64,000 bases of DNA. Source: an uncultured Eubacteriales bacterium. GTDB taxonomy: Bacteria > Bacillota > Clostridia > Christensenellales > Aristaeellaceae. The stretch's first letter is position 1, and every line of letters begins with the position of its first letter. Positions 1 through 64,000 of this stretch are shown here, one piece after another. Below the pieces are notes generated by a model that had not been told where the DNA came from, did no database searches, and saw only the letters and a program-made list of their open reading frames with translations. Position numbers and translations under genes: made by a program. The stretch spans positions 29,886-93,885 of the forward strand of contig CADAPM010000023.1 of the NCBI GenBank assembly GCA_902789795.1, given 5' to 3'.

Positions 1-24
1 GGCAAAGATGAAGACCGTTTGTAA
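1..24 (+). CDS. 3' end of an upstream gene, probably the partner ABC transporter ATPase
   Basis: Only eight codons are visible, reading GKDEDRL and a TAA stop at 22-24. The next gene starts 14 nt downstream with its own GAGGGTG ribosome binding site. Dipeptide and oligopeptide transporters usually encode two adjacent ATPases (OppD then OppF), so this is probably the end of oppD/dppD. That identity is inferred from position only. Confidence 0.35.
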   Translation, partial: GKDEDRL

Positions 25-38
25 GCGAGGGTGAGCAA

Positions 39-1004
39 ATGAGTGAGAATGTCAAAAAGGATATCCTGCTGGATGTGCAGCACCTGAAAAAGTACTTCAG
101 CACACCGCGGGGAATGCTCCATGCCGTGGACGATGTCTCCTTTCAGATCGAAAGGGGCAAGACCCTGGGCATCGTGGGCGAGTCCGGCTGCGGCAAATCG
201 ACCATCGGCCGGTCCATCCTCCGTCTGCTGGAGCCCACCTCGGGCAAGGTGATCTTTGACGGACAGGACATCACCGCGCTGAACAAAAACGAGATGCGCG
301 CCCTCCGGCAGAAGATGCAGATCATTTTCCAGGACCCCTTCTCTTCTCTGGATCCCCGCATGACGGTCAGCCAGACCATCGAAGAGCCCCTGAAGCTGCA
401 CGGCATCATCAAGGACAAAAAGCAGCGCGAACAGCGCGTGCTGCAGCTGATGGAGACCGTGGGCCTGGCGGAGCGCCTGTACGACACCTATCCCCACGAG
501 CTGGACGGCGGCCGCCGCCAGAGGATCGGCATCGCCCGCGCTCTGGCCATGAAGCCCAAGTTCATCGTCTGCGACGAGCCGGTCTCCGCCCTGGACGTGT
601 CCATCCAGGCGCAGATCCTGAACCTGATGGAGGACATCCAGGCGAAAGAGGGCCTGACCTACATCTTCATCACCCACGACCTGTCCGTGGTCAACCACTT
701 CGCCGACGATATCGCCGTCATGTACATGGGCCGAATGGTGGAGAAAGCGCCCTCCGAAAAGCTGTTCGAGAACCCGATCCACCCCTACACCCAGGCGCTG
801 TTATCAGCCATCCCCGTGCCCGACATCCACCACCAGATGAAGCGCATCGTGCTTAAGGGCGAGGTCACCTCCCCCATCGAGCCCAAGCCCATCTGTCGCT
901 TTGCCGCCCGCTGCCCCTACGCCTGCGACCAGTGCATGCACAGCGAGCCGGAGTTCAAGGAGGTCGAGCCGGACCACTGGGTCGCGTGCCACGTTAAAGG
1001 CTGA
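39..1004 (+). CDS. Oligopeptide/dipeptide ABC transporter ATP-binding protein (OppF/DppF type)
   Basis: This 321-residue cytoplasmic ATPase powers an oligopeptide/dipeptide importer. Walker A is GESGCGKST near residue 48, followed by the Q-loop in IIFQDPFSSLDP. The signature is written LDGGRRQR rather than LSGGQRQR. Walker B is FIVCDEPVSALD, and the H-loop is FITHDLSVV. The C-terminal oligopeptide-transporter extension has the cysteine-rich stretch CRFAARCPYACDQC, typical of OppD/OppF proteins and not of general ABC ATPases. The start is supported by a GAGGGTG ribosome binding site. The last codons of a preceding gene lie just upstream, so the permease and solute-binding genes are probably outside the window. 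Family assignment is secure; the peptide specificity cannot be read. Confidence 0.93.
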   Translation: MSENVKKDILLDVQHLKKYFSTPRGMLHAVDDVSFQIERGKTLGIVGESGCGKSTIGRSILRLLEPTSGKVIFDGQDITALNKNEMRALRQKMQIIFQDPFSSLDPRMTVSQTIEEPLKLHGIIKDKKQREQRVLQLMETVGLAERLYDTYPHELDGGRRQRIGIARALAMKPKFIVCDEPVSALDVSIQAQILNLMEDIQAKEGLTYIFITHDLSVVNHFADDIAVMYMGRMVEKAPSEKLFENPIHPYTQALLSAIPVPDIHHQMKRIVLKGEVTSPIEPKPICRFAARCPYACDQCMHSEPEFKEVEPDHWVACHVKG

Positions 1005-1044
1005 GGCCCGAAGCACCAGAAGGATCGCTGCGAAAGACAGTAAG

Positions 1045-1215
1045 AGTGTGAAGGGTGGAGTGTGGAGAGTGGAGTTGCGGTAGAAACGCCTCCGGCGTTT
1101 CGAACTATGGCAGATGATTGATGCTCTATGATTCAGAAGTCTCTGCCAGACGCGAGGGATAACCGCCATCATCAACATTGTTTAACTCCACTCTCCACTC
1201 TTCACACTCCACACT
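1045..1215. repeat. Heptad-arm inverted-repeat element A
   Basis: Two 32-nt arms, 1045-1076 and 1184-1215, face each other as an imperfect inverted repeat. Each arm is built from 7-base units of the form AGWGTGG. The 107-nt core carries a perfect 8-bp stem (GAAACGCC, loop TCC, GGCGTTTC) at 1083-1101. It fills most of the gap between the transporter ATPase gene and the tRNA pair and contains no convincing gene. The same architecture recurs at 27878, 34650, 43982 and, as one half, at 63527. Confidence 0.8.
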
Positions 1216-1246
1216 GATCCAAAAGAATAGTGAAAAGTACAAAAAG

Positions 1247-1270
1247 AAAAAGCCGCTTACGCGACTTTTT
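1247..1270 (-). terminator. Rho-independent terminator of the tRNA pair
   Basis: On the minus strand a 10-bp stem (AAAAAGTCGC, loop GTAA, GCGGCTTTTT) contains one G-U wobble that pairs only in minus-strand RNA. It is followed by CTTTTTG and lies 5 nt after the CCA end of tRNA-Glu. Confidence 0.8.
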
Positions 1271-1275
1271 CTTTT

Positions 1276-1351
1276 TGGCACCCCCAATGGGATTCGAACC
1301 CATGTTTCCGCCTTGAGAGGGCGGCGTCCTAGGCCTCTAGACAATGGAGGC
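1276..1351 (-). tRNA. tRNA-Glu (anticodon CTC)
   Basis: The 76-nt minus-strand sequence folds as a full cloverleaf. The anticodon stem CCGCC/GGCGG encloses the loop CTCTCAA, giving anticodon CTC, which reads GAG. The T-arm contains GGGTTCGAATCCC, and the CCA end is encoded at 1276-1278. It lies 3 nt downstream of tRNA-Gln, so the two are cotranscribed. The CTC anticodon is the less universal glutamate isoacceptor and fits the GAG-rich codon use of this genome. Confidence 0.93.
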
Positions 1352-1354
1352 AAA

Positions 1355-1429
1355 TGGCTGGGGAACAAGGATTTTGAACCTTGACAATACGAGTCAGAGT
1401 CGTAGGTGCTGCCGTTACACCATTCCCCA
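1355..1429 (-). tRNA. tRNA-Gln (anticodon CTG)
   Basis: The 75-nt minus-strand cloverleaf has acceptor arms TGGGGAA and TTCCCCA with an encoded CCA. The anticodon stem TACGA/TCGTA encloses CTCTGAC, giving anticodon CTG, which reads CAG. The T-arm reads AAGGTTCAAAATCCTT. It is first in a two-tRNA transcript with tRNA-Glu. Confidence 0.93.
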
Positions 1430-1494
1430 ATCCCTGTGAGCTCACTCACAGGCGATATTATATCCGCAATCGGGCCATCTGTCAAGCTTTTTTT

Positions 1495-2418
1495 TCAGCC
1501 TGTGAAACGGGATAAAAACGCCGTCAGCGTCTCGCGGTACAGGTCCGGCTGCTTCAGCGCCGATTCCGCATGACCCGCGCCGGGGATCAGCTTCAGCTCG
1601 CTCCCCTCCCCCGCCGCGCGGTACAGCGCCTCGCTGTGGGCGGGCAGGATAAAGCTGTCTTCCGCGCCGTGGATGAACAGGATCGGCACATGCTCCTGCT
1701 TCAGGCTCTCGATGGGGCGCATCTGCGCATAGCTGTAGCCATAGCGCAGCCTGGCGCACACGGAGGCCACCCGCACCATGAAGGCCGGCATGTGCATGCT
1801 TTTCAGGCCGCCCTCCAGCACGGGCACAATATCGCTGAAGGCGCAGTCCGCCACCGCAAAGGTGATATCCGGCTGATAGCGAAGGCACGCAACGGTGGAC
1901 GCCGCGCCCAGGGACTCGCCATGGAGGCCCAGCACCCCGTAGCCCGGGAAGCGGGACCGGGTATCCCGGACCAGGGCCGCCAGATCCCGGCTTTCCCGGA
2001 TGGAGTAGGTGCAGAAGGTCGCCTCGTTGGCGCCGTGGCCGCGCAGGTCATAGACGATCACGTCATAGCCCAGATCGAGATAGTTTTTCGCGTACTTGAG
2101 CGCGCCGAAGCGGTTGTCGGTGTACCCGTGGGAGATGATCACCGCCCGGTCCGCCGGTTTGGGATTCACGAGCCGCTGCACATGCAGCACATACCCGTCC
2201 TCCGCGGTTACGGTGTAGTCCTCTTTCTGCAGCGCGTCGTACCAGGACAGGTCGTAATGAGCCTCCTGCCACTTCCGGGCCTCCTCCAGCGTCTGGCGGC
2301 GGATGCCCATGGAAAAGCCGGCCATCTTCCAGCCGGCCGCGAACAGCGCCGCCAGCAGGATCAGCAGAACAACGATCACGATCACCATCATTTTTCTCCG
2401 TTTCATTCGTTCACCCAT
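1495..2418 (-). CDS. Membrane-anchored alpha/beta hydrolase
   Basis: This is a serine hydrolase of the alpha/beta fold, about 307 residues from the chosen start (MGERMKRRK). A single N-terminal hydrophobic segment (VIVIVVLLILLAALFAAGW) should anchor it in the membrane with the catalytic domain outside. The nucleophile elbow is GLHGESLGAAS; the acid is probably the aspartate in HGAEDSF and the base the histidine in GAGHAES. The order and spacing match YqkD-like hydrolases. The longer reading frame begins inside the upstream glycerophosphodiesterase gene, so a start at 2418 or 2406 is preferred; the ribosome binding site is weak for either. The two genes lie close together on one strand and may form a lipid-metabolism pair. 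The substrate is unknown. Confidence 0.8.
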   Translation of the reverse strand: MGERMKRRKMMVIVIVVLLILLAALFAAGWKMAGFSMGIRRQTLEEARKWQEAHYDLSWYDALQKEDYTVTAEDGYVLHVQRLVNPKPADRAVIISHGYTDNRFGALKYAKNYLDLGYDVIVYDLRGHGANEATFCTYSIRESRDLAALVRDTRSRFPGYGVLGLHGESLGAASTVACLRYQPDITFAVADCAFSDIVPVLEGGLKSMHMPAFMVRVASVCARLRYGYSYAQMRPIESLKQEHVPILFIHGAEDSFILPAHSEALYRAAGEGSELKLIPGAGHAESALKQPDLYRETLTAFLSRFTG

Positions 2419-2443
2419 GCAGCCATTATTGGCTCCGCCGGGG

Positions 2444-3268
2444 TCAGGGCCGATCCTCCCTCGGGATAAAGCCTTCAAAGATCTGGATCTCATAGCGGGC
2501 CTTGAGCCCATCCATCTGCTCCTGGGAGCGCACCGTCCAGGCCGCCCAATGGGCCGGGAACAGCCGCAGCAGGCGCAGGGGCAGGCTGTGGTCCGTCACC
2601 GCCTCGGCGGCGATAAAGTCCGGCCGGGTCAGCACGTTCATGATCTGCGAGGCCAGCAGGCGGAACAGCGGCGCTTTCGGCCTCTTCGAGGGCTTGACCA
2701 GCCCAAAGGTCAGCTGTCCCCGCCGCACCTCGGGGCGGTGCTTCCGGAACCACCGGACCGCCCGGGGGTCGAAGCTCTCGACCATGTACAGGCCGTCATA
2801 GGCCTCCAGGCGCTGGCTGACCATGGAGCACAGCTGCTCGATCCGGGGATTAGACTTGATCTCCACCAGCAGCGGCACGCGGCCATGGACGGCCTCCAGG
2901 AACTCGTCGAAGGTGGGGATCACGCAATCTGTGTTCCCGAGGCGCAGGGCGCGCAGCTCGGCCAGGGTGCAGTCCGCGACCTTCCGGCTGTCGCCGCACA
3001 TGCGCGTGAGCTCATTGTCATGGAAGACCACCAGCCGGTCATCCCGGGTCAGGTGCACATCCATCTCGATGCCGTAGCCCCGCTCCGCCGCCGCGCGGAA
3101 GGCGGGCAGGCTGTTTTCAGGCCGCTCCTCGTTCCACAGCCCGCGGTGAGCGTACCAGTGGCCCGTCAGGGCGGACATATCCCGCCGCCCGAACCGCGGC
3201 GCGATCAAGTATAGATAGAACAGACACAGGCCAAAAAGGATCAATAATAGACCTATCCAGATGCTCAA
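2444..3268 (-). CDS. Glycerophosphodiester phosphodiesterase family protein
   Basis: The enzyme should hydrolyse glycerophosphodiesters to glycerol-3-phosphate and an alcohol. After one N-terminal transmembrane segment it shows the GDPD signature: HRG at the start, then RPENSLPAF, IEMDVHLTRD and LVVFHDNELTR, which supply the metal and catalytic residues. The frame is open to 3295. A TTG at 3268 preceded by AGAGGAAAG is the better start and puts the transmembrane segment at the extreme N-terminus. It lies upstream of an alpha/beta hydrolase with a gap of a few bases, suggesting coordinated turnover of membrane or teichoic-acid lipids. That joint role is inference. Confidence 0.88.
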   Translation of the reverse strand: MSIWIGLLLILFGLCLFYLYLIAPRFGRRDMSALTGHWYAHRGLWNEERPENSLPAFRAAAERGYGIEMDVHLTRDDRLVVFHDNELTRMCGDSRKVADCTLAELRALRLGNTDCVIPTFDEFLEAVHGRVPLLVEIKSNPRIEQLCSMVSQRLEAYDGLYMVESFDPRAVRWFRKHRPEVRRGQLTFGLVKPSKRPKAPLFRLLASQIMNVLTRPDFIAAEAVTDHSLPLRLLRLFPAHWAAWTVRSQEQMDGLKARYEIQIFEGFIPREDRP

Positions 3269-3405
3269 AGTTCTTTCCTCTTCCAAACAAAACAAGTCTT
3301 AAAGCTAACCGTTATTATGCGGTTGTGATTGAGCTAAACCCGTAAGTTCTTTTCTGAATTTGTAAACCAGCACATTATTTGAGTACTATGAGCGTTATCG
3401 ACACA

Positions 3406-6400
3406 TCAATCACGTTTTTCTGATACTATAATAACTTTATCATCACAGGTTATTTCACATATCGACCGATTAATAATATACATCAGTTTAGTGCATTCAT
3501 CAAACGCATCATCTGCAACTGATTGACATAAAGCTGGTATTATAACAACTTGACAATCTGTTGATGAAAATGCATTTGACTCTATTTCAATAAGTCCCTC
3601 TGGAAGCTGCATTACATTCATTTCTGAAAGTACGGGGATTATTCCAATGACCTTCTTTTGCTGCATGAATGCCTGATTCTCAAATTCATTGCTCTCGTAA
3701 TAATACTCTATCGGCTCATTCATAGAAAGCGCTTCGATCAATAATCCTGATACCGTTACTGTCTCTGTTTCACTGATCGTATTGTCAATACTTCTGACTC
3801 TTGTGGCGGTAACTGTACTATTGTCTTCTGACCATGTATACTCGGGTTCCCCCCACGCGCCAAGACAGATGACAATTAACGGTTTAACCATTTCCGCATA
3901 GCCACCAATTGCATTACCCGCATAATTTATGCTCACTTCGCTCCACTGTTGCTCGTCACCCTCATAGTAAATCGGCCAATCAGGTTGATTATAATTATCA
4001 AAAGCCATGAAACTATAATCTACTAGGCTCAATGGAATCGTCATAGAAGAAATGGCATGACATTGATCAAATGAACCATAAGCAATGTGTAATGTACCAT
4101 CTGGAATAGAATAATTTGCAGCTACTCTTCCCGATGGATAAACCAATAAAGCAGAATCCGCCTTTCTGAACAATACACCATCAATAGAGTAATAACTAGG
4201 ATTACTATTCTGTACATCTATGGCGGTAAGGCTGCTACATGCTGCAAATGCAAAATTTCCGATTTCAACAACACCCTTAGGAATTAAAATGGATTCTAAA
4301 CAAGTACATCTTGAAAATGCACCATATCCAATATGAGTTAGACCTCTGCCAAGAGTAATTCTTGTCAGTTTTTTATCCGAGGCAAATGCCCAGGAACCAA
4401 TGCTCTTAACGCTATCCGGCACTACACATTCAATTATTCCACATGAACTAAATGCATTTGCTTCAATTATCTCCAGACCTTCTGATAGCGCTATAGAAGT
4501 CAGGTTAGTGCAGCTATCAAATGCTCTTTCTTTAATTGTTTTCACACTACCTGGGAGAACGACCGAACTGAGACCATAGCATTCCTGAAACAATGCTCCT
4601 TCAATACTAACGACACCTTCTGGGCAAACAAACTCACCTAAAAAGTTAGGCGGAACAAGAACGATGCTCGTCATATCTCGGCTGTATACTATACTATCAA
4701 TAGAAACATAATGCGGATTCTCTTCATCAACAATTATTGAAGACAAAGCTTCGCATTTTGTAAACGGATTGTTTCCGATTACTGATAAGCTAGCAGGCAA
4801 ATAAACAGTTTTTAAATTGTAACTATAATAAAATGCACTATCGCCAATAGAGACGACATTATCTCCAATAATGACCTCGCTTAAGCCATCACACCGATAG
4901 AAAGCATATTTCCCAATTGAACGTACCGTATCCGAGAAAACTATCTTTGTTATTCCTGTACCCTCAAATGCATAATCGCAAATTATTTCCACGCCATCAG
5001 GAATAGTATATTCGCCCTGATAGCCGTTTGGACAGGAAATCAAGGATTTTGCATCATTGCTGAACAAGACCCCATCAATAGAACGATATGATGTATTACC
5101 CTCTGAAACATTGATACTGGTTAACTCATAACAGTTAACAAAAACACTCGTTCCATCTATACTTACAACACTAGCAGGTATCGTTATTGCTTTGAGCTTC
5201 CAACAACTGTAAAAAGCAAAGTCTTCTATATATTTGACCCCATTCTCAACAATAATCGTTTGAGCATTAATACACTCATTAAAGCAGCCTAAGCCTATTC
5301 TTTCTACATGAGACGGGATCACGATTTCCGTTAAACTATGACAAGACTTAAAAGCCTGCTGGCCCAATACTGTAACAGTGGTCGGTAGGACGAACTGTTG
5401 CAGGTTGATGCATCCGTCGAATGCATTATCACCAACATTAGTTATCCCTTTTCCAATGCGAACGTCATTGATGCTTTCAATATATGGATACCAAGGAAGC
5501 TGATCGCTGGTAACATAGTTTCTCATGTGACCGATGCCGTATATCGTTAACACGCCTTGATCATCAAATTTCCAACATGCGTTATCACTATACTCTACGC
5601 TGTATCCTTCTTCATCTAATGTCCAGCTTTTAGCATCACCGCAATAGCCAGAGTCGATTATCACTTCGCCCATCTTAATAATCGCTAATTCATGTGGCGA
5701 ATATTGTCTCAGTGTATTCTCATCATAGGTATAAGATATTTCACCTCCGTTTGTTATAAAATCATGCTTACTCGAACAATCCCAATTATTGCATTTTGTC
5801 AATAACAATTGATCAGGATTGCCAATAGTTCCTTCGTCAATATTCGTCACATCTACCAAATAGTTATTTCCGTCTTCTAATTTGACGACATTCCACATAT
5901 GAGCGCCTTCACCAGTCCCGCCGCTCATCGTACCCGTTACAGTAATCACACTGATGTTGCCCGAAAAAGAGGAAATATTAAACAAGTATTGGAAAGCTTT
6001 GGCGTACCCCTCGCAAACAACATTTGTATTTGAATTCCCATCAAATACCCATATAATCTGCCAGGGATTACCGTAATGAGTCTCATTACCCAATGCTTCA
6101 AAATTGTAGCTCGTCAATGAACAAATCTCATTGGCATATCCAGTTAACCTATCACGATCTGACGCATCTGCATACTTATTAACGATAGTACTCGCGTTAG
6201 CAGCGGCATTTTTCGCACTCTGTCCAAACATCGTATCACACTGGTATTCATTACCATCCAATGCGTAATCAGATGAAACACAGAAGGATGCTGTAATATT
6301 ACCAACAATAAAAATGGTTTCACCGTCTGTATTGATGCTGCTTGGATACTCAATCGTGATACCCATAGTTTTATCGTACCAGTATAACTCATACGGGCAA

Positions 6401-6897
6401 TCTAGCAATAAAGCTGATATAACCGGATCAATATCAAAACAGATAATGCTGTTGATAGCATTAATGGCGTCTTGGGTAAAATCTCCTGTCTCATCTAAAA
6501 TAGCATCAATACCAAGATCAACAGCTTTGTACTCAGTACTCTCATAAACGTCTGCTGCATCATAACTCATAATTGTGGATGACCTTGTTCCGTTCGCAAC
6601 AGCAGATATATCTTCACGTAATAGTGTATATAGATTCAACAATGTGCCCTTCAGTTTTGTTCCTTGCATTGCTTTTGCTTTTAGTGTTCTATGCTGCTTA
6701 AGGGGCATAACACTCCTAATATAGTCAGATGCAAGTTGTTCGTTATTATCCAGATTATTTGTTGAATAAACTCGATTTTTACTTGGCAACTCTACTGTCA
6801 CGGTATTATCAGCGTCAGCATAAGTAACCGTACACAGAAATGATATAAGCAAAATAATCATTATAACGCAACCTTGTTTCATTCTTGCAGATACCAT
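3406..6897 (-). CDS. Large secreted BspA-type leucine-rich-repeat protein with transglutaminase-like domain
   Basis: This 1163-residue protein has an N-terminal signal peptide (hydrophobic core VIMIILLISFLCTV). A transglutaminase/papain-like core follows, with likely catalytic Cys295 (VVCEGYAKA), His333 (GAHMWNVV) and Asp349 (LVDVTN). From about residue 450 onward it carries many BspA/TpLRR repeats of the form IGxxAFxxCxxLxxxxxPxxVxxI, interrupted by spacers of the form SIDGVLF. No LPXTG motif or C-terminal anchor is visible, so it is probably secreted. An AAAGGGG ribosome binding site supports the start. The gene is much richer in AT, and in A/T-ending codons, than every neighbour, suggesting acquisition from another lineage. 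Known BspA-type proteins bind host or cell surfaces; the role here is unproven. Confidence 0.9.
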   Translation of the reverse strand: MVSARMKQGCVIMIILLISFLCTVTYADADNTVTVELPSKNRVYSTNNLDNNEQLASDYIRSVMPLKQHRTLKAKAMQGTKLKGTLLNLYTLLREDISAVANGTRSSTIMSYDAADVYESTEYKAVDLGIDAILDETGDFTQDAINAINSIICFDIDPVISALLLDCPYELYWYDKTMGITIEYPSSINTDGETIFIVGNITASFCVSSDYALDGNEYQCDTMFGQSAKNAAANASTIVNKYADASDRDRLTGYANEICSLTSYNFEALGNETHYGNPWQIIWVFDGNSNTNVVCEGYAKAFQYLFNISSFSGNISVITVTGTMSGGTGEGAHMWNVVKLEDGNNYLVDVTNIDEGTIGNPDQLLLTKCNNWDCSSKHDFITNGGEISYTYDENTLRQYSPHELAIIKMGEVIIDSGYCGDAKSWTLDEEGYSVEYSDNACWKFDDQGVLTIYGIGHMRNYVTSDQLPWYPYIESINDVRIGKGITNVGDNAFDGCINLQQFVLPTTVTVLGQQAFKSCHSLTEIVIPSHVERIGLGCFNECINAQTIIVENGVKYIEDFAFYSCWKLKAITIPASVVSIDGTSVFVNCYELTSINVSEGNTSYRSIDGVLFSNDAKSLISCPNGYQGEYTIPDGVEIICDYAFEGTGITKIVFSDTVRSIGKYAFYRCDGLSEVIIGDNVVSIGDSAFYYSYNLKTVYLPASLSVIGNNPFTKCEALSSIIVDEENPHYVSIDSIVYSRDMTSIVLVPPNFLGEFVCPEGVVSIEGALFQECYGLSSVVLPGSVKTIKERAFDSCTNLTSIALSEGLEIIEANAFSSCGIIECVVPDSVKSIGSWAFASDKKLTRITLGRGLTHIGYGAFSRCTCLESILIPKGVVEIGNFAFAACSSLTAIDVQNSNPSYYSIDGVLFRKADSALLVYPSGRVAANYSIPDGTLHIAYGSFDQCHAISSMTIPLSLVDYSFMAFDNYNQPDWPIYYEGDEQQWSEVSINYAGNAIGGYAEMVKPLIVICLGAWGEPEYTWSEDNSTVTATRVRSIDNTISETETVTVSGLLIEALSMNEPIEYYYESNEFENQAFMQQKKVIGIIPVLSEMNVMQLPEGLIEIESNAFSSTDCQVVIIPALCQSVADDAFDECTKLMYIINRSICEITCDDKVIIVSEKRD

Positions 6898-6961
6898 ATT
6901 ATACCCCTTTCTATAAACACATCAGCGTTATATTCCTCGCGGTTAGATAATGCTCTTGAGT

Positions 6962-6990
6962 ATTTTAACACAATACCGATATTTAGTCTA
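6962..6990 (-). promoter_or_regulatory. Candidate sigma-A promoter of the AT-rich LRR gene
   Basis: On the minus strand TAGACT and TAAAAT are separated by 17 nt, about 65 nt before the ATG at 6897. The region is AT-rich, so some chance matching is expected. Confidence 0.45.
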
Positions 6991-7018
6991 CTTGTTTCAA
7001 ATAATCTTAGTCATATCA

Positions 7019-7061
7019 CAAAAAAAGCGTCACTTTCATTTGCAACACGAAAGCAACGCTT
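7019..7061 (-). terminator. Rho-independent terminator after the MMPL gene
   Basis: A minus-strand stem of about 13 bp (AAGCGTTGCTTTC pairing with GAAAGTGACGCTT, including two G-U pairs) is followed by seven T residues. It ends the tyrS/purR/MMPL transcript just beyond the MMPL stop codon. Confidence 0.8.
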
Positions 7062-7071
7062 CGATCATTGT

Positions 7072-9243
7072 TTACTTGAGTATAAATTTGTCCGTCCAAA
7101 CCAGCAGGCAGGGCAGCAGCAACAGCACCAGGATCAGGGAGGCGATAGCGCCCCGTCCCAGCATGATGCCGATGGAGGAGATGTAGAATACGCTGGAAAT
7201 GAAGCCCACGGCGTAGCCCGCGATCACCAGCGCCAGGCCGGAGGTCAGCAGGGTGGGCAGGCTCAGGGTCAGGGCCTCCCCCACGGCATCCCAGGGCTGC
7301 AGCTTTGCCCGCTGCTCGCGGTAATGGGTGGTCAGCAGGATGCCGTAGTCGATGGTCGCGCCCATCTGCAGCGCCATGCAGATCAGGTAGCACATGAAGA
7401 AGATACTCCCGTCCAGCAGGCCTGAAATGGCCATGTTGATCCACACCGCGCCCTGGATCACCAGCACCAGGATGGCCGGGATCAGGAAGGAGCGGAAGGA
7501 GAACAGGATGATCAGGAAGATCGCGCCGATGGTCAGCAGGCTCACCCGCCGCACGTCGCCCTCGAAGGAATTGGCGATATCATTGGTGGCGACCATCATG
7601 CCAGTCAGCGCGGCGTCGCCGCCGTAAACGGCGTTGAGCGCGTCCTTGATCTCCGAAATCACCCGCCCCCGGGCGGGATCCGTGCTGTTCAGGTCGAGGG
7701 TGATGACCGCCCGCCCCTGGCCGTTCTGGCGGAAGGCCGCTTTCGCGGTGTCCAAGAGCCCTGCCACCTGGTCGAGCATGGCCAGCTGCTCCTCATTCGC
7801 GAAGGCAGAGAGGGTCCCGCGCATTTCGAGCACCTTTTCGATCAGCTTGTCCCCGCGGATGGGGTAGCGGATGCCCGCCAGCGTGGACGCCATGCTCACT
7901 CGCAGGGTGTCCATGCCCAGAAGCTTCGCCACGTCCGCTGCGCTGTACTGCTGCACCGCCATGGCGCCGGTGGTGGTCATGGCAAATACATCCTGGAGCA
8001 CCGGCCTGCCGTTGGCTTCGATCTTGCCCAGACGGTCGAGCAGTTCCCGCTCGCGGGCATAATCCTCGTCTGAGCCGTCGCCGGGATAGATCAGCGCCAC
8101 CTGGTTCGCGTTGCCGAAGATCCGGCTCAGGTGGGCGGATTCTTCGTCGAAATCATGCACTGTGTAGGTGTACACGTTCCCGAACTGGATCACCGCGCCG
8201 GCCACGATCAGCAGCACCAGCAGGACGGCGATCCCGCCCCGGCTGCGCCTGAGCAGGCCCGCGATACCGTTCCCCCGCAGCCTCAGGTGGAAGCGGTGGG
8301 TGGTTTTCCGGATCACCGGCGTCAGGATCACCAGCAGCCCCGGCATCAGGAAGAACACCGTGAGCATGCTGATCAGGATGCCCTTGGCCAGCACCATGCC
8401 GATGTCATAGCCGATGGTGAAGGACATGGTGACCAGGGAGAGCATGCCCGCCACCGTGGTCAGGGAGGACGAGAGCACCGGCATATAGGTGGCCGCCAGT
8501 GCCCGGGCCATGGCCTGGGCGGCGTCGCTTTCCACCGCCAGCTCCCGGTCATAGGCGTTCAGCAGCATGATGGAATAGTCCATCGCCAGAGCCAGCTGCA
8601 GGATCGCCGTCACCGCGAAGGTGATGAAGGAGATCGAGGAAAAGACCATGTTGGTGCCCATGTTCAGCACGATGGACACCGCGATGATCAGGAAGAACAG
8701 GAAGGGCTGGACCCAAGAGTGGGTCATCAGGAGCAGGATCACCAGCACGATCAGGCAGCTCACGATCATGACGCCGGGCATCTCGCTGCGGATGCTGTTC
8801 TGCAGCGTGCGCCCGTCCTTGACGGAGCCTGCGCTCAGGTGCGGCACGTCGTTCAGCAGCGCCTCCGCGGCGTCATACACCGCTTCCGCGTCCTGTTTGG
8901 AGGTAATGACCTCGATCAGGCGCCAGGTCGTCCCCTCCTCCACGGCGTTCTTCTCAGGATCGAAGGCCGCGCTCATGGTGCCGGGCAGGGCGCCGATCTG
9001 CTGGGCGAGGGCCGCCGCCTCATCGTCCTCCACCTTCAATGCCACGCGAAAAGAGGCGGTCTCCTCAAAGGCCGCCTGCATGCGTTGAAGCCCGATGCTG
9101 GTGTCCGTATCCTCGCTCAGATAGCTGGTCAGGTCATAATTGATGGGCGTCGCATCGAGATGCATGAACGCCCATCCAGTCGCCAGTATGAATAATACGA
9201 TCAGGACCGCCCGATACCGGACGGTAAAACGCGCTAATTTCAT
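7072..9243 (-). CDS. MMPL/RND-family transporter
   Basis: This membrane protein of about 723 residues has the MMPL layout. An N-terminal helix (AVLIVLFILATGWAF) is followed by an extracellular domain, then a block of about five helices near residues 165-315. A second extracellular domain follows, and a second helical block ends the protein (from about residue 575). Family members export lipids or hydrophobic compounds using the proton gradient; the substrate here is unknown. The start ATG at 9243 overlaps the purR stop by four bases (ATGA), implying translational coupling. A terminator follows the stop. The pairing with purR has no obvious functional logic. Confidence 0.88.
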   Translation of the reverse strand: MKLARFTVRYRAVLIVLFILATGWAFMHLDATPINYDLTSYLSEDTDTSIGLQRMQAAFEETASFRVALKVEDDEAAALAQQIGALPGTMSAAFDPEKNAVEEGTTWRLIEVITSKQDAEAVYDAAEALLNDVPHLSAGSVKDGRTLQNSIRSEMPGVMIVSCLIVLVILLLMTHSWVQPFLFFLIIAVSIVLNMGTNMVFSSISFITFAVTAILQLALAMDYSIMLLNAYDRELAVESDAAQAMARALAATYMPVLSSSLTTVAGMLSLVTMSFTIGYDIGMVLAKGILISMLTVFFLMPGLLVILTPVIRKTTHRFHLRLRGNGIAGLLRRSRGGIAVLLVLLIVAGAVIQFGNVYTYTVHDFDEESAHLSRIFGNANQVALIYPGDGSDEDYARERELLDRLGKIEANGRPVLQDVFAMTTTGAMAVQQYSAADVAKLLGMDTLRVSMASTLAGIRYPIRGDKLIEKVLEMRGTLSAFANEEQLAMLDQVAGLLDTAKAAFRQNGQGRAVITLDLNSTDPARGRVISEIKDALNAVYGGDAALTGMMVATNDIANSFEGDVRRVSLLTIGAIFLIILFSFRSFLIPAILVLVIQGAVWINMAISGLLDGSIFFMCYLICMALQMGATIDYGILLTTHYREQRAKLQPWDAVGEALTLSLPTLLTSGLALVIAGYAVGFISSVFYISSIGIMLGRGAIASLILVLLLLPCLLVWTDKFILK

Positions 9244-10049
9244 TTGATCCATGCTCCGGGACGAACCGTCGCCGTCCGGTTATCCACGATGGGATCCAGG
9301 ACCATGACGGCCTTTTCATCTTCCACAACGCGCTGGCTGCCGCGCACCGACAGGACGAAGCACGCACCGGTGACTTTGATGCCGAACTCGGCCATCAGGG
9401 ACACCATGCCACGGGCCGTGCCGCCGCCGCGCTTGAAGTCATCCACGATCAGTGCGTTCTGGCCCTGCTGGACCGCGCGCTTGGGCAGGGACATCATTTC
9501 GATCTGTCCGCCGCCCGAGACGTAGCTGATGTTGACCGTGCCGCCCTCATAGACCTTGATGGAACGGCGCGCGATCACCAGGGGCAGGTGGAGCGCCGCC
9601 GCCGTCTCCAGCGCGACGGGGATGCCCTTGGTCTCCATGGTGAGGATGAAGTCCGCGGGCGTATCATAGTACTCCGCGGCGATCAGCTCGCCCAGCTGGC
9701 GGACGGTATCCGGCTCAGACAGCATGTCCGACAGGTACAGGTATCCGCCGGGCAGGATGCGGTCCCGGTCCATCAGGCGCTGGCACAGGCCGGACACGAA
9801 AGGACGCGCGTTCACCACGTTGCCGCTCATGCGGTAGCGCACGCCGCCGCCTGCGCCGGTGACCGTCTCGATGGTGCCCATGCGGAAGGTGCGGAAGGTG
9901 CGCGCCAGAATGGCGGTGTCCTCACTGATGGTGGACTTGGCTGCGGAGAACATCTCGCAGAAATATGATAATGTATAGATCTTGTTAGGCGTCGCTGTGA
10001 GCACTCTGCTCATGACCGCCAGGCGCTCTCCGCGCTTTACCTTATCCAC
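9240..10049 (-). CDS. purR: Pur operon repressor PurR (phosphoribosyltransferase-fold regulator)
   Basis: This 269-residue regulator has an N-terminal winged-helix domain (residues 1-75) and a C-terminal phosphoribosyltransferase-like domain. The PRPP-binding loop is LIVDDFKRGGGTARGM. In Bacillus and relatives PurR represses purine synthesis genes and is released by PRPP. The GTG start at 10049 follows a GGAGG site with normal spacing. The gene sits between tyrS and the MMPL gene on the same strand. Identity is secure from the domain order and motif. Confidence 0.93.
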   Translation of the reverse strand: MDKVKRGERLAVMSRVLTATPNKIYTLSYFCEMFSAAKSTISEDTAILARTFRTFRMGTIETVTGAGGGVRYRMSGNVVNARPFVSGLCQRLMDRDRILPGGYLYLSDMLSEPDTVRQLGELIAAEYYDTPADFILTMETKGIPVALETAAALHLPLVIARRSIKVYEGGTVNISYVSGGGQIEMMSLPKRAVQQGQNALIVDDFKRGGGTARGMVSLMAEFGIKVTGACFVLSVRGSQRVVEDEKAVMVLDPIVDNRTATVRPGAWIK

Positions 10050-10121
10050 GGTATACCTCCATGTCCTGCCCTGTCCCGGGTGAGCCGCAGAGGCTGCAAG
10101 CCCCTGCGGCGTAGATTGCTG

Positions 10122-11345
10122 TTACTCTGCGATGACCTTGTGGAAGACCTTCTTGCCCTTGCGGATGACCACGCCGGCCTTCAGATCCTCCGCGGAGACG
10201 GTGGCGTTCACGTCAGCGGGCTTTTCGCCGTTGACGGTCACACCGCCCTGCTGCACCAGGCGGCGGGCGTCAGACTTGCTGGCGCACAGGTTGCAGCGGG
10301 CCAGCAGATCCACCACGTTGTAGCCGGCTTCCGGGATCTCATCCGCCGTCAGCAGGGTCTTGGGCATGTTCTCGTCATTGCCCTGACCAGAGAACAGGGA
10401 CGCTGCGGTCTCCTCGGCCTTCTTGGCCTCTTCTTCGCCATGCACCAGCTTGGTGAGCTCGTAGGCCAGGATCTTTTTCTTCTCGTTGATGCGGGAGCCG
10501 TCCCAGTGGTCCATCTCCTCGATCTCGCTGAGGGGGATGAAGGTGAGCATGCGGATGCACTTCATCACGTCCGCGTCATCCACATTGCGCCAGTACTGGT
10601 AGAACTCGTAGGGACTGGTCTTTTCGGGATCCAGCCAGACAGCGCCCTTGGCGGTCTTGCCCATCTTCTTGCCCTCGGAATTGAGCAGCAGGGTGATGGT
10701 CATGGCGTAGGCGTCGTCGCCGGTCTTCTTGCGGATCAGCTCGGTGCCGCCCAGCATGTTGCTCCACTGGTCGTCGCCGCCGAACTGCATGTTGCAGCCG
10801 TAGTGCTCATGCAGGTACCAGAAGTCGTAGCTCTGCATGATCATGTAGTTGAACTCCAGGAAGCTCAGGCCCCGCTCCATGCGCTGCTTGTAGCATTCCG
10901 CCCGCAGCATGTTATTGACGGAGAAATGAGCGCCTACTTCGCGCAGCAGGTCGATATAGTTGAGCTTCAGCAGCCAGTCCGCGTTGTTGACCGCGATGGC
11001 CTTGTCCTCGCCGAACTCGATGAAGCGGGAGATCTGCTTTTTGAAGCACTCGCAGTTGTGCTCGATGGTTTCCGGCGTCATCATGCTGCGCATGTCCGTG
11101 CGCCCGGAGGGGTCGCCGATATAGCCCGTGCCGCCGCCCAGCAGCACCACCGGCTTGTTGCCGGCCATCTGCAGCCGCTTCATCAGGCACAGCGCCATGA
11201 AATGGCCCACGTGCAGGGAATCCGCCGTCGGGTCAAAGCCGATATAAAAACGCGCGCCGCCCCGGTTGATCAGGTCCCGGATCTCTTCCTCATCGGTGAC
11301 CTGAGCGATCAGTCCCCGCGCCTGTAGTTCTTCATAAATGCCCAT
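10122..11345 (-). CDS. tyrS: Tyrosyl-tRNA synthetase
   Basis: This class I aminoacyl-tRNA synthetase, about 407 residues, charges tRNA-Tyr. The HIGH-type motif is LHVGHF near residue 50, and the KMSKS-type motif is GKKMGKTAKG. The C-terminal S4-like RNA-binding domain (SKSDARRLVQQGGVTVNG) follows. ATG at 11345 is preferred over the GTG two codons upstream because the GAGGCG ribosome binding site sits correctly for it. A near-consensus promoter lies about 55 nt upstream. The leader is too short to hold a T-box, which regulates tyrS in many Firmicutes. A GC-rich hairpin without a T-tract separates it from purR (10087-10113). Confidence 0.96.
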   Translation of the reverse strand: MGIYEELQARGLIAQVTDEEEIRDLINRGGARFYIGFDPTADSLHVGHFMALCLMKRLQMAGNKPVVLLGGGTGYIGDPSGRTDMRSMMTPETIEHNCECFKKQISRFIEFGEDKAIAVNNADWLLKLNYIDLLREVGAHFSVNNMLRAECYKQRMERGLSFLEFNYMIMQSYDFWYLHEHYGCNMQFGGDDQWSNMLGGTELIRKKTGDDAYAMTITLLLNSEGKKMGKTAKGAVWLDPEKTSPYEFYQYWRNVDDADVMKCIRMLTFIPLSEIEEMDHWDGSRINEKKKILAYELTKLVHGEEEAKKAEETAASLFSGQGNDENMPKTLLTADEIPEAGYNVVDLLARCNLCASKSDARRLVQQGGVTVNGEKPADVNATVSAEDLKAGVVIRKGKKVFHKVIAE

Positions 11346-11397
11346 GTTCACGCCTCATTTCCGAATGTTTCCGAAGTTTTTGACAAACTTCATTCGT

Positions 11398-11426
11398 ATT
11401 TTACCTGAAATGGTTTGAAATTGCAA
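11398..11426 (-). promoter_or_regulatory. Sigma-A promoter of tyrS
   Basis: Minus-strand TTGCAA and TAAAAT are separated by exactly 17 nt. The short leader that follows has a small hairpin (GAAGTTT/AAACTTC, 11374-11392) before the ribosome binding site. Confidence 0.75.
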
Positions 11427-11473
11427 GCCTTTTAGAGTGATAATCAATAAATAATACAAACAAAGGGCGATAG

Positions 11474-11512
11474 ATACAAAATTGCCACGGCAGCTTAGCT
11501 ACCGTGGCAATT
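11474..11512 (-). terminator. Probable terminator of the ribosomal operon
   Basis: An 11-bp stem (AATTGCCACGG with CCGTGGCAATT) lies about 90 nt after the rplQ stop, followed on the minus strand by TTTGTATC. The T-run is short, so termination may be partial. The tyrS promoter lies immediately beyond it. Confidence 0.65.
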
Positions 11513-11601
11513 GATTGAGCTCACCCTTTGATGCCCTCGGCGCTGCGTACGCGGTTCTAACGCGTGCCCCAGCCTTCAGGCTTCAGCGGAAAGCAGCCGG
11601 A

Positions 11602-12096
11602 TCACACCAGCTCGAGAATGACCATCTCAGCAGCGTCACCGCGGCGGGGGCCCTTCTTGATGATGCGGGTGTAACCGCCGTTGCGGCCGCGATACTTGGG
11701 GCCATACTCACGGAACAGCTTCTCGATCACGGGATGGCTGTTGTCCTTGGTACGCTCCTTGTAGTCAGCCTTGCTCTCATCGTCCTTCTTGGCTTCGGGG
11801 ATGTCATACAGGTAGGACATCATGATACGGCGGGCAGCCAGCTTGCTGGGCGCGTCGTTCGTGCTCGTCACCTTGACGATCTGCTTCTTATCGTTGGTCG
11901 TTTCCTTTTCGACTTCGACACTCTTGTCGTACTCGCGGGCAGCCAACGTGATCATTTTATCGGCAATGCTGCGTACTTCCTTGGCGCGGGACACGGTGGT
12001 CTCGATCCGGCCGAACCACAAAAGCTGTGTGGTCAGTCCGCGGAGCATGGCTTTGCGCTGGCTCGCCGTGCGGCCCAGCTTGCGCTCAGTTGCCAT
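11602..12096 (-). CDS. rplQ: 50S ribosomal protein L17
   Basis: L17 is a large-subunit protein near the tunnel exit. The N-terminus ([15 protein letters not shown]) and C-terminus ([19 protein letters not shown]) are canonical. At 164 residues it is longer than the roughly 120 of Bacillus L17. The extra length is a lysine/glutamate-rich stretch in the middle, around residues 60-115. It is the last gene of the operon, 16 nt after rpoA. Confidence 0.95.
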
Positions 12097-12112
12097 AGTG
12101 GTTTCCTCCTCT

Positions 12113-13060
12113 TTACTCTTCGGTGGCGCGCAGGCTCAGGCCGAGACCTTCGAGCTTCTGCTCCACTTCTTCCAAACTCTTCTTGCCCAGGTTGCGGACC
12201 TTCATCATGTCCTCCTGGTTGCGCTGAACAAGCTCATTGACGGTGTTGATCCCCGCCCGCTTCAGGCAGTTGTAAGCGCGGACCGAGAGATCCAGCTCTT
12301 CGATGGTCATTTCCAGCAGGCGCTCGACCTTGTTATCTTCCGGCTCGACGACGGTCGGCGGAATGATCTGGTCAGTCAGGCGGCAGAACAGCGAGAGCTG
12401 TTCGGTCAGGATGCGCGCCGCGGTGGAGATCGCCTCATCGGGCTGGATCGTGCCATCCGTGGTCACTTCCAGGGTCAGACGGTCGTAGTCGGTGATCTGG
12501 CCGACGCGGGTATCGTCTACCGTGTAGTTGACCTTGCGGATGGGCGTATAGATCGAGTCGATGGGGATCACGCCGATGGGCGTCTGCGCGTCCTTGTTCT
12601 TATCCGCCTGGACATAGCCGCGGCCATGATCCATGGTGATGAACATATGCAGGTGAGCGCTCTCGTCCAGGGTGGCGATGTGCAGGTCGGGATTCACGAT
12701 CTCGACTTCGTCGTCCACATGGATGTCGCCCGCCGTCAATTCACAGGGACCCTTGACATCGATCTCGATGCGCTTAACATCGTCTGAGAAGAGCTTGATC
12801 GCCAGTTCCTTAAAGTTCAGGATAATTTCGGTAACATCTTCTTTGACACCGGGGATCGTGGAGAACTCATGCTGCACCCCTTCGATCTGCACGGAGGTCA
12901 CAGCAGCGCCGGAAAGAGAGCTCAGGAGCACTCTGCGCAGCGCGTTGCCCAGCGTATGTCCGAAGCCGCGCTCCAGCGGCTCGATGACAAAACGGCCGAA
13001 CTGATTGTTGTCCAGAATTTCGGTGCACTCGATGTGAGCCTTTTCGATTTCTGCGAACAC
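12113..13060 (-). CDS. rpoA: DNA-directed RNA polymerase subunit alpha
   Basis: Alpha dimerises to start RNA polymerase assembly. The N-terminal domain shows [21 protein letters not shown]; the C-terminal domain has [17 protein letters not shown] and [13 protein letters not shown], which contact UP elements and activators. The frame is open to a TTG at 13069. A GTG at 13060, spaced nine bases from GGAGGG, gives an N-terminus ([10 protein letters not shown]) that aligns with clostridial alpha subunits. It keeps its usual place between rpsD and rplQ. Length, about 315 residues, is normal. Confidence 0.96.
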
Positions 13061-13122
13061 TGGTTCCAACCCTCCCTATCAGGTAACACCGCGTATAGCG
13101 GTAAAAAGCGGTAAGATGGACA

Positions 13123-13719
13123 TCAGCGGCTGTAGAATTCGACGATCATGTTTTCCTGCACTTCGTAATCGATATCGTCACGGGCCGGCAGGGCACTGAC
13201 TGTACCAGTCAGATTCTGGGCGTCAAACGTCAGCCACTTGGGCGTGAGCACGGAGGTGCCTTCACGCAGAGACTTGAACATCTCATATTCCTGAGAACGC
13301 TGACGCAGGGTGATGACGTCCCCCACCTTCACCTGGTAGGAGGGGATATCCACCTTATTGCCGTTCACGCGGATATGGCCGTGGCCGACCACCTGGCGCG
13401 CCATACGGCGGGTCTTCGCGAGACCCAGACGGTAAACTACGTTGTCCAGGCGCAGCTCCAGCAGAGACAGCATGTTCTCGCCGGTAACGCCCTTCATGTT
13501 GGAAGCTTTCTCGAAGTAGTGTTGGAACTGCTTTTCCAGTACGCCATAGATGAAGCGGACCTTCTGCTTTTCCTTCAGCTGAGCGCCATACTCAGAGACC
13601 TTCTTGCGGCGCTGGCCGTTGGGGTTCCTCTTGGATTTCTTATTCGCGTAGCCCATGGCCGCCGGCGTGATATCCAGCGCGCGACACCGACGGGCGATCG
13701 GCTGCTTATTGTTAGCCAT
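13123..13719 (-). CDS. rpsD: 30S ribosomal protein S4
   Basis: S4 is a primary 16S rRNA binder and assembly initiator. The 198-residue product has the N-terminal domain and a typical S4 RNA-binding motif (LELRLDNVVYRLG through VRVNG-like HIRVNGNKV), ending ENMIVEFYSR. It follows rpsK with a 20-nt gap and a GAAGGAGGAG ribosome binding site. The length is normal and no lesion is seen, in contrast to adjacent rpsK. Confidence 0.96.
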   Translation of the reverse strand: MANNKQPIARRCRALDITPAAMGYANKKSKRNPNGQRRKKVSEYGAQLKEKQKVRFIYGVLEKQFQHYFEKASNMKGVTGENMLSLLELRLDNVVYRLGLAKTRRMARQVVGHGHIRVNGNKVDIPSYQVKVGDVITLRQRSQEYEMFKSLREGTSVLTPKWLTFDAQNLTGTVSALPARDDIDYEVQENMIVEFYSR

Positions 13720-13739
13720 TCAAATACTCCTCCTTCAAA

Positions 13740-14097
13740 TCAGACACGGCGGCGCTTCGGCGGACGGCAGCCATTGTGCGGGATCGGGGTGACGTCCTTG
13801 ATCATGGTGACCTCAAGACCAGCGGTCTGCAGCGCGCGGATCGCGGCTTCACGGCCGGAGCCGGGGCCTTTGACCAGCACGTCCACATACTTGAGGCCGT
13901 ACTCGAGAGACGCCTTCGCAGTTGCCGCGGAAACCCATGCCGCCCGCGCTCGCCCAGGACAGGGCCGCGCCGGTGGGATCCGTGATGGTGACGATGGTGT
14001 TATTGAAAGAAGAACGGATATGGGCAACACCGCGCTCTACGAGCTTCTTTTCGCGGCGTTTGCGGGACGTCTTCTTCAGCTTAGTTTTGGGTGCCAT
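13740..14097 (-). pseudogene. rpsK: 30S ribosomal protein S11, interrupted by an out-of-frame internal deletion
   Basis: The first 59 codons from ATG 14097 read as a normal S11 N-terminus, ending [11 protein letters not shown]. The normal C-terminus ([12 protein letters not shown] through [13 protein letters not shown], stop at 13740) continues in another frame. Alignment with Bacillus S11 by eye shows that about 14 codons, equivalent to SRKSTPFAAQMAAE, plus two bases are missing at about 13925, a net loss near 44 nt. The missing stretch includes conserved rRNA-contacting residues, so a simple programmed frameshift would not restore S11. S11 is essential, so an assembly deletion is the first explanation. 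It lies between rpsM and rpsD as expected. Confidence 0.88.
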
Positions 14098-14172
14098 TTT
14101 TTTCCCTCCGTATTCCCTCTGTTCGGGGAATTCGCTTCAGAATGTCTGACGTTTAGTCAGATCAGCAAATGA

Positions 14173-14541
14173 TTACTTCTTCTTGTTGCCGACGGTGCGC
14201 TTCGGGCCCTTGCGCGTACGCGCGTTGGTCTTGGAACGCTGGCCGCGGACAGGAAGGTTCCGGCGATGCCGGACGCCGCGGTAGGAGCCGATTTCGACCA
14301 GGCGCTTGATGTTCAGGGACACCTCACGGCGCAGGTCGCCTTCGACCTTCAGGTGATGCTCGATGTAGTCGCGCAGTTTGCTGATTTCGTTCTCCGAAAG
14401 GTCCTTCACACGGATGTCCGGATTGATTTCCGTATCCGCCAGGATCTTTTTGGAGATGCTGGGGCCGATGCCGTAGATGTAAGTCAGACCGGCTTCGACG
14501 CGCTTGTCTCTGGGCAGGTCAACGCCCGCAATACGTGCCAT
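14173..14541 (-). CDS. rpsM: 30S ribosomal protein S13
   Basis: S13 sits in the 30S head and contacts the 50S subunit and the P-site tRNA. The 122-residue product has the usual N-terminus ([20 protein letters not shown]), the helix-hairpin-helix region and the basic tail [17 protein letters not shown]. The ATG at 14541 has an upstream purine-rich site. About 300 nt, an unusually long gap for this operon, separates it from rpmJ. Confidence 0.96.
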
Positions 14542-14841
14542 GGATAGGATACACCTCCATTAGTTTGGTTGCCTTCGCCGCTCTCTCCCTCCTCAGCCGC
14601 GCGTAGATCACGTCCGGGGACGGCGGGGCGAAATGCGCCTGCATACGTACCTTTCGGCCGGCAGGCTTTGTATATATGGTAAGCTTAACGTGGTCTCATC
14701 GGCAGACAACCCCTGCCTCCGAGCAGCCGCCCACGCCGCTGACCATGACGAAATTTGTGCTGCGGCACCTTCCGGCGCGCAGCCTCCGCCGTCGGATTCC
14801 GGCGGCGGAGGCTGCGCTCCCAAAGGGAGCGCTATCGCAGT
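14542..14841 (-). other. Long intra-operon spacer with strong hairpins
   Basis: This 300-nt gap between rpmJ and rpsM holds no convincing gene. It contains a 15-bp stem (GCGCAGCCTCCGCCG pairing with CGGCGGAGGCTGCGC) and, directly adjoining it, an 8-bp stem GCGCTCCC-AAA-GGGAGCGC at about 14814-14832. Neither has a T-tract, so they are not simple terminators. They could act in RNA processing, in attenuation, or as a small repeat element. Confidence 0.6.
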
Positions 14842-14955
14842 TTAGCCCTGGCGCTGCTTGTGCTTGGGATTCTCGCAAATGATCATCACGCGACCCTTGC
14901 GCTTAATCACCTTGCACTTTTCGCACATCGGCTTCACAGACGGACGTACTTTCAT
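14842..14955 (-). CDS. rpmJ: 50S ribosomal protein L36
   Basis: This 37-codon gene encodes [20 protein letters not shown] followed by a short tail ending KHKQRQG. The cysteines in CEKC and the later Cys/His pair form the zinc-binding site of the classical, zinc-containing L36. The start is preceded by AAAGGAGG. It lies between infA and rpsM, its usual place. It is too short for ordinary gene length cut-offs. Confidence 0.95.
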
Positions 14956-15018
14956 GGGTATTCCTCCTTTGCGGGATTTTCATGCTCCTCCGGAACGCCC
15001 CGGATAAGCCAGACAGCG

Positions 15019-15240
15019 TCAGCTCTTGCTGCGCCAGGTAATCCTACCGCGAGACAGGTCGTAGGGGGAAAGCTCCACCGTGACCTTGTCGCCGGGATAG
15101 ATACGGATAAAGTTCATGCGCATTTTACCGCTGATATGCGCCATGATCCGGTGGCCGTTCGCTAACTCCACCTGGAATACGGCGTTCGGCAGCGCATCGA
15201 CCACCTTGCCATCCATTTCGATTACATCATCTTTGGACAA
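15019..15240 (-). CDS. infA: Translation initiation factor IF-1
   Basis: IF-1 blocks the ribosomal A site during initiation. The 73-residue product is an S1/OB-fold protein with the family core [28 protein letters not shown] and [14 protein letters not shown]. The frame extends upstream, but a TTG at 15240, nine bases after GAGGAGG, gives the N-terminus [12 protein letters not shown] that aligns with other IF-1 proteins. The start lies inside the last codons of the upstream KOW gene, implying coupled translation. Confidence 0.95.
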
Positions 15241-15568
15241 ATGTGCGACCCTCCTCGGAGACTGACGTTGCGGGATCCGGCCCTTTCGTGGGAAAATTGA
15301 GCTTTGCTCGCACCTGAGCGAGCGCTTTGCGGACATCGCTGTCCTTGAGCTGGCCCTGATCGGCCAAAGCTGTGATTTCCGGCAGCGTGACGGGCAGGGA
15401 AGACAGGTGAAGACGCTTCTTTTTCTTGGGATGGTCCAGCTTGCGGGTGTCGCCGTCGCAGATCATCGCAAAATCAGCGTCCAACATATATAATACCACA
15501 AACACCCGGCCTTTGTCACGCCCTTTTTTTGAAAGAACGGCACTTCCGCGAAAAATTTCCGCTTTCAC
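15227..15568 (-). CDS. KOW-domain RNA-binding protein (L14E/L6E/L27E family)
   Basis: This 113-residue basic protein begins with a KOW-like segment ([20 protein letters not shown]). Clostridia often carry such a gene between map and infA, and its function is unknown; RNA or ribosome binding is likely. The GTG start at 15568 overlaps the map stop as GTGA, with GGGAGGAC upstream. The stop lies 14 nt inside infA. The C-terminal half ([15 protein letters not shown]) is less conserved and has no recognisable domain. Confidence 0.85.
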
Positions 15569-16344
15569 GACCGTCCTCCCCTGGCTCCGCCGTCCGGTAG
15601 GGTCAGAATCTCAGGGCATCCATCCCTGCGGATGACCATGGTGTGCTCATAATGGGCCGCCGGCGAGTGGTCATTGGTGACTACCGTCCACCCGTTCGCC
15701 AATTCGTGGCACTGGTAATGTCCCCAGGTGATCATGGGCTCGATGGTCAGGGTCATGCCCGGCCGGAGCCTGGGCCCTCTGCCCGCGATGCCCGTGTTCG
15801 GGACGCTCGGATCCTCGTGCATGTCCTTGCCGATGCCGTGACCGGTGTACTCTCGCAGGACGCCGCAGTGGCGGCTTTCCGCGTACTTCTGCACCGCCGA
15901 GCTGATGTCGCCCACGCGATTGCCGTTCAGCGCCTGCTTCCAGCCTTCCCAGAAGGCCTTCTCGGTGACGTCGATCAGCGTCTTTTTATCGTCGCTGATC
16001 TCCCCCACCGGCACTGTCAGGCAGCTGTCCGCCTGCCATCCGTCCTTGACGAGCGTCAGATCCATGGAGATGATCTGGCCTTCCTCCAGGCGGATATCGG
16101 GCGACGGGATGCCGTGGATGACCTCATCATCCACGGAGGTGCAGATGGACTTGGGGAAGCCCATGTACCCCAGCTCCGAGGGAACTGCGCCGTTCTTGCG
16201 GATCATTTCATCCGCCATCCGGTTGATGTCTTCAGTAGTGATCCCGGGGCTGACCTGGGAAGCCAGGTACTGCAGCACGTCGTACAGCAGGTGTCCCGCG
16301 GAACGCATATGCTCGATCTGGATAGGGTTCTTGATGATGATCAT
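15565..16344 (-). CDS. map: Methionine aminopeptidase, type I
   Basis: The enzyme removes the N-terminal methionine from new proteins after deformylation. The 259-residue sequence has the metal ligands in order: aspartates in SMDLTLVKDGWQADSC, histidine in TGHGIGKDMHEDP, glutamate in TIEPMI and glutamate in YEHTMVI. It follows adk directly in the spc operon, as in Bacillus, and its stop overlaps the next start. Length and motifs are normal. Confidence 0.96.
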   Translation of the reverse strand: MIIIKNPIQIEHMRSAGHLLYDVLQYLASQVSPGITTEDINRMADEMIRKNGAVPSELGYMGFPKSICTSVDDEVIHGIPSPDIRLEEGQIISMDLTLVKDGWQADSCLTVPVGEISDDKKTLIDVTEKAFWEGWKQALNGNRVGDISSAVQKYAESRHCGVLREYTGHGIGKDMHEDPSVPNTGIAGRGPRLRPGMTLTIEPMITWGHYQCHELANGWTVVTNDHSPAAHYEHTMVIRRDGCPEILTLPDGGARGGRS

Positions 16345-16355
16345 TCTTTAGCCTC

Positions 16356-16982
16356 TCAGCCGTTGATCGCCTCAAGGACTTTCTGGAAGTTCTGCTCAAC
16401 GCTGTCTTCACAGTTCACGGCTTTGAGAAGGCCGCGCTCCTTGTAGTAGCTGATCAGGGGAGCAGTCTGCTCCTGGTATACGCGGAGGCGGTTACGGATG
16501 GTCGCTTCAGAGTCGTCCGGGCGCTGGATCAGCTTTTCGCCGTCGTTCTCGCACACTTCTCCGTTTTTCAGCAGAGAGATGTGGTAGGTGGCGCCGCACT
16601 TGGGGCACACGCGCCGGCCGGACAGGCGGTTCACGATAATCTCATCGGCCAGCTGCAGCTCGATCGCCACATCGATCTTGGCGAACTTGCCCAGCTCCTC
16701 GGCTTGATAGACCGTGCGCGGGAAGCCGTCCAGCATGTAGCCGTTGGCGCAGTCAGGCTCCTGCAGGCGTTCGCGAACGATAGCGATCACGACGTCATCC
16801 GGGACCAGAGCGCCGGATTCCACATAGCGCTTGGCTTCGAGACCGGTCTTGGTGCCTTCGCGCATCGCTTTGCGAAGGATCTCACCGGTGGAGATCTGCG
16901 GAATGCCCAGTTCTTTGGACAGCAGCTGCGCCTGGGTGCCCTTGCCGGCACCCGGAGGGCCCAGGAAGATAATGTTGCTCAT
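16356..16982 (-). CDS. adk: Adenylate kinase
   Basis: Adenylate kinase interconverts ATP plus AMP and two ADP. The P-loop is GPPGAGKGTQ at the N-terminus; the NMP-binding and DGFPRT motifs follow. The LID carries CPKC and a later CEND, the Cys-Cys-Cys-Asp zinc site of Gram-positive enzymes. The frame is open for 21 more codons, but AGGAGG sits correctly before the ATG at 16982, giving 208 residues. It is placed between secY and map. Confidence 0.96.
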   Translation of the reverse strand: MSNIIFLGPPGAGKGTQAQLLSKELGIPQISTGEILRKAMREGTKTGLEAKRYVESGALVPDDVVIAIVRERLQEPDCANGYMLDGFPRTVYQAEELGKFAKIDVAIELQLADEIIVNRLSGRRVCPKCGATYHISLLKNGEVCENDGEKLIQRPDDSEATIRNRLRVYQEQTAPLISYYKERGLLKAVNCEDSVEQNFQKVLEAING

Positions 16983-17091
16983 TTCCGTACCTCCTGTTCG
17001 TGGAGAATGGGAGGAGGACATGTCCCCCTCCCAGTGATGATACAAAATTCATCCAAGGACGGTTTTACAGCCGTTCAGGCTGCTGCGCCGA

Positions 17092-18384
17092 TCAAAGGAA
17101 TCCCTTGTAGTGACGCATGGTCATCTGGGCTTCCAGCTGACGCAGCGTCTCCAGCGCGACCTGCACGGCGATCAGGATGGACGAAGCGCCGAAGGGCACC
17201 GTCACGTTCACTGTACGCCAGAGGAAGGTCGGCAGGGTGGCCAGCAGGGCCAGGAACAGCGCCGCGAACAGCGTGAGCCGCTTAGAGGTGCGATCCAGGT
17301 ACATGGTGGTCGCAGTGCCCGGACGCACGCCGGGAATGTGGCCGCCCTGCTGCTGGACGTTCTTCGAGATATCCTCCGGGTTGAAGGAGATCGCGGAGTA
17401 GAAGTAGCTGAAGCCGATGATCAGCAGAGCGCAGATCAGAGCGTAGAGCCAGGACTGCTGGTTCATGTTCTGCTGCCACCACTGATAGGCGCCGGAGCTC
17501 TGGTTGATCATCGCCATGATCGTTCCGGGGAACGCCATGAAGGAGTAAGCGAAGATCAGGGGCAGAACGCCAACGGCCAGCAGCTTCAACGGGATGTGGG
17601 TGGCCTGGCCGCCGTACATCTTGCGGCCCACGACGCGCTTGGCATACTGGACCTGGATGCGGCGCTCGGCCATATCCACGAAGGTGACCAGTACAACGAT
17701 CACCACAGTGGTCAGCAGGATGATGATCACGTCATCCAGGTACTGGCCGTTGCCGCCGAACAGAGCCGCGACAGCGCTGATGATGCCGTTGAACAGGTTG
17801 GAGACGATACCTACGAAGATCAGCAGGGAGACACCGTTGCCGATGCCCTTCGCAGTGATCCGCTCGCCGATCCACACGGCCAGCATGGTGCCGGCGGCCA
17901 TGACCAGGGAGATCAGCGCGTAGCCCCAGAAGGTGTTATAGCCATCTTTCAGGACCTGCGTGTTGTCCGCGGTGGTCATGCGCTGCAGCGTCATGATGAT
18001 GCCGATGGACTGGAGGATCGCCAGACCCACGGTGACGTACCGCGTGATCATGTTGATCTTCTTGCGGCCTTCTTCGCCGCCGTCCTTGCTCAGCCGCTCC
18101 AGCGCGGGGATCGCCACGCACAGCAGCTGGATGATAATGGAAGCGTTGATGTAGGGCGTGATACCCATGGCCATGACAGTGGCCTGAGACAGGTTGCCGC
18201 CGGTCATCATGTTGACCAGGTTGAGCACGTCTACGCCCGCAACCGCGGAGGAAACAGCTTCAGGATTCACGCCGGGGGTCGGGATCACACCGACCAGGCG
18301 GAACAGGAGAAGCATGCCGAAGGTGTAAAGCAGCTTTTTGCGGATATCCTTAATGCGCCAGGCGTTTTTCAAGGTTTCCCACAT
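17092..18384 (-). CDS. secY: Preprotein translocase subunit SecY
   Basis: SecY is the channel of the Sec translocon. The 430-residue protein has ten predicted membrane segments, beginning KLLYTFGMLLLFRLVGVIP. It shows family signatures such as GITPYINASIIIQLL and the cytoplasmic loop RPGTATTMYLDR. It exports the signal-peptide proteins seen elsewhere in this window. It lies between rplO and adk with normal spacing. Confidence 0.97.
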   Translation of the reverse strand: MWETLKNAWRIKDIRKKLLYTFGMLLLFRLVGVIPTPGVNPEAVSSAVAGVDVLNLVNMMTGGNLSQATVMAMGITPYINASIIIQLLCVAIPALERLSKDGGEEGRKKINMITRYVTVGLAILQSIGIIMTLQRMTTADNTQVLKDGYNTFWGYALISLVMAAGTMLAVWIGERITAKGIGNGVSLLIFVGIVSNLFNGIISAVAALFGGNGQYLDDVIIILLTTVVIVVLVTFVDMAERRIQVQYAKRVVGRKMYGGQATHIPLKLLAVGVLPLIFAYSFMAFPGTIMAMINQSSGAYQWWQQNMNQQSWLYALICALLIIGFSYFYSAISFNPEDISKNVQQQGGHIPGVRPGTATTMYLDRTSKRLTLFAALFLALLATLPTFLWRTVNVTVPFGASSILIAVQVALETLRQLEAQMTMRHYKGFL

Positions 18385-18387
18385 CGC

Positions 18388-18828
18388 TTACTTCACCTCC
18401 ACCTTCCCACCGCAAGCTTCGATCTTTTCCTTGGCGGAGGCTGTCACTTTTTCAACCTTGACCGTCAGTTTCTTGGTCAGCTCACCGCCGCCAAGAACCT
18501 TGACACCGGCCTGCACCTTGTTGACCAGACCCGCATCCATCAGGATCTCGGAGGTGACTTCGACGCCATCCTCAAAGGCGTTCAGAGCGCTCACGTTGAT
18601 GGTGGCATACTCCTTGCGATAGATGTTGGTAAAGCCGCGCTTGGGCAGACGGCGGGTCAGAGGCATCTGACCGCCTTCAAATCCGGGGCGCTTGCCGCCG
18701 CCGGAACGCGCTTTCGCGCCCTTGTGGCCCTTACCGGACGTCTTGCCGAGTCCGGAGCCTACGCCTCTGCCGAGGCGCTTCGGGGCAGTCGTCGAGCCGA
18801 TAGCCGGCTGCAACTCATGCAGTTTCAT
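18388..18828 (-). CDS. rplO: 50S ribosomal protein L15
   Basis: L15 is a late-assembly 23S rRNA-binding protein. The 146-residue product has the glycine/arginine-rich N-terminal extension ([18 protein letters not shown]) and the globular C-terminal domain with [18 protein letters not shown]. The stop lies 3 nt before secY, as is common, suggesting coupled translation. Confidence 0.96.
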
Positions 18829-18851
18829 TTTAGGGGCCCTCCTAATCGTTG

Positions 18852-19034
18852 TTATTCGTTGATCTCTTCGACCTTGACCATGTGCTTTACAGCAAAGATC
18901 TGGCCTTTGATCTGGGGCGTCGCGTCATGGATGACGGACTGGCCGATCTTCCTGAGGCCCAGGGCCTTGACGTTGGCCTTGTGCTTGGGAAGAGAAGCGA
19001 TGGGGGACTTGACCAGAGTGATCTTCAGTTTCAT
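18852..19034 (-). CDS. rpmD: 50S ribosomal protein L30
   Basis: This 60-residue protein reads [19 protein letters not shown] then [10 protein letters not shown], the standard short bacterial L30. It sits between rpsE and rplO with a GGAGGGAC ribosome binding site. Length and order are typical. Confidence 0.95.
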
Positions 19035-19048
19035 TGTTCAGTCCCTCC

Positions 19049-19549
19049 TCAGCCCAGAATGTCTTCCACGTTCTTGCCGCGCATCTGAGCCACGGTCTCC
19101 GCGTTGCGCAGGAGCTTCAGGCCTTCGATGGTCGCCTTCACGGTGTTGATGCGGTTGCTGGTGCCGAAGGTCTTGGTGCGGATATCCTTGATGCCCGCCA
19201 GCTCCAGGACGGCACGCGCGCCGCCGCCGGCGATAACGCCAGCGCCCTCTTCAGCGGGCAGCAGCACGACTTTCGCGGTGCTGAACAGGCCGTCGACGGG
19301 ATGCGGGATGGTCGTTCCCACGATGGGAACATTCACCAGATGCTTCTTGGCGGCTTCCGTCGCCTTGCGGATGGCTTCGGGCACTTCCATGGCCTTGCCG
19401 ATGGCGCAGCCCACGCGGCCCTTCTCGTCGCCAACGACGACCAGCGCCGCGAAGCGGAAGTTCTTACCGCCCTTAACGACCTTCGTGACGCGGTTCAGCG
19501 ACACGAGGCGCTCTTTGAATTCGCTAACAGGTTCTTCTCTGCGATACAT
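19049..19549 (-). CDS. rpsE: 30S ribosomal protein S5
   Basis: S5 contributes to decoding accuracy and mRNA unwinding. The 166-residue product has the N-terminal double-stranded-RNA-binding fold ([20 protein letters not shown]) and the C-terminal domain with [15 protein letters not shown]. Spacing to rplR and rpmD is normal, with an AGGTCAAC-type start region. Confidence 0.96.
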
Positions 19550-19564
19550 CTGCGTTGACCTCCC

Positions 19565-19933
19565 TTAGAAGTTCAGCCCGGCTTCACGAGCACCGGCAGC
19601 CAGTTCGGCCACACGTCCGGTATAGACGTAGCCGCCGCGGTCGAAGACCACGGTCTTGATACCGGCATTCAGCGCACGCTCGCCGACCAGCTTGCCAACC
19701 AGTTTGGCAGCGCCCTTCTTGTCCACGTCATCCAGCTGGCCCTTGATCTGGGGATCCAGGGTGGAGGCGGAGACCAGGGTCACACGCTTGGTGTCGTCGA
19801 TGATCTGAGCATAGATGGACTTGTTGCTGCGATAGACGCTCAGACGCGGCATATCGGGGGTGCCGCTGATCTTTTTGCGAACGCGGGCGTGACGGATCAC
19901 GCGCACTTCATTGCGGTCGCGCTTTTTGAACAT
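19565..19933 (-). CDS. rplR: 50S ribosomal protein L18
   Basis: L18 binds 5S rRNA. The 122-residue protein has [20 protein letters not shown] and the C-terminal [17 protein letters not shown], which match bacterial L18. It lies between rplF and rpsE with normal gaps. Confidence 0.96.
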
Positions 19934-19951
19934 ATGCGTTCACTCCCTTCC

Positions 19952-20497
19952 TTACTTCTTGCCGGCCTTGCCTTCCTTGCGCAGGATCCGCTCGCCCTGG
20001 TACTTGATGCCTTTGCCCAGATAGGGTTCCGGAGGACGAATGGCGCGGATGTCAGCGGCAAGGTTGCCGACCACTTGCTTATTGATGCCCTTGACCACGA
20101 TGGTGGTCTGGTTGGGCGTTTCAAAGGACACGTTTTCGGGCGCGTCCAGGATGACCGGGTGAGAGAAGCCGATCGCGATATCCAGCTTCTTGCCGGAATC
20201 CTTGGCCTCGGCGTGATAGCCGGTGCCAACCATTTCCAGGGTCTTGGCGAAACCATCGGTCACGCCGACGACCATGTTGTGGATCAGCGCACGATACAAG
20301 CCGTGCATCGCGCGGTGTTCCTTATCGTCGGAGGGGCGGGTCAGCACCAGCTGGCCGTCCTTCTGTTCGATCGTGATATCAGGGTTGACCTGCTGGCACA
20401 GCGCCCCCTTGGGGCCCTTGACGGTGACGAGATTGTTCTCAACGTTGATCGTCACGCCGGCAGGGACGGTGATCGGCATTCTTCCGATACGAGACAT
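19952..20497 (-). CDS. rplF: 50S ribosomal protein L6
   Basis: L6 lies near the factor-binding site of the 50S subunit. The 181-residue product shows the two L6 repeats: SRIGRMPITVPAGV and the C-terminal IRPPEPYLGKGIKYQGE. Length and position after rpsH are normal. Confidence 0.96.
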   Translation of the reverse strand: MSRIGRMPITVPAGVTINVENNLVTVKGPKGALCQQVNPDITIEQKDGQLVLTRPSDDKEHRAMHGLYRALIHNMVVGVTDGFAKTLEMVGTGYHAEAKDSGKKLDIAIGFSHPVILDAPENVSFETPNQTTIVVKGINKQVVGNLAADIRAIRPPEPYLGKGIKYQGERILRKEGKAGKK

Positions 20498-20530
20498 AAT
20501 ATTTTCCTCCCTTAAATTAAAGCGTGATGA

Positions 20531-20929
20531 TTACCACACGTAGCAGAGCACTTCGCCGCCGAGGTTTTCCTTGCGGGCAGCCTTGTCGGTCATGATGCCT
20601 TTGCTGGTGGAGATGATCGCAATACCGAGGCCACCCAGGACCTTGGGCAGATCTTCACAGGCCGCATAGACACGCAGACCGGGCTTGCTGATGCGCTTGA
20701 GGCCGACGATGACGGGCTGTTTCTTGTCCAGATACTTCAGGGTGATCTTGATGTTGCCCTGCAGGCCGTCGTCGATGAACTCGTAGGACTTGATGTAACC
20801 TTCCTCCTGGAGGAGTTTCGCGATGCTCTTCTTCATATTGGAAGCGGGCATCGTGACGCTGTCATGCTTCGCAACCTGAGCGTTGCGGATACGGGTCAGC
20901 ATATCAGCAATGGGATCATTGACTACCAT
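20531..20929 (-). CDS. rpsH: 30S ribosomal protein S8
   Basis: S8 is a primary 16S rRNA-binding protein and in many bacteria also represses the spc operon. The 132-residue product starts [16 protein letters not shown] and ends with the family signature [19 protein letters not shown]. It follows rpsN. Confidence 0.96.
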
Positions 20930-20944
20930 TGTAAAACCTCCTCC

Positions 20945-21130
20945 TTACCAGCTGGCCTTGCGGACGCCGGGAATCTGGCCCTTGTAAGCCAGCTCTCTGA
21001 AGCAGATACGGCAGATGCCGTAGCGGCGGAGAACCGAGTGCGGACGGCCGCACAGCGTGCAGCGCGTGTAAGCACGGGTGGAGAACTTGGCCGGACGGGC
21101 CTGACGGACCTTCATAGATGTCTTTGCCAT
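20945..21130 (-). CDS. rpsN: 30S ribosomal protein S14, zinc-binding type
   Basis: This 61-residue short S14 has two CxxC pairs, [10 protein letters not shown] and CRICF, that bind zinc. The long zinc-free form of some bacteria lacks them. The N-terminus [15 protein letters not shown] matches Gram-positive type Z S14. It lies between rplE and rpsH. Confidence 0.96.
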
Positions 21131-21145
21131 AATGTTTCTCCTCCC

Positions 21146-21688
21146 TTACTGCGCAAACGGCATTCCCAGCAGACGAAGCAGTTCCTTCGCTTCTTCGTCC
21201 GTCTTGGCAGTCGTTACGAAAATCATTTCCAGGCCGCGGATCTTCTCGACCTTATCGTAGTCGATTTCGGGGAAGATCAGCTGTTCCTTGATGCCCAGGG
21301 CATAGTTGCCGCGGCCATCGAACGCCTTGGTGGATACGCCGCGGAAGTCGCGGACACGGGGCAGCGCGATGGAGACCAGCTTATCGGTGAACTCTTCCAT
21401 CCGGGCGCCGCGCAGGGTGACCTTCGCGCCGATGTTCTGGCCCTCACGGACCTTGAAGTTCGCGACGGATTTCTTCGCCTTGGTGACCTGCGGCTTCTGG
21501 CCGGAGATCAGGGTCAGCTCCGCCACGGCGGATTCCAGTGCCTTTGCGTTGTCCTTGCAGTCGCCCAGGCCCATGTTGATGATGACCTTGACGAGCTTCG
21601 GGATCTCCATCACATTCTTGTAGCCGAATTTCTGCTGGAGCGCAGGCACGGCTTCATTGACATAACGATCATGCAATCTTGTTGCCAT
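21146..21688 (-). CDS. rplE: 50S ribosomal protein L5
   Basis: L5 binds 5S rRNA and contacts the P-site tRNA. The 180-residue protein has [34 protein letters not shown] and RVRDFRGVS, all typical. It follows rplX with normal spacing. Confidence 0.96.
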
Positions 21689-21703
21689 TTCCCCGCGCCT
21701 CCT

Positions 21704-22036
21704 TTACTCTAATTCGGTGCCGCACTTCTTGCATACGCGGATGACGTTGCGGACCTTCTTGCCGTCCTTTTCAGTGACGGTCACTTTGCTGCCGAACCGA
21801 CGGCCGGCATTGCACTTCGGGCAGAACAGCATGACGTTGCTCGCGTCAATGGCGGCTTCCTTTTCGACGATGCCGCCGGGCTGGCCCTGCATGCGGGGTT
21901 TCTGATGCTTCTTGACCATGGCGACGCCTTCGACGACGACACGGTTCTTCTTGGGTTCAGCGACCAGGACCTTGCCCTGCTTGCCCTTGTCCTGACCGGT
22001 GATGACAACCACAGTGTCCTTGGATTTTACGAACAT
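21704..22036 (-). CDS. rplX: 50S ribosomal protein L24
   Basis: L24 initiates 50S assembly. The KOW motif is [16 protein letters not shown]. The C-terminal part adds two CxxC pairs, CPKC and CKKC, a zinc-ribbon-like form seen in some bacterial L24 proteins. The frame is open upstream to 22069; ATG at 22036 after GGAGGAC gives the expected N-terminus FVKSKDTV and 110 residues. It lies between rplN and rplE. Confidence 0.95.
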
Positions 22037-22049
22037 GCCATTGTCCTCC

Positions 22050-22418
22050 TTACAGTACTTCGGGCGCAAGGGACACGATCTTCATGAAGTCCTTCTCGCG
22101 CAGTTCGCGGGCCACGGGCCCAAAGATACGGGTGCCGGTCGGCATCTTGTCGTCGTTGACAAGCACGGCTGCATTGTCGTCAAAGCGGATGTAGCTGCCG
22201 TCGGGACGGCGCTTGGGCTGGTGGCAGCGCACGATAACGGCCTTGACCACATCACCCTTCTTCACCGCGCCGCCAGGCGTGGCGCTCTTGACGGAGGCGA
22301 CGATAATGTCGCCGATGGAGCCGGTACGACGGAAGGAACCACCCAGCACGCGGATGCACATGATTTCCTTGGCGCCGGAGTTATCGGCAACCTTGAGACG
22401 CGTTTGCGGCTGAATCAT
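22050..22418 (-). CDS. rplN: 50S ribosomal protein L14
   Basis: L14 forms an intersubunit bridge. The 122-residue product begins [20 protein letters not shown] and contains [19 protein letters not shown], both invariant features. Length is normal. It lies between rpsQ and rplX with an AGGAGGAT ribosome binding site. Confidence 0.97.
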
Positions 22419-22487
22419 AGGGATATCCTCCTTTATATTTCCTCTTCATGCGGCCCTCAGGCCCATGAGAGGTTGAAAGCGCAGCGA

Positions 22488-22757
22488 TTATTTCGCCTTT
22501 TCGATGATCTCGACGAGGCGCCAGCGCTTTTCACGGGACAGCGGACGGGTTTCCATGACTTTCACGGTGTCGCCGATGCCGCATTCGTTCTTTTCGTCAT
22601 GCGCCTTGATCTTGGTGGTCTTGTTGATGTATTTGCTGTACAGGGGATGCTTTACGCGGGTGGACAGCTTCACGACGATGGTCTTGTCCATCTTGTCGCT
22701 GACGACCACGCCGATGCGGGTTTTCCGCATGCCCCGGTTTTCGGTCATTTCAGACAT
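22488..22757 (-). CDS. rpsQ: 30S ribosomal protein S17
   Basis: This 89-residue OB-fold protein binds 16S rRNA early in assembly. It shows [19 protein letters not shown] and [16 protein letters not shown], typical of S17. It lies between rpmC and rplN, with a GGAGGAAAG-type ribosome binding site. Confidence 0.96.
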
Positions 22758-22780
22758 GTGTCTTTCCTCCTCCTATCGGC

Positions 22781-22981
22781 TTACTGGTCGGCCTTCAGCT
22801 GCTTCTGCCGCTGGACGGTCAACGCACGAGCGATGTCCTTACGGACTGCAGACAGCTGCATAACATTTTCCAGCTGACCGGTGGCAAGCCGGAAACGAAG
22901 GTTGAAGAGTTCGGTCTTCAGATCAGCGATCTTCGCAGTCAGCTCTTCATTGGTCATGGATTCGAAATTGCTGGCCTTCAT
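22781..22981 (-). CDS. rpmC: 50S ribosomal protein L29
   Basis: L29 is a small helical protein at the tunnel exit. The 66-residue product has [20 protein letters not shown] and the helix [18 protein letters not shown]. Its ATG overlaps the rplP stop by four bases. Confidence 0.95.
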
Positions 22982-23421
22982 TTGCTTTCACCACCCGCTT
23001 CATTAGGTTTCACATCGTCCTTGGAGACGATCTTGGTCTTAAGCGGCAGCTTACCGGACGCCAGACGCAGCGCTTCCTTCGCGATCGCCTCGTCGATTCC
23101 GCCGATCTCAAACAGTACACGGCCGGGCTTGACCACCGCGACCCAGTACTCGGGAGCGCCCTTACCGGAACCCATTCGGGTCTCGGCCGGCTTAGCGGTG
23201 ACAGGCTTGTCAGGGAAGATCTTGATCCACACCTGACCGCCGCGCTTGGTGTAACGGGTCAGGGCGATACGAGCCGCTTCGATCTGCTGGGAGGTCACCC
23301 AGCTGGGCTCGGTCGCCGCGAGACCCCAATCGCCGTAGGCGACAAAATTACCGCGATGCGCCGCGCCCTTCATACGGCCGCGGAACTGCTTGCGGTGCTT
23401 GACTCTCTTAGGCATCAGCAT
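22978..23421 (-). CDS. rplP: 50S ribosomal protein L16
   Basis: L16 organises the A-site and peptidyl-transferase region. The sequence [20 protein letters not shown] and [20 protein letters not shown] are family signatures. The frame is open to 23496, but ATG at 23421, spaced nine bases from AGGAGG, gives the canonical 147-residue protein. It starts just after rpsC ends and overlaps rpmC by four bases. Confidence 0.96.
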
Positions 23422-23423
23422 AA

Positions 23424-24095
23424 TTATTTGCCTCCTTCGATGGCGGCCTTGGGCTGCTTCTTGGCGGCCGGCAGAACCTGGCCCTTGTAGATCCAAACCT
23501 TGATGCCCAGACGGCCATAGGTCGTCTTCGCCTCGGCAAAGCCGTAGTCGATGTTGGCACGCAGGGTCTGCAGGGGGATGGAACCTTCATGATACTGCTC
23601 GGTGCGGGCAATATCAGCGCCGCCGAGACGGCCGGAGATGCTGGTCTTGATGCCCTTGGCGCCGGCCTTGGTCGCGCGCTGGATGCTCTGCTTCATCGCG
23701 CGGCGGAAGGAAATGCGCTTTTCGAGCTGCTGAGCGATGTTCTCAGCCACCAGCTGAGCGTCGGTGTCGGGGGACTTGACGGGCATGACGTCTACATGCA
23801 CCGCGTGGCCCACGGACTTTTCGATCTCGTTCTTGAGGTCGTCGATGCCCTTGCCGCCGTGGCCGATGATCATGCCGGGCTTGCCGGTGAAGATGGTCAC
23901 GTTCATGCGCTGGGCGCTGCGTTCGATATCAATGCGGCTGATGCCGGTCTGATAGAACTTTTCTTTGAGCATATTCCGCAGCTCATAGTCTTCCTTGATC
24001 TGAGATGCGAAAAGTTTCTTGTCGCTGTACCACCGCGTGCTCCAGTCGAAGATAACGCCGACGCGCGCGCCGTGGGGATTGACTTTCTGTCCCAT
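23424..24095 (-). CDS. rpsC: 30S ribosomal protein S3
   Basis: S3 helps form the mRNA entry channel. The 223-residue product starts [15 protein letters not shown] and has the KH-domain loop [17 protein letters not shown] and the C-terminal [17 protein letters not shown]. It follows rplV with a one-base gap and an AAGGAGG ribosome binding site. Confidence 0.96.
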
Positions 24096-24096
24096 A

Positions 24097-24498
24097 TTAA
24101 TCCTCCTTCGCCTGTTTGCTGTTCAGCACCACGCTAATGTGGCAGGTGCGCCTGAGCATCGGGGAGGCACTGCCGCGGCTGCGGGCTACATAGCGCTTCA
24201 GGGTCGGGCCCGGGTTCGCGTAGCACTCGGCGACGTACAGCGTGCTTTCGTCCATGTTCTTGTTGTTCACGGCGTTAGCCACAGCGCTGTTCAGCACCTT
24301 GAGGATGACCGGGGACGCGGCCTTGGGGGTGAACTCCAGGATACCGCGGGCCTGCTCAACATCCTTGCCGCGGATCAGGTCCAGCACGATGCCGGCCTTG
24401 CGGGAGGAGATGCGGATATACCGGGCGTGTGCCTGGGGCAGGGCATTGGCGCGCTTTTCGGCGCGGGCCTGGCCCTTTTTCGTAGTATTGGTTGCCAT
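24097..24498 (-). CDS. rplV: 50S ribosomal protein L22
   Basis: L22 lines the peptide exit tunnel. The 133-residue protein has a basic, alanine-rich N-terminal extension of about 20 residues before the domain [19 protein letters not shown]. The tunnel hairpin region reads [20 protein letters not shown]. It lies between rpsS and rpsC. Confidence 0.95.
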
Positions 24499-24516
24499 CT
24501 TTCTTCTCCTTCCCTC

Positions 24517-24795
24517 TTATTTGCCGGTTGACGATTTCTCGCCGGCATGGCCCCTGAAGGTGCGGGTCGGGGCGAACTCGCCCAGCTTGTGGCCGACCAT
24601 ATCCTCGGTCACATAAACCGGCACATGCTTGCGCCCGTCATGCACAGCGATGGTGTGGCCAACAAACTCGGGGAAAATGGTGGATGCGCGGCTCCAGGTC
24701 TTCAGCACCTGCTTGTTGCCGCTTTCATTCATTGCGATAACGCGCTTCAAGAGCGCTTCCTGAACATAAGGTCCCTTTTTAACGGAACGGCTCAT
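24517..24795 (-). CDS. rpsS: 30S ribosomal protein S19
   Basis: This 92-residue head protein of the 30S subunit starts [18 protein letters not shown] and contains [20 protein letters not shown], both invariant. Length and position between rplB and rplV are normal. Confidence 0.97.
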
Positions 24796-24822
24796 GCATG
24801 ATCCTCCTTCCTTGCCGCAGGA

Positions 24823-25653
24823 TTACTTGCCCGCGCGCTTGACAATCAGACGATTGGAATACTTCTTGTGCTTGCGGGTCTTGTAACCGAGCGCAGGCTT
24901 GCCCCACGGGGTCACAGGCGCAGGCATACCGACGGGGGATTTGCCTTCGCCGCCGCCGTGCGGGTGATCGTTCGGGTTCATGACGACGCCGCGGACGGTG
25001 GGACGGACGCCCATGTGACGGGTGCGGCCAGCCTTGCCGATGCGGACGTTCTCATGATCCGTGTTGCCCACGGTACCGATGGTCGCGCAGGCGTCGATCG
25101 GGATCCTGCGGACTTCGCCGGAGGGCAGACGAACCTGGGCGAAATCGCCTTCCTTGGCCATCAGCTGAGCGCTCAGACCAGCGGAACGGACCAGCTGGCC
25201 GCCCTTGCCGGGCTTGATCTCCACATTGTGGATCAGCGTACCGACGGGGATGGAGCGCAGGGGCAGCGCGTTGCCGGGCTTGATATCGACGTTCTCACCG
25301 GCCACGACCATGTCGCCGACCTTCAGGTCCAGCGGGGCCAGGATGTAGCGCTTCTCGCCATCCGCGTAGGTCAGCAGGGCGATGAACGCGCTGCGGTTCG
25401 GATCGTACTCGATCGCGGTGACCTTGGCCGGGATGTCTTTCTTGTTGCGCTTGAAGTCGATGATGCGGTAGGTCTTCTTGTTGCCGCCGCCCTGATGACG
25501 GACGGTGATCTTACCCTGGCTGTTGCGGCCGGAGTGCTTCTTGATGTGTTCCGTCAGGGATTTTTCGGGCTTCTTCTTGGTGATCTCCTCGAAGGTCAGC
25601 ACCGACATGAAACGGCGGGCGGACGACGTCGGCTTATATACTCTGATTCCCAT
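24823..25653 (-). CDS. rplB: 50S ribosomal protein L2
   Basis: L2 is needed for subunit association and peptidyl-transferase assembly. The 276-residue product begins [20 protein letters not shown] and ends with the conserved [20 protein letters not shown] region and a basic tail. It follows the rplD-rplW fused frame with normal spacing. Confidence 0.97.
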
Positions 25654-25671
25654 AATCCTTGTCCTCCCCTA

Positions 25672-26526
25672 TCACACCATACCCTCGAAAAACTCGATGG
25701 GCTTGGAATCTTCAGTCAGAATCACATACGCCTTCTTGACTTCGGCGGTACGGCCCTGGGTGCGGCCCTGGCGCTTCATCTTGCCGATGGTCCTGAGCGT
25801 ATTCACGCGCGCTACCTTCACAGGCGGGAAGCAGGCTTCAACGGCCTTCTTGATCTCCGTCTTGTTGGCGTTGATCGCGACTTCAAAAATGTACCGCTTG
25901 TCCGCGATGCCATCGTAACCTTTTTCGGTCAGGACAGGACGCAGGATAACGATCTTGTCAGCGTTGAGCAGGTCGTACACGTTGATGGTGTTGACGTAAG
26001 CGTCTTTCACACCGGGGATGTTCTTGCTCGCGCGGACCACGTCTTTCTGGTCCTGCTCGACCACCAGCAGGGTCTTCTTCTCAGACTCGAGAGCCTTGAG
26101 CATCTGGGCCACATACTTGGTCTTGGCTTCCGCCAGCTTGATCTGATCGACGACCACGATCTCGTTGGCAGCGAACTTGGAGCTCAGCGCGCTCTTCATC
26201 GCGAGACGCTTGATCTTGCGGGGCACGTTGATGACATAATCCCGGGGCTGGGGCGCGAACACGACGCCGCCGTGACGGAACTGGGGAGCGCGGTTGCCAT
26301 GGTGGCGCGCGTTGCCGGTGCCCTTCTGGCGATAGATCTTACGGCCGCCGCCACGGACCATTCCGCGGCTCAGGGCGCTCTGGGTGCCCTGGCGCTGTGC
26401 GGCCAGATAGGAGCGGACCATCAGGTGCATGGCGGCCACGTTGGGCTCGATGGCGAAGATCTCGTCATTCAGCTCCATGGTGCCGACCTGCTTGCCCTGC
26501 ATATCCACTACTTGAATATTCGGCAT
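25672..26526 (-). CDS. rplD-rplW: Fused 50S ribosomal proteins L4 and L23 in one reading frame
   Basis: Residues 1 to about 192 are L4: GTQSALSRGMVRGGGRKIYR, RHGGVVFAPQPRDY, and VYDLLNADKIVI. From about residue 194 the frame runs directly into L23: ILRPVLTEKGYDG, INANKTEIKKAVEACF, NTLRTIGKMKRQGRTQGRT. Compared with Bacillus, the last 14 or so residues of L4, the spacer, and the first residues of L23 are absent. There is no stop, ribosome binding site or start between them (junction about 25937-25953). L4 and L23 occupy separate sites in the 50S subunit, so a linker-free fusion is surprising. It may be real or an in-frame assembly deletion. Confidence 0.9.
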   Translation of the reverse strand: MPNIQVVDMQGKQVGTMELNDEIFAIEPNVAAMHLMVRSYLAAQRQGTQSALSRGMVRGGGRKIYRQKGTGNARHHGNRAPQFRHGGVVFAPQPRDYVINVPRKIKRLAMKSALSSKFAANEIVVVDQIKLAEAKTKYVAQMLKALESEKKTLLVVEQDQKDVVRASKNIPGVKDAYVNTINVYDLLNADKIVILRPVLTEKGYDGIADKRYIFEVAINANKTEIKKAVEACFPPVKVARVNTLRTIGKMKRQGRTQGRTAEVKKAYVILTEDSKPIEFFEGMV

Positions 26527-26543
26527 GACTTTCTTCCTCCTTG

Positions 26544-27188
26544 TCAGGCTTTCACGGAATCACGGATCAGCAGCAGACCCTCGTTGGGGCCGGGCACCGC
26601 GCCGTGGACCAGCAGCAGGCTGCGTTCCGCGTCGACCTTGACGATCTCAAGATGCTGGATGGTCACACGCTCTACGCCGTAGTGGCCGGGCATGTGCTTG
26701 TTCTTGAACACACGGGACGGGTCAGAGTTCGCGCTCATGGAGCCGACGCCGCGATGATACTTGGAGCCGTGGGCCATGGGGCCGGTGTGCTGATTCCAGC
26801 GGTAGATGGCGCCGGTGAAGCCGCGGCCCTTGGTGGTGCCGGTGATGTCCACGGTCTCGCCTTCGGCGAAGATGTCCGCCTTGACAACCTGGCCGACTTC
26901 GTAGCCTTCGCAATCGTCCAGCCGGAACTCACGCAGCACGCGCTGGGGGGCGACGCCCGCCTTCTTGTAGTGGCCGTTGACCGGCTTGGTCAGCAGCTTC
27001 TCAGCGCGCTTTTCGGTGAGCTCACCGAAGCCGAACTGGATGGAATCATAACCGTCCTTGCCGGACGCAGACTTCTTGGTCACGACCGTGCAGGGACCCG
27101 CCTGGATGACGGTCACCGGTACGAGGCGGCCGTCCGGCAGGAAAATCTGGGTCATCCCCAGCTTTTTGCCAATAATTGCCTTTTTCAT
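26544..27188 (-). CDS. rplC: 50S ribosomal protein L3
   Basis: L3 is an early 23S rRNA binder. The 214-residue protein starts KKAIIGKKLGMTQIFLPDG and has GTTKGRGFTGAIYRWNQHTG and HMPGHYGVERVTIQHLEIVK, standard L3 signatures. It is second in the operon, after rpsJ. Confidence 0.97.
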   Translation of the reverse strand: MKKAIIGKKLGMTQIFLPDGRLVPVTVIQAGPCTVVTKKSASGKDGYDSIQFGFGELTEKRAEKLLTKPVNGHYKKAGVAPQRVLREFRLDDCEGYEVGQVVKADIFAEGETVDITGTTKGRGFTGAIYRWNQHTGPMAHGSKYHRGVGSMSANSDPSRVFKNKHMPGHYGVERVTIQHLEIVKVDAERSLLLVHGAVPGPNEGLLLIRDSVKA

Positions 27189-27202
27189 GATAGCCTCCTG
27201 CC

Positions 27203-27511
27203 TTACAGTTTGATCTCGATATCGACGCCTGCCGGCAAATCAAGCTTCATCATGGCATCGACGGTGCGCTGGTTGACGTTGTACACGTCGATCAGGCGCT
27301 TGTGCGTGCGGCGCTCAAACTGCTCGCGGCTGTCCTTATACTTGTGCGGAGAACGGAGGATCGTCACGATCTCCTTCTCGGTCGGCAGCGGGATAGGTCC
27401 CGAAACGCGCGCGTTGGTACGCTTAGCGGTTTCCACAATACGCTCGGCGGACTGATCCACGAGGTTGTGCTCGTAGCCCTTGAGCTTGATGCGGATCTTC
27501 TGGTTGGCCAT
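27203..27511 (-). CDS. rpsJ: 30S ribosomal protein S10
   Basis: S10 is the first gene of the operon and also the antitermination factor NusE. The 102-residue product has [20 protein letters not shown] and [27 protein letters not shown] precedes the ATG. A 220-nt structured leader and a strong promoter lie upstream. Confidence 0.97.
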
Positions 27512-27733
27512 AGGTTTTCCTCCTTAGTTCGTAACTCTCTGTCGTCGGGGGGAGATATTGCTGCGTCCGCCGTAGGAAGACTCGCAGGTGACTTCCCTTT
27601 GCTGACGCGCAAACCCGGCGATGCCGGATTTTCCGGCTTCGAGTCCGTTCGCCCGATTTCCGGGCCTGGTCCACGATAATTACCCGTTCCGGCCAGAACG
27701 GCAACTTACCGCTTCTACCCATAAACAGACAAC
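27512..27733 (-). promoter_or_regulatory. Structured 5' leader of the S10 operon
   Basis: Between the predicted transcription start and rpsJ the minus-strand RNA can form several stems: CCGTTC/GAACGG, CCCG/CGGG and the perfect GCCGG-AAAAT-CCGGC. No T-tract follows them. Ribosomal leaders in Firmicutes are often autoregulated, but no known ligand motif was recognised. Confidence 0.5.
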
Positions 27734-27739
27734 AGGCCG

Positions 27740-27768
27740 ATTATATATCCTTTTTTACAGAATTGCAA
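27740..27768 (-). promoter_or_regulatory. Strong sigma-A promoter of the S10-spc-alpha operon
   Basis: Minus-strand TTGCAA and a perfect TATAAT (within ATATATAAT) are separated by exactly 17 nt. The upstream DNA is rich in A and T tracts, like an UP element. It drives about 16 kb of translation genes. Confidence 0.88.
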
Positions 27769-27877
27769 GTGTTTTTCAGATGTATTTTGAAATTTTTCTG
27801 ATATTTTTTGACGAAAAACACCGATATTACTGCATTTTTGGATGGAGGCATTATACGTTGCGCCGGGCGTTTAATTT

Positions 27878-28050
27878 AATGAGGAATTAGGAATGAGGAA
27901 TGAGGAGTTCAGGTGCAAATGCCGCCGCTTCGCTCTGGCATTTGTTCGATTGTATATCGCGCGTAGCGCCGCAACAATCGAAGAATACTCCGTAACGCAG
28001 TGGAGGAGTTTCTTCCTGAACTCCTCACTCCTCATTCCTAACTCCTAACT
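27878..28050. repeat. Heptad-arm inverted-repeat element B
   Basis: The 36-nt arms at 27878-27913 and 28015-28050 are imperfect inverted repeats made of 7-base units such as GAGGAAT and TAGGAAT. Both end toward the core in TTCAGG. The core has stems such as CAAATGCC/GGCATTTG and CGATTGT/ACAATCG. The right arm overlaps the stop codon of the recombinase gene. The rest of the rpsJ-recombinase gap is the operon promoter and AT-rich DNA. Confidence 0.8.
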
Positions 28051-29143
28051 ATTTTTCTTCCTCTTCTTCCTTTTTATCTTCCACTTTCGGTAACACAGCC
28101 CGGCGGGCGGCCTGCCGCTTGTGCTCCTCGCTCATGGCGGCGTAGTGGCGGCGGGTGGTGTTCACGTCCGTGTGGCCGAGCACGTCCGCTACCAGGTAGA
28201 TGTCTCCCGTCTCCTGATAGAGGTTCGTGCCGAAGGTGCTGCGCAGCTTGTGGGGGCTTAACCGCTTTTTGAGCGGCGCGGCGACCAGGGCATATTTCTT
28301 GACCAGGTTCTCCACCGCCCGCTGGGTGATCCGGCGCTTCTGCAGGGACAGAAAGAGCGCGTCCTCGTGTCCCGGCAGCGGCTCGATCTCCGAGCGCTCC
28401 TCCATGTACCGCTTCAGAGCCTCCCCTACCTGGTCCGGATAATACAGGATGGTCTGGTTCCCGCCCTTGCGGGTGACCTGGAAAGCGTTGTCCTCAAAAT
28501 CGATATCACTGATATTGATGCCCACCAATTCGCTCACACGGATGCCCGTGCCCAGGAACATGAGCAGGATCGCCACGTCCCGCCGGGCGGTCTTCCGGTT
28601 GGAGGCCTGCTGGCGCGCGGTCAGTCCCTCCCCCGATTCGGCGCTGGCCAGCATCTTCACCATTTCCTCGTAGTCCAGGCGCAGGATGGGCTTCTCGTGC
28701 AGCTTGGGCAGGGTGACCAGGGTCGCGATGTTGGCGGGGATGTGGCCGCTTTTGAACAGGTATTCGAACAGCGAGCGCAGGGAGCACAGCTTGCGCATGA
28801 TGCCCAGCTCGTGGTTCTGCATCAGGGAGTCGTCCCGGGTGAAGTACTGGCTCAGGTAGTCCTGGAAGCCCTCGATGTCCCGAGCCTTCAGGCGGCTCAG
28901 CTCCTGATCCCCGATCAGGGGGATGCTCAGCTCGGCGAAATCTCCGTTCTCCTTCTGCAGATAATCAAAGAACAGCCGGTAGTCATAGGCATAGGCCAGG
29001 CGCGTCAGGGTGCTGGTGGTATGCTGGATCGACCGGAAAAAGTCCGTGCACACCGCCGGCAGCTCCCGCTCCAGCTGCCGCAGGCGCTCGTTCCGGCGGA
29101 TGTCCTGCTGGGTCTTGTAATCGGCTTTCTGCTGATAGGGCAT
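28049..29143 (-). CDS. Xer-like tyrosine recombinase
   Basis: This 364-residue site-specific recombinase has an N-terminal SAM-like core-binding domain (residues 20-140) and a catalytic domain from about 160. Catalytic residues are visible in order: Arg in GTGIRVSELVG, Lys in VTRKGGNQT, His and Arg in SPHKLRSTFGTNLY, His in LGHTDVNTT and the nucleophile Tyr in RRHYA. The length exceeds XerC/XerD (about 300) by an N-terminal extension and an acidic/lysine tail. The stop codon lies inside repeat element B. A XerC/D chromosome-dimer role or a relative acting on mobile DNA are both possible. No nearby att or dif site was recognised. Confidence 0.88.
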   Translation of the reverse strand: MPYQQKADYKTQQDIRRNERLRQLERELPAVCTDFFRSIQHTTSTLTRLAYAYDYRLFFDYLQKENGDFAELSIPLIGDQELSRLKARDIEGFQDYLSQYFTRDDSLMQNHELGIMRKLCSLRSLFEYLFKSGHIPANIATLVTLPKLHEKPILRLDYEEMVKMLASAESGEGLTARQQASNRKTARRDVAILLMFLGTGIRVSELVGINISDIDFEDNAFQVTRKGGNQTILYYPDQVGEALKRYMEERSEIEPLPGHEDALFLSLQKRRITQRAVENLVKKYALVAAPLKKRLSPHKLRSTFGTNLYQETGDIYLVADVLGHTDVNTTRRHYAAMSEEHKRQAARRAVLPKVEDKKEEEEEK

Positions 29144-29177
29144 GCGCGCCTCCTGTATAATAGGTAATTACCCGTAC

Positions 29178-29205
29178 ATTATACCATACTATTCGTAAAA
29201 AACAA
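29178..29205 (-). promoter_or_regulatory. Promoter of the recombinase gene
   Basis: Minus-strand TTGTTT and perfect TATAAT are separated by 16 nt and followed by AGGAGG and the ATG at 29143. The -35 lies in the T-tract of the whiA terminator. Confidence 0.65.
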
Positions 29206-29229
29206 CAGGAAGGCTGCTGCCCTCCTGTT
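29197..29229 (-). terminator. Terminator after whiA
   Basis: Minus-strand stem AACAGGA/TCCTGTT, extended internally by GGC/GCC, is followed by GTTTTTT. It separates the whiA operon from the recombinase gene and overlaps the latter's -35 box. Confidence 0.75.
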
Positions 29230-29235
29230 TCCTAT

Positions 29236-30180
29236 TTAATGGATCCCGGCTGCGTCCAGGATTCCCCTCAGTTCCTTGAAGCGCAGGGATATCGCCGCCT
29301 TCCCCACCGGCGGGTCGCAGAGCGCCCCCAATTCCTGCAGGGAGGCCTCCGGGTGGTCAAGCCTCAGCTGCGCCGCTTCCTTTAATCGGGGCGGGAGCTC
29401 GTCCAGGGAATGATGAGCCTGATAAGCCAGGATGCGGTCATACTGCCGCGCGGCCGCCGTCAGCATCCGGGCCGTGTTCGCCGTATCGCAGTTGGTCTGA
29501 CGGTTGGCGATGCCGCCCGCGGCGCGGCGGATCCGCGCGTCCTCCAGTTGAAACAGCGCCTGGTGCGCGCTCATCAGGGCCAGCAGGTCCCGGACCTCGT
29601 CCCCACGCTCCACATACACGATCTCTTCCATGCCGCGCTGCCGGGTCCGGGGCTCGATGCCCGACTGCCTAAGCAGCTGCTTGAGGGTCTCCGCCCGCTC
29701 CTCGCTGTCCATGGCGAACTCGATCAGATAGGCCGTTTCCGGATCCCGGGCGTGGCCCTTCGCGATGTACGCCCCGCGGATGAACGCCCGCCGGCAGCAG
29801 CGCCGGGTGCGCGTGCCGCGCGGGATATGGTGCAGCATGACGCTGCCCGACTTGGGGTCGAACATGTGCAGCATCAGCAGCAGGCGCTTGGCGTCGTACT
29901 CGCTGATCGTCAGGTCGATCAGCCTGCGCTTGCGGAAGTGGGGCTCCACATGGAAGGAGATGGTAGGCGTCATGTCCAGCCTGCGCTTGAGCAGCAGGAA
30001 GACCATGCGCGCCGTGTCCCCGTCCGGCAGGCGGTAGCGCACCTGAAAGCGCCCGCCGCCCTTCAGCAGGATGACGCCGTAGCCCTGGGTCAGGGCGTTC
30101 AGCTCGCTCTGCAGGCAGCAGGGCTTTTCCGGGAGGGTCTTCAGCAGCTCCTTCCGGACCGACTCGGAGAAGCCGGCCAT
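29236..30180 (-). CDS. whiA: DNA-binding protein WhiA
   Basis: WhiA is a LAGLIDADG-derived transcription factor needed for sporulation in Streptomyces and for division and chromosome functions in Bacillus. The 314-residue product has the N-terminal endonuclease-like region with GYGVILLKGGGRFQ and the late AYLIEFAMDSEE. The C-terminal helix-turn-helix reads LQELGALCDPPVGKAAISLR. Its ATG overlaps the murB stop. In most Firmicutes rapZ and yvcK lie between murB and whiA; both are missing here. Confidence 0.94.
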   Translation of the reverse strand: MAGFSESVRKELLKTLPEKPCCLQSELNALTQGYGVILLKGGGRFQVRYRLPDGDTARMVFLLLKRRLDMTPTISFHVEPHFRKRRLIDLTISEYDAKRLLLMLHMFDPKSGSVMLHHIPRGTRTRRCCRRAFIRGAYIAKGHARDPETAYLIEFAMDSEERAETLKQLLRQSGIEPRTRQRGMEEIVYVERGDEVRDLLALMSAHQALFQLEDARIRRAAGGIANRQTNCDTANTARMLTAAARQYDRILAYQAHHSLDELPPRLKEAAQLRLDHPEASLQELGALCDPPVGKAAISLRFKELRGILDAAGIH

Positions 30181-31094
30181 CAGGCCTCCTCCCCGATAAT
30201 GCGGACCTCGGGCTCCAGCCGGAACCCGCTATTCTTATAGACCGTTTCCTGCACCTGACGCATCAGCGCCAGGAAGTCCGCGGCGGTCGCCCCGCCCGCA
30301 TTCACCAGGAAGCCCGCGTGCTTTTCGCTGACCATGGCTCCGCCCACGCGGCAGCCCTTGAGCCCGGCCTCGTCGATGAGCTGGGCTGCGTATGCGCCTA
30401 CGGGCCGCTTGAAGAAGGAGCCCGCGCTGGGCAGGTTCAGCGGCTGCTTGTCCTGGCGGCGGACCCTCAGGTCCTCCATCCGCGCCCGGATGGCCGCCGT
30501 ATCGTCCTTTTGCAGCCGGAAGCGCGCGGACAGCACCAGCTCGCCCGTGTCCTGCATGCGGCTGTGGCGGTAAGAGAGGCCGAGGGTCTCCCGGTCCAGG
30601 GCCAGGATCTGCCCGCTGCTCAGCACTTCCGCGCTCTCGATCACCTGCGCGATCTCCCCGCCGTAAGCGCCGGCGTTCATCACCACGGCGCCGCCCAGGG
30701 TACCGGGGATACCGGAGGCGAACTCCAGCCCCGTCAGCCCGGCCTTCAGCGCCTGCTGCGCGAGGTCAGACAGGAGGATGCCGCCCTGGGCCGTGATCGT
30801 CTCCCCCTCGGTGGCCGAACAAGAGAACGCGCGCCCGAAGCGGATCACCAGGCCACGAATGCCGCCGTCGCGCACCAGCAGGTTGCTGCCGTTGCCGACC
30901 ACGGTCACCGGCACGTCGCAGCGCCGCGCCAGCTCCAGGGCCGCCTTCAACTCCTCCACATCGGAGGGCTCGGCCATACAGTCCGCGGGGCCGCCCACGC
31001 GCAGGGTCGTGTACCGGCTCATCGGGACGTCCGTCTGCACCATGAGCGCAGGGCAGGCCGCCCGCAGTTCTTTCAAAAAAATCTGATCGATCAT
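30180..31094 (-). CDS. murB: UDP-N-acetylenolpyruvoylglucosamine reductase
   Basis: MurB makes UDP-N-acetylmuramate, the second committed step of peptidoglycan synthesis, using FAD and NADPH. The 304-residue protein has TLRVGGPADCMAEP, the FAD-binding VVGNGSNLLVRDGGIRGLV and GIPGTLGGAVVMNAGAYGGE. The catalytic serine lies in PSAGSFFKRP, and the late glutamate near PEVRI. It overlaps manA upstream and whiA downstream by four bases or less, so the three genes are translationally linked. Confidence 0.95.
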   Translation of the reverse strand: MIDQIFLKELRAACPALMVQTDVPMSRYTTLRVGGPADCMAEPSDVEELKAALELARRCDVPVTVVGNGSNLLVRDGGIRGLVIRFGRAFSCSATEGETITAQGGILLSDLAQQALKAGLTGLEFASGIPGTLGGAVVMNAGAYGGEIAQVIESAEVLSSGQILALDRETLGLSYRHSRMQDTGELVLSARFRLQKDDTAAIRARMEDLRVRRQDKQPLNLPSAGSFFKRPVGAYAAQLIDEAGLKGCRVGGAMVSEKHAGFLVNAGGATAADFLALMRQVQETVYKNSGFRLEPEVRIIGEEA

Positions 31095-32062
31095 TTTCCA
31101 AGCCCCAGCTGCGGATAAGCGTACAGGAAGCGCTCGCCCCTCAGCCTGACCGGCACGCAGTCAGCCGGGATGGCGGCGGTCTGTCCCGCCTTCAGGGGGA
31201 TGTCCTCCCCCGGCAGCTCCATCATGCCGTCCTCAAGCGCGGTCAGGATGCCGAAGCGCCTGAGGTCCGTGATCAGCTGCATGTCCGCGCACTTCGTCAG
31301 GCGGTCCACCACAAAGTATTCCGTGTTCAGCACGCGCTCAAAGGTGCCCTGGGCGTTCAGGCCCACCAGCTCGGCTTCGACGAGCTTCGGCTCCACGTCG
31401 AGCCGGGTCACGTTCAGCGCCTTGTCCAGGTGCAACTCGCGGCCCTTGCCGTCCTTGTCCTTGCGGTCCCAGTCATAGAAGCGGTAGGTGACGTTGCTGG
31501 ACTGCTGGATCTCATACAGCACGATGCCCGCGCCGATGGCATGGACCGTGCCGGCGGGGATGTATACGGCGTCCCCAGCCTTCACCGGCAGGTAATTCAG
31601 GGCCTCCTCCACCGCCGCGCCTCGCTCGCAGAGCGCGCGCAGGGAAGCCAGGTCATACCCCGGACGGATGCCGTACACCAGCTTCGCGCCTGGCTCCGCG
31701 TGCAGGATGAACCAGGCTTCCGTCTTTCCGAGCTTGTGCTCCGCCTTCGCGGCATACGCGTCGTTCGGGTGCACCTGCACGCTCAGGCTCTGCCGCGCGT
31801 CGATCAGCTTGAGCAGCAGCGGCACCGGCTCGTGGATCTCGGTACCCAGCAGCGCCGCGCCGTGCTCCGCGATCAGCTCCGTCAGGGTCCTGTCCTCCGC
31901 GTCCGTACTGTTTAAGCCCGGCAAGGCGCTGAACTCCAGCGCCTCGCCGGTGTGCTCGTCGGGGATATCCTGCCCGTAGATGGTCCTGAGGGAGTCTCCG
32001 CCCCAGGGCGTCATGGCGCCGTACCGGTAGGCCGGCGTCATCACGATCGGTTTCAGGGACAT
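31091..32062 (-). CDS. manA: Mannose-6-phosphate isomerase, class I
   Basis: The enzyme interconverts mannose-6-phosphate and fructose-6-phosphate. The 323-residue cupin protein has zinc ligands in SVQVHPNDAYAA, KTEAWF and IPAGTVHAIGAG. The Firmicutes-type short form lacks the helical domain of fungal enzymes. ATG at 32062 overlaps the pepV stop region and is favoured over GTG at 32074, because AAGAAGGTG is then at the right distance. It belongs to the pepV-manA-murB-whiA string. Confidence 0.92.
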   Translation of the reverse strand: MSLKPIVMTPAYRYGAMTPWGGDSLRTIYGQDIPDEHTGEALEFSALPGLNSTDAEDRTLTELIAEHGAALLGTEIHEPVPLLLKLIDARQSLSVQVHPNDAYAAKAEHKLGKTEAWFILHAEPGAKLVYGIRPGYDLASLRALCERGAAVEEALNYLPVKAGDAVYIPAGTVHAIGAGIVLYEIQQSSNVTYRFYDWDRKDKDGKGRELHLDKALNVTRLDVEPKLVEAELVGLNAQGTFERVLNTEYFVVDRLTKCADMQLITDLRRFGILTALEDGMMELPGEDIPLKAGQTAAIPADCVPVRLRGERFLYAYPQLGLGK

Positions 32063-32063
32063 A

Positions 32064-33443
32064 TCAGCACGCACCTTCTTCGCAGGCCAGCGCGATCAGC
32101 GCGTAGGTGAAGATGCGCAGGTTCTTGCGCAGGCTGTCCAGGCTGATGAACTCATCCGCGTGGTGCGCCAGCTCCGGTTCGCCGGGGAACAGCGCGCCGA
32201 AGGCCACGCCTTCCTCCAGGCACTTGGCATAGGTGCCGCCGCCGATGGCCATGGCATAGCCTTTTTCGCCAGTCACGGCTTCATAGGCCTTCAGCAGCTT
32301 CTGCACCAGCTCGGAATCCTCGGAGACGTAGTGCGGTTCCGTCCGCTTGGCCACGGTCAGCTTCATGCCCGGCAGAGCGCGGGCCGCCTGGTCGGCGATG
32401 CCCTGCAGGTCCGCCAGGATGGGGCAGCGCAGGTCCAGCGTCACGCGGATGCCGTTCTCATCGGCGCGGATGATGCCCATGTTGCAGGTCAGCGCGCCGG
32501 ACACCTTGTCCTCCATCTTGATGCCCAGGGAAGCGCCGTCGTATTCGGTACCCACCTTGTCCGCCAGGGTCCGGATGTCCCCCTCCGCGCCCAGAGCCTT
32601 CAGGGTTTTCAGCAGCAGGCCGATGGCGTTGCAGGTGCCTTCGGGCATGGCCGCATGGCCCGGGATGCCCTCGGTGCGCAGGATCACTCCCTCGTCCGTG
32701 GCTTCCGCCGTCACCGGCCAGCCGTAATCGGTGGCGTTGATCATATCCGCCAGCGCCTGGTCGCCCGCGATCAGCGCTTCGGCGCGGCCCGGCACCACGT
32801 TGGGCCGGTCGCCGGTATCAAAGCGGATCACCGGCAGGCCCTTGTCCGAGAGCTTGCCCTCGATCTCCAGGTGCAGGCTCCCCTTTTCGATATTGATAAC
32901 CGGATAATCCGCGTCCGGGGAGAAGCCGCTGCGGGGCATGCCGCAGACCTCGCGGTAATAGCGCATGTCCTCCCAGCCGCTCTCCTCGTCGGTGCCGAGG
33001 ATCAGGCGGATCTTGCGCCTGAGGGGCAGACCCAGCTTCTTCACCGCCGCCATGGCGTACATGGCCGCCACCACGGGGCCCTTGTCGTCCGAGGTCCCGC
33101 GGCCGTACATCTTGCCGTCGCGGATCTCCGCGCCGAAGGGCTCGCAGGTCCAGTTATCGCCGATGGGCACCACGTCCAGGTGGCCCAGCACCGCCAGGGC
33201 GTCCTCGGTCGTGCCTTCGCCCAGGTCCGCGTGGCCCGCGTAGCCGTCGATGTTCGCGCAGTCAAAGCCCAGACCCACGCAGATCTCCAGCGCCTTGTCC
33301 AGCGCTTCCCGCGCGGGCTTGCCGAAGGGCGCGCCGGGCTGCGGCTCCGCCTTCACAGAGGGGATGCGGACCAGGGTCTGCAAGGTGTCGATCATGGGCT
33401 GTTCCAGTTCAGACAATACCTGTTCGATCTTCTGACGATCCAT
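32064..33443 (-). CDS. pepV: M20-family dipeptidase PepV
   Basis: This cytoplasmic zinc dipeptidase, about 459 residues, completes peptide breakdown, which fits a peptide-importing cell. Zinc-site motifs are VLGHLDVVP, GRGTSDDKGPVVAAMYA and GTDEESGWEDM; a C-terminal histidine lies in PELAHHADEF. The lid domain covers residues about 185-310. ATG at 33443 is chosen because AAAGGAG lies eight bases upstream. Family identity is clear; the exact dipeptide preference is not. Confidence 0.92.
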   Translation of the reverse strand: MDRQKIEQVLSELEQPMIDTLQTLVRIPSVKAEPQPGAPFGKPAREALDKALEICVGLGFDCANIDGYAGHADLGEGTTEDALAVLGHLDVVPIGDNWTCEPFGAEIRDGKMYGRGTSDDKGPVVAAMYAMAAVKKLGLPLRRKIRLILGTDEESGWEDMRYYREVCGMPRSGFSPDADYPVINIEKGSLHLEIEGKLSDKGLPVIRFDTGDRPNVVPGRAEALIAGDQALADMINATDYGWPVTAEATDEGVILRTEGIPGHAAMPEGTCNAIGLLLKTLKALGAEGDIRTLADKVGTEYDGASLGIKMEDKVSGALTCNMGIIRADENGIRVTLDLRCPILADLQGIADQAARALPGMKLTVAKRTEPHYVSEDSELVQKLLKAYEAVTGEKGYAMAIGGGTYAKCLEEGVAFGALFPGEPELAHHADEFISLDSLRKNLRIFTYALIALACEEGAC

Positions 33444-33456
33444 GTTCATTACTCCT

Positions 33457-34629
33457 TTACTGTTGATTAAGTGCATGTTTCATCCGTTTGACGCCCTCGG
33501 CCAATTGCGCCGCCGGGCAGCCGAAATTGAGCCGCATGAAGCCCTCGCCCTCGGGCCCGAAGAAGGTGCCGGAGGTCAGGGCCACGCCCGCGTGAGTGAA
33601 CTTCTGGCTGAGCCGCGCGCAGCTGCCTTCATAGGCGCTCAGGTCCAGCCAGGCCAGGTAGGTGGCCTCCACCGGGCTCATCCGCGCGAAGGGCAGGTGC
33701 TCCTTGAGCAGCCGCTTCAGCAGGGAGAGGTTGTCCGTCAGGTAGTCCATCAGCCCGTCCAGCCAGGCCTCGCCTTCGGTCCAGGCCGCCCGGGTCGCGG
33801 TGAGGGCAAAGATGTTGCCCATCACGACGCCGGCGGCGTCCCGCTCCTTGCCCAGCGCCTCCAGCAGGACGTGATTGGGGCTCAGGGCATAGGCTTGCTG
33901 CAGTCCGGCGATATTGAAGGTCTTGCTGGCGCTCATCAGGCTCACGACCTCGTCCCCGGCCTCCGTCAGGCTCAGGATCGGCACGAAACGCTGCGGCGCG
34001 AACACGAACTCCGCGTGGATCTCGTCCACGCACAGCTTCACCCCGTAGCGGCGCGTCAGGACTAGGACCTTTTCCAGTTCCTCCTTTGTCCAGCACCGGC
34101 CCACGGGATTGTGCGGGCTGCACATCAGCATCACCCGGACGCCGGAGCGGAAGGCCTCTTCCAGCCGGTCGAAGTCGATCTGGTACCGGTCGCCCCGCCC
34201 GCGCGTTAGCGGCACCCGCACCGCCGTACGGCCGTTCTGCTCGATGGACATGGTGAAGGGGCCGTACACCGGGGTCAGAATCGCCACCCGCTCCCCCGGC
34301 TCGGTGAAGCAGCGCACGAACAGCTTGAGCCCCGTCACCACGCAAGGCAACATCAGCACGTCCTCCGCCGCGTTCCTGAGCCCGTGCCGGCGCTCGTTGT
34401 AGGCGAGAAACGCCGCAATATCTTCGTCCGTGATCATCGTATAACCGTAGCACTCGTGGGCGGCCCGGCGCGCGATGGCTTCGCCGATGGCCGGCGCGCA
34501 GCGGAAGTCCATGTCCGCCACCCACAGCGGCACCGCGCCTTCGTTGAGCACCGCGCGGTCGTCCCACTTCTCGCAGTCCGTCCCGATCCGGTCGATACCG
34601 GCATCAAAAAACTCACGGTCAAAATTCAT
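33457..34629 (-). CDS. PLP-dependent MalY/PatB-type C-S lyase (aminotransferase class I/II)
   Basis: This PLP enzyme of about 390 residues is probably a cystathionine beta-lyase or cysteine desulfhydrase. The Schiff-base lysine lies in MSASKTFNIAGL. Family motifs PLWVADMDFRCAPAI, CSPHNPVGRCW and LCVDEIHAEFVF are present. Start ATG 34629 follows GGGGTAAT. It precedes pepV by 13 nt, so sulfur-amino-acid release from peptides is a plausible shared theme. Distinguishing PatB from a MalY regulator is not possible by sequence reading. Confidence 0.9.
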   Translation of the reverse strand: MNFDREFFDAGIDRIGTDCEKWDDRAVLNEGAVPLWVADMDFRCAPAIGEAIARRAAHECYGYTMITDEDIAAFLAYNERRHGLRNAAEDVLMLPCVVTGLKLFVRCFTEPGERVAILTPVYGPFTMSIEQNGRTAVRVPLTRGRGDRYQIDFDRLEEAFRSGVRVMLMCSPHNPVGRCWTKEELEKVLVLTRRYGVKLCVDEIHAEFVFAPQRFVPILSLTEAGDEVVSLMSASKTFNIAGLQQAYALSPNHVLLEALGKERDAAGVVMGNIFALTATRAAWTEGEAWLDGLMDYLTDNLSLLKRLLKEHLPFARMSPVEATYLAWLDLSAYEGSCARLSQKFTHAGVALTSGTFFGPEGEGFMRLNFGCPAAQLAEGVKRMKHALNQQ

Positions 34630-34649
34630 GTTTATTACCCCACGCAATA

Positions 34650-34804
34650 AAGGTTGAAGGGTGAAGGTTGAAGATTGAAGGTTTAAAGTAGGAAGGAGAA
34701 AGTAGGAAGTAGGAAGTGATTAATGTTCCGCTGTTACGGATGCCCGGAAGGACAGAAAAGCAAAAGTAGAATTACTTCCTACTTCCTACCTCCTACTTCC
34801 TACC
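34650..34804. repeat. Heptad-arm inverted-repeat element C
   Basis: The arms at 34687-34721 and 34770-34804 (35 nt) are imperfect inverted repeats of the 7-base unit GTAGGAA. A second block of heptads based on GAAGGTT, 34650-34686, extends the left side. The 48-nt core has no strong stem. The right arm supplies the last codons and the TAG stop of the methyltransferase gene. Confidence 0.8.
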
Positions 34805-35383
34805 TGTGCACTTTAAGATCCAAAAGCCTTTTTTCCGTTCGATCAGCTCCACGGAGTTAAAAAGCGTTTCCAAGTACTTTTTCGCGCTCTCAGCGCCCTG
34901 CTGCTTGCGGATGACCAGGTAGAGAGCGCCATTTTCGGCCAGGTGATCCCGCGCCTCCTGAAAGAGCCGGTAGATCACCGCCTTGCCCGCCCGGATGGGA
35001 GGGTTGGTCACGATGGTATCAAAGGTGCCTGTGAGCGCGGAAAAGCCGTCGCTTTCGACCACTATGCCGGACACGCCGTTGCGCTTCAGGTTTTCCCGGG
35101 TCAGGGCCAGGGCGCGCTCGTTCACGTCGCTCTGGGTCAGTTCCACCCGGTTGGCCTTGCCGATGCTCACGCCGATGACCCCCGCGCCGCAGCCCAGGTC
35201 CAGCACCCGTCCGCTGAGCTCCGGCAGGCTGTTGAGCAGCAGGGCCGAGCCCTCGTCCACTTCCCCCCGGGAAAAGACGCCACTGTCCGTCATCAGCCGC
35301 AGCGTGTGTCCCCGATAAGAGAACTCCGTTTCCACCGGCCTGCTCTCAGCGCTGGGCTGTTTTGCAAAATACTGTTCCGCCAT
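34793..35383 (-). CDS. RsmC-like class I SAM-dependent methyltransferase
   Basis: This 196-residue protein has the SAM-binding motif VLDLGCGAGVIGV and the catalytic NPPIRAGK, similar to the NPPFH of RsmC/RlmG guanine-N2 methyltransferases. The N-terminus (SYRGHTLRLMTDSGVFSRG) matches short Firmicutes members, which lack the first RsmC domain. It follows rsuA, another rRNA modification gene, by a few bases. The final three codons and the TAG lie in repeat element C. The rRNA target is inferred. Confidence 0.88.
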   Translation of the reverse strand: MAEQYFAKQPSAESRPVETEFSYRGHTLRLMTDSGVFSRGEVDEGSALLLNSLPELSGRVLDLGCGAGVIGVSIGKANRVELTQSDVNERALALTRENLKRNGVSGIVVESDGFSALTGTFDTIVTNPPIRAGKAVIYRLFQEARDHLAENGALYLVIRKQQGAESAKKYLETLFNSVELIERKKGFWILKCTGRK

Positions 35384-35386
35384 CGT

Positions 35387-36091
35387 TTATAACTCCACCG
35401 CCTGTTTAAGCGCCGTCAGTTCATTTTCGTTGAGCGCCCGCATCTGCCCGGGCTCAAGCGCCGGATCCAGGGTGAGCGGGCCCACGCGCTCCCGGTGCAG
35501 GGTCAGGGTCTGATGCCCGCAGGCCGCCAGCATGCGCCGCACCTGGTGATACTTGCCCTCCGTCACCGTGATCCGGCCCGTGTGCGCGTCCACGATCTCC
35601 AAAGTCGCCGGGAGCGCCGTGAAGTCGCTGAGCGTCAGCCCTTCCGCGAAGGCCGCGACCTCCTCGGGCCGGAATGCCGTGTCCACCGTGGCCAGATACG
35701 TCTTTTCAATGGCGCGGCGGGGCGAGATTAGCCGGTGCGCAAGCTCCCCGTCCGTGGTGAGCAGCAGGAGGCCCGTGGTATCCTTGTCCAGGCGGCCCAC
35801 CGGCATGCACCCAATGCTCGTATACACCGGGGGCAGCAGGTCCATGACCGTCTTCGCCTTCGGGTCCCGCGCGGCGGTCAGCACGCCGTCGGGCTTGTAC
35901 AGCATCACCGTCCGCTCGATCCGGGAATCCACCGGGTGCCCGTCCACCGCCAGCGGCGCTCCGGGGAGCACAGCAGCGCCCGGGTCCCGGATGGGCGTCC
36001 CGTCCACCGCCACAGCCCCGCGCCGGATCAGCTTCTGCATTTCGCTCCTGCTCCCCAGCCCCAGCCGGGTCAGGAGCGCGTCAAGCCGCAT
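35387..36091 (-). CDS. rsuA: 16S rRNA pseudouridine synthase (RsuA family)
   Basis: The enzyme converts a uridine in 16S rRNA to pseudouridine. The 234-residue product has an N-terminal S4 domain (RLDALLTRLGLGSRSEMQKL) and the catalytic motif MPVGRLDKDTTGLLLLT with its aspartate. EGKYHQVRRMLAACG is the family C-terminal motif. The frame extends upstream inside the membrane-protein gene; ATG 36091, eight bases after GGAG, is preferred and overlaps that gene by 11 nt. RsuA, RluB and RluE are similar, so the exact position modified is not certain. Confidence 0.9.
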   Translation of the reverse strand: MRLDALLTRLGLGSRSEMQKLIRRGAVAVDGTPIRDPGAAVLPGAPLAVDGHPVDSRIERTVMLYKPDGVLTAARDPKAKTVMDLLPPVYTSIGCMPVGRLDKDTTGLLLLTTDGELAHRLISPRRAIEKTYLATVDTAFRPEEVAAFAEGLTLSDFTALPATLEIVDAHTGRITVTEGKYHQVRRMLAACGHQTLTLHRERVGPLTLDPALEPGQMRALNENELTALKQAVEL

Positions 36092-36917
36092 CGCGCATCT
36101 CCGCCGCCGCCCTGGCCGCGCTGTTCTTGCGCAGGCACCACAGGGGGCAGTAGACGAGGATGAGCACCAGCAGCATCTCCACGGCGAATGCCCGCTGGGC
36201 AAAGATTTCGCCAAAGGAGTTCACTGCCCGCGTCGCCTTCATCATCAGACCATTGACGCCGCTCACGATAGGCGCCATGTGCAGATACAGGATCACCGCC
36301 CACAGCACATAGGCAATTGCCGCCAGCAGGAAGCTTACGAAGGCGCGGCGGTCAAAGCGCGCTCTGCGGAAAGGCCGCAGGGTGCCCAGATAGTCGTTCG
36401 GCGTGCCCCGGAACCACAGGACCGCCAGCATCACCAGGAAGATCATGAGCGATACGAGCACGATCCCGAAGCCCACGTCATAGCCGGGGCGCTCCGGCAT
36501 GCCCAGCAGCGTGCCCACGGAGCCGATATCCCTGAGCACCGCCAGGGTCTTTAAATTGCTGCCGGCCAGCGTGTAATAGAGCAGCAGCCCGAGCCCCGCC
36601 GAGGGCACCGCCGCGCCGCTCACGCGCAGGAAGCGGTTGAGCCCCAGCCGGAGCGCGCCCGGGTAGGAAAAGCTGCCGCCGTCCTCCCCGCGCAGGCGCA
36701 TGGCTGCCCAGCCGCAGAACCGGTGCGCCGGCAACACCATAAACAGCCATAAAACGAGCGTAACGGCGCAGCGCAAAAGCGTGGTCAGATCCTTGTTTCT
36801 TCCGGCCTCCAGGTAGACCCAGGGCAGCACCAGCAGGCAGCGCAGCGCCACAAACAGCGCGCTCAGTCCCGCCCAGGCGCACAGCCTTTTTCCGTTCGTC
36901 CAGTCCTGTTTTTGCAT
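36081..36917 (-). CDS. Hypothetical multi-pass membrane protein
   Basis: The 278-residue product has about six hydrophobic segments, among them LSALFVALRCLLVLPWVYL, LVLWLFMVLPAHRF, IVLVSLMIFLVMLAVLWF and LLAAIAYVLWAVILYL. It has short basic loops. No known family was recognised. It is first in a transcript with rsuA and the methyltransferase, driven by one arm of a symmetric divergent promoter. ATG at 36917 follows AGAGGAAG. A transport or stress role would be a guess. Confidence 0.75.
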   Translation of the reverse strand: MQKQDWTNGKRLCAWAGLSALFVALRCLLVLPWVYLEAGRNKDLTTLLRCAVTLVLWLFMVLPAHRFCGWAAMRLRGEDGGSFSYPGALRLGLNRFLRVSGAAVPSAGLGLLLYYTLAGSNLKTLAVLRDIGSVGTLLGMPERPGYDVGFGIVLVSLMIFLVMLAVLWFRGTPNDYLGTLRPFRRARFDRRAFVSFLLAAIAYVLWAVILYLHMAPIVSGVNGLMMKATRAVNSFGEIFAQRAFAVEMLLVLILVYCPLWCLRKNSAARAAAEMRDAA

Positions 36918-36949
36918 CAAACTGCTTCCTCTCCCAAGTTTCCTGACAT

Positions 36950-36978
36950 ATTATATAGGATGCTTGCAAAATTCGCAA
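36950..36978 (-). promoter_or_regulatory. Leftward arm of a palindromic divergent promoter
   Basis: Minus-strand TTGCGA and perfect TATAAT are separated by 17 nt, upstream of the membrane-protein gene. The -35 lies in a 27-nt hairpin sequence (GGATGCTTGC/GCAAGCATCC) shared with the rightward promoter. Confidence 0.75.
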
Positions 36979-36993
36979 GCATCCGTGTATAAT
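36964..36993 (+). promoter_or_regulatory. Rightward arm of a palindromic divergent promoter
   Basis: Plus-strand TTGCAA and perfect TATAAT are separated by 18 nt. Its -35 overlaps that of the leftward promoter. Its transcript would begin with stems GCTTACGC-TGAA-GCGTAAGC (36997-37016) and TTGGCGGGG/CCCCGCCAA (about 37018-37043), then the nested palindrome, before tmcAL. Confidence 0.65.
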
Positions 36994-37103
36994 ATTGCTT
37001 ACGCTGAAGCGTAAGCCTTGGCGGGGAAATCCTTCCCCCGCCAATACCACCCTCTGGGCGGATTTGCCTGTCGTACCTAGCGGTACTCCCGGGCGGCAAA
37101 TCC

Positions 37104-37322
37104 GAGAGGAATGAATTTTTGCTCCCGGATGGCAAGCTGATACTAAATTCCATCTGAGAAATGTACAAATGTCAGAAGGATTTTGTGTCAGGTCAAGGAA
37201 GACGCCCGAAAGCGTACCCGTAGGTACGGTGAGGGTGGCTGACGCAGAGATGGCACAAAAGCTTCTGACAGTTGTGCATATTTAGATGGAATTTAGTATT
37301 TCCTCCGCAAAAATTCTCCTCG
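37104..37322. repeat. Nested long palindromic element, possible structured RNA or MITE
   Basis: Four sets of inverted repeats nest around one centre. The outer is GAATTTTTGC/GCAAAAATTC; next is a perfect 15-bp TACTAAATTCCATCT/AGATGGAATTTAGTA (37141-37155 and 37286-37300). An imperfect stretch with GTCAGAAG/CTTCTGAC lies inside. The apex has small hairpins ACGC-CCGAAA-GCGT and GTACC-CGTA-GGTAC. No gene is visible. The 537-nt gap between the membrane-protein gene and tmcAL holds this element, the divergent promoter and GC-rich stems. Confidence 0.75.
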
Positions 37323-37454
37323 AACCGGCAAAGCCGGTCCTGCGGATCACACTGAAGGGGGCTGCGGCCCCCCCTCACCCCCCAGAGCCGCCTTTCATCC
37401 CGATTTCATGATCTATTATCCATTTGCCCTGTATCGTTGCCGGAGGTGGTCAAC

Positions 37455-38642
37455 CTGAACGTTTGCGGCATCATCGCGGAATTCGATCCGTTCCACCTGG
37501 GACATCAGCATCTGCTCAGAGAGGCGAAAAGGCTCACGGGCTGTGACTATACCGTCTGCGTGATCAGCACCGCCTTTTTGCAGCGCGGGACGCCGGGGCT
37601 GTTTTCGACCCGGGACAGGGCCCGCATGGCGCTGGAAGCCGGGGCGGACGCTGTATTCGCGCTGCCCGTCAGCTTTTCCTGCGCCGCGGCGGACCGGTTC
37701 GCCCTGGGCGGCGTGCGCCTGCTCAATGCCACGGGCGTTGTGACCATCCAGGCCTTCGGCTGCGAGAACGCGGACGACCTGCCCCTGCTCATGCGCGCCG
37801 CCGCCTGCCTCAACGAGGAGCCTTCTGCCTTCAAGGACGCGCTGCGCGTCCGGTTGCAGGCCGGCCTGCCCTACCCCAAGGCCCAGGCGGAAGCCCTGGC
37901 GGAAAGCTGCGGCATCCCCGCCGACCTGCTGAGCGCGCCCAATAACATCCTGGCCGTCGCCTATCTGCGCCAGCTGGAGCTTTCAGGCTCCCATATCCGG
38001 CCCGTGGCCATCCAGCGCCGGGGCAGCAGAAACGAGCCGGCGTCCACCGGCTTTCTCCCCTCCAGCGCCCTGCGCGCCCGGGCGTTGCAGGACGGCCCTG
38101 CCGCGGTTAAGGGCGCCGTGCCGCCGTCCACTGACCGGATCGTGGAGGAATGTTTCGAGTCCGGGCGCATCTGCAGGCCCGAAGCCCTGACCCAGGCCCT
38201 GTTCTACCGCCTGTATACTGGGAGCCCGGAGCAATGGGCCGGTCACCTCTCCCATCAGGAGGGCCTGGAGGGCCGCCTGCAGAAGGCCCTGGATCAGCAC
38301 CCCGCCACCCGGGAGGAGCTGCTGGCCCTGGTCAAGACCAAGCGATACACCCACGCCTTCCTGCAGCGCTGGCTGAGCCGCATCCTGCTGGATCTGCCCC
38401 CGGAGCGGCCCGACGACAGCCCCCGGGCCCTGCGCCTGCTGGGCTTCCGAGCCTCCGCCCGGCCGCTGATCAGCGCGATCAGCGACAGGGCCTCCCTCCC
38501 CCTCATCACCAAGCCCGCCCGGGGCAAGGAATACCTGGAGGAAGACGCGCGGGCGGAACTGGTCTGGAGCCTCGGCACAGGCCAGCACGCGAGCCTGTAC
38601 GAACAGTCCCCCGTCATCCTCCCCGACGACCATGAGGAATAA
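37455..38642 (+). CDS. tmcAL: tRNA(Met) cytidine acetate ligase TmcAL (YlbM family)
   Basis: TmcAL uses ATP and acetate to make N4-acetylcytidine at the wobble position of elongator tRNA-Met. The N-terminal nucleotidyltransferase-like motif is CGIIAEFDPFHLGHQHLL. The start is unusual: no ATG, GTG or TTG sits correctly. A CTG at 37455 lies eight bases after GGAGG and gives an N-terminus (NVCGIIAEF) matching homologues such as Bacillus YlbM. A TTG at 37437 is the only other in-frame choice but precedes that GGAGG. The product is about 395 residues. It is followed within six bases by the fumarase genes. Confidence 0.88.
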   Translation: MNVCGIIAEFDPFHLGHQHLLREAKRLTGCDYTVCVISTAFLQRGTPGLFSTRDRARMALEAGADAVFALPVSFSCAAADRFALGGVRLLNATGVVTIQAFGCENADDLPLLMRAAACLNEEPSAFKDALRVRLQAGLPYPKAQAEALAESCGIPADLLSAPNNILAVAYLRQLELSGSHIRPVAIQRRGSRNEPASTGFLPSSALRARALQDGPAAVKGAVPPSTDRIVEECFESGRICRPEALTQALFYRLYTGSPEQWAGHLSHQEGLEGRLQKALDQHPATREELLALVKTKRYTHAFLQRWLSRILLDLPPERPDDSPRALRLLGFRASARPLISAISDRASLPLITKPARGKEYLEEDARAELVWSLGTGQHASLYEQSPVILPDDHEE

Positions 38643-38647
38643 ACGCC

Positions 38648-39493
38648 ATGAGAGAAATATCCTGCGAACAGCTTCGCACCGCTGTGGCCGAGCTCTTTCT
38701 GACAGCCAACCGCCAGATCTCCTCCGATATCCGCGCCGCCATGGAGCAGGCACGGGACCGGGAGACCTCCCCCGCCGCGCGCTACGCCCTGGAGCAGCTG
38801 ACCGAAAACTACGTCTGCGCGGAAGAAGACGGCCTGCCCATCTGCCAGGACACCGGCATGGCCATCCTGTTCGCCGACATCGGGCAGGACGTGCACTTTA
38901 CCGGGGGCAGCTTTGAAGACGCGATTCAGCGCGGCGTGGCCGACGCCTATGTGGGCGGCCTCCTGCGCAAATCCGTCGTCAGTGATCCGCTGTTCGACCG
39001 CAAAAACACGCTGGACAACACCCCGGCCATCATCCACGCCTCCATCGTTCCGGGCAAGCAGGTGCATCTGCTGGCCATCGCCAAGGGCTTCGGCAGCGAG
39101 AACATGTCCCGCGTGGGCATGCTGACCCCCTCCGCCGGGGAGGAAGGGGTATTCAACTACATCCTCGAGACCGCCCGGCTGGCGGGGCCGAACCCCTGCC
39201 CGCCCATCGTCATGGGCGTGGGCATCGGCGGGGATTTTGAGCAGGCGGCCCTCTTAGCCAAACGCGCCACCGCCCGCCCCCTGGGAGTGCGACACCCGGA
39301 TGCCCGCTATGCGGCGCTGGAGACGCGCCTCCTCGACGCGGTCAACGCCCTGGGCATCGGCGCGGCGGGCTACGGCGGCCGGACCACCGCGCTGAACGTG
39401 GCCATCCTGACCGCCCCCACCCACATCGCCGGGCTGCCCGTGGCCGTCAACATCTGCTGCCACGCGTCCCGTCACGCGGAAACGACCCTGTAA
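38648..39493 (+). CDS. Class I fumarate hydratase, alpha subunit
   Basis: This 281-residue subunit is the N-terminal half of an oxygen-sensitive [4Fe-4S] fumarase or tartrate dehydratase. Cluster cysteines fit PICQDTGMAI, a mid-protein cysteine in GPNPCPPIVMG, and CCHASRHAE near the end. The motif GGRTTALNV is typical. The beta subunit follows 12 nt downstream, and both belong to the tmcAL transcript. The split two-subunit form and the iron-sulfur type fit an anaerobe. Fumarate versus tartrate specificity is inferred. Confidence 0.92.
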   Translation: MREISCEQLRTAVAELFLTANRQISSDIRAAMEQARDRETSPAARYALEQLTENYVCAEEDGLPICQDTGMAILFADIGQDVHFTGGSFEDAIQRGVADAYVGGLLRKSVVSDPLFDRKNTLDNTPAIIHASIVPGKQVHLLAIAKGFGSENMSRVGMLTPSAGEEGVFNYILETARLAGPNPCPPIVMGVGIGGDFEQAALLAKRATARPLGVRHPDARYAALETRLLDAVNALGIGAAGYGGRTTALNVAILTAPTHIAGLPVAVNICCHASRHAETTL

Positions 39494-39505
39494 GGAGGCT
39501 GCGCC

Positions 39506-40039
39506 ATGACCCCCATCGAAATCAGGCTCCCGCTGGATGACGCCCAGATCGCCAAACTGCGGGCGGGCATGACCGTCCGCCTGTCCGGCCCCTGCTATAC
39601 CGCCCGCGACGCCGCCCACAAGCGGCTCACCGAGATGCTCGACCGCGGGGAGGAGCTGCCCATCCCCCTCACGGGCCAGTGCATCTATTACGTCGGCCCC
39701 TCCCCCGCGCCCGAAGGCAAGCCCATCGGCGCGGCGGGGCCCACCTCCAGCTACCGCATGGACGCCTACGCCCCGCGGCTGCTCAGCCTGGGCCTCAAGG
39801 GCATGATCGGCAAAGGCGCCAGAACCCAGCCCGTTCTGGACGCGATCTGCCGCGAGCGCGCCGTCTATTTCGGCGCGGTAGGCGGCGCGGCGGCCCTGCT
39901 GGCCCGGCACATCACCTCGTCCGAGCTCATCGCCTTCCCCGACCTGCAGTCCGAGGCCATCCGCCTCCTGACCCTGGATCATTTTCCGGCGGTGGTGCTG
40001 ATCGACGCCCTCGGGAACGTGTTCCCGGAGCGCGCCTGA
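39506..40039 (+). CDS. Class I fumarate hydratase, beta subunit
   Basis: This 177-residue subunit is the C-terminal, swivelling domain of the class I fumarase. It shows VRLSGPCYTARDAAHKRLTE, the phosphate/carboxylate-binding GPTSSYRMDAY and a closing region AIRLLTLDHFPAVVLIDALG. An AAGGAGGCT ribosome binding site precedes the ATG. It pairs with the alpha subunit and should be inactive alone. Malate/fumarate interconversion would feed fermentation or reductive-TCA reactions. Confidence 0.92.
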   Translation: MTPIEIRLPLDDAQIAKLRAGMTVRLSGPCYTARDAAHKRLTEMLDRGEELPIPLTGQCIYYVGPSPAPEGKPIGAAGPTSSYRMDAYAPRLLSLGLKGMIGKGARTQPVLDAICRERAVYFGAVGGAAALLARHITSSELIAFPDLQSEAIRLLTLDHFPAVVLIDALGNVFPERA

Positions 40040-40056
40040 AGAGCGGGGGCCGAACC

Positions 40057-42366
40057 ATGAAAAGACTGACCGTCCTGCTGCTCTGCGCGTTCCTCGGCCT
40101 CCTTATGCAGCCCGCCTGCGCGGAAGTCACCCAGCCCTCGACCCTGATCATGGTCTACATGACCGGGAGCGACCTGGAGACCAAGGCCGGAGCCGCTTCG
40201 GCGGACCTGGCCGAGATCGCCGCCGCCCTGCCGACGGACGGGTCCATCCAGGTGCTGGTGATGGCCTCCGGGGCCAAGGCCTGGCACAACGGCATCGACC
40301 CGGACGCCACGAATATCTACCAGCTCACGCCGCAGTCGCGTTCTTCCGTGTGCGATCTGCCCCTTTCCAACATGGGCGATCCTGGGACGCTGCTCACCCT
40401 GCTCCGCTTCGGCGGCGCATGGGCGGCGGACCGCTATGCCCTGATCCTGTGGGATCACGGCGCCGGGCCCATGAACGGCCTGTGCTTCGACGAGAACTTT
40501 GCCGCGGGCGGACAGACCGACTACCTGACCCTGCAGGAGCTGCAGCAGGCCCTGCAGGAAAGCCCCTTCGCGGAAAAGAAGCTCAGCTGGATCGGCTTTG
40601 ACGCCTGCCTGATGGCCTCTGTGGAGACGGCCTGCGCCGTGGCTCCCTATGCCGAGTACATGATCGCCTCCCAGGAGAACGAACCGGCGGAGGGCTGGGA
40701 TTACCGCTTTCTGAGTGCTCTGCCGCCCCGGGCGGACGGCGCGGAAGCCGGGCGGCTGATCATGGACGCCTATGCCAAGGCCTATCCGGACAGCCTGGCA
40801 GACCTGACCCTGTCCTGCGTCGATCTTGCCCGGATGCCCGAGATCTCAGCCGCCTGCGACGCGCTGTTTTCCGGCCTCCAGGTCACGCCCGCCAGCTACG
40901 CGGATTACGCTTCCCTCCGGCTGACCTCCCGCACCGTGGGCAGCGGCGTGCCCTTTGACTACGACCTGGTGGACTTCATCGACCTGATGGAGATGTACCG
41001 GGACGCCGATATTGCAGGCAGCGGCGGTCTGCTGTCCCTGCTCCGGGAAAGCGTCGTCTGCTCCTGGTCCAGCAATCCTTTTGACCACGGTCTGAGTTTG
41101 TACTATCCCTTCTACAACAAAGTCTCCTTCCTTTCCCCCTGGTCCAGCCGCTCCGAGAGCCTGTCCTTTTCCCGGGGCTATACCCGCTTCCTGGACCAGA
41201 ATGCCGGCATCTGGATGGGCACCGCCCTGACCGACTGGAAGATGAGCGCCGTGACGGAGGAAGGGGCGGGCGCTTCCGTCCACCTGAGCCTGCAGCTCAC
41301 CCCGGAACAGTTCGCCCAAACGGCCAAGGCCCGGCTGGTGGTCATGAGCGAGGTCATGCCCGGGCAGTACTTTTTCTGCTATGCGACGGATGACGTCGTC
41401 ATTCATCCGGATGGTCTGGCAGACTGTGTATACAACCATGAATCCCTGTACATTGTCGATAAAGACGGCCTCCCCCTTTCCAGCGCTATCGGGTACCGCA
41501 TAAAAAACGGCGACCTGTTTCTGATCACCATTCTCAACCGGTATTTTGATTTTGACACGTTTGATCTATCAGAGGAATGGATGAAGCCCGCGTACCTGGT
41601 ATATCGCCAGGATGAGAACGGCAGCTGGAAACTGTTGCAGATCCTGGATCTGGATGCGGAGACCGATGCCTGGGGCAAAAGCACGATCCGTCTGGATGAA
41701 TGGGATTATATCAGTTTGTTGGATGTCGGCCGTATCCCGACCCGGGACGAAAACGGCAACCTTCTGCCGTTCACAAGCTGGGATGCCAGCGACGGCCTGG
41801 CCGGTGATGACATTGACATCAAAGATCTGGAACAGGGCGAGCCTCGTTTCCTGCGGCTCCAGGACGGCGAAAAGCGGTTCGCCATGCTGGAGATCCGGGA
41901 CTTGCAGAACAATACCATCACCAGCGAACTGATCCCCCTGTCCAATCCATACAGGCAAACGATAGACTTCACAGGCGACAAGCAGGTGGACTGTGAATTG
42001 TTCTCCTTTGAGCTTCAGGAGATCACTGCGGTCACCGGGACCTATCCATCCCTTGATTTCTCGTTCCGGGCAGAGAGCCATACTGACCAGCCGATCCAAG
42101 TATGGCTGAGGGATTTCAAAGTGAACGGCCAGGAGACAGACAGCGTGTTCTTCGGTTCCTCGATCAGACTGAAGGACAAGGCTGAAGAAATGAGCGTCGC
42201 TCAAATGACCGCTGAGAAGCTCCAAAAAACCGGACAAACCTTCATTCACAGTATCGACTGTACCCTGCGGGTCAACGACAATGACTATAACGTCCTGTTC
42301 AGCCAGCCTGTTCACCTGGAACTGGAATACGACGCGCGTACGCTGCTGCGGAACACCGAACAGTAG
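40057..42366 (+). CDS. Secreted clostripain-like cysteine protease (peptidase C11)
   Basis: This 769-residue protein starts with a signal peptide (LTVLLLCAFLGLLMQPACA) at ATG 40057. The frame is open upstream through the fumarase gene in another phase. The C11 catalytic domain shows His134 in LILWDHGAGP and Cys184 in GFDACLMAS, the caspase-fold dyad. Residues after about 390 form a long C-terminal region of unknown fold with no membrane anchor, so it is probably secreted. The second half uses more A/T-rich codons than the first. A second C11 protease is encoded at 49111-51690. Confidence 0.88.
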   Translation: MKRLTVLLLCAFLGLLMQPACAEVTQPSTLIMVYMTGSDLETKAGAASADLAEIAAALPTDGSIQVLVMASGAKAWHNGIDPDATNIYQLTPQSRSSVCDLPLSNMGDPGTLLTLLRFGGAWAADRYALILWDHGAGPMNGLCFDENFAAGGQTDYLTLQELQQALQESPFAEKKLSWIGFDACLMASVETACAVAPYAEYMIASQENEPAEGWDYRFLSALPPRADGAEAGRLIMDAYAKAYPDSLADLTLSCVDLARMPEISAACDALFSGLQVTPASYADYASLRLTSRTVGSGVPFDYDLVDFIDLMEMYRDADIAGSGGLLSLLRESVVCSWSSNPFDHGLSLYYPFYNKVSFLSPWSSRSESLSFSRGYTRFLDQNAGIWMGTALTDWKMSAVTEEGAGASVHLSLQLTPEQFAQTAKARLVVMSEVMPGQYFFCYATDDVVIHPDGLADCVYNHESLYIVDKDGLPLSSAIGYRIKNGDLFLITILNRYFDFDTFDLSEEWMKPAYLVYRQDENGSWKLLQILDLDAETDAWGKSTIRLDEWDYISLLDVGRIPTRDENGNLLPFTSWDASDGLAGDDIDIKDLEQGEPRFLRLQDGEKRFAMLEIRDLQNNTITSELIPLSNPYRQTIDFTGDKQVDCELFSFELQEITAVTGTYPSLDFSFRAESHTDQPIQVWLRDFKVNGQETDSVFFGSSIRLKDKAEEMSVAQMTAEKLQKTGQTFIHSIDCTLRVNDNDYNVLFSQPVHLELEYDARTLLRNTEQ

Positions 42367-42415
42367 CGGCAGCCGTTGGCCACGTAACAGTTTCGTAACA
42401 TTTTTCTTTACCTGA

Positions 42416-42466
42416 TTGCCAAAGGCCCGTCCATCTGATATAATAAAGCGCCGTCCGAACGGACGG
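42416..42466 (+). promoter_or_regulatory. Sigma-A promoter with downstream palindromic operator
   Basis: TTGCCA (42416) and perfect TATAAT (42439) are 17 nt apart. Seven bases later lies the inverted repeat CCGTCCG-AA-CGGACGG (42451-42466), placed where a repressor could block transcription. It controls the carboxypeptidase gene at 42492. Confidence 0.8.
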
Positions 42467-42491
42467 TACAATCCACAGTGATCGGAGCAAC

Positions 42492-43943
42492 ATGAAGCAG
42501 AAACGCGTGACCCTCTGGCAGTGCCGCGCCGCGGTCGCTATTGCCTGCGCCGTGATGATCCTGACCGGGCTGATCCCGGTGATCGCGCGCGCGGAACAGC
42601 CGACCTACGACCCGAACTACCCGCAGAACCTGCAGCCGGAGCATCTGTCCTGCAGTTCCGCCATCCTGGTCGAAGCGGAGACCGGAGAGGTCATTTTTGA
42701 AAAAAACGCGGATTCCCGGATCTATCCGGCGTCCACCACAAAGATCCTGACCGCCTACTTAGGCCTGCTGCTGAACGACCCGGACCGGCAGGTCACCATC
42801 AGCGCGTCCGCCATGGACGTGGAAGAAGGCTCCTCCATGATCCCGCTGAGCTTTGGCGAGACCGTGCGCTTTGAGGACCTGATCTACGCCACGGTCCTGC
42901 GCTCGGGCAACGAAGGTGCCAACGCCATTGCCGAGACCGTATCCGGCTCCATCCCGGCTTTTGCCGACCTGATGAACACCGCTGCGGAGAGCTTCGGCTG
43001 CGTAGCGACCCATTTTACGAACCCCCACGGCCTGCATGACGAGAACCACTACTCGACCGCCCGGGACATGGCTTTGATCGCGCGCACTGCCATGCAGAAC
43101 GAGACCTTCCGCGACATCGTGCGGCGCGACCATTACGAGATGCCGGAGGACAACATCTACAAGGCGCGCACCCTGCCGACCAACAACCGCTTCATGCGCA
43201 ACACCGCCGACAACGCGGAGACCTATTACCCCGACGGTATCGGCATCAAGACCGGTAACACCAGCGCGGCGGGCTACTGCTACGTCGGCGCGGCGGAGCG
43301 CGACGGCGTGACGCTGATCTCCTGCGTGTTCCACGCGCGGTCCGACGCCGCCCGCTATACGGACACCATCAAGCTGATGGATTACGGCTTCACCCAGTAC
43401 ACCGGCGTCAGCATCGCTGAACTGTACACGCGCAATCCCCGGGTGGTGGACATCGCGCACTACGCCCTGACCGACTCCAACCTGGGCAAGCTGACCCTGG
43501 CCCTGCACCAGATCGACAAGCAGGGTGAGGACAAGATCGTCACCTCCATGAGCAATATCGACTATCTGTCCCACCACCTGAACGACATCACCATCACCGA
43601 ATACACCCGCGCCTTCAGCGCGCCCATCCAGGAGGGCGAGGTGATGGGCACCCTGACCTATTACGATGATCAGGGCCTGCCCACGGTCTACCAGCTGCTG
43701 GCGACCCGCTCCATCGCGCGCCGTCCCCAGCTGGCGCCCAGCATCGAAGATATCATCGCCTACACGGAATCGGATAAGAACCCCTTCCCCCGCCTGACCT
43801 TTGAATTCGCCTTCTTCTACATCTTCCTGCCGCTGTTCGTGATCTGGCTAATCGTCCGCTTCTTCAAACGGCTCAAGCAGCGCCACACCAGAAAAAAGAA
43901 GCGCCACCGCGAGATCGAGCCGCAGGAGCGCTACTTCAGATAA
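42492..43943 (+). CDS. D-alanyl-D-alanine carboxypeptidase (S11, DacF type)
   Basis: This low-molecular-weight penicillin-binding protein trims the terminal D-Ala from peptidoglycan stem peptides. The 483-residue protein has an N-terminal signal/anchor (VAIACAVMILTGLIPVIA). The active-site Ser81-Thr-Thr-Lys84 is in PASTTKIL, the SGN motif in LRSGNEGANA and the KTG motif in GIKTGNTSAAG. A C-terminal transmembrane segment (FFYIFLPLFVIWLIVRF) with a basic tail replaces the usual amphipathic anchor. A strong promoter and palindrome precede it and a terminator follows. Confidence 0.93.
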   Translation: MKQKRVTLWQCRAAVAIACAVMILTGLIPVIARAEQPTYDPNYPQNLQPEHLSCSSAILVEAETGEVIFEKNADSRIYPASTTKILTAYLGLLLNDPDRQVTISASAMDVEEGSSMIPLSFGETVRFEDLIYATVLRSGNEGANAIAETVSGSIPAFADLMNTAAESFGCVATHFTNPHGLHDENHYSTARDMALIARTAMQNETFRDIVRRDHYEMPEDNIYKARTLPTNNRFMRNTADNAETYYPDGIGIKTGNTSAAGYCYVGAAERDGVTLISCVFHARSDAARYTDTIKLMDYGFTQYTGVSIAELYTRNPRVVDIAHYALTDSNLGKLTLALHQIDKQGEDKIVTSMSNIDYLSHHLNDITITEYTRAFSAPIQEGEVMGTLTYYDDQGLPTVYQLLATRSIARRPQLAPSIEDIIAYTESDKNPFPRLTFEFAFFYIFLPLFVIWLIVRFFKRLKQRHTRKKKRHREIEPQERYFR

Positions 43944-43950
43944 TCAGTAT

Positions 43951-43982
43951 AACAGGGCTGCCCGTTGGACAGCCCTGTTTTA
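43951..43982 (+). terminator. Terminator after the carboxypeptidase gene
   Basis: A perfect 10-bp stem AACAGGGCTG/CAGCCCTGTT ends in TTTT. Repeat element D begins at its last base. Confidence 0.85.
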
Positions 43983-44102
43983 GTGTGGAGGGTGAAGAGT
44001 GGAGAGTGGAGTGGCGGTCGAAACTCTTCGCCTGCGGCTCAGAGTTTCTTTGATTTTATTTCACATCCGTAACTCCACTCTTCACACTCCACTCTCCACA
44101 CT
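43982..44102. repeat. Heptad-arm inverted-repeat element D
   Basis: The 31-nt arms at 43982-44012 and 44072-44102 are inverted repeats built of AGWGTGG heptads, the same unit as element A. The core has the stem GAAACTCT/AGAGTTTC (44020-44048) followed by TTTGATT. The right arm touches the TAA stop codon of prmC. It fills the whole gap between two convergent genes. Confidence 0.82.
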
Positions 44103-44935
44103 TAACCTTCTCTCCGTCCAATGACCACCCGGTCCAGACCGGCATAGTCCTGCTGGACTGTAATGTCTGTAAAGCCTGCCTCCGCCAGCAGCTGCGGGAC
44201 CGACTGGCCCTGGTCGCTGCCGATCTCGAGCATCAGGTACCCGACTGGATTCAGGTGGGCGGGCGCTTCCTGGGCGATCCGGCGGTAAAAACTGAGGCCG
44301 TCCTCCCCGCCGTCCAGGGCCATCATCGGCTCAAAGAGGACCTCCGCCTGCAGGGCGGGCAGGTCCTTTTGCGGGATGTAGGGCGGGTTGCTGACGATCA
44401 GGTCGAACCGCTCCCCCTTAAAGGGGTTGAACAGGTCCCCTTCGTAAAAGCGGATATCAGCTTTCAACGCTTCCGCGTTGCTTTGCGCCAGGGCCAGGGC
44501 ATCCTTGCTCAGGTCTGAGGCGCGCACCTCCGCTTGGGGGCAGAGCTTTTTGAGGGCGATGGCCAGGGCTCCGGTGCCGGTGCACAGGTCCAAGGCGCGC
44601 ATGCCCGGCCTGAGCACGCTGAGCGCCGCCTCGCACAGGCGTTCTGTGTCCGCCCGCGGGATCAGCGCCGCCGGGGACGTCTTCAGCATGAAGCCCATGA
44701 AGGGCTGATTTCCCAGGATATACTGCAATGGCTCGCGCCGCTCCCGGCGGGCGAGCCATTGTTCATAGGCGTTCAGCTGTTCATCGGTCAGGACACTGCC
44801 GCCGTCCGCGATCAGATGCAGGCGGTCCAGGCGCAGGATCTCGGCCAGCAGGTATTCCGCGTCCAGCCGCGCGTCCGGCACCCCGGCCTTCTCGAGCCGA
44901 TTCGCGCCCTTTTTCAGCGCTTCGCGGATGGTCAT
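44102..44935 (-). CDS. prmC: Release factor glutamine methyltransferase PrmC
   Basis: PrmC methylates the GGQ glutamine of peptide-chain release factors. The 277-residue protein has the SAM motif ALDLCTGTGALAIAL and the catalytic SNPPYIPQKDL. The N-terminal helical domain (DARLDAEYLLAEIL) binds the release factor. ATG 44935 overlaps the DUF1385 stop by four bases (ATGA). The usual neighbour prfA is absent downstream; repeat element D and a convergent gene follow instead. Confidence 0.94.
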   Translation of the reverse strand: MTIREALKKGANRLEKAGVPDARLDAEYLLAEILRLDRLHLIADGGSVLTDEQLNAYEQWLARRERREPLQYILGNQPFMGFMLKTSPAALIPRADTERLCEAALSVLRPGMRALDLCTGTGALAIALKKLCPQAEVRASDLSKDALALAQSNAEALKADIRFYEGDLFNPFKGERFDLIVSNPPYIPQKDLPALQAEVLFEPMMALDGGEDGLSFYRRIAQEAPAHLNPVGYLMLEIGSDQGQSVPQLLAEAGFTDITVQQDYAGLDRVVIGRREG

Positions 44936-45930
44936 GCGGCCTTGGGCAGGATCACCCAGCCCTCGGGCGTCTTCTGGCCTTCCGGCAGGCCGTTCAGGGC
45001 CGCGTTCATGGACGCGATCGCCACCTCGCACATCTCATTGGTGGGCTGACGGGTGGTCAGGCGCTGCAGCTGGAGCCCCGGCCAGCGGAGCATCCGGCAG
45101 ACCTTCGTTTCGGAATGGGCCAGGCCCTTGAGCGCTTCATAGCTCACGCCCGTCACCAGCGGCAGCAGGAGCAGGCGGCTCAGCACTTTGATGAAATAGT
45201 TGGAGGATAGATTGAAGCCCGTCAGGCCCAGGATGATATAGTCGATGGTCGTGTACAGCAGGATGGACAGGATGAAGGTGATCAGGATGAAGCTGGTGCC
45301 GCAGCGCGGGTGCAGGGTGCTGAACTTCTGCGCGTTTTCCGGCGTCAGGGGCAGGCCCGCTTCATGGCAGTACACCGTTTTGTGCTCCGAGCCGTGGTAC
45401 TGGAAGGTGCGCCGCATATCCGGCACCTTGCCCACCGCCCAGATGTAGGTGATCAGCAGCACGATGCGGATCACGCCGCTCATCAGGTTCACCGCCAGGG
45501 GCGACCAGCCCGCTTCCGTCAGGAGCCGGGTGGGGATGTTGGGCAGCAGCACGAACAGGCCCAGGGAGAGGATCACGGCCAGCACCATGGCGATGCCCAT
45601 GACCACCTTGTCCACGCCCTTGCCGAGCTTTTCAGCCAGCCATTTTTCAAACTTGGTGGGCTCTTCCTCGGCCACGCCCAGCATCTGGGAGGATTTATCC
45701 AATACCTTCATGCCCTGGCCCAGCATGGTCACAAAGCTGACTGCGCCGCGGATAAAGGGCTTGCCCATCCACGGGTGTTTTTTGCTCAGGGGCTCATAGG
45801 TCTCCCGGGTGACCACGATATCGCCATTCTCGCGCCGCACGGCGATGGCGATGGCCTCCGGGCCTTTCATCATCACGCCTTCCAAAACAGCCTGGCCGCC
45901 GATGTCGACCGGCTTTTTCTGTTCAGACAC
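44932..45930 (-). CDS. DUF1385 membrane protein
   Basis: This 332-residue protein belongs to DUF1385, which in Firmicutes often sits between rpmE and prmC. Signatures are DIGGQAVLEGVMMKGPEAIA at the N-terminus and YHGSEHKTVYCHEAGLPLT in the middle. About four to five membrane segments are visible, such as MGIAMVLAVILSLGLFVLL and VIRIVLLITYIWAVG. The function is unknown. The GTG start at 45930 follows AGGAGG. Position and translational coupling to prmC suggest a link with translation or membrane assembly, but this is only context. Confidence 0.88.
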   Translation of the reverse strand: MSEQKKPVDIGGQAVLEGVMMKGPEAIAIAVRRENGDIVVTRETYEPLSKKHPWMGKPFIRGAVSFVTMLGQGMKVLDKSSQMLGVAEEEPTKFEKWLAEKLGKGVDKVVMGIAMVLAVILSLGLFVLLPNIPTRLLTEAGWSPLAVNLMSGVIRIVLLITYIWAVGKVPDMRRTFQYHGSEHKTVYCHEAGLPLTPENAQKFSTLHPRCGTSFILITFILSILLYTTIDYIILGLTGFNLSSNYFIKVLSRLLLLPLVTGVSYEALKGLAHSETKVCRMLRWPGLQLQRLTTRQPTNEMCEVAIASMNAALNGLPEGQKTPEGWVILPKAA

Positions 45931-45990
45931 AGCAGTTAGCCTCCTTTTACCACAATTGCGTCAATTATCTGACACATTTTCCTTTATGCT

Positions 45991-46021
45991 AAAAAGAAGC
46001 CGGGATAGACCGGCTTCTTTT
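45991..46021 (-). terminator. Terminator after rpmE
   Basis: Minus-strand stem AAGAAGCCGG/CCGGCTTCTT with a short loop is followed by TTTTT. It begins about ten bases after the rpmE stop codon, separating rpmE from DUF1385. The flanking A/T runs could let it act in both directions. Confidence 0.82.
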
Positions 46022-46030
46022 ATATTTGCC

Positions 46031-46207
46031 TCAGATACCGAAACGCTTCTTGAAGCGATCGACGCGTCCGCCGCTGTCAACCAGCTTCTGCTTGCCGGTA
46101 TAGAACGGATGACACTTGGAGCAAATTTCGACACGCAGCTCCGGCTTGGTGGAACCGGTCTCGAAGGTGGCACCGCACACGCAGCGAACGATGCACTTGC
46201 TGGCACT
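46031..46207 (-). pseudogene. rpmE: 50S ribosomal protein L31 lacking its start
   Basis: The frame reads [20 protein letters not shown] and continues to a normal C-terminus [12 protein letters not shown], with the CxC and CSKC zinc cysteines of type A L31. The first nine or so residues (normally like MKEGIHPKY) and the ribosome binding site are missing. An in-frame TAG stands immediately before AGT at 46205-46207, and no in-frame ATG, GTG or TTG precedes the conserved cysteines. A good promoter lies only 12 nt upstream. This looks like a deletion joining the promoter to the middle of codon 10. Confidence 0.85.
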
Positions 46208-46225
46208 CTATGAGCCGCAAAAGCG

Positions 46226-46254
46226 ATTATAGCACAGACGCTTGCAAATGTCTA
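46226..46254 (-). promoter_or_regulatory. Promoter of rpmE
   Basis: Minus-strand TAGACA and perfect TATAAT are 17 nt apart. The predicted start site is about 10-12 nt from the truncated rpmE frame, too close for a ribosome binding site and start codon. Confidence 0.7.
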
Positions 46255-46294
46255 CCATAAATTTTCTGTTTTTGGCGGTTTTTTCTGCGCAGCA

Positions 46295-47263
46295 TCAATA
46301 TCCGATCTCTTTGAGCACCTTGTCCAGGGTCCGGGCCACGGACATGGAAAAGCTGCGCGTGACCATCGGCTTTTCCTCCCGGCGCACGCAGCGGCTCAGC
46401 TGCTCCAGCTCCAGGCGGTAGTTGTTGGGCACGAGGATGGTTTTCGTCTCCTCCTTTCCATCCCGCACCACCGTGTAGGGGATCTCGCCGCACTGGTTGA
46501 ACTGCACGGGCGAATAGATCTCCCCCCAGGTGCCCAGGATGTGGAAACGGTCCATGCGCGGGGCGTTTTCCAGCATGCCGCCGTCCAGGCTCGCCACCAG
46601 GCCGTCCTTATACTGGAACATCACCGAGGTAAACAGGTCGACGCCCTGGTCAGAGAACTGCGCCATCGCCCGGACCCGATCCGGCTCGCGGCCCAGGAGC
46701 CACAGCGCCAGGCCGATGGGATAGCAGCACAGGTCGTAGGCCGCGCCGCCGCCGGCCGACTTGCGCCAGCGGTAATCGCCCTTGCGGGGCAGGCCGCCCA
46801 GGAAGGCGGACGCCAGGTAACGGACTTCGCCGATGGTGCCCGCGTCCAGCTCGCGCTTGACTGCGGCGATCAGCGGGCTGTGCAGGTAGGCGAAGGCCTC
46901 CATCAGGTACACGTTGTTGGCCTCGGCCGTGCGGAACATCTCGTCCTCCTGCGCTTCATTGAGCGCCAGAGGCTTTTCGCACAGGACATGCTTGCCCGCG
47001 GTCAGCGCCCGGAGCACCCACTCATAGTGCAGGTCATTGGGCAGCGGGATATAGACCGCCTCCACATCCGGGTCCGCCAGGAGGACGTCATAGTCCGTAT
47101 ACACCTTCTCAAAGCCGAATTCCTCCTGGAACGAGCGCGCTTTCTCGGGATCCCGGCCCGCGATGGCACACAGGTCGCAGTTTTCCGCCTGCTGCATGGC
47201 CGGTATGGTCTGGGACCGCGCGATGCCCGCTGTCCCCAGTACGCCCCAACGAACATTTTTCAC
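46295..47263 (-). CDS. Gfo/Idh/MocA family NAD(P)-dependent oxidoreductase
   Basis: This 322-residue dehydrogenase has an N-terminal Rossmann fold (VRWGVLGTAGIARSQTIPAM). The family catalytic motif HVLCEKPLALN supplies the lysine after EKP. The C-terminal alpha/beta domain contains GGAAYDLCCYPIGLALWLLG, where the conserved aspartate is present and the usual histidine is a cysteine or tyrosine. Substrates in this family are sugars, inositols or related diols; the exact one cannot be told. The GTG start at 47263 follows AGGAGG. A small reading frame ends 17 nt upstream. Confidence 0.9.
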   Translation of the reverse strand: MKNVRWGVLGTAGIARSQTIPAMQQAENCDLCAIAGRDPEKARSFQEEFGFEKVYTDYDVLLADPDVEAVYIPLPNDLHYEWVLRALTAGKHVLCEKPLALNEAQEDEMFRTAEANNVYLMEAFAYLHSPLIAAVKRELDAGTIGEVRYLASAFLGGLPRKGDYRWRKSAGGGAAYDLCCYPIGLALWLLGREPDRVRAMAQFSDQGVDLFTSVMFQYKDGLVASLDGGMLENAPRMDRFHILGTWGEIYSPVQFNQCGEIPYTVVRDGKEETKTILVPNNYRLELEQLSRCVRREEKPMVTRSFSMSVARTLDKVLKEIGY

Positions 47264-47279
47264 GTCTGTGTACCTCCTG

Positions 47280-47390
47280 TCACCAGTCGATCGGATGGAT
47301 CACGGCGGGATCGATGTGCTCAAGATCCGCCGCGCCCGTGCGCATCATCATGGCCTTCAATTCGCCGGCCGCGGTCCCGCCTAACAGCAT
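47280..47390 (-). CDS. 36-codon reading frame resembling the C-terminus of an alpha-hydroxy-acid oxidizing flavoprotein
   Basis: The frame begins ATG at 47390 after GGGGAGGAACAGAGG and ends TGA at 47280. Its middle (GELKAMMMRTGAADLEHIDP) resembles the last helix of FMN-dependent alpha-hydroxy-acid oxidizing proteins, which end near ELKxxMxLTGxxxLxxI. The first eight codons (MLLGGTAA) look unrelated. It is either a gene remnant left by a deletion or a small protein; codon use is like its neighbours. It lies between the Na/Pi transporter and the Gfo/Idh gene. Confidence 0.5.
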   Translation of the reverse strand: MLLGGTAAGELKAMMMRTGAADLEHIDPAVIHPIDW

Positions 47391-47437
47391 CCTCTGTTCC
47401 TCCCCTTCCCGTCCGTTCCCGGTTCAAAGGCTCGCCG

Positions 47438-49087
47438 TTATTTCATCCGGCCATGCTTTGCCGGGTTGTACAGCGCGGTTGCCACGTTGATGGCCTGGTC
47501 CGAGCAGCGCTCAAGATCCGTGCACATATCCGTGAACACGACGCCGCACAGCGGGTTGCAGGCAGTCACCATCAGACGGTCGATGTGGTTCTGGATGAAC
47601 TGCTCCTGCATGTCGTCCACGCGCTGCTCCAGGGCTTCTGCCTTGGGCAGGAGGTCGAACTGCTCATTCTCAAAGACCTGCATAGCCACATCCAGGGTCT
47701 CCAGCACCGCGCCGGACATGGCGCGCAGCTCCGCGGTCCCGGCCTCGGAGATGGAGGCCTTCGCGTTCTTCAGGCGCTCGCCGAACTCGATCACGTTCTC
47801 GGCGTGGTCGCCGATGCGCTCAAAGTTGGACACCACGCGCACCAGCCTGGACAGGCGGAAGACGTCGTTGTCCGACAGCTGCAGGCTGCGCAGGGTGACC
47901 AGCTTGTCGCTGATGGCGTGGTCCAGATAGTCGATGGTCTTTTCCCGTTCCTCCACCCGGACGTAGAGATCTTCCTTCGTGGGATCGAAGAAGTAGTTGA
48001 GGGCCGTCTCCAGGTTCTCCCGGGCCATATGCCCCATGCGGGTGACCTCCAGCATGGCCTGCTTCATGGCCACCGCCGGGACGACGCGCTTGTTGTCGTC
48101 CACCAGGTAGATCAGCTTCTGCTCGTCCGCGCTGCGCTGTTCATAATCCTTGAGCGGGATGGTGCGCTCCGCCAGCTTCACGATCACATTCGTGAGCGGC
48201 AGCGCGGCGATCACGGCGGTCAGGGCGAAGATAGTATGGGTGTTCGCCACCTGGCGCGCCACGTCGTCGGGCGACAGAGCTTTGATCCAGGTCAGGATGA
48301 CCGGGAACAGGGTGATCAGGAGCAGGAGCAGCGCCGCGCGGAACAGGTTGAAATACAGGTTCAGCAGCGCGGTGCGCTTTCCGTTGCGGTTCGTGGTCAG
48401 GGAGGCCAGCAGGTTCGGCGCTACGGAGCCGATGGCCGCGCCGATCACCAGGTACACGCACTGCTCATAGGTCAACAGCCCTTCCACCGCGAAGGCCTGG
48501 AAGATGACCACTGAGGACGAGGAGCTTTGGAGTAGCGCGGTGAAGGCCACGCCGAAGATCACCGCCACCAGCGGGTTGGACAGGGTGGTCAGGAAGCCCT
48601 GGAATTCCGCGCTGCCGGACAGGGGGACGATGGAGCTCTTCACGAGTCCGATACCCACGAACAGCATGCCGAAGCCCAGGATGATGCTGCCGATGTGCTG
48701 CACCAGGGGCTTCTTGATGAAGATGTGCATGATCGCGCCGATGAAGACCATCAGCGGCGCCAGGGCCGTCAGGTTGAAGGCCGTGATCTGCGCGGTGACG
48801 GTGGTACCGATGTTCGCGCCCATGATCACGCCGATGGCCTGGGAAAGGTTCATGAGCCCCGAGTTCACGAAGCCGATGACCATCATGTCCGTGGCGGAGG
48901 AGCTCTGGATCAGCATCGTCACCACGATGCCGATCAGCACCGCGGCGATCTTGTTGGAGGTGACCCGTTCAAGGATCGTGCGCAGCTGGTCGCCCGCGGC
49001 CTTTTTGAGCCCCGAGGACATGATCTGCATGCCATACAGGAAAAGGCCCACGCCGCCCAGCAAGGAAATTGCGTCCCAAATCGTCAT
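47438..49087 (-). CDS. Na+/Pi cotransporter with C-terminal PhoU-like domain
   Basis: This 549-residue membrane protein of the NptA family should import phosphate with sodium. Two inverted repeats of transmembrane helices each carry the family QSSS motif: LIQSSSATDMMVIGF and LLQSSSSSVVIFQAF. Residues after about 340 form a cytoplasmic PhoU-like helical domain (RVVSNFERIGDHAENVIEFG). It lies 23 nt downstream of the second clostripain gene on the same strand. Direction of phosphate transport and its regulation are not visible. Confidence 0.93.
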   Translation of the reverse strand: MTIWDAISLLGGVGLFLYGMQIMSSGLKKAAGDQLRTILERVTSNKIAAVLIGIVVTMLIQSSSATDMMVIGFVNSGLMNLSQAIGVIMGANIGTTVTAQITAFNLTALAPLMVFIGAIMHIFIKKPLVQHIGSIILGFGMLFVGIGLVKSSIVPLSGSAEFQGFLTTLSNPLVAVIFGVAFTALLQSSSSSVVIFQAFAVEGLLTYEQCVYLVIGAAIGSVAPNLLASLTTNRNGKRTALLNLYFNLFRAALLLLLITLFPVILTWIKALSPDDVARQVANTHTIFALTAVIAALPLTNVIVKLAERTIPLKDYEQRSADEQKLIYLVDDNKRVVPAVAMKQAMLEVTRMGHMARENLETALNYFFDPTKEDLYVRVEEREKTIDYLDHAISDKLVTLRSLQLSDNDVFRLSRLVRVVSNFERIGDHAENVIEFGERLKNAKASISEAGTAELRAMSGAVLETLDVAMQVFENEQFDLLPKAEALEQRVDDMQEQFIQNHIDRLMVTACNPLCGVVFTDMCTDLERCSDQAINVATALYNPAKHGRMK

Positions 49088-49110
49088 TCTGTCAAAAAAT
49101 CCTTTCAGGT

Positions 49111-51690
49111 TCAGTCAGAGATCTTATAGGCTTCCGTCCAGTATTCCTGGTTGTAGATATCGGTGAGCCGGTAGGTCAGGCGCGCGTTGGAAGCGTCGAT
49201 GTACACGTCGGTGACCTTCAGCGTATCCGCGGTGACGGTGATCGGGTCGCCCAGGTACTGGGTCTCCAAATACTGGCCCTCATAGGTGTAATAGTCGCAC
49301 AGGAACTGCAGCTGCGCGCCGATGGGCAGGCCGGACAGGGACTTGGCGATGGTCTCGGTCTCGCCGTTCACATAGTCCGCCCGGGCGCCGACCAGGTAGC
49401 CGTAGCCTTCGGGATCGAAGGAGATCAGCAGCTGCACGCGGTCGCCGTTCAGCAGGGCGGGCACGTAGCCGGTGCGGCTGTCCGCGTCGCCGGAGAGCTG
49501 GTAGTAGGGCACGGGCTGACCGTCGATGGCGAGCCAGGTGCCCTCGGTGTCGGCGATAAAGCCGTCCTCCGTCAGCGTGTACAGGCCGTCCAGGCCCATG
49601 TCGATATACCCGCTGCCGTCGTCAAAGAACAGGTTCAGCTCGATGTCCTGCACCAGCGCCCACTGGTCCTCGGGCAGGCTCAGGCGCTTGCCGTCCGCCG
49701 TATCCCGGAACACGAGCAGGTCGGGATCGATCATGTTCTCGGACAGGTAGGCCGTCAGCTCCTCCCCGGTCAGGTTAAAGTCGCTCAGGAAGGCGGTGTT
49801 GTCCGCGCCCATGCCGCGCACGCGGCCATAGCTGCCGCCGCTCAGCAGGCCGCTCAGCAGCTCGGTCAGCATATCCGCGTTGCCGTAGGCGCTCTGGGAG
49901 GAGTAGCCCGCCCCGGACAGCGCACCCCAGGGGTTGGAGTAGCCGCCGCTGACCGTCTGGCCGCTCAGCTCCAGGCTGGCGAACTGGCGGATGCAGTCGA
50001 TATAGCTGTCGTCCATGCCCAGCTGGTTGTAGGCGCTGACCGCCTTATCCACGTTGGAGAGCTTCTTGTAGGGGAAGTAGATGGACAGGCCGTGGGCAAG
50101 GGCCGCGCCCTCGTTGGTGCCCATGCGCTGGGCCAGGTCCACCAGGTCCACCTGGTCCAGGCGGTTGCTCTCGGCAAACTCCCGGGCGCCGTTGCGGGCG
50201 TTGGAGACCGCCTTATAGTCCTTCTGCTCGATCATGCCGGAGATGGACTGGGCCCAGGCCGTGAGCCGGCTCGGCACCGCCGCGTTCAACTGCGCCAGGT
50301 CGATCACCGACAGGGTGGTCTTCTGGCCCGCGGCCTGCTGGCTGCTGGTGCGCACGAAGTCGTCTACGATCCGCTGGCCCAATTCCACCGTGGGCATGGA
50401 GGTGTTCTTGCCCAGGGCCGTCAGCCAGTCGGTATAGTACCAGCCGTAGCCGGGCTCCGTCTCCTCGGAGGCGATCAGGTAGTCGGCATAGCTGTTCAGC
50501 ATCAGGGCGTTCTCCACCGTGGCCATCAGGCAGGCGTCGAAGCCCACGAAATCGAACTTGATCCCGCCCCGGTCCAGGGCCTGGCTGATGCCCGCCAGGG
50601 TCATGGAGCCGGCGCGCGGGTTCGTCTCGTCATAGCCGTAGCCGCTCACGGAGCCGGAGCCGTGGTCCCACATGATCAGGCCGTAGCGGTCCGCGGGATA
50701 GTTGTTCGCGCAGTACTGGATGAAATCAGCGAGGTTGGAGGGGGTGACCATGGAGGCGGAGCCGTGGTTGTCGTCCAGGCACACGAGCTTGCCGTTTTTA
50801 ACCTGCCACAGCTGGTTGTACCGGCTGGACACCAGGTTGTTGCGCCAGTTGGAGCAGCCGCCGGTCTCGATGATCACGCGCAGCTTGTCACTGAACGACG
50901 CGGCCAGCATCTCCTGCAGGTCCCGGGTGGCCATGGCGGACTTGGACTCCAGGTCGGTGCCGCACATGTAGACCATCAGGGTCACGGTATCCCGGCCGCC
51001 GCCGCGGATGGTGGTATAGGGCGCGCGCACGCCGCTGGCAGCGGGCTTGGCCGTCGCGGAGGCCTTTTTGGTCGCCGTCGCTTTCTTGACCGCGGTGGGC
51101 CTGCGGGTCGCGACCCGGCGCGGCGTCGGCGTGGCGGTAGGCACCGCCGTGGGCTGGTACGCGCTCTCCGCGAACAGGGAGGACAGGCTGCCCATGTCGG
51201 TAAAGCCGTTGTCGGTGTCGCCATAGCCCATGAACATGCTCAGCAGGTCGCCGAGGCCGCCGCCCTGCAGGCCCTGGGTCAGCGGCGCTTCCGTCCGCAC
51301 CGGCGCATTGGTGATCACCGGTGCGCTGGTGCGCCGCGGGGTCGCCGTGGCGCTGTAGACATAATCCGTGGGGCTCAGGACCGTTACGCCGGCATCGTCA
51401 GACCCGCCGCCGAAGAGGCCGCCCAGGCTCCCGCCGCCGCCAAAGAGCAGCAGCAGGATCACGACGATGATGCCCAGCTTCCCGCCGCCCCCGCGCTGGG
51501 GCACGTTGCGGTTGCCGCCGCCTGTGGGCCGCTGCCCGGAGGGACGGGGCCCGGAGGGGCCGTTCATCTGGCGTCCGCTGTAGCCGTTCTGGGAGCCCAC
51601 CGGCCCCTGCCCCTGGGCAGTGCCGTGGGTCTGGATCTGCTTGCCTGCGCCGGAGATATTCTTCTTCCGGCCTGCCTGTTTGTTGTCCAT
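49111..51690 (-). CDS. Membrane-anchored clostripain-like cysteine protease (peptidase C11)
   Basis: This 859-residue protein begins with about 70 residues rich in Gly, Gln, Asn and Pro, followed by one transmembrane segment (KLGIIVVILLLLFGGGGSLGG). A Thr/Lys/Pro/Ala-rich linker (about residues 185-225) leads to the C11 domain, with His343 in LIMWDHGSGS and Cys387 in GFDACLMAT. The N-terminus is therefore cytoplasmic and the protease faces outside. The C-terminal part (about 520-859) is of unknown fold. It shares the catalytic layout of the secreted C11 protein at 40057 but not the ends. Confidence 0.9.
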   Translation of the reverse strand: MDNKQAGRKKNISGAGKQIQTHGTAQGQGPVGSQNGYSGRQMNGPSGPRPSGQRPTGGGNRNVPQRGGGGKLGIIVVILLLLFGGGGSLGGLFGGGSDDAGVTVLSPTDYVYSATATPRRTSAPVITNAPVRTEAPLTQGLQGGGLGDLLSMFMGYGDTDNGFTDMGSLSSLFAESAYQPTAVPTATPTPRRVATRRPTAVKKATATKKASATAKPAASGVRAPYTTIRGGGRDTVTLMVYMCGTDLESKSAMATRDLQEMLAASFSDKLRVIIETGGCSNWRNNLVSSRYNQLWQVKNGKLVCLDDNHGSASMVTPSNLADFIQYCANNYPADRYGLIMWDHGSGSVSGYGYDETNPRAGSMTLAGISQALDRGGIKFDFVGFDACLMATVENALMLNSYADYLIASEETEPGYGWYYTDWLTALGKNTSMPTVELGQRIVDDFVRTSSQQAAGQKTTLSVIDLAQLNAAVPSRLTAWAQSISGMIEQKDYKAVSNARNGAREFAESNRLDQVDLVDLAQRMGTNEGAALAHGLSIYFPYKKLSNVDKAVSAYNQLGMDDSYIDCIRQFASLELSGQTVSGGYSNPWGALSGAGYSSQSAYGNADMLTELLSGLLSGGSYGRVRGMGADNTAFLSDFNLTGEELTAYLSENMIDPDLLVFRDTADGKRLSLPEDQWALVQDIELNLFFDDGSGYIDMGLDGLYTLTEDGFIADTEGTWLAIDGQPVPYYQLSGDADSRTGYVPALLNGDRVQLLISFDPEGYGYLVGARADYVNGETETIAKSLSGLPIGAQLQFLCDYYTYEGQYLETQYLGDPITVTADTLKVTDVYIDASNARLTYRLTDIYNQEYWTEAYKISD

Positions 51691-51736
51691 ACGCTCCTCC
51701 TGTGTGCAAAAAGCAGGGTATGCGGCATCCGCCGCC

Positions 51737-52642
51737 TTATGGGTTTTCCGGGTGCTCCGTCCGCTCGTGATAGCAGCGCACGATGTCGCTCAAAAGCTCC
51801 GGATGGTCAAAATCCTGGTGGTAGACCAGGTTGATCTCGCGCATCATGGTCAGGTTTTCGATGGGCAGGGCCACGATCTTCTTTTTCCCCAGCTCGTCCA
51901 TGCAGGCGCTGCGGGCCAGCACCGACACGCCGAAGCCGCGGCGGATCAGGTCCTTGATGGTGGCAATGTTGTCGATCTCCAGGACCACGTTGAAATCGTT
52001 CAGATGCAGGTTATGGGTCTCCAGCGCAGAGATGAACAGGCTGCGGGTGCCCGAGTCCGGTAGCCGCAGGATCAGCTTTTCCCGCTTGAGCTCCTCGATG
52101 GTCACCATGGTGCGGCGGGCCAGCGGGTGCTCCGGCGCCACCGCCAGGATCAGGCAGTCCGTGTCCAGCATGACCGAGTGCAGGAGCGGGTCGGACACCG
52201 ACCCCTCCACGATGGCCATGTCCAGTTCAAAATTCTTGAGGGCCTCCGACAGCTCGCTCACGGAGCCCGTGATCATCTTGATGCTCATGTGATCCCGCAG
52301 GCTCACGTACCGGGCCAAAGTCTCCGCGATGGAATTGCTCTCCGCCGTGTGGGTGATGCCCACGGTCAGGCTGGTCACCTGGGTGCGCTCGTTCGCCAGG
52401 GCTTCCAGCATGTTGTTGGTCAATGCCTGCATGCGGCGGGCGTACTTGACGATGATGTCGCCCTCCCGGGTCAGGCGCAGGCTGCCCCGGACGCGCTCAA
52501 AGATGTGCACGTTCAGCTCGTTTTCCAGCTGCCTGATATGCTGGCTGACCGCGGGCTGGGACAGGCTGAGCCGTTCCGCCGCCCGGGTGAAGCTGCCCGT
52601 CTCGTACACGGCCAGTACGGACAAGAGGCGCGTATCGATCAT
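51737..52642 (-). CDS. LysR-family transcriptional regulator
   Basis: This 301-residue regulator has an N-terminal winged helix (LSVLAVYETGSFTRAAERLS, SQPAVSQHIRQLENEL). A periplasmic-binding-protein-like effector domain follows from about residue 90. The ligand is unknown. Unlike many LysR genes it is not divergent to its neighbours; it lies between the epimerase-like gene and the C11 protease gene on one strand. The effector domain resembles CysB/CysL-type members only in general. Confidence 0.93.
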   Translation of the reverse strand: MIDTRLLSVLAVYETGSFTRAAERLSLSQPAVSQHIRQLENELNVHIFERVRGSLRLTREGDIIVKYARRMQALTNNMLEALANERTQVTSLTVGITHTAESNSIAETLARYVSLRDHMSIKMITGSVSELSEALKNFELDMAIVEGSVSDPLLHSVMLDTDCLILAVAPEHPLARRTMVTIEELKREKLILRLPDSGTRSLFISALETHNLHLNDFNVVLEIDNIATIKDLIRRGFGVSVLARSACMDELGKKKIVALPIENLTMMREINLVYHQDFDHPELLSDIVRCYHERTEHPENP

Positions 52643-52676
52643 TCGCTGTTGCAGTTCCTTTCTTTGTCTTCGCGGT

Positions 52677-53699
52677 TCAGATCTCGGCCTTGGCCTTCTC
52701 CAGCGCGGCGATCACGCGGTCGCACCACTGGTCGAATTCCGGGTCGGGCACCTGGAGCTCCGGATGGGCAAACACATAGTCGAGCGCGATCCTGACGCCC
52801 TGGTCAAAGCGCACCTTGGTGCACATATCCGGCACGGCCCGCTTGAGCTTGCTGTTGTCAAAGACCACACAGACCGACTTATCCCCCACGAGCCCGCCTT
52901 CAAAATCATAGCCGTAGGGCTTGCCCACAGCGGCCAGATATTCAGACGCCACATGGTAGGCTTTCAGCTCCACGTGGAGCGCGTCCGCGATGGTCTGGTA
53001 GATCTGGTCCCAGGTCAGCGTCTCGTCTCCGGTGATCTGGAAGGCCTCGCCGATGGCGTGCCGGTTGCCCATGAGCCCGGTGTAGCCCACCGCGAAATCC
53101 GTGTTGAAGGTCAGCGTCCACAGGGAAGAGCCGTCGCCCTGGATGATGACCGGCTTCCCATCCAGCATGCGCCGGATCACCTGCCAGAAGCCCTTGTTGC
53201 CGTGCACACCCAGGGGCACATGGCGCTCGTCATAGGTGTGGCTGGGGCGGATGATGGTGACCGGGAAGCCCTCCTCCCGGTACTTGCGCATCAGGAACTC
53301 CTCGCAGGCGATCTTATCCCGGGAATATTGCCAGTGGGGGTTCGCCAGCGTGGTGCCCTCGGTGATGATATAGCTGGCCGCCGGCTTATGGTAAGCCGAA
53401 GCGGAGCTGATGAACATGTACTGCTTCGTCTTCCCCTTGAACAGGCGGTAGTCGCGCTCCACCGCGTCCACCGTGAAGGCGATGAAATCGCTGACCACGT
53501 CAAAGGTCATGCCTTCGAGCTTCTGGGCCACGTCCGCTTCGTCGTGGATATCCGCGATGATGGAATGGGCCTCCGCCGGCACCGCGTCCAGCCGGTTGCC
53601 GCGGTTCAGCAGCCAGACCTCCCAATGGAGCTCATTGATCAGCCGCCGCACGATGGCCGTGCTGATGATCCCTGTCCCGCCGATGAACAGTGCCTTCAT
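52677..53699 (-). CDS. NAD-dependent epimerase/dehydratase family protein
   Basis: This extended short-chain dehydrogenase, 340 residues, has the nucleotide-binding motif FIGGTGIISTAIVRRL, in place of the usual GGxGxxG with glycine in the third position. The active-site region SSASAYHKP lies near residue 100, but the classic YxxxK tyrosine is not obvious. Such proteins resemble the bacterial relatives of chloroplast stem-loop-binding proteins and NmrA-like enzymes. The substrate is unknown. AAGGAGGTCACT precedes the ATG. A perfect palindrome lies in the upstream gap. Confidence 0.85.
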   Translation of the reverse strand: MKALFIGGTGIISTAIVRRLINELHWEVWLLNRGNRLDAVPAEAHSIIADIHDEADVAQKLEGMTFDVVSDFIAFTVDAVERDYRLFKGKTKQYMFISSASAYHKPAASYIITEGTTLANPHWQYSRDKIACEEFLMRKYREEGFPVTIIRPSHTYDERHVPLGVHGNKGFWQVIRRMLDGKPVIIQGDGSSLWTLTFNTDFAVGYTGLMGNRHAIGEAFQITGDETLTWDQIYQTIADALHVELKAYHVASEYLAAVGKPYGYDFEGGLVGDKSVCVVFDNSKLKRAVPDMCTKVRFDQGVRIALDYVFAHPELQVPDPEFDQWCDRVIAALEKAKAEI

Positions 53700-53722
53700 A
53701 GTGACCTCCTTCTTGTCGATCC

Positions 53723-53734
53723 GTTCATATGAAC
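53723..53734. promoter_or_regulatory. Perfect 12-bp palindrome upstream of the epimerase-like gene
   Basis: GTTCATATGAAC lies 24 nt before the start codon, between it and the LRR gene. It could be an operator, possibly for the nearby LysR protein, or part of a palindromic promoter. There is no direct evidence for either. Confidence 0.4.
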
Positions 53735-53759
53735 AAACATGTACGTTTTATACTCTTGA

Positions 53760-54968
53760 TTATTCTTCGCCGGAGCCTTCTTCCGGTTCGGGCTGCCAGC
53801 AGTCATAGAATACGTTTTCACCGATCACGGTAAGCGTTGAGGGCAGCGTTTCAGGCGGCACCAGGCTGCGGCAGTGTGAAAACGCCTCGTTACCCAGGAT
53901 CGTCAGGCCTTCCGGCAGATCGACCTGGGTCAGGCGGTTCAGTCCGCTGAACGCAGCGTCGCCGATAGTCGTCAGGGTCGAAGGCAGCTGGATACGCTCA
54001 ACAGCAAAGCAATCGTCTTCATACTCATAATCGTCATTCAGGAACGAATTAGCCTCAATGACTGTGATCCCTTCGGCAAAATCCAGCGTCTTCAGCGACC
54101 GCTTGCTTTGACGTTCAAGATAGCTGTTATTCTTTCCCACCGTCAGATCGAATATCCCCGTTGTTCCAGGCAGATAGTGGATCGTTTCCACGTTTTCGCA
54201 TTCCCTGAAGCCGCTCATATGGCTTTGGAAATGGACGCTCATGGTGACTTCACGGAGCGCCGGGCAGTTGATGAAGGGCGGTTCGGTAACGCCTTCCAGG
54301 CCTCCGGGCAGTACGACAGATGCCAAAGCCTGGCAGTCAGCAAAAGCATAGCCGCTCAAACAGGTGACGGAATCAGGCAGCACGACCGATTCGATTTGGG
54401 AGTTTGCGAAGGCCCTGTTATCGATCGCTTCCAGCCGGGCGGGGAATCGGATGCTCCGGAGGGTCCCATTATCCTGGAACGCTCCTTCACCGATACGGTA
54501 GATATCCACCCCGTCGATCTGATCCGGCAGGATTAGCGAGGAGGCCTCGCCGGTATAGCCCGTTATGATCAGGCGGTGCTGTTCGTCATCCGGGTCCGGT
54601 TCAAACTGCAGGACCTCCAGCAGATCCTCCTGCCCGTCTTCGATCACCGAATAGCTGCAGCCAGACGATATCGCCCATTGCTCCGCCGGGCTGCCTTTAT
54701 GCACGAGGAAGGCCACCTCCGGATCAAAGGCGTCATCCGCGACTGATTCAAGGGAGGATGGCAGCGTCACCAGCTCCAGACCCGTTCCGGCGAAGGCTTC
54801 TGCCTCGATACGGACCACGCCCTCCGGGATCACGAGCTCCCGGACGTCCGCGCCAGCCGTCAGGCTCGCCGCCGTCCCCCGGGAGATGGAGACCGCTGGT
54901 CCCTCCGCTGACGCGCAGGCCAGCAACACCGTCAGCGCCAGGATCATGGCGCCCAAAAACCGCCTCAC
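53760..54968 (-). CDS. Secreted BspA-type leucine-rich-repeat protein
   Basis: This 402-residue protein begins with a signal peptide (RRFLGAMILALTVLLACASA). Repeats of the BspA/TpLRR type follow, e.g. VVRIEAEAFAGTGLELVTLP, YRIGEGAFQDNGTLRSIRFP and TIGDAAFSGLNRLTQVDLP. No wall anchor is visible. The frame is open upstream; GTG at 54968 with GGAGGG is the best start and places the signal peptide at the N-terminus. A strong promoter lies 40 nt upstream. It is GC-rich like its neighbours, unlike the LRR gene at 3406. Confidence 0.88.
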   Translation of the reverse strand: MRRFLGAMILALTVLLACASAEGPAVSISRGTAASLTAGADVRELVIPEGVVRIEAEAFAGTGLELVTLPSSLESVADDAFDPEVAFLVHKGSPAEQWAISSGCSYSVIEDGQEDLLEVLQFEPDPDDEQHRLIITGYTGEASSLILPDQIDGVDIYRIGEGAFQDNGTLRSIRFPARLEAIDNRAFANSQIESVVLPDSVTCLSGYAFADCQALASVVLPGGLEGVTEPPFINCPALREVTMSVHFQSHMSGFRECENVETIHYLPGTTGIFDLTVGKNNSYLERQSKRSLKTLDFAEGITVIEANSFLNDDYEYEDDCFAVERIQLPSTLTTIGDAAFSGLNRLTQVDLPEGLTILGNEAFSHCRSLVPPETLPSTLTVIGENVFYDCWQPEPEEGSGEE

Positions 54969-55005
54969 GCTTTTCCCTCCTCTGCGACCGCCTTTTTTCT
55001 GTAAG

Positions 55006-55034
55006 ATTATACAGGAATTCTGCGCTCCCCGCAA
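55006..55034 (-). promoter_or_regulatory. Promoter of the LRR gene at 53760-54968
   Basis: Minus-strand TTGCGG and perfect TATAAT are 17 nt apart. It is divergent from the GH43 promoter 43 nt away. Confidence 0.75.
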
Positions 55035-55076
55035 GAGATTTATTGTCCGAAAGCATCAGCAGAACAAAACAGCGCA

Positions 55077-55105
55077 TTGCCGATCCGGCGGCGGTATGCT
55101 ACAAT
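55077..55105 (+). promoter_or_regulatory. Promoter of the GH43 gene
   Basis: TTGCCG and TACAAT are 17 nt apart, 32 nt before the start codon, with AAAGGAG between. Confidence 0.7.
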
Positions 55106-55137
55106 AGGCCTGAAGAAATTTGCAAAGGAGCTGTGCT

Positions 55138-56487
55138 ATGCCCAATCCGTTTTTGCCCCTGTGGGAGTACATTCCCGACGGTGAGCCGCGGGTCTTCGGG
55201 GACCGGGTCTACCTGTACGGTTCCCACGACCGGGTCTCCGGCGAGGATTTTTGTGATCATAAGCTGAAGGTCTGGTCTGCGGATGTGAACGACCTCAAAA
55301 ACTGGCGCTGCCACGGGGACAGCTTCCGCACCCGTCCCTCCTCCACGGGCCGGCCTGCGGACACGCCCTGGACAGACCACAAGCTGTTCGCGCCGGACGT
55401 GGTGGAAAAGGACGGCAAATACTACCTGTACGCCTACATCGTCGGCTCCCGGGGCGCCGTGGGCGTCTCCGACCGCCCGGAAGGCCCCTTCCGGCTGCTT
55501 TCATCCTACCGCTACACCCGCGAAGACGGCGCCCGCGCGGAAGCCGAGGTCGGCGACGAGGGCACCTTCAACGACGCGGGCGTGCTGGTGGACGAGGACG
55601 GCAGGGCCTATGTGTATTACGGCTTTACCCGCTCCTGGATGAACGAGCTGGACCCGGCGAACATGTGCGAGGTCCTGCCCCACACCCTGCGCGGCCCCGT
55701 CGTCGACGACCGAGAGAGCGTGCCGGAGACGGAGCGGTTCTATGAAGCCAGCTCGCCCCGGAAGATCAACGGCCGGTACTACCTGATCTACTCGCCGCGC
55801 CGGGGCAGCCGCCTGGCCTACGCCGTGTCCGACAGCCCCACGGGGCCCTTCACCTACCGCGGGTACATCATTGACAACGGCGTGGATTATCCCGCCGGGA
55901 ACAACCACGGCTCCGTGGCCTGCATCAACGGACAGTGGTACGTGTTCTACCACCGCATGACCAACGGCACCATCATGTCGCGCCGGGCCTGCGTGGAGAA
56001 GATCACGGTCCTGCCGGACGGCACCATTCCCCCGGTGGAGATGACCTCCCTGGGCTTCGACGACGCCCTGAACCCCTATCAGCCGGTGCCGGCGGACATC
56101 GCCTGCGTGCTGACCGGCGGCTGCTTCATCACCGAGCTCGATCTGTTCACCCGCGTCATCACCCGCATCACCGACGGCTGTGTGATGGGCTACAAGTACT
56201 TTGATTTCGGGGAGGACTTCACCGGCGAGCCCCTCACCCTGGCCCTGAAAACCCGCGGGCAGGGAACGCCCTGCCAGGTGCACGTCCGTCTCGACAGCCC
56301 CACGGGGCCGGAGATCGGCCTCTGCCAGGTAGGCACGGGAGACGGCATTTACCGCACAAAAACAGCCCCCGTCACCGGCAGGCACGCGCTGTATCTCGTG
56401 GCTGAGCACCGGGTCGAGGGCTGGATGGGCCAGTTCTTCGAGGGAAAATCCCTGTTCGAGCTGGAAGAGTTCGTTTTCATGAAGTGA
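55138..56487 (+). CDS. Glycoside hydrolase family 43 protein
   Basis: This 449-residue enzyme resembles family 43 beta-xylosidases and alpha-arabinofuranosidases acting on plant polysaccharides. A five-blade propeller is indicated by WEYIPDGEPRVFGDRVYLYG, LFAPDVVEKDGKYYLYAY and FYEASSPRKINGRYYLIYSP, holding the usual acidic residues. GNNHGSVACINGQWYVFYHR supplies the late conserved histidine. The last 110 residues look like a carbohydrate-binding beta-sandwich. No signal peptide is seen, so it probably acts on imported oligosaccharides. ATG at 55138 is chosen from the ribosome binding site. Its stop overlaps a terminator shared with the convergent LmbE gene. Confidence 0.88.
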   Translation: MPNPFLPLWEYIPDGEPRVFGDRVYLYGSHDRVSGEDFCDHKLKVWSADVNDLKNWRCHGDSFRTRPSSTGRPADTPWTDHKLFAPDVVEKDGKYYLYAYIVGSRGAVGVSDRPEGPFRLLSSYRYTREDGARAEAEVGDEGTFNDAGVLVDEDGRAYVYYGFTRSWMNELDPANMCEVLPHTLRGPVVDDRESVPETERFYEASSPRKINGRYYLIYSPRRGSRLAYAVSDSPTGPFTYRGYIIDNGVDYPAGNNHGSVACINGQWYVFYHRMTNGTIMSRRACVEKITVLPDGTIPPVEMTSLGFDDALNPYQPVPADIACVLTGGCFITELDLFTRVITRITDGCVMGYKYFDFGEDFTGEPLTLALKTRGQGTPCQVHVRLDSPTGPEIGLCQVGTGDGIYRTKTAPVTGRHALYLVAEHRVEGWMGQFFEGKSLFELEEFVFMK

Positions 56488-56516
56488 GGAGGATAACCCC
56501 TCCTCCTTTAATTTTT
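56486..56516 (+). terminator. Terminator between the convergent GH43 and LmbE genes
   Basis: The stem GAGGAGG/CCTCCTC is followed by CTTTAATTTTT. It should end GH43 transcripts. The LmbE reading frame, as written, runs through it in the other direction. Confidence 0.75.
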
Positions 56517-57720
56517 CCTGGTAATTGGTCAGGACGGCGGGGTCGATGTGCTCGAAGGGATCGTCCTTCTTTTCGTCATCACCCACCGTGCTGAAGGCGA
56601 GGCCGAACCGGTAGCTGCTCTTCACGCTGTCCCGGGGCTCCACCTGGTACTGGGGCTGCTGCTGGGAGACATAGAGTTTGTAGGCCTCCACCGCCGTCTC
56701 AAAGCCCGTCTTTCCCTCCTGGGAGGCCAGCGGGAGATCCCAGTCGAATTCGGCCTGATGGTCCTTATACATGTGGATATACAGCTTTTTCGGCTGCCAG
56801 GTGCCCCAGGTCCCGGCGCTGGACTTGTACTTGCCGGGGTCCGCCGCCAGGGTCACGCACTGCAGGCACGCATCCGCGCAGACCCGGTGCGCGCCGTGGC
56901 CATATTCGCCGTTCACGTCGTGGGTGGCGATGACCTCGGGCTTGTACCTGCGGATGAGGCCGGTCACATAGCCGAGCACCTTGCTCTTGCCCCAGACGTC
57001 GTACTGGGTCCTGAGCTTCAGGGAGTACTTGTCCCAGAAGGTGCCGATATCCGGATAGTTCCGCACCCCGCAGTACCACAGCCCGTTGAGCAGTTCGCTG
57101 CGGCGGCCCGGGGTATTGCAGGTCATGTAGCAGACCGCCACCTTCATGCCGTACTCGCCGGCATAGGTGGGGATCATGCCGCCGAAGAAGAGCATCTCGT
57201 CGTCGGGATGCCCCACCAGGATCATCAGGTCCGCCTTTTCCGGCTGCGGCTCCCAGCGCTGCACCCAACCAGGCACTTCTCCCTCGCCCAGCAGGTACAA
57301 TTCGTTGATCGCCAGCACCTTCTGCGCCGTGGTCTCCAGCCGGATCCTGAAGTGGGTCAGGCCCTCCAGCGGCAGGTATTCATGGCCATAGACCCCCTCC
57401 GCCCGGGCGGCGACGGTCCAGTCCTTCCCCTCCTGTACTTCCACCACCCAGGCTTCCGGCTTCTCCATGCCGCTGCACAGGTAGATGCCGTAGACGGGCG
57501 TCTCCGTCTCGATCTCCAGGTTCGCCCGGCGCTCCTTCCGGCTCTTCCACATGGTCTTGAAGTCGCGGTCCGTGGCGCAGTCCGCGGCGAAGGTCTTGTA
57601 TCGCTTGTCCGTGGAGGAGGCCTTGACGGCAGCCGACGCCGTGATGTCCTCCGCCTCCTGCGCCAGGGCCGCCCCGGTCAGGAGCAGCAGGAGCAGGATG
57701 AAACCGGTGATCTTTTTCAT
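56508..57720 (-). CDS. Secreted PIG-L/LmbE-family deacetylase with lost stop codon
   Basis: The protein begins MKKITGFILLLLLLTGAALA, a signal peptide, at 57720 after AGAGGGAG. Residues 22-150 form a discoidin-like beta domain. The PIG-L metal-binding motif is LVGHPDDEMLFFGG, with a later histidine pair in GEYGHGAHR; the family removes N-acetyl groups from GlcNAc-type substrates. The frame has no stop at the expected end. It runs across the terminator and antisense through the GH43 gene to 55501. Changing the A-run GAAAAATTAA by one base would give TAA at 56508-56510, which is used here as the likely end (about 403 residues). Confidence 0.8.
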
Positions 57721-57777
57721 GTTCTCCCTCTTGTCACGCAAAATGGCTCTGCCATCCGTCTTTGGAATGACAGAGCC

Positions 57778-57806
57778 ATTATAACCGGAATCAGCGGAAC
57801 GGTCAA
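57778..57806 (-). promoter_or_regulatory. Promoter of the LmbE gene with overlapping inverted repeat
   Basis: Minus-strand TTGACC and perfect TATAAT are 17 nt apart. A perfect 10-bp inverted repeat, AATGGCTCTG (57742-57751) and CAGAGCCATT (57771-57780), overlaps the -10 and the start site and could be an operator. Confidence 0.75.
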
Positions 57807-57845
57807 CGGTAGCCTGTTCTGGTTCTGAAGTACAAATAAAGCATC

Positions 57846-57874
57846 TTGAAAATCTGGGGTTTTGCGTGTACAAT
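57846..57874 (+). promoter_or_regulatory. Promoter of the first aldo/keto reductase gene
   Basis: TTGAAA and TACAAT are 17 nt apart, divergent from the LmbE promoter and about 65 nt before the start codon. Confidence 0.7.
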
Positions 57875-57938
57875 AATATTCGTTGGAAGAAAAAACACTA
57901 AGAACACAGCGGAACGATCCGGCGAAGGAGGAAACAGC

Positions 57939-59069
57939 TTGCTGAGCGAACAGGAGATCAAAAGCATCCGGAAGCTGGGCTTCGGGCTCATGCGGCTGCC
58001 GAAGCTCGAAGACGGCAGCATGGATATCGAGCAGATCAAGCAGATGGTGGATCTGTTCCTGGAAAGCGGATTCACGTACTTTGATACCGCCTTCGTGTAC
58101 GACGGCGGCAAGTCCGAGGAAGCGGCGCGGGACGCCCTGGTCCGCAGGCACCCCCGGCAGAGCTTCCAGCTGGCCACCAAGCTGAACGCCCGGGTCGCCG
58201 CCAATCGTGAGGACGCTGAAAATCAGCTCCTGACCAGTCTGGAGCGCACCGAGGCCGGATATTTCGACTTCTATCTCCTCCACGCCATCGGCACGGGCAA
58301 CCTGCCACTGTACAATGAGTATAAGATCTGGGACTACGCCAAAAAGGCGAAGGCCGACGGCCTCGTCAAACACTGGGGCTTCTCCTTCCACGACAGCCCC
58401 GAGCTGTTGGAAAAGCTGCTGAACGAGCACCCGGACGCGGAGTTCGTGCAGCTGCAGATCAACTACGCCGACTGGGAGGACAGCCGGGTCGCCTCCCGGC
58501 GCTGCTACGAGATCGCCCGCGCCCACGGCAAGCCCGTCGTGGTCATGGAGCCGGTCAAGGGCGGCACCCTGGCCAACCCGCCCCAGCGCGTGCGTGACGT
58601 GCTGGCCGCGGTAGAGCCCGACTCCTCCCCCGCGTCCTGGGCCGTGCGCTTCACCGCCGACCAGGAGGGCATCCTGACGGTGCTGTCCGGCATGTCCAAC
58701 CTGGACCAGATGAAGGACAACCTGAAGACCATGGGCGGCTTCACCCACTTTACCGAGGCCCAGAAGACGGCGGTGGAGCAGGCGCGACAGGCGCTGCTCA
58801 GCGTGGACAGCATCGGCTGCACGGGCTGCCGCTACTGCGTGGACGGATGCCCCATGAACATCCCGATCCCGGGCATCTTCTCCTCCATGAACCAGCTGCT
58901 GATCTACGACGACGCCGTTTCCGCCCGCCGGCGCTACCAGAACAACGTGAAGGATCGCGGCCGGGCGTCGGACTGCATCGCCTGCGGCCAGTGCGAAGGC
59001 GCGTGCCCCCAGCAGCTGCCCGTGATCGAGCTGCTCAAAAAGTGCGCGGGCGCCCTCGAAACAGAATGA
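57939..59069 (+). CDS. Aldo/keto reductase with C-terminal ferredoxin-type 4Fe-4S domain (copy 1)
   Basis: This 376-residue protein joins an aldo/keto reductase barrel to two iron-sulfur motifs. The barrel shows LGFGLMRLPKLEDGS, FDTAFVYDGGKSEEA with the active-site tyrosine, KHWGFSFHDSPE and QLQINYADWE. The cysteine motifs are CTGCRYCVDGCPMNIPIP and CIACGQCEGACPQQLP. Such fusions are common in anaerobes, and the electron partner is unknown. A TTG start at 57939, eight bases after GGAGG, is preferred to the upstream ATG. It is closely similar to the gene at 62360. Confidence 0.9.
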   Translation: MLSEQEIKSIRKLGFGLMRLPKLEDGSMDIEQIKQMVDLFLESGFTYFDTAFVYDGGKSEEAARDALVRRHPRQSFQLATKLNARVAANREDAENQLLTSLERTEAGYFDFYLLHAIGTGNLPLYNEYKIWDYAKKAKADGLVKHWGFSFHDSPELLEKLLNEHPDAEFVQLQINYADWEDSRVASRRCYEIARAHGKPVVVMEPVKGGTLANPPQRVRDVLAAVEPDSSPASWAVRFTADQEGILTVLSGMSNLDQMKDNLKTMGGFTHFTEAQKTAVEQARQALLSVDSIGCTGCRYCVDGCPMNIPIPGIFSSMNQLLIYDDAVSARRRYQNNVKDRGRASDCIACGQCEGACPQQLPVIELLKKCAGALETE

Positions 59070-59136
59070 CATGACGTCCTGACGGCAGCATCTGCCGCCG
59101 GGCCCACAAGATTACAAAGCAGGGAGGGAAACCCTT

Positions 59137-60045
59137 ATGAAAACGACACTTCTGATCATGGCGGCCGGGCTGGGCTCCCGGTACGGCGGCAACAAGCAGA
59201 TCGACCGCATCGGCCCCCACGGCGAGATCCTGATGGAATACTCCATCTATGACGCGCTGCAGGCGGGCTTTGACAAGGTGGTCTTCGTCATCCGCCAGTC
59301 CATGGCCGAGGTCTTCCGCCAGATGATCGGCGACAGGATCGCCAAGAAGGTGGAGGTCCACTACGTGTTCCAGGAGTACGACAGTCTGCCCGGCGGCTTC
59401 ACCGCGCCGGAGGGCCGCACCAAGCCCTACGGCACCGTGCACGCGGTGCTGGCGGCCAAGGATGTGATCCATGAGCCCTTCGCCGTCATCAACGCGGACG
59501 ATTACTACGGCAAGGACGCCTTCCGCGCCATGGCCGACTGCCTGCACCGCATGCAGGGCGAGCGGGAGAAGGCCTCCATGGTCGCCTACTACCTGAAGAA
59601 CACCATTTCCGAAAACGGCACCGTGACCCGCGGCGTCTGCGATACGGACGCAGCCGGCCACCTGATCAAGGTCACGGAGACCTACAAGATCAAGCGCGAC
59701 ACCGACGGCGTGATCAAGGACTTTGAGAACGATCCCGCCGGCGTGCCTCTGAAAGAGAACGCCCTGGTCTCCATGAATTTCTGGGGCTTCACGCCCTGGT
59801 ACTTCGAGACGGCGGAGGCCCATTTCGAAGCCTTCCTGAAGGATCCTTCCGGCGACCCGATGAAGAAGGAATACGTGCTGCCCGCGCTGGTGGACCAGCT
59901 GATGCACGAGACCCACATGCCCGTCGAGGTGCTGGAGACCAACGCCGTGTGGTTCGGCATCACCTATCACGAGGACAAGGCCACCGTGCAGGATGCTTTG
60001 AAGGCCCTGCATGACCAGGGCGACTATCCCGAAAGCCTGGATTGA
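59137..60045 (+). CDS. Sugar-phosphate nucleotidyltransferase family protein
   Basis: This 302-residue protein has the nucleotide-binding signature LIMAAGLGSRYGGNKQIDRI and the metal-binding NADDYYGKDAF. These are the features of sugar-1-phosphate nucleotidyltransferases, though the second half is atypical for RfbA/GalU. The product may be an NDP-sugar for envelope glycans; the sugar is unknown. AGGGAGGG precedes the ATG. A GNAT gene follows within two bases and the two are probably coupled. Confidence 0.85.
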   Translation: MKTTLLIMAAGLGSRYGGNKQIDRIGPHGEILMEYSIYDALQAGFDKVVFVIRQSMAEVFRQMIGDRIAKKVEVHYVFQEYDSLPGGFTAPEGRTKPYGTVHAVLAAKDVIHEPFAVINADDYYGKDAFRAMADCLHRMQGEREKASMVAYYLKNTISENGTVTRGVCDTDAAGHLIKVTETYKIKRDTDGVIKDFENDPAGVPLKENALVSMNFWGFTPWYFETAEAHFEAFLKDPSGDPMKKEYVLPALVDQLMHETHMPVEVLETNAVWFGITYHEDKATVQDALKALHDQGDYPESLD

Positions 60046-60046
60046 C

Positions 60047-60553
60047 ATGAGGTTTCAGGAACTGCCAAGGCCGGAATTTGCCGGCGGTGAACTCAGATAC
60101 ATCTTTGACACCTCCTCCTGCTATGTTCCCGGCTTCAGCCAGGAGGGGGACAGATTTGCGCTGTCCCTGTCGCCCGTCGCCATGCCGCGGCAGCACGTGG
60201 ACTACATCACGCGCATCTATGACCCGCGCCTGATCGAGCCCCGGGTCGTGACCCTGATCGACAACGCGGGCGAACGGGTGGGCTATCTGGAGCTGGCCCG
60301 GGAGCACGACGGCCGGATCGCCCGGATCACCAACCTCTTGGTGGAAGACGGGTACCGCCGCCGCGGCTACGGCTCCCTGCTGATCTCCCGGGCCCGGACC
60401 ATGGCGAAGGCGGACGGCGCGGGATCCCTGCGCGCTTACGTTTCCGGTATCAACGCGGGGGCCGTGCGCTTCCTGCTGGGCCAGGGGATGAGCCTGGTGG
60501 GCTTCAGCACCTATGAGGACGAGCTGATGCTGGAGCTGGGGATGAAGGTATAA
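60047..60553 (+). CDS. GNAT-family N-acetyltransferase
   Basis: This 168-residue protein has the acetyl-CoA-binding motif in EDGYRRRGYGSLLISRA, the usual R/Q-x-x-G-x-G/A loop of GNAT enzymes, and a late GINAGAVRFLLGQGM. The first 60 residues are not recognisable. The start ATG lies two bases after the stop of the nucleotidyltransferase gene, suggesting a joint role such as amino-sugar acetylation. That is inferred from position. A terminator follows. Confidence 0.85.
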   Translation: MRFQELPRPEFAGGELRYIFDTSSCYVPGFSQEGDRFALSLSPVAMPRQHVDYITRIYDPRLIEPRVVTLIDNAGERVGYLELAREHDGRIARITNLLVEDGYRRRGYGSLLISRARTMAKADGAGSLRAYVSGINAGAVRFLLGQGMSLVGFSTYEDELMLELGMKV

Positions 60554-60560
60554 GCTTATA

Positions 60561-60600
60561 AGGGGCTGTTTGCGAGGCTGTGCAGCAGCTCCTGTTTTTT
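60561..60600 (+). terminator. Terminator after the GNAT gene
   Basis: An 8-bp stem AGGGGCTG/CAGCTCCT (one G-U pair) is followed by GTTTTTT. Confidence 0.75.
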
Positions 60601-60647
60601 GCCCATCGTTTCCCGATACGAACCGCAGAACAGGAGGAGTGACTGAC

Positions 60648-62345
60648 ATGAAAAAGATCCTATTTCTATCCATCCTTGCCCTCTGTCTCTGTGCCCTGAC
60701 CGTCGCCTCCGCCCAGGACTTCACCCTGAACTCCAAGCACCGGATCACCGAGTATACCGGGGCGGGCGGAGAGGTGACCATCCCCGCCGAGATCGACGGC
60801 GAGGCCGTCTGGGCCGTGGACCGCAAGGCGTTCATGAACAACGGCAAGATCACCGCCCTCACCCTCGAGCCGGGCGTGCAGTACCTGGGAAACTCCGCCA
60901 CCTACAAGATGACCGCGCTGGAAAAGCTGACGCTGCCGGAGGGCTTCGGGGCCCTGGAGGACGCGAACTTCAACGGCTGCCCGAAGCTGACCGAGGTCAC
61001 GCTGCCCTCCACCCTGGCCTACATCGGGGACAGCTGCTTCTCCTTTGACAATGCCCTCCGCACGGTCACCTTCACAGGCCCCGCCCCGGCGGTGGACGTA
61101 GGCGCGTTCCGGTCCCTGCCCGCGGACTTCACGGTGCTGGTGCCCGAAGGCTGGGAGGAGGTCTACCGCGCGACGCTGCCGGAGGGGCTCACTATCCGCT
61201 CCAGCGGGCAAGGGATCGTCCTGCCCGGGGAGACCCCGGCGGAAGAGTTCGATTTCGACACCTCCACCGGATGGATCCTGAAATACCTGGGCCATGCCGC
61301 CGCGGTGAACGTGCCCGCCGAGATCGACGGCGTGCCGGTGACCGACATCTTTGACTACGCTTTTGAGGACGCGGACAACACCTACCAGCTGACGCTGCCG
61401 GAGGGCATCACGGTGATCCCGGACAGCGCCTTCGCCTCCATGAACAGCCTGGAGCGGGTGATTCTGCCCGCCGGACTCAAAAAGATCGACCGCGAGGCCT
61501 TCAAGTACTGCGGCATGGCGGAGCTGCTTTTGCCCGCCTCCCTGGAAACGGTGGCCGGCCGCGCCTTCGCCTCCAGCAAGTTCGGCACCCTGTGCTTTGA
61601 AGGCACCGCCCTGCCCGAGTTCGCAAGCGACGCCTTCGAGGACGCGGAGATCCGCCGGGTATGCCTGGGCTGGGAAGCCACGGACGCGGAGCTGAGCGCC
61701 GCGGCCGACGCCCTCGCCGCCCTGGGCGTGACCGTCCCCGTGGAGCGGGCGGAGCACATCGTGATCCCGCAGCCCACGCCGGAACCGACCCCCGCACCGA
61801 CCCCGGAACCCACCGCCGAGCCGACGCCCGTGCCCACACCTGTACCCACGCCGGAACCGACCCCGGAACCCACAGCCGCACCGACGGCGGAGCCGGCCCA
61901 GCCCGTGTTCCCGGCCATGCGCGAGCCCAAGATCACCCTGCCTGCGGAAAAGCCGGCCCCGGCGGAGCGCATCCGTCCCGCTTTCCCGGCCACGCCGGAG
62001 CCCGTCATTTATCCGGTGCCCACCGAACAGCCCGCCGCGGAGCCGGAAGCGCCCGAAACAGGGCTGATCGACATCACCCCCTATCTCGGACACTGGAAGG
62101 GGGGCGCCGTGGCCACCAGCGGCGTGACCATCGATCCCGATCGGTTCGGCGGCCTCTCCCTGACCCTTAACGCGGACGGCACCGGTGAGCTCATCTACAT
62201 GAAGCGGTCCGACGGCGGCGCCGCCTGGCGCGTGGAGAACGACCAGGTGATCTACAATCGGACGCCGCTGGTGCTCCTGGAGGACGGCCAGCTGCGCTAC
62301 CAGACCTCAGAAACCGAATACATGCAGTTCATGCGCGAAGAATAA
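60648..62345 (+). CDS. Secreted LRR protein with Pro/Thr/Glu-rich spacer
   Basis: This 565-residue protein has a signal peptide (KKILFLSILALCLCALTVASA). Two BspA/TpLRR blocks follow (about residues 22-190 and 205-365), each starting with an ITEYTGAGGEVTIPAEIDG-like segment. Next comes a repetitive spacer of PTPEPTPAP-type units (about 385-430), of the kind that spans cell walls. The last 60 residues, GHWKGGAVATSGVTIDPDRF onward, look like a small lipocalin-like beta domain. There is no LPXTG motif. AGGAGG precedes the ATG. The antisense frames here are shadows of the repeat composition. Confidence 0.87.
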   Translation: MKKILFLSILALCLCALTVASAQDFTLNSKHRITEYTGAGGEVTIPAEIDGEAVWAVDRKAFMNNGKITALTLEPGVQYLGNSATYKMTALEKLTLPEGFGALEDANFNGCPKLTEVTLPSTLAYIGDSCFSFDNALRTVTFTGPAPAVDVGAFRSLPADFTVLVPEGWEEVYRATLPEGLTIRSSGQGIVLPGETPAEEFDFDTSTGWILKYLGHAAAVNVPAEIDGVPVTDIFDYAFEDADNTYQLTLPEGITVIPDSAFASMNSLERVILPAGLKKIDREAFKYCGMAELLLPASLETVAGRAFASSKFGTLCFEGTALPEFASDAFEDAEIRRVCLGWEATDAELSAAADALAALGVTVPVERAEHIVIPQPTPEPTPAPTPEPTAEPTPVPTPVPTPEPTPEPTAAPTAEPAQPVFPAMREPKITLPAEKPAPAERIRPAFPATPEPVIYPVPTEQPAAEPEAPETGLIDITPYLGHWKGGAVATSGVTIDPDRFGGLSLTLNADGTGELIYMKRSDGGAAWRVENDQVIYNRTPLVLLEDGQLRYQTSETEYMQFMREE

Positions 62346-62359
62346 GGGGGAACCTACAG

Positions 62360-63481
62360 ATGGAGCAGTACCTGGGCCAGGACATTTTCAAGCTCGGCTT
62401 CGGCCTCATGCGCCTGCCGAAGAACGCCGACGGCAGCATCGACATCCCGCAGGTCCAGGAGATGGCCGACCGCTTCCTGGCGGCGGGCGGCACCTATTTC
62501 GATACCGCCTACGTCTATGACAGCGGCGCGAGCGAAGCCGCCTTCAAGGCCGCCGTGGCGGACCGCTATCCGCGCGAGAGCTATGTGATCTGCACCAAGC
62601 TCTGCGCCTGGCAGCAGTGCCACGACGAGGAGAGCGCCAAGCAGCAGTTCTACACCAGCCTCGAGCGGACCGGCGCGGGCTATTTCGACTTTTATCTGCT
62701 GCACGCCCTGCAGCGGGCCAACTATAAAAAGTTTGACGAATACCACATCTGGGATTTCGTGGCTGACCTGAAAAAGCAGGGCCTGGTCAAACACTGGGGC
62801 TTCTCCTTCCACGCCGATCCCGAGCTGCTGGAAGAGCTGCTGGACGCCCATCCGGAGATCGACTTCGTCCAGCTGCAGATCAACTATGCCGACTGGGAGA
62901 ACCCGGGCGTGAACTCGCGCCGCAACTGGGAGATCTGCCAGGCCCACGGCAAGCCCGTGGTCATCATGGAGCCGGTCAAGGGCGGCGTGCTGGCAGACCC
63001 GATCCCCGAGGTCAAAGCGGTATTGGACCAGACCGGCAGCGGTCTGTCCTACGCCGGCTGGGCGCTGCGCTACGCCGCGAGCATCGGCGGCGTCATCACC
63101 GTGCTGAGCGGCATGAGCAATCTCGCCCAGATGGACGACAACCTGAGCTGCATGAAGGACTTCCGACCGCTGACTCAAGCCGAGCGCGGGGTCATCCGCG
63201 AGGCCCAGAAGGCCCTGGACGCGGACCGCTCCATCCCCTGCACCTCCTGCCGCTACTGCGTGAAGGGCTGCCCCATGGACATCCCGATCCCCGACATCTT
63301 CACCGTCTCCAACCGCAGCAAGGGCAGCGCCCACTTCCGCACCGTGCGCGAGTACAACGTGGTCACCCGGGGCAAGGGCCGCGCCAGCGACTGCATCCAG
63401 TGCCATCAGTGCGAGGACGCCTGCCCCCAGCAGCTGCCCATCATCCGCCTGCTGGAGGAGTGCCGGGCGCTGGAGCAGTGA
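62360..63481 (+). CDS. Aldo/keto reductase with C-terminal ferredoxin-type 4Fe-4S domain (copy 2)
   Basis: This 373-residue protein matches the copy at 57939 domain for domain: LGFGLMRLPKNADGSIDIPQ, FDTAYVYDSGASEA, KHWGFSFHADPELLEELL and INYADWE. It ends with iron-sulfur motifs CTSCRYCVKGCPMDIPIPD and CIQCHQCEDACPQQLP. It starts 14 nt after the LRR gene with a weak GGGGGAA site. The two copies probably arose by duplication and now differ in many positions, so they may have distinct substrates. The electron carrier and substrate are unknown. Confidence 0.9.
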   Translation: MEQYLGQDIFKLGFGLMRLPKNADGSIDIPQVQEMADRFLAAGGTYFDTAYVYDSGASEAAFKAAVADRYPRESYVICTKLCAWQQCHDEESAKQQFYTSLERTGAGYFDFYLLHALQRANYKKFDEYHIWDFVADLKKQGLVKHWGFSFHADPELLEELLDAHPEIDFVQLQINYADWENPGVNSRRNWEICQAHGKPVVIMEPVKGGVLADPIPEVKAVLDQTGSGLSYAGWALRYAASIGGVITVLSGMSNLAQMDDNLSCMKDFRPLTQAERGVIREAQKALDADRSIPCTSCRYCVKGCPMDIPIPDIFTVSNRSKGSAHFRTVREYNVVTRGKGRASDCIQCHQCEDACPQQLPIIRLLEECRALEQ

Positions 63482-63526
63482 GCGGTGCAACTCCTGACGA
63501 GCTGCTTAAAAGTATCCGTGAGACCA

Positions 63527-63606
63527 AGCGAGTGATAAGGAATGAGTGATAAGAGATAAGAGATAAGTGATAAGTTCAGGTGGAAACCGCGCTCAGGCGC
63601 GGTTTC
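63527..63606. repeat. Half heptad-arm element E
   Basis: A single left arm of GATAAGA/GATAAGT heptads (63527-63577) runs into TTCAGGTG and a perfect 10-bp stem GAAACCGCGC-TCAG-GCGCGGTTTC (63583-63606), followed by TTTGATT. The arm-core junction matches elements B and D, but no facing right arm was found. Confidence 0.75.
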
Positions 63607-64000
63607 TTTGATTGATAAGGATGGCGCCATAGTGTTTTTTCTGCCCAACAACTCAAAAAGCCATATACATACGCGTCCAAGAACGCTGTGTATGGGTGTA
63701 TGTATGTATATGACTTTTTCACTCGCTCAGGATTTTTTCTGCTGATCCCCTCTGGGCGCATGGACGCGAAAAAAGCGTACCTTCAATTCGGCGCTATACG
63801 TTTTTAGCCGCACACGGGATGGACACTGGCCCCGGCATGCTTTCATATCATCGCCAAAGCCCAACAAATAAAGGAAAGGGGCCGTTCGGGTATCCTTGTA
63901 GTATATTGTAACATCTATATCTTTATTATTGGATAAAGATGTTTAAGCTTGATGCGGGCATCAGCAGCAGAGAATTGCCAATTAATCCCCTTTTGATTAG
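63607..64000. other. Non-coding tail without recognised gene
   Basis: No convincing gene was seen here. The stretch holds an imperfect ATACATAC/GTATGTAT inverted repeat near 63660-63715 and a perfect 8-bp repeat ATCTTTAT-TATTGG-ATAAAGAT near 63925. An AT-rich, promoter-like region lies near 63895-63950, possibly for a gene beyond the window. Confidence 0.45.

Follow-up and report, generated by a model that had tools for sequence, protein, structure and literature searches.

What are the arms of tandem seven-base repeats that face each other at several places in this window (the whole 64,000-nucleotide stretch of DNA that was analysed), and how did they come to lie there? The five features (Table 1) are probably ORF-less copies of a widespread selfish element that carries the gene of S23p (PF05635, the "23S rRNA intervening-sequence protein"), a four-helix-bundle protein, and is related to 23S rRNA intervening sequences. 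Inverted arms, a gene-bearing form in the genus, a like architecture in many phyla and an insertion-like pattern of presence and absence were observed.

Table 1. Parts of the five window copies; arm boundaries (anchor to anchor) were set by the analyst.
Feature	Coordinates	Strand	Length	Unit or sequence	Basis
Copy 1 left arm	1045..1076	+	32 nt	class AGTGGAG	
Copy 1 core hairpin	1083..1101	+		GAAACGCC-TCC-GGCGTTTC	folding
Copy 1 inverted right arm	1184..1215	-	32 nt		
Copy 2 left arm	27878..27909	+	32 nt	class AATTAGG (0.88), second-best AGTGAGG (0.81)	
Copy 2 core hairpin	27915..27945	+		preceded by TTCAGGTG	folding
Copy 2 inverted right arm	28019..28050	-	32 nt		
Copy 3 extra outer array, outside its arm	34650..34683	+		unit AAGGTTG, unlike arm unit	
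Copy 3 left arm	34686..34717	+	32 nt	class AAGTAGG	
Copy 3 inverted right arm	34774..34805	-	32 nt		
Copy 4 left arm	43982..44013	+	32 nt	class AGTGGAG	
Copy 4 core hairpin	44020..44048	+		GAAACTCT-loop-AGAGTTTC, then TTTGATT	folding
Copy 4 inverted right arm	44071..44102	-	32 nt		
Copy 5 sole arm (no right arm)	63545..63576	+	32 nt	class AGTGATA; array extends 14 nt further out, to 63531	
Copy 5 core hairpin	63582..63607	+		GGAAACCGCGC-TCAG-GCGCGGTTTCT, then TTGATT	folding

Period-7 arrays were called by Tandem Repeats Finder at all five loci. In every copy the arm leading into the core could be read as four heptamers plus four bases, with matches at lag 7 in 19-22 of 25 positions; the inverted right arms of copies 1-4 gave 18-22 of 25. 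The loci read as an earlier note on this DNA had described them, with a common arm length and polarity, a GAAAC-stem-GTTTC hairpin in three cores (copies 1, 4 and 5), TTTGATT after the hairpin in two copies (4 and 5) and TTCAGGTG at two arm ends (copies 2 and 5). When folded, the complementary ends of copies 1-4 formed a long stem. Folding z scores against dinucleotide shuffles were -7.6, -12.0 and -8.4 for copies 1, 2 and 4, and -3.2 for the one-armed copy 5; copy 3 gave -9.5, or -4.5 with its outer array included. The copies were placed between ORFs or adjoined a tRNA; an Rfam scan of the window returned two tRNAs only, and no copy was located in a 23S rRNA helix. None of the five contained an S23p ORF, because the cores are too short. 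No relatives of the window proteins were found in viral contigs in two scans.

The arrays were abundant in the host genome. A sample of 807,352 bases (31% of the 2.59-Mb genome, which is 88% complete) held 83 arrays of period 7. Among the remaining periods between 4 and 15, counts were 0-4, except for period 14, a multiple of 7, with 16. One run of an order-3 Markov simulation of the sample produced 0 arrays at every period; the arrays are not due to chance. The arrays fell into 60 clusters, showing that the five copies first reported were an undercount, and 38 of 65 units were facing pairs under a 400-bp rule. A different repeat, GTAGGGGCGG..., occurred inside or beside two heptamer elements.

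Within the genus, five of the six PF05635 (S23p) genes sat between inverted heptamer arms. The parent ORF matched 23S_rRNA_IVP alone in Pfam, and no transposase was encoded by it, unlike the parent of a MITE (both at E up to 0.1). The arm units of the genus S23p genes were closest to the small-copy classes AGTGGAG, AGTGATA, AGTGAGG, AAGTAGG and AAGGTTG; window copies 1, 3, 4 and 5 belong to three of these, and a fourth is the second-best class of copy 2. Like a MITE and its parent, the window copies and the gene-bearing form had arms and unit classes in common, except for the best class of copy 2, AATTAGG, which was the best class of none of the genus S23p genes. In the host genome itself, at 88% completeness, S23p genes were found for only two of its unit classes.

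Heptamer arms often surround the S23p gene in many bacterial phyla. Among the 80 closest named relatives, which had been retained for closeness to armed seeds, arrays lay within 400 bp in 79 and on both sides in 57, compared with 2/891 (two-sided) and 133/891 (any array) for random placements. Near the gene there were 141 strict period-7 arrays as against 0-1 for periods 5, 6 and 8-12. The arms were inverted at 53 of the 57 two-sided loci, and unit similarity was 0.82 within a locus and 0.55 between loci. Arm length had its mode at 32 nt (17/114 arms), with 54/114 between 29 and 35 nt. S23p identity and unit similarity were correlated (r 0.23, permutation p 0.0005). Arrays were also present at 10/10 plasmid S23p loci, picked by the analyst from 25 matches, and at 20 of 29 loci in a phylum sample picked by the Pfam profile (two-sided at 16). 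In a Pfam-profile sample of the host's own order, arrays occurred at 8 of 28 located PF05635 loci, two of them two-sided; genes had been relocated by profile (28/29 placed), and one of the 8 armed loci was placed only at E 0.8. A universal link between PF05635 and heptamers was therefore rejected, and arms are not universal to the S23p protein. Dispersed arrays were seen in only 2/20 S23p-positive genomes of the order (samples up to 20 kb). The resulting densities, 20 arrays in 367 kb with the gene (from 2/20 genomes) and 1 in 315 kb without it (1/20), are too unevenly distributed among genomes to be taken as proof.

The pattern across species is that of insertions: in related species the copies are missing, or the site holds an element of another class. 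The copy-4 site was empty in G004 and occupied by another class in G002, and no paired element was found at the copy-3 site in any of seven genus mates. At one further site three species had a gene-bearing element, G002 (uxaA-eda gap) retained a one-armed, ORF-less remnant and G003 had nothing. Empty sites were without heptamers as well as without a core, and their flanks were too diverged to read any target-site duplication. Both flanks of shared sites were recovered for 4/60 host clusters (host and G004 samples compared).

We propose that the full form consists of a heptamer arm (typically 32 nt), a hairpin in some, the S23p gene, a second hairpin in some and an inverted arm. Each arm may be written approximately as (ARTKNNN)x4-ARTK, that is, five anchors three bases apart. 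Both solved S23p relatives have five chains each, and PMC4990558 speaks of the member from Xanthomonas as a toroidal homopentamer. The five anchors of an arm, presented as RNA or single-stranded DNA, would be contacted by the five subunits of a ring of S23p, and S23p from gene-bearing copies could mobilise the ORF-less copies in trans. Tolerance of the copies may stem from where most of them insert, downstream of genes in gaps that are transcribed; by analogy with 23S rRNA intervening sequences, the long stem could be cut from the transcript by RNase III.

The arrays might instead be independent host repeats or insertion targets that S23p genes and small hairpins happen to have entered. Partnerless single arrays do occur, 57 arrays in 363 kb lay away from any S23p gene, and cyanobacterial small dispersed repeats reportedly (Elhai 2008) often lie within heptameric repeats. 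However, heptamers and core were missing together at empty sites, arms were inverted and their units matched within a locus, two-sided placement far exceeded that of random positions, and arm length peaked at 32 nt, so that this account appears unlikely. A little less likely still is that the features are host RNA elements, stem-loops retained because they end or protect transcripts or act as sites of RNase III processing. Their strong folding would suit such a role, as would their rarity in divergent gaps (4/57, compared with 68/331 of gaps of at least 60 bp; p 0.015, or p 0.078 against gaps of at least 20 bp). Against it, the compared sites were mostly unconserved between species, unit classes differed at shared sites, and the S23p association and arm length would be left unexplained.

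It is highly improbable that the copies are REPINs and owe their movement to a RAYT (Y1) transposase. Many class A cores do contain two inverted hairpins and the host genome has one Y1 gene, but this gene, the only one found, is flanked by the different repeat, GTAGGGGCGG..., and RAYT/REPIN was set aside for that reason. We give as little credence to the view that these are simple repeats whose maintenance or growth is due to G-quadruplex formation by four G-tracts (Rehm et al. 2015). A four-unit preference and inverted pairs are reported for Xanthomonas in the relevant part of PMC4692102, and four GG tracts were present in 18 of the 114 arms of the 57 two-sided S23p loci, a set separate from the window arms. 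In the same set, four GGG tracts occurred in 0/114 arms and no GG at all in 70/114, with length and inversion still kept.

The preferred reading, ORF-less copies of an S23p element, bears out part of what the earlier note had suggested. Its "non-autonomous mobile element" is well supported, because copies are present or absent between species, another class can occupy the same site and a gene-bearing form has the same arms. No transposase of the Y1 family, the one covered by the search, was found co-occurring with the arms. The other suggestion, a binding array for a dimeric protein, may be right in outline: the likely partner is S23p, whose two solved relatives have five chains each. The remark that this was not recognised as a described family holds in part: inverted heptamer pairs are published for Xanthomonas (in the portion of PMC4692102 cited here) and heptamers for one 23S intervening sequence (likewise PMC4990558); among open-licence papers, no general link of S23p genes to heptamer arms was found.

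More tentatively, the heptamers may belong to a large unrecognised class of bacterial mobile elements that spread with S23p, a single ring-shaped protein that binds nucleic acid, and have neither a transposase nor a reverse transcriptase of their own, a reading we hold somewhat short of even. Each end would be a wrap-around binding site that offers one short anchor to each of five subunits; between the anchors would lie either three bases, as in heptamer arms, or a small hairpin, as in anchor-hairpin arrays. Members would include the intergenic heptamers of cyanobacteria, Xanthomonas and others together with 23S rRNA intervening sequences. If true, this would trace three puzzles to one origin: the unexplained heptamer repeats of bacterial genomes, how 23S rRNA intervening sequences spread, and what the widely annotated "four helix bundle protein" does. 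One anchor per pentamer subunit is predicted as a concrete molecular contact.

Several known systems resemble these elements. The small dispersed repeats of Nostoc, reported by Elhai (2008), and cyanobacterial STRRs are alike in having short hairpins within tandem heptamers, with mobility inferred; neither is known to be tied to S23p. The DGR accessory protein Avd is a pentameric four-helix bundle structurally related to S23p. Avd works with structured RNA and a reverse transcriptase (PMC12875486, in its relevant sections). No reverse transcriptase was found in 7/8 genus genomes here: PF00078 was detected in one of the eight, at a contig edge, and not in the host genome, and a reverse transcriptase partner is therefore not proposed.

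The GGGAATC heptamers of Xanthomonas and GGGGA(T/C)T heptamers of Nostoc are intergenic, and those of Xanthomonas occur as inverted pairs that converge, of which two genomes have 70 and 75 (Rehm 2015, PMC4692102). They share with the present arrays a four-unit preference, rarity between divergent ORFs and a position near stop codons; in the parts of that paper used here they are discussed as G-quadruplexes and as generally unassociated with mobile elements, and its main text does not contain "four helix" or "intervening". Most S23p-locus arms, in contrast, have no GG. The TAACTGA repeats of Beggiatoaceae and cyanobacteria are intergenic direct 7-mer repeats, many per genome, mostly unpaired and taken as possible regulatory sites in the sections cited (PMC4679880). 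"Four helix", "intervening sequence" and "S23" are absent from the main text of PMC4679880.

The closest likeness is to the Coxiella 23S rRNA intervening sequence, for which the cited part of PMC4990558 reports an S23p ORF in the loop, preceded by heptameric repeats in tandem, a 28-bp terminal stem of inverted repeats and excision by RNase III; Warrier et al. judge there that S23p is probably not expressed in their organism, which counts against the preferred reading. The present copies, unlike that sequence, lie between genes and not in rRNA, both of their arms are heptamers, and the window copies are ORF-less members of a set with many copies in the genome.

In all five window copies the core-leading arm could be read as four heptamers plus four bases (32 nt, first anchor to last, with arm limits placed by us), with lag-7 matches at 19-22 of 25 positions. 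An inverted right arm, likewise of four heptamers plus four bases, followed in copies 1-4. Direct reading revealed no inverted right arm at copy 5, whose array extended 14 nt outward beyond the 32-nt arm. Each locus was read directly, confirming that the heptamer unit varies among the copies; the hairpin in the cores, the TTTGATT after it and TTCAGGTG at arm ends were all as the earlier note had stated. The predicted RNA folding of copies 1-4 was 7.6-12 SD below dinucleotide shuffles (100 per copy; copy 3 without its outer array), while copy 3 with that array and copy 5 were 4.5 and 3.2 SD below (n=100 each). Two further features of the window, a tandem repeat with periods of 12/24/36 bp inside an ORF and a repeat-containing stretch beside copy 2, are listed in the table.

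Locations of heptamer elements and associated features
Feature	Location	Unit class or content
Window copy 1	1045-1215	AGTGGAG
Window copy 2	27878-28050	AATTAGG (0.88); second, AGTGAGG (0.81)
Window copy 3	34686-34805 (outer array from 34650)	AAGTAGG
Window copy 4	43982-44102	AGTGGAG
Window copy 5	63531-63607	AGTGATA
Beside copy 2	window 27750-27880 and 28049-29143	A+T-rich, with imperfect 21-bp repeat; tyrosine-recombinase (Phage_integrase) gene
12/24/36-bp tandem repeat	window 61766-61899	within ORF 60570-62345
Larger element, own genome	C11:17489-18057	ORF matching PF05635 (Pfam 23S_rRNA_IVP), E 9e-26
uxaA-eda-like site, genus mate G002	L311 2161-2230	one array and hairpin-like stretch
uxaA-eda-like site, genus mate G007	L156 ~1585-1800	S23p gene with in-frame stop
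Own elements, other class in G004 gap	C4:242529; C17:32870	
Dolichospermum plasmid	L354 2210-2773	additional heptamer arrays; S23p gene a few hundred bp away
RAYT-like gene locus	L071 1263-1420 (G000:C1 ~100106-100263)	inverted GTAGGGGCGG... repeat pair upstream
Heptamer elements with similar pair	G000:C3:92155-92560; G000:C7:56680-57000	GTAGGGGCGG... pair within or beside
Anchor-hairpin arrays flanking S23p genes	L250, L251, L245, L249, L260	
Anchor-hairpin arrays, genome G080	C2 188399, 219284, 300368, 593171	

Scanned for lag matches, 807,352 bases (31% of the 2.59-Mb own genome, window included) yielded 83 period-7 arrays. The same bases held none at periods 4, 5, 6, 8, 10 and 13, 1-4 at periods 9, 11, 12 and 15, and 16 at period 14, a multiple of 7; one order-3 Markov simulation gave no arrays at any period tested. 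With a slightly looser scan window the arrays grouped into 60 clusters, and facing pairs made up 38 of 65 units (400-bp rule). Among 103 arrays the unit classes were AGTGGAG (24), AAGTAGG (23), AGTGATA (23), AAGGTTG (9), AGTGAGG (9), AATTAGG (7), GGAATTC (6) and other (2).

The elements behaved as insertions. When relatives were checked for presence or absence, sites in genus mates were empty or held an element of another class. The copy-4 site, between a Peptidase_S11 gene and prmC, was empty in G004 and carried a GTAGGAA-class element in G002. No paired heptamer element occupied the copy-3 site in the seven genus mates, G002 having a single degenerate, unpaired array there. In a C8 sample, one site lacked the element in G002, another lacked it in G004, and a further one held a different, longer element in G004. 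Target-site duplications were not readable because the flanks were too diverged.

A gene-bearing form encodes S23p, the four-helix-bundle 23S rRNA intervening-sequence protein. Six PF05635 genes were found in five of the eight genus genomes (own included), and inverted heptamer arms enclosed five of them; the sixth (G005) had only a one-sided pair of opposite polarity. Best classes of the armed genes were AAGGTTG, AAGTAGG, AGTGAGG, AGTGGAG and AGTGATA; none found in the eight genomes had arms closest to AATTAGG, the top class of window copy 2. Three of the five armed copies, from three species and with three different units, shared one site, bordered by genes which we take to be uxaA- and eda-like, indicating that the unit of both arms changed in concert or that the site was hit repeatedly. 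Compared with the first protein at this site, the other two showed 71% and 74% identity (the 74% covers only the part before a stop), and the two remaining armed proteins 58% and 64%. Both arms persisted around the interrupted G007 gene. The G002 array, with no S23p ORF or right arm, is likely a remnant of a gene-bearing copy and perhaps a step in its decay; nothing was present at this site in G003. The window copies would be ORF-less derivatives mobilised in trans.

The association extended beyond the genus. Searching named genomes with an alignment of the genus proteins gave at least 587 relatives, of which the closest 80 listed spanned Clostridia, Bacteroidota, Cyanobacteria, Spirochaetes, Ignavibacteria and other groups. 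In 79 of these 80 the gene had one or more period-7 arrays within 400 bp, and in 57 arrays flanked it on both sides. Strict period-7 arrays numbered 141 near the genes (88 kb) versus 57 in the other 363 kb, while periods 5, 6 and 8-12 gave 0-1 near the same genes. Random off-gene placements within these loci were two-sided in 2/891 cases and had any array in 133/891. Arms were inverted at 53 of the 57 two-sided loci, and unit similarity averaged 0.82 within a locus versus 0.55 across loci, exceeding the 95th percentile of cross-locus values at 46. Arrays also occurred at 10/10 plasmid loci that we chose from 25 matches, both samples being biased toward relatives of armed seeds. Pfam-profile samples gave arrays at 20/29 loci in the phylum (two-sided 16/29) but 8/28 in the own order (two-sided 2/28; the profile found one armed locus only at E 0.8 and missed a 29th locus), showing that arms are common and widespread, yet not universal. 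At plasmid loci L351, L354, L355, L356 and L357 the S23p genes had defence genes as neighbours: they lay between hsdS and hsdR, drmD and pglX, or a helicase and a methylase, or upstream of cas1.

Of the 57 own-genome clusters placeable with a home-made gene finder, 38 lay in co-directional, 15 in convergent and 4 in divergent gaps, against 206, 57 and 68 background gaps of at least 60 bp; six clusters shared >40 bp with a called gene. Divergent gaps were depleted (p 0.015 versus gaps ≥60 bp, 0.078 versus gaps ≥20 bp) and convergent gaps enriched (p 0.031 versus gaps ≥20 bp). With neighbours assigned crudely by longest ORF, S23p had a co-directional upstream gene at 64/76 and a co-directional downstream gene at 57/75 assignable named loci; at annotated plasmid loci the upstream gene was co-directional in 8/10. 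Placement and gene direction are compatible with an element living in transcripts, where RNA processing might make copies tolerable, and also with a mere need for a host promoter. G-quadruplexes were rejected as a general cause, as four GGG tracts occurred in 0/114 arms of the two-sided named loci and 70/114 had no GG (four GG, 18/114). S23p identity correlated weakly with unit similarity (r 0.23, p 0.0005, 2000 permutations), as expected under co-evolution of protein and unit; common descent alone could produce the same. A reverse transcriptase was found in one of the eight genus genomes; the own genome (88% complete) yielded none. The pair similar to GTAGGGGCGG... at two heptamer elements is a nested insertion.

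Some own-order S23p loci without heptamers showed a second form of end, a short repeated anchor (e.g., GTGATGT) with small unlike hairpins between. The most repeated 7-mer averaged 6.9 occurrences near the gene versus 3.6 farther off (17 loci picked by us). In G080, a pattern of three GTGATGT anchors matched 17 times, at the S23p gene and three further places, versus 0 for the reversed pattern.

The most frequent arm length was 32 nt (exactly 17/114 arms; 29-35 nt in 54/114), and most of the 37 arms of 31-33 nt aligned as (ARTKNNN)x4 + ARTK, i.e., five similar anchors of four bases joined by three-base linkers. S23p would bind these arms; because there are five anchors per arm and S23p relatives have five chains, it is attractive to suppose that each putative anchor contacts one subunit of a pentamer. 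If such a ring binds anchors, a hairpin may be a linker equivalent to three bases. The solved relatives 2rld and 2gsc each comprise five chains of a single sequence, and the Xanthomonas member has been described as a toroidal homopentamer (PMC4990558).
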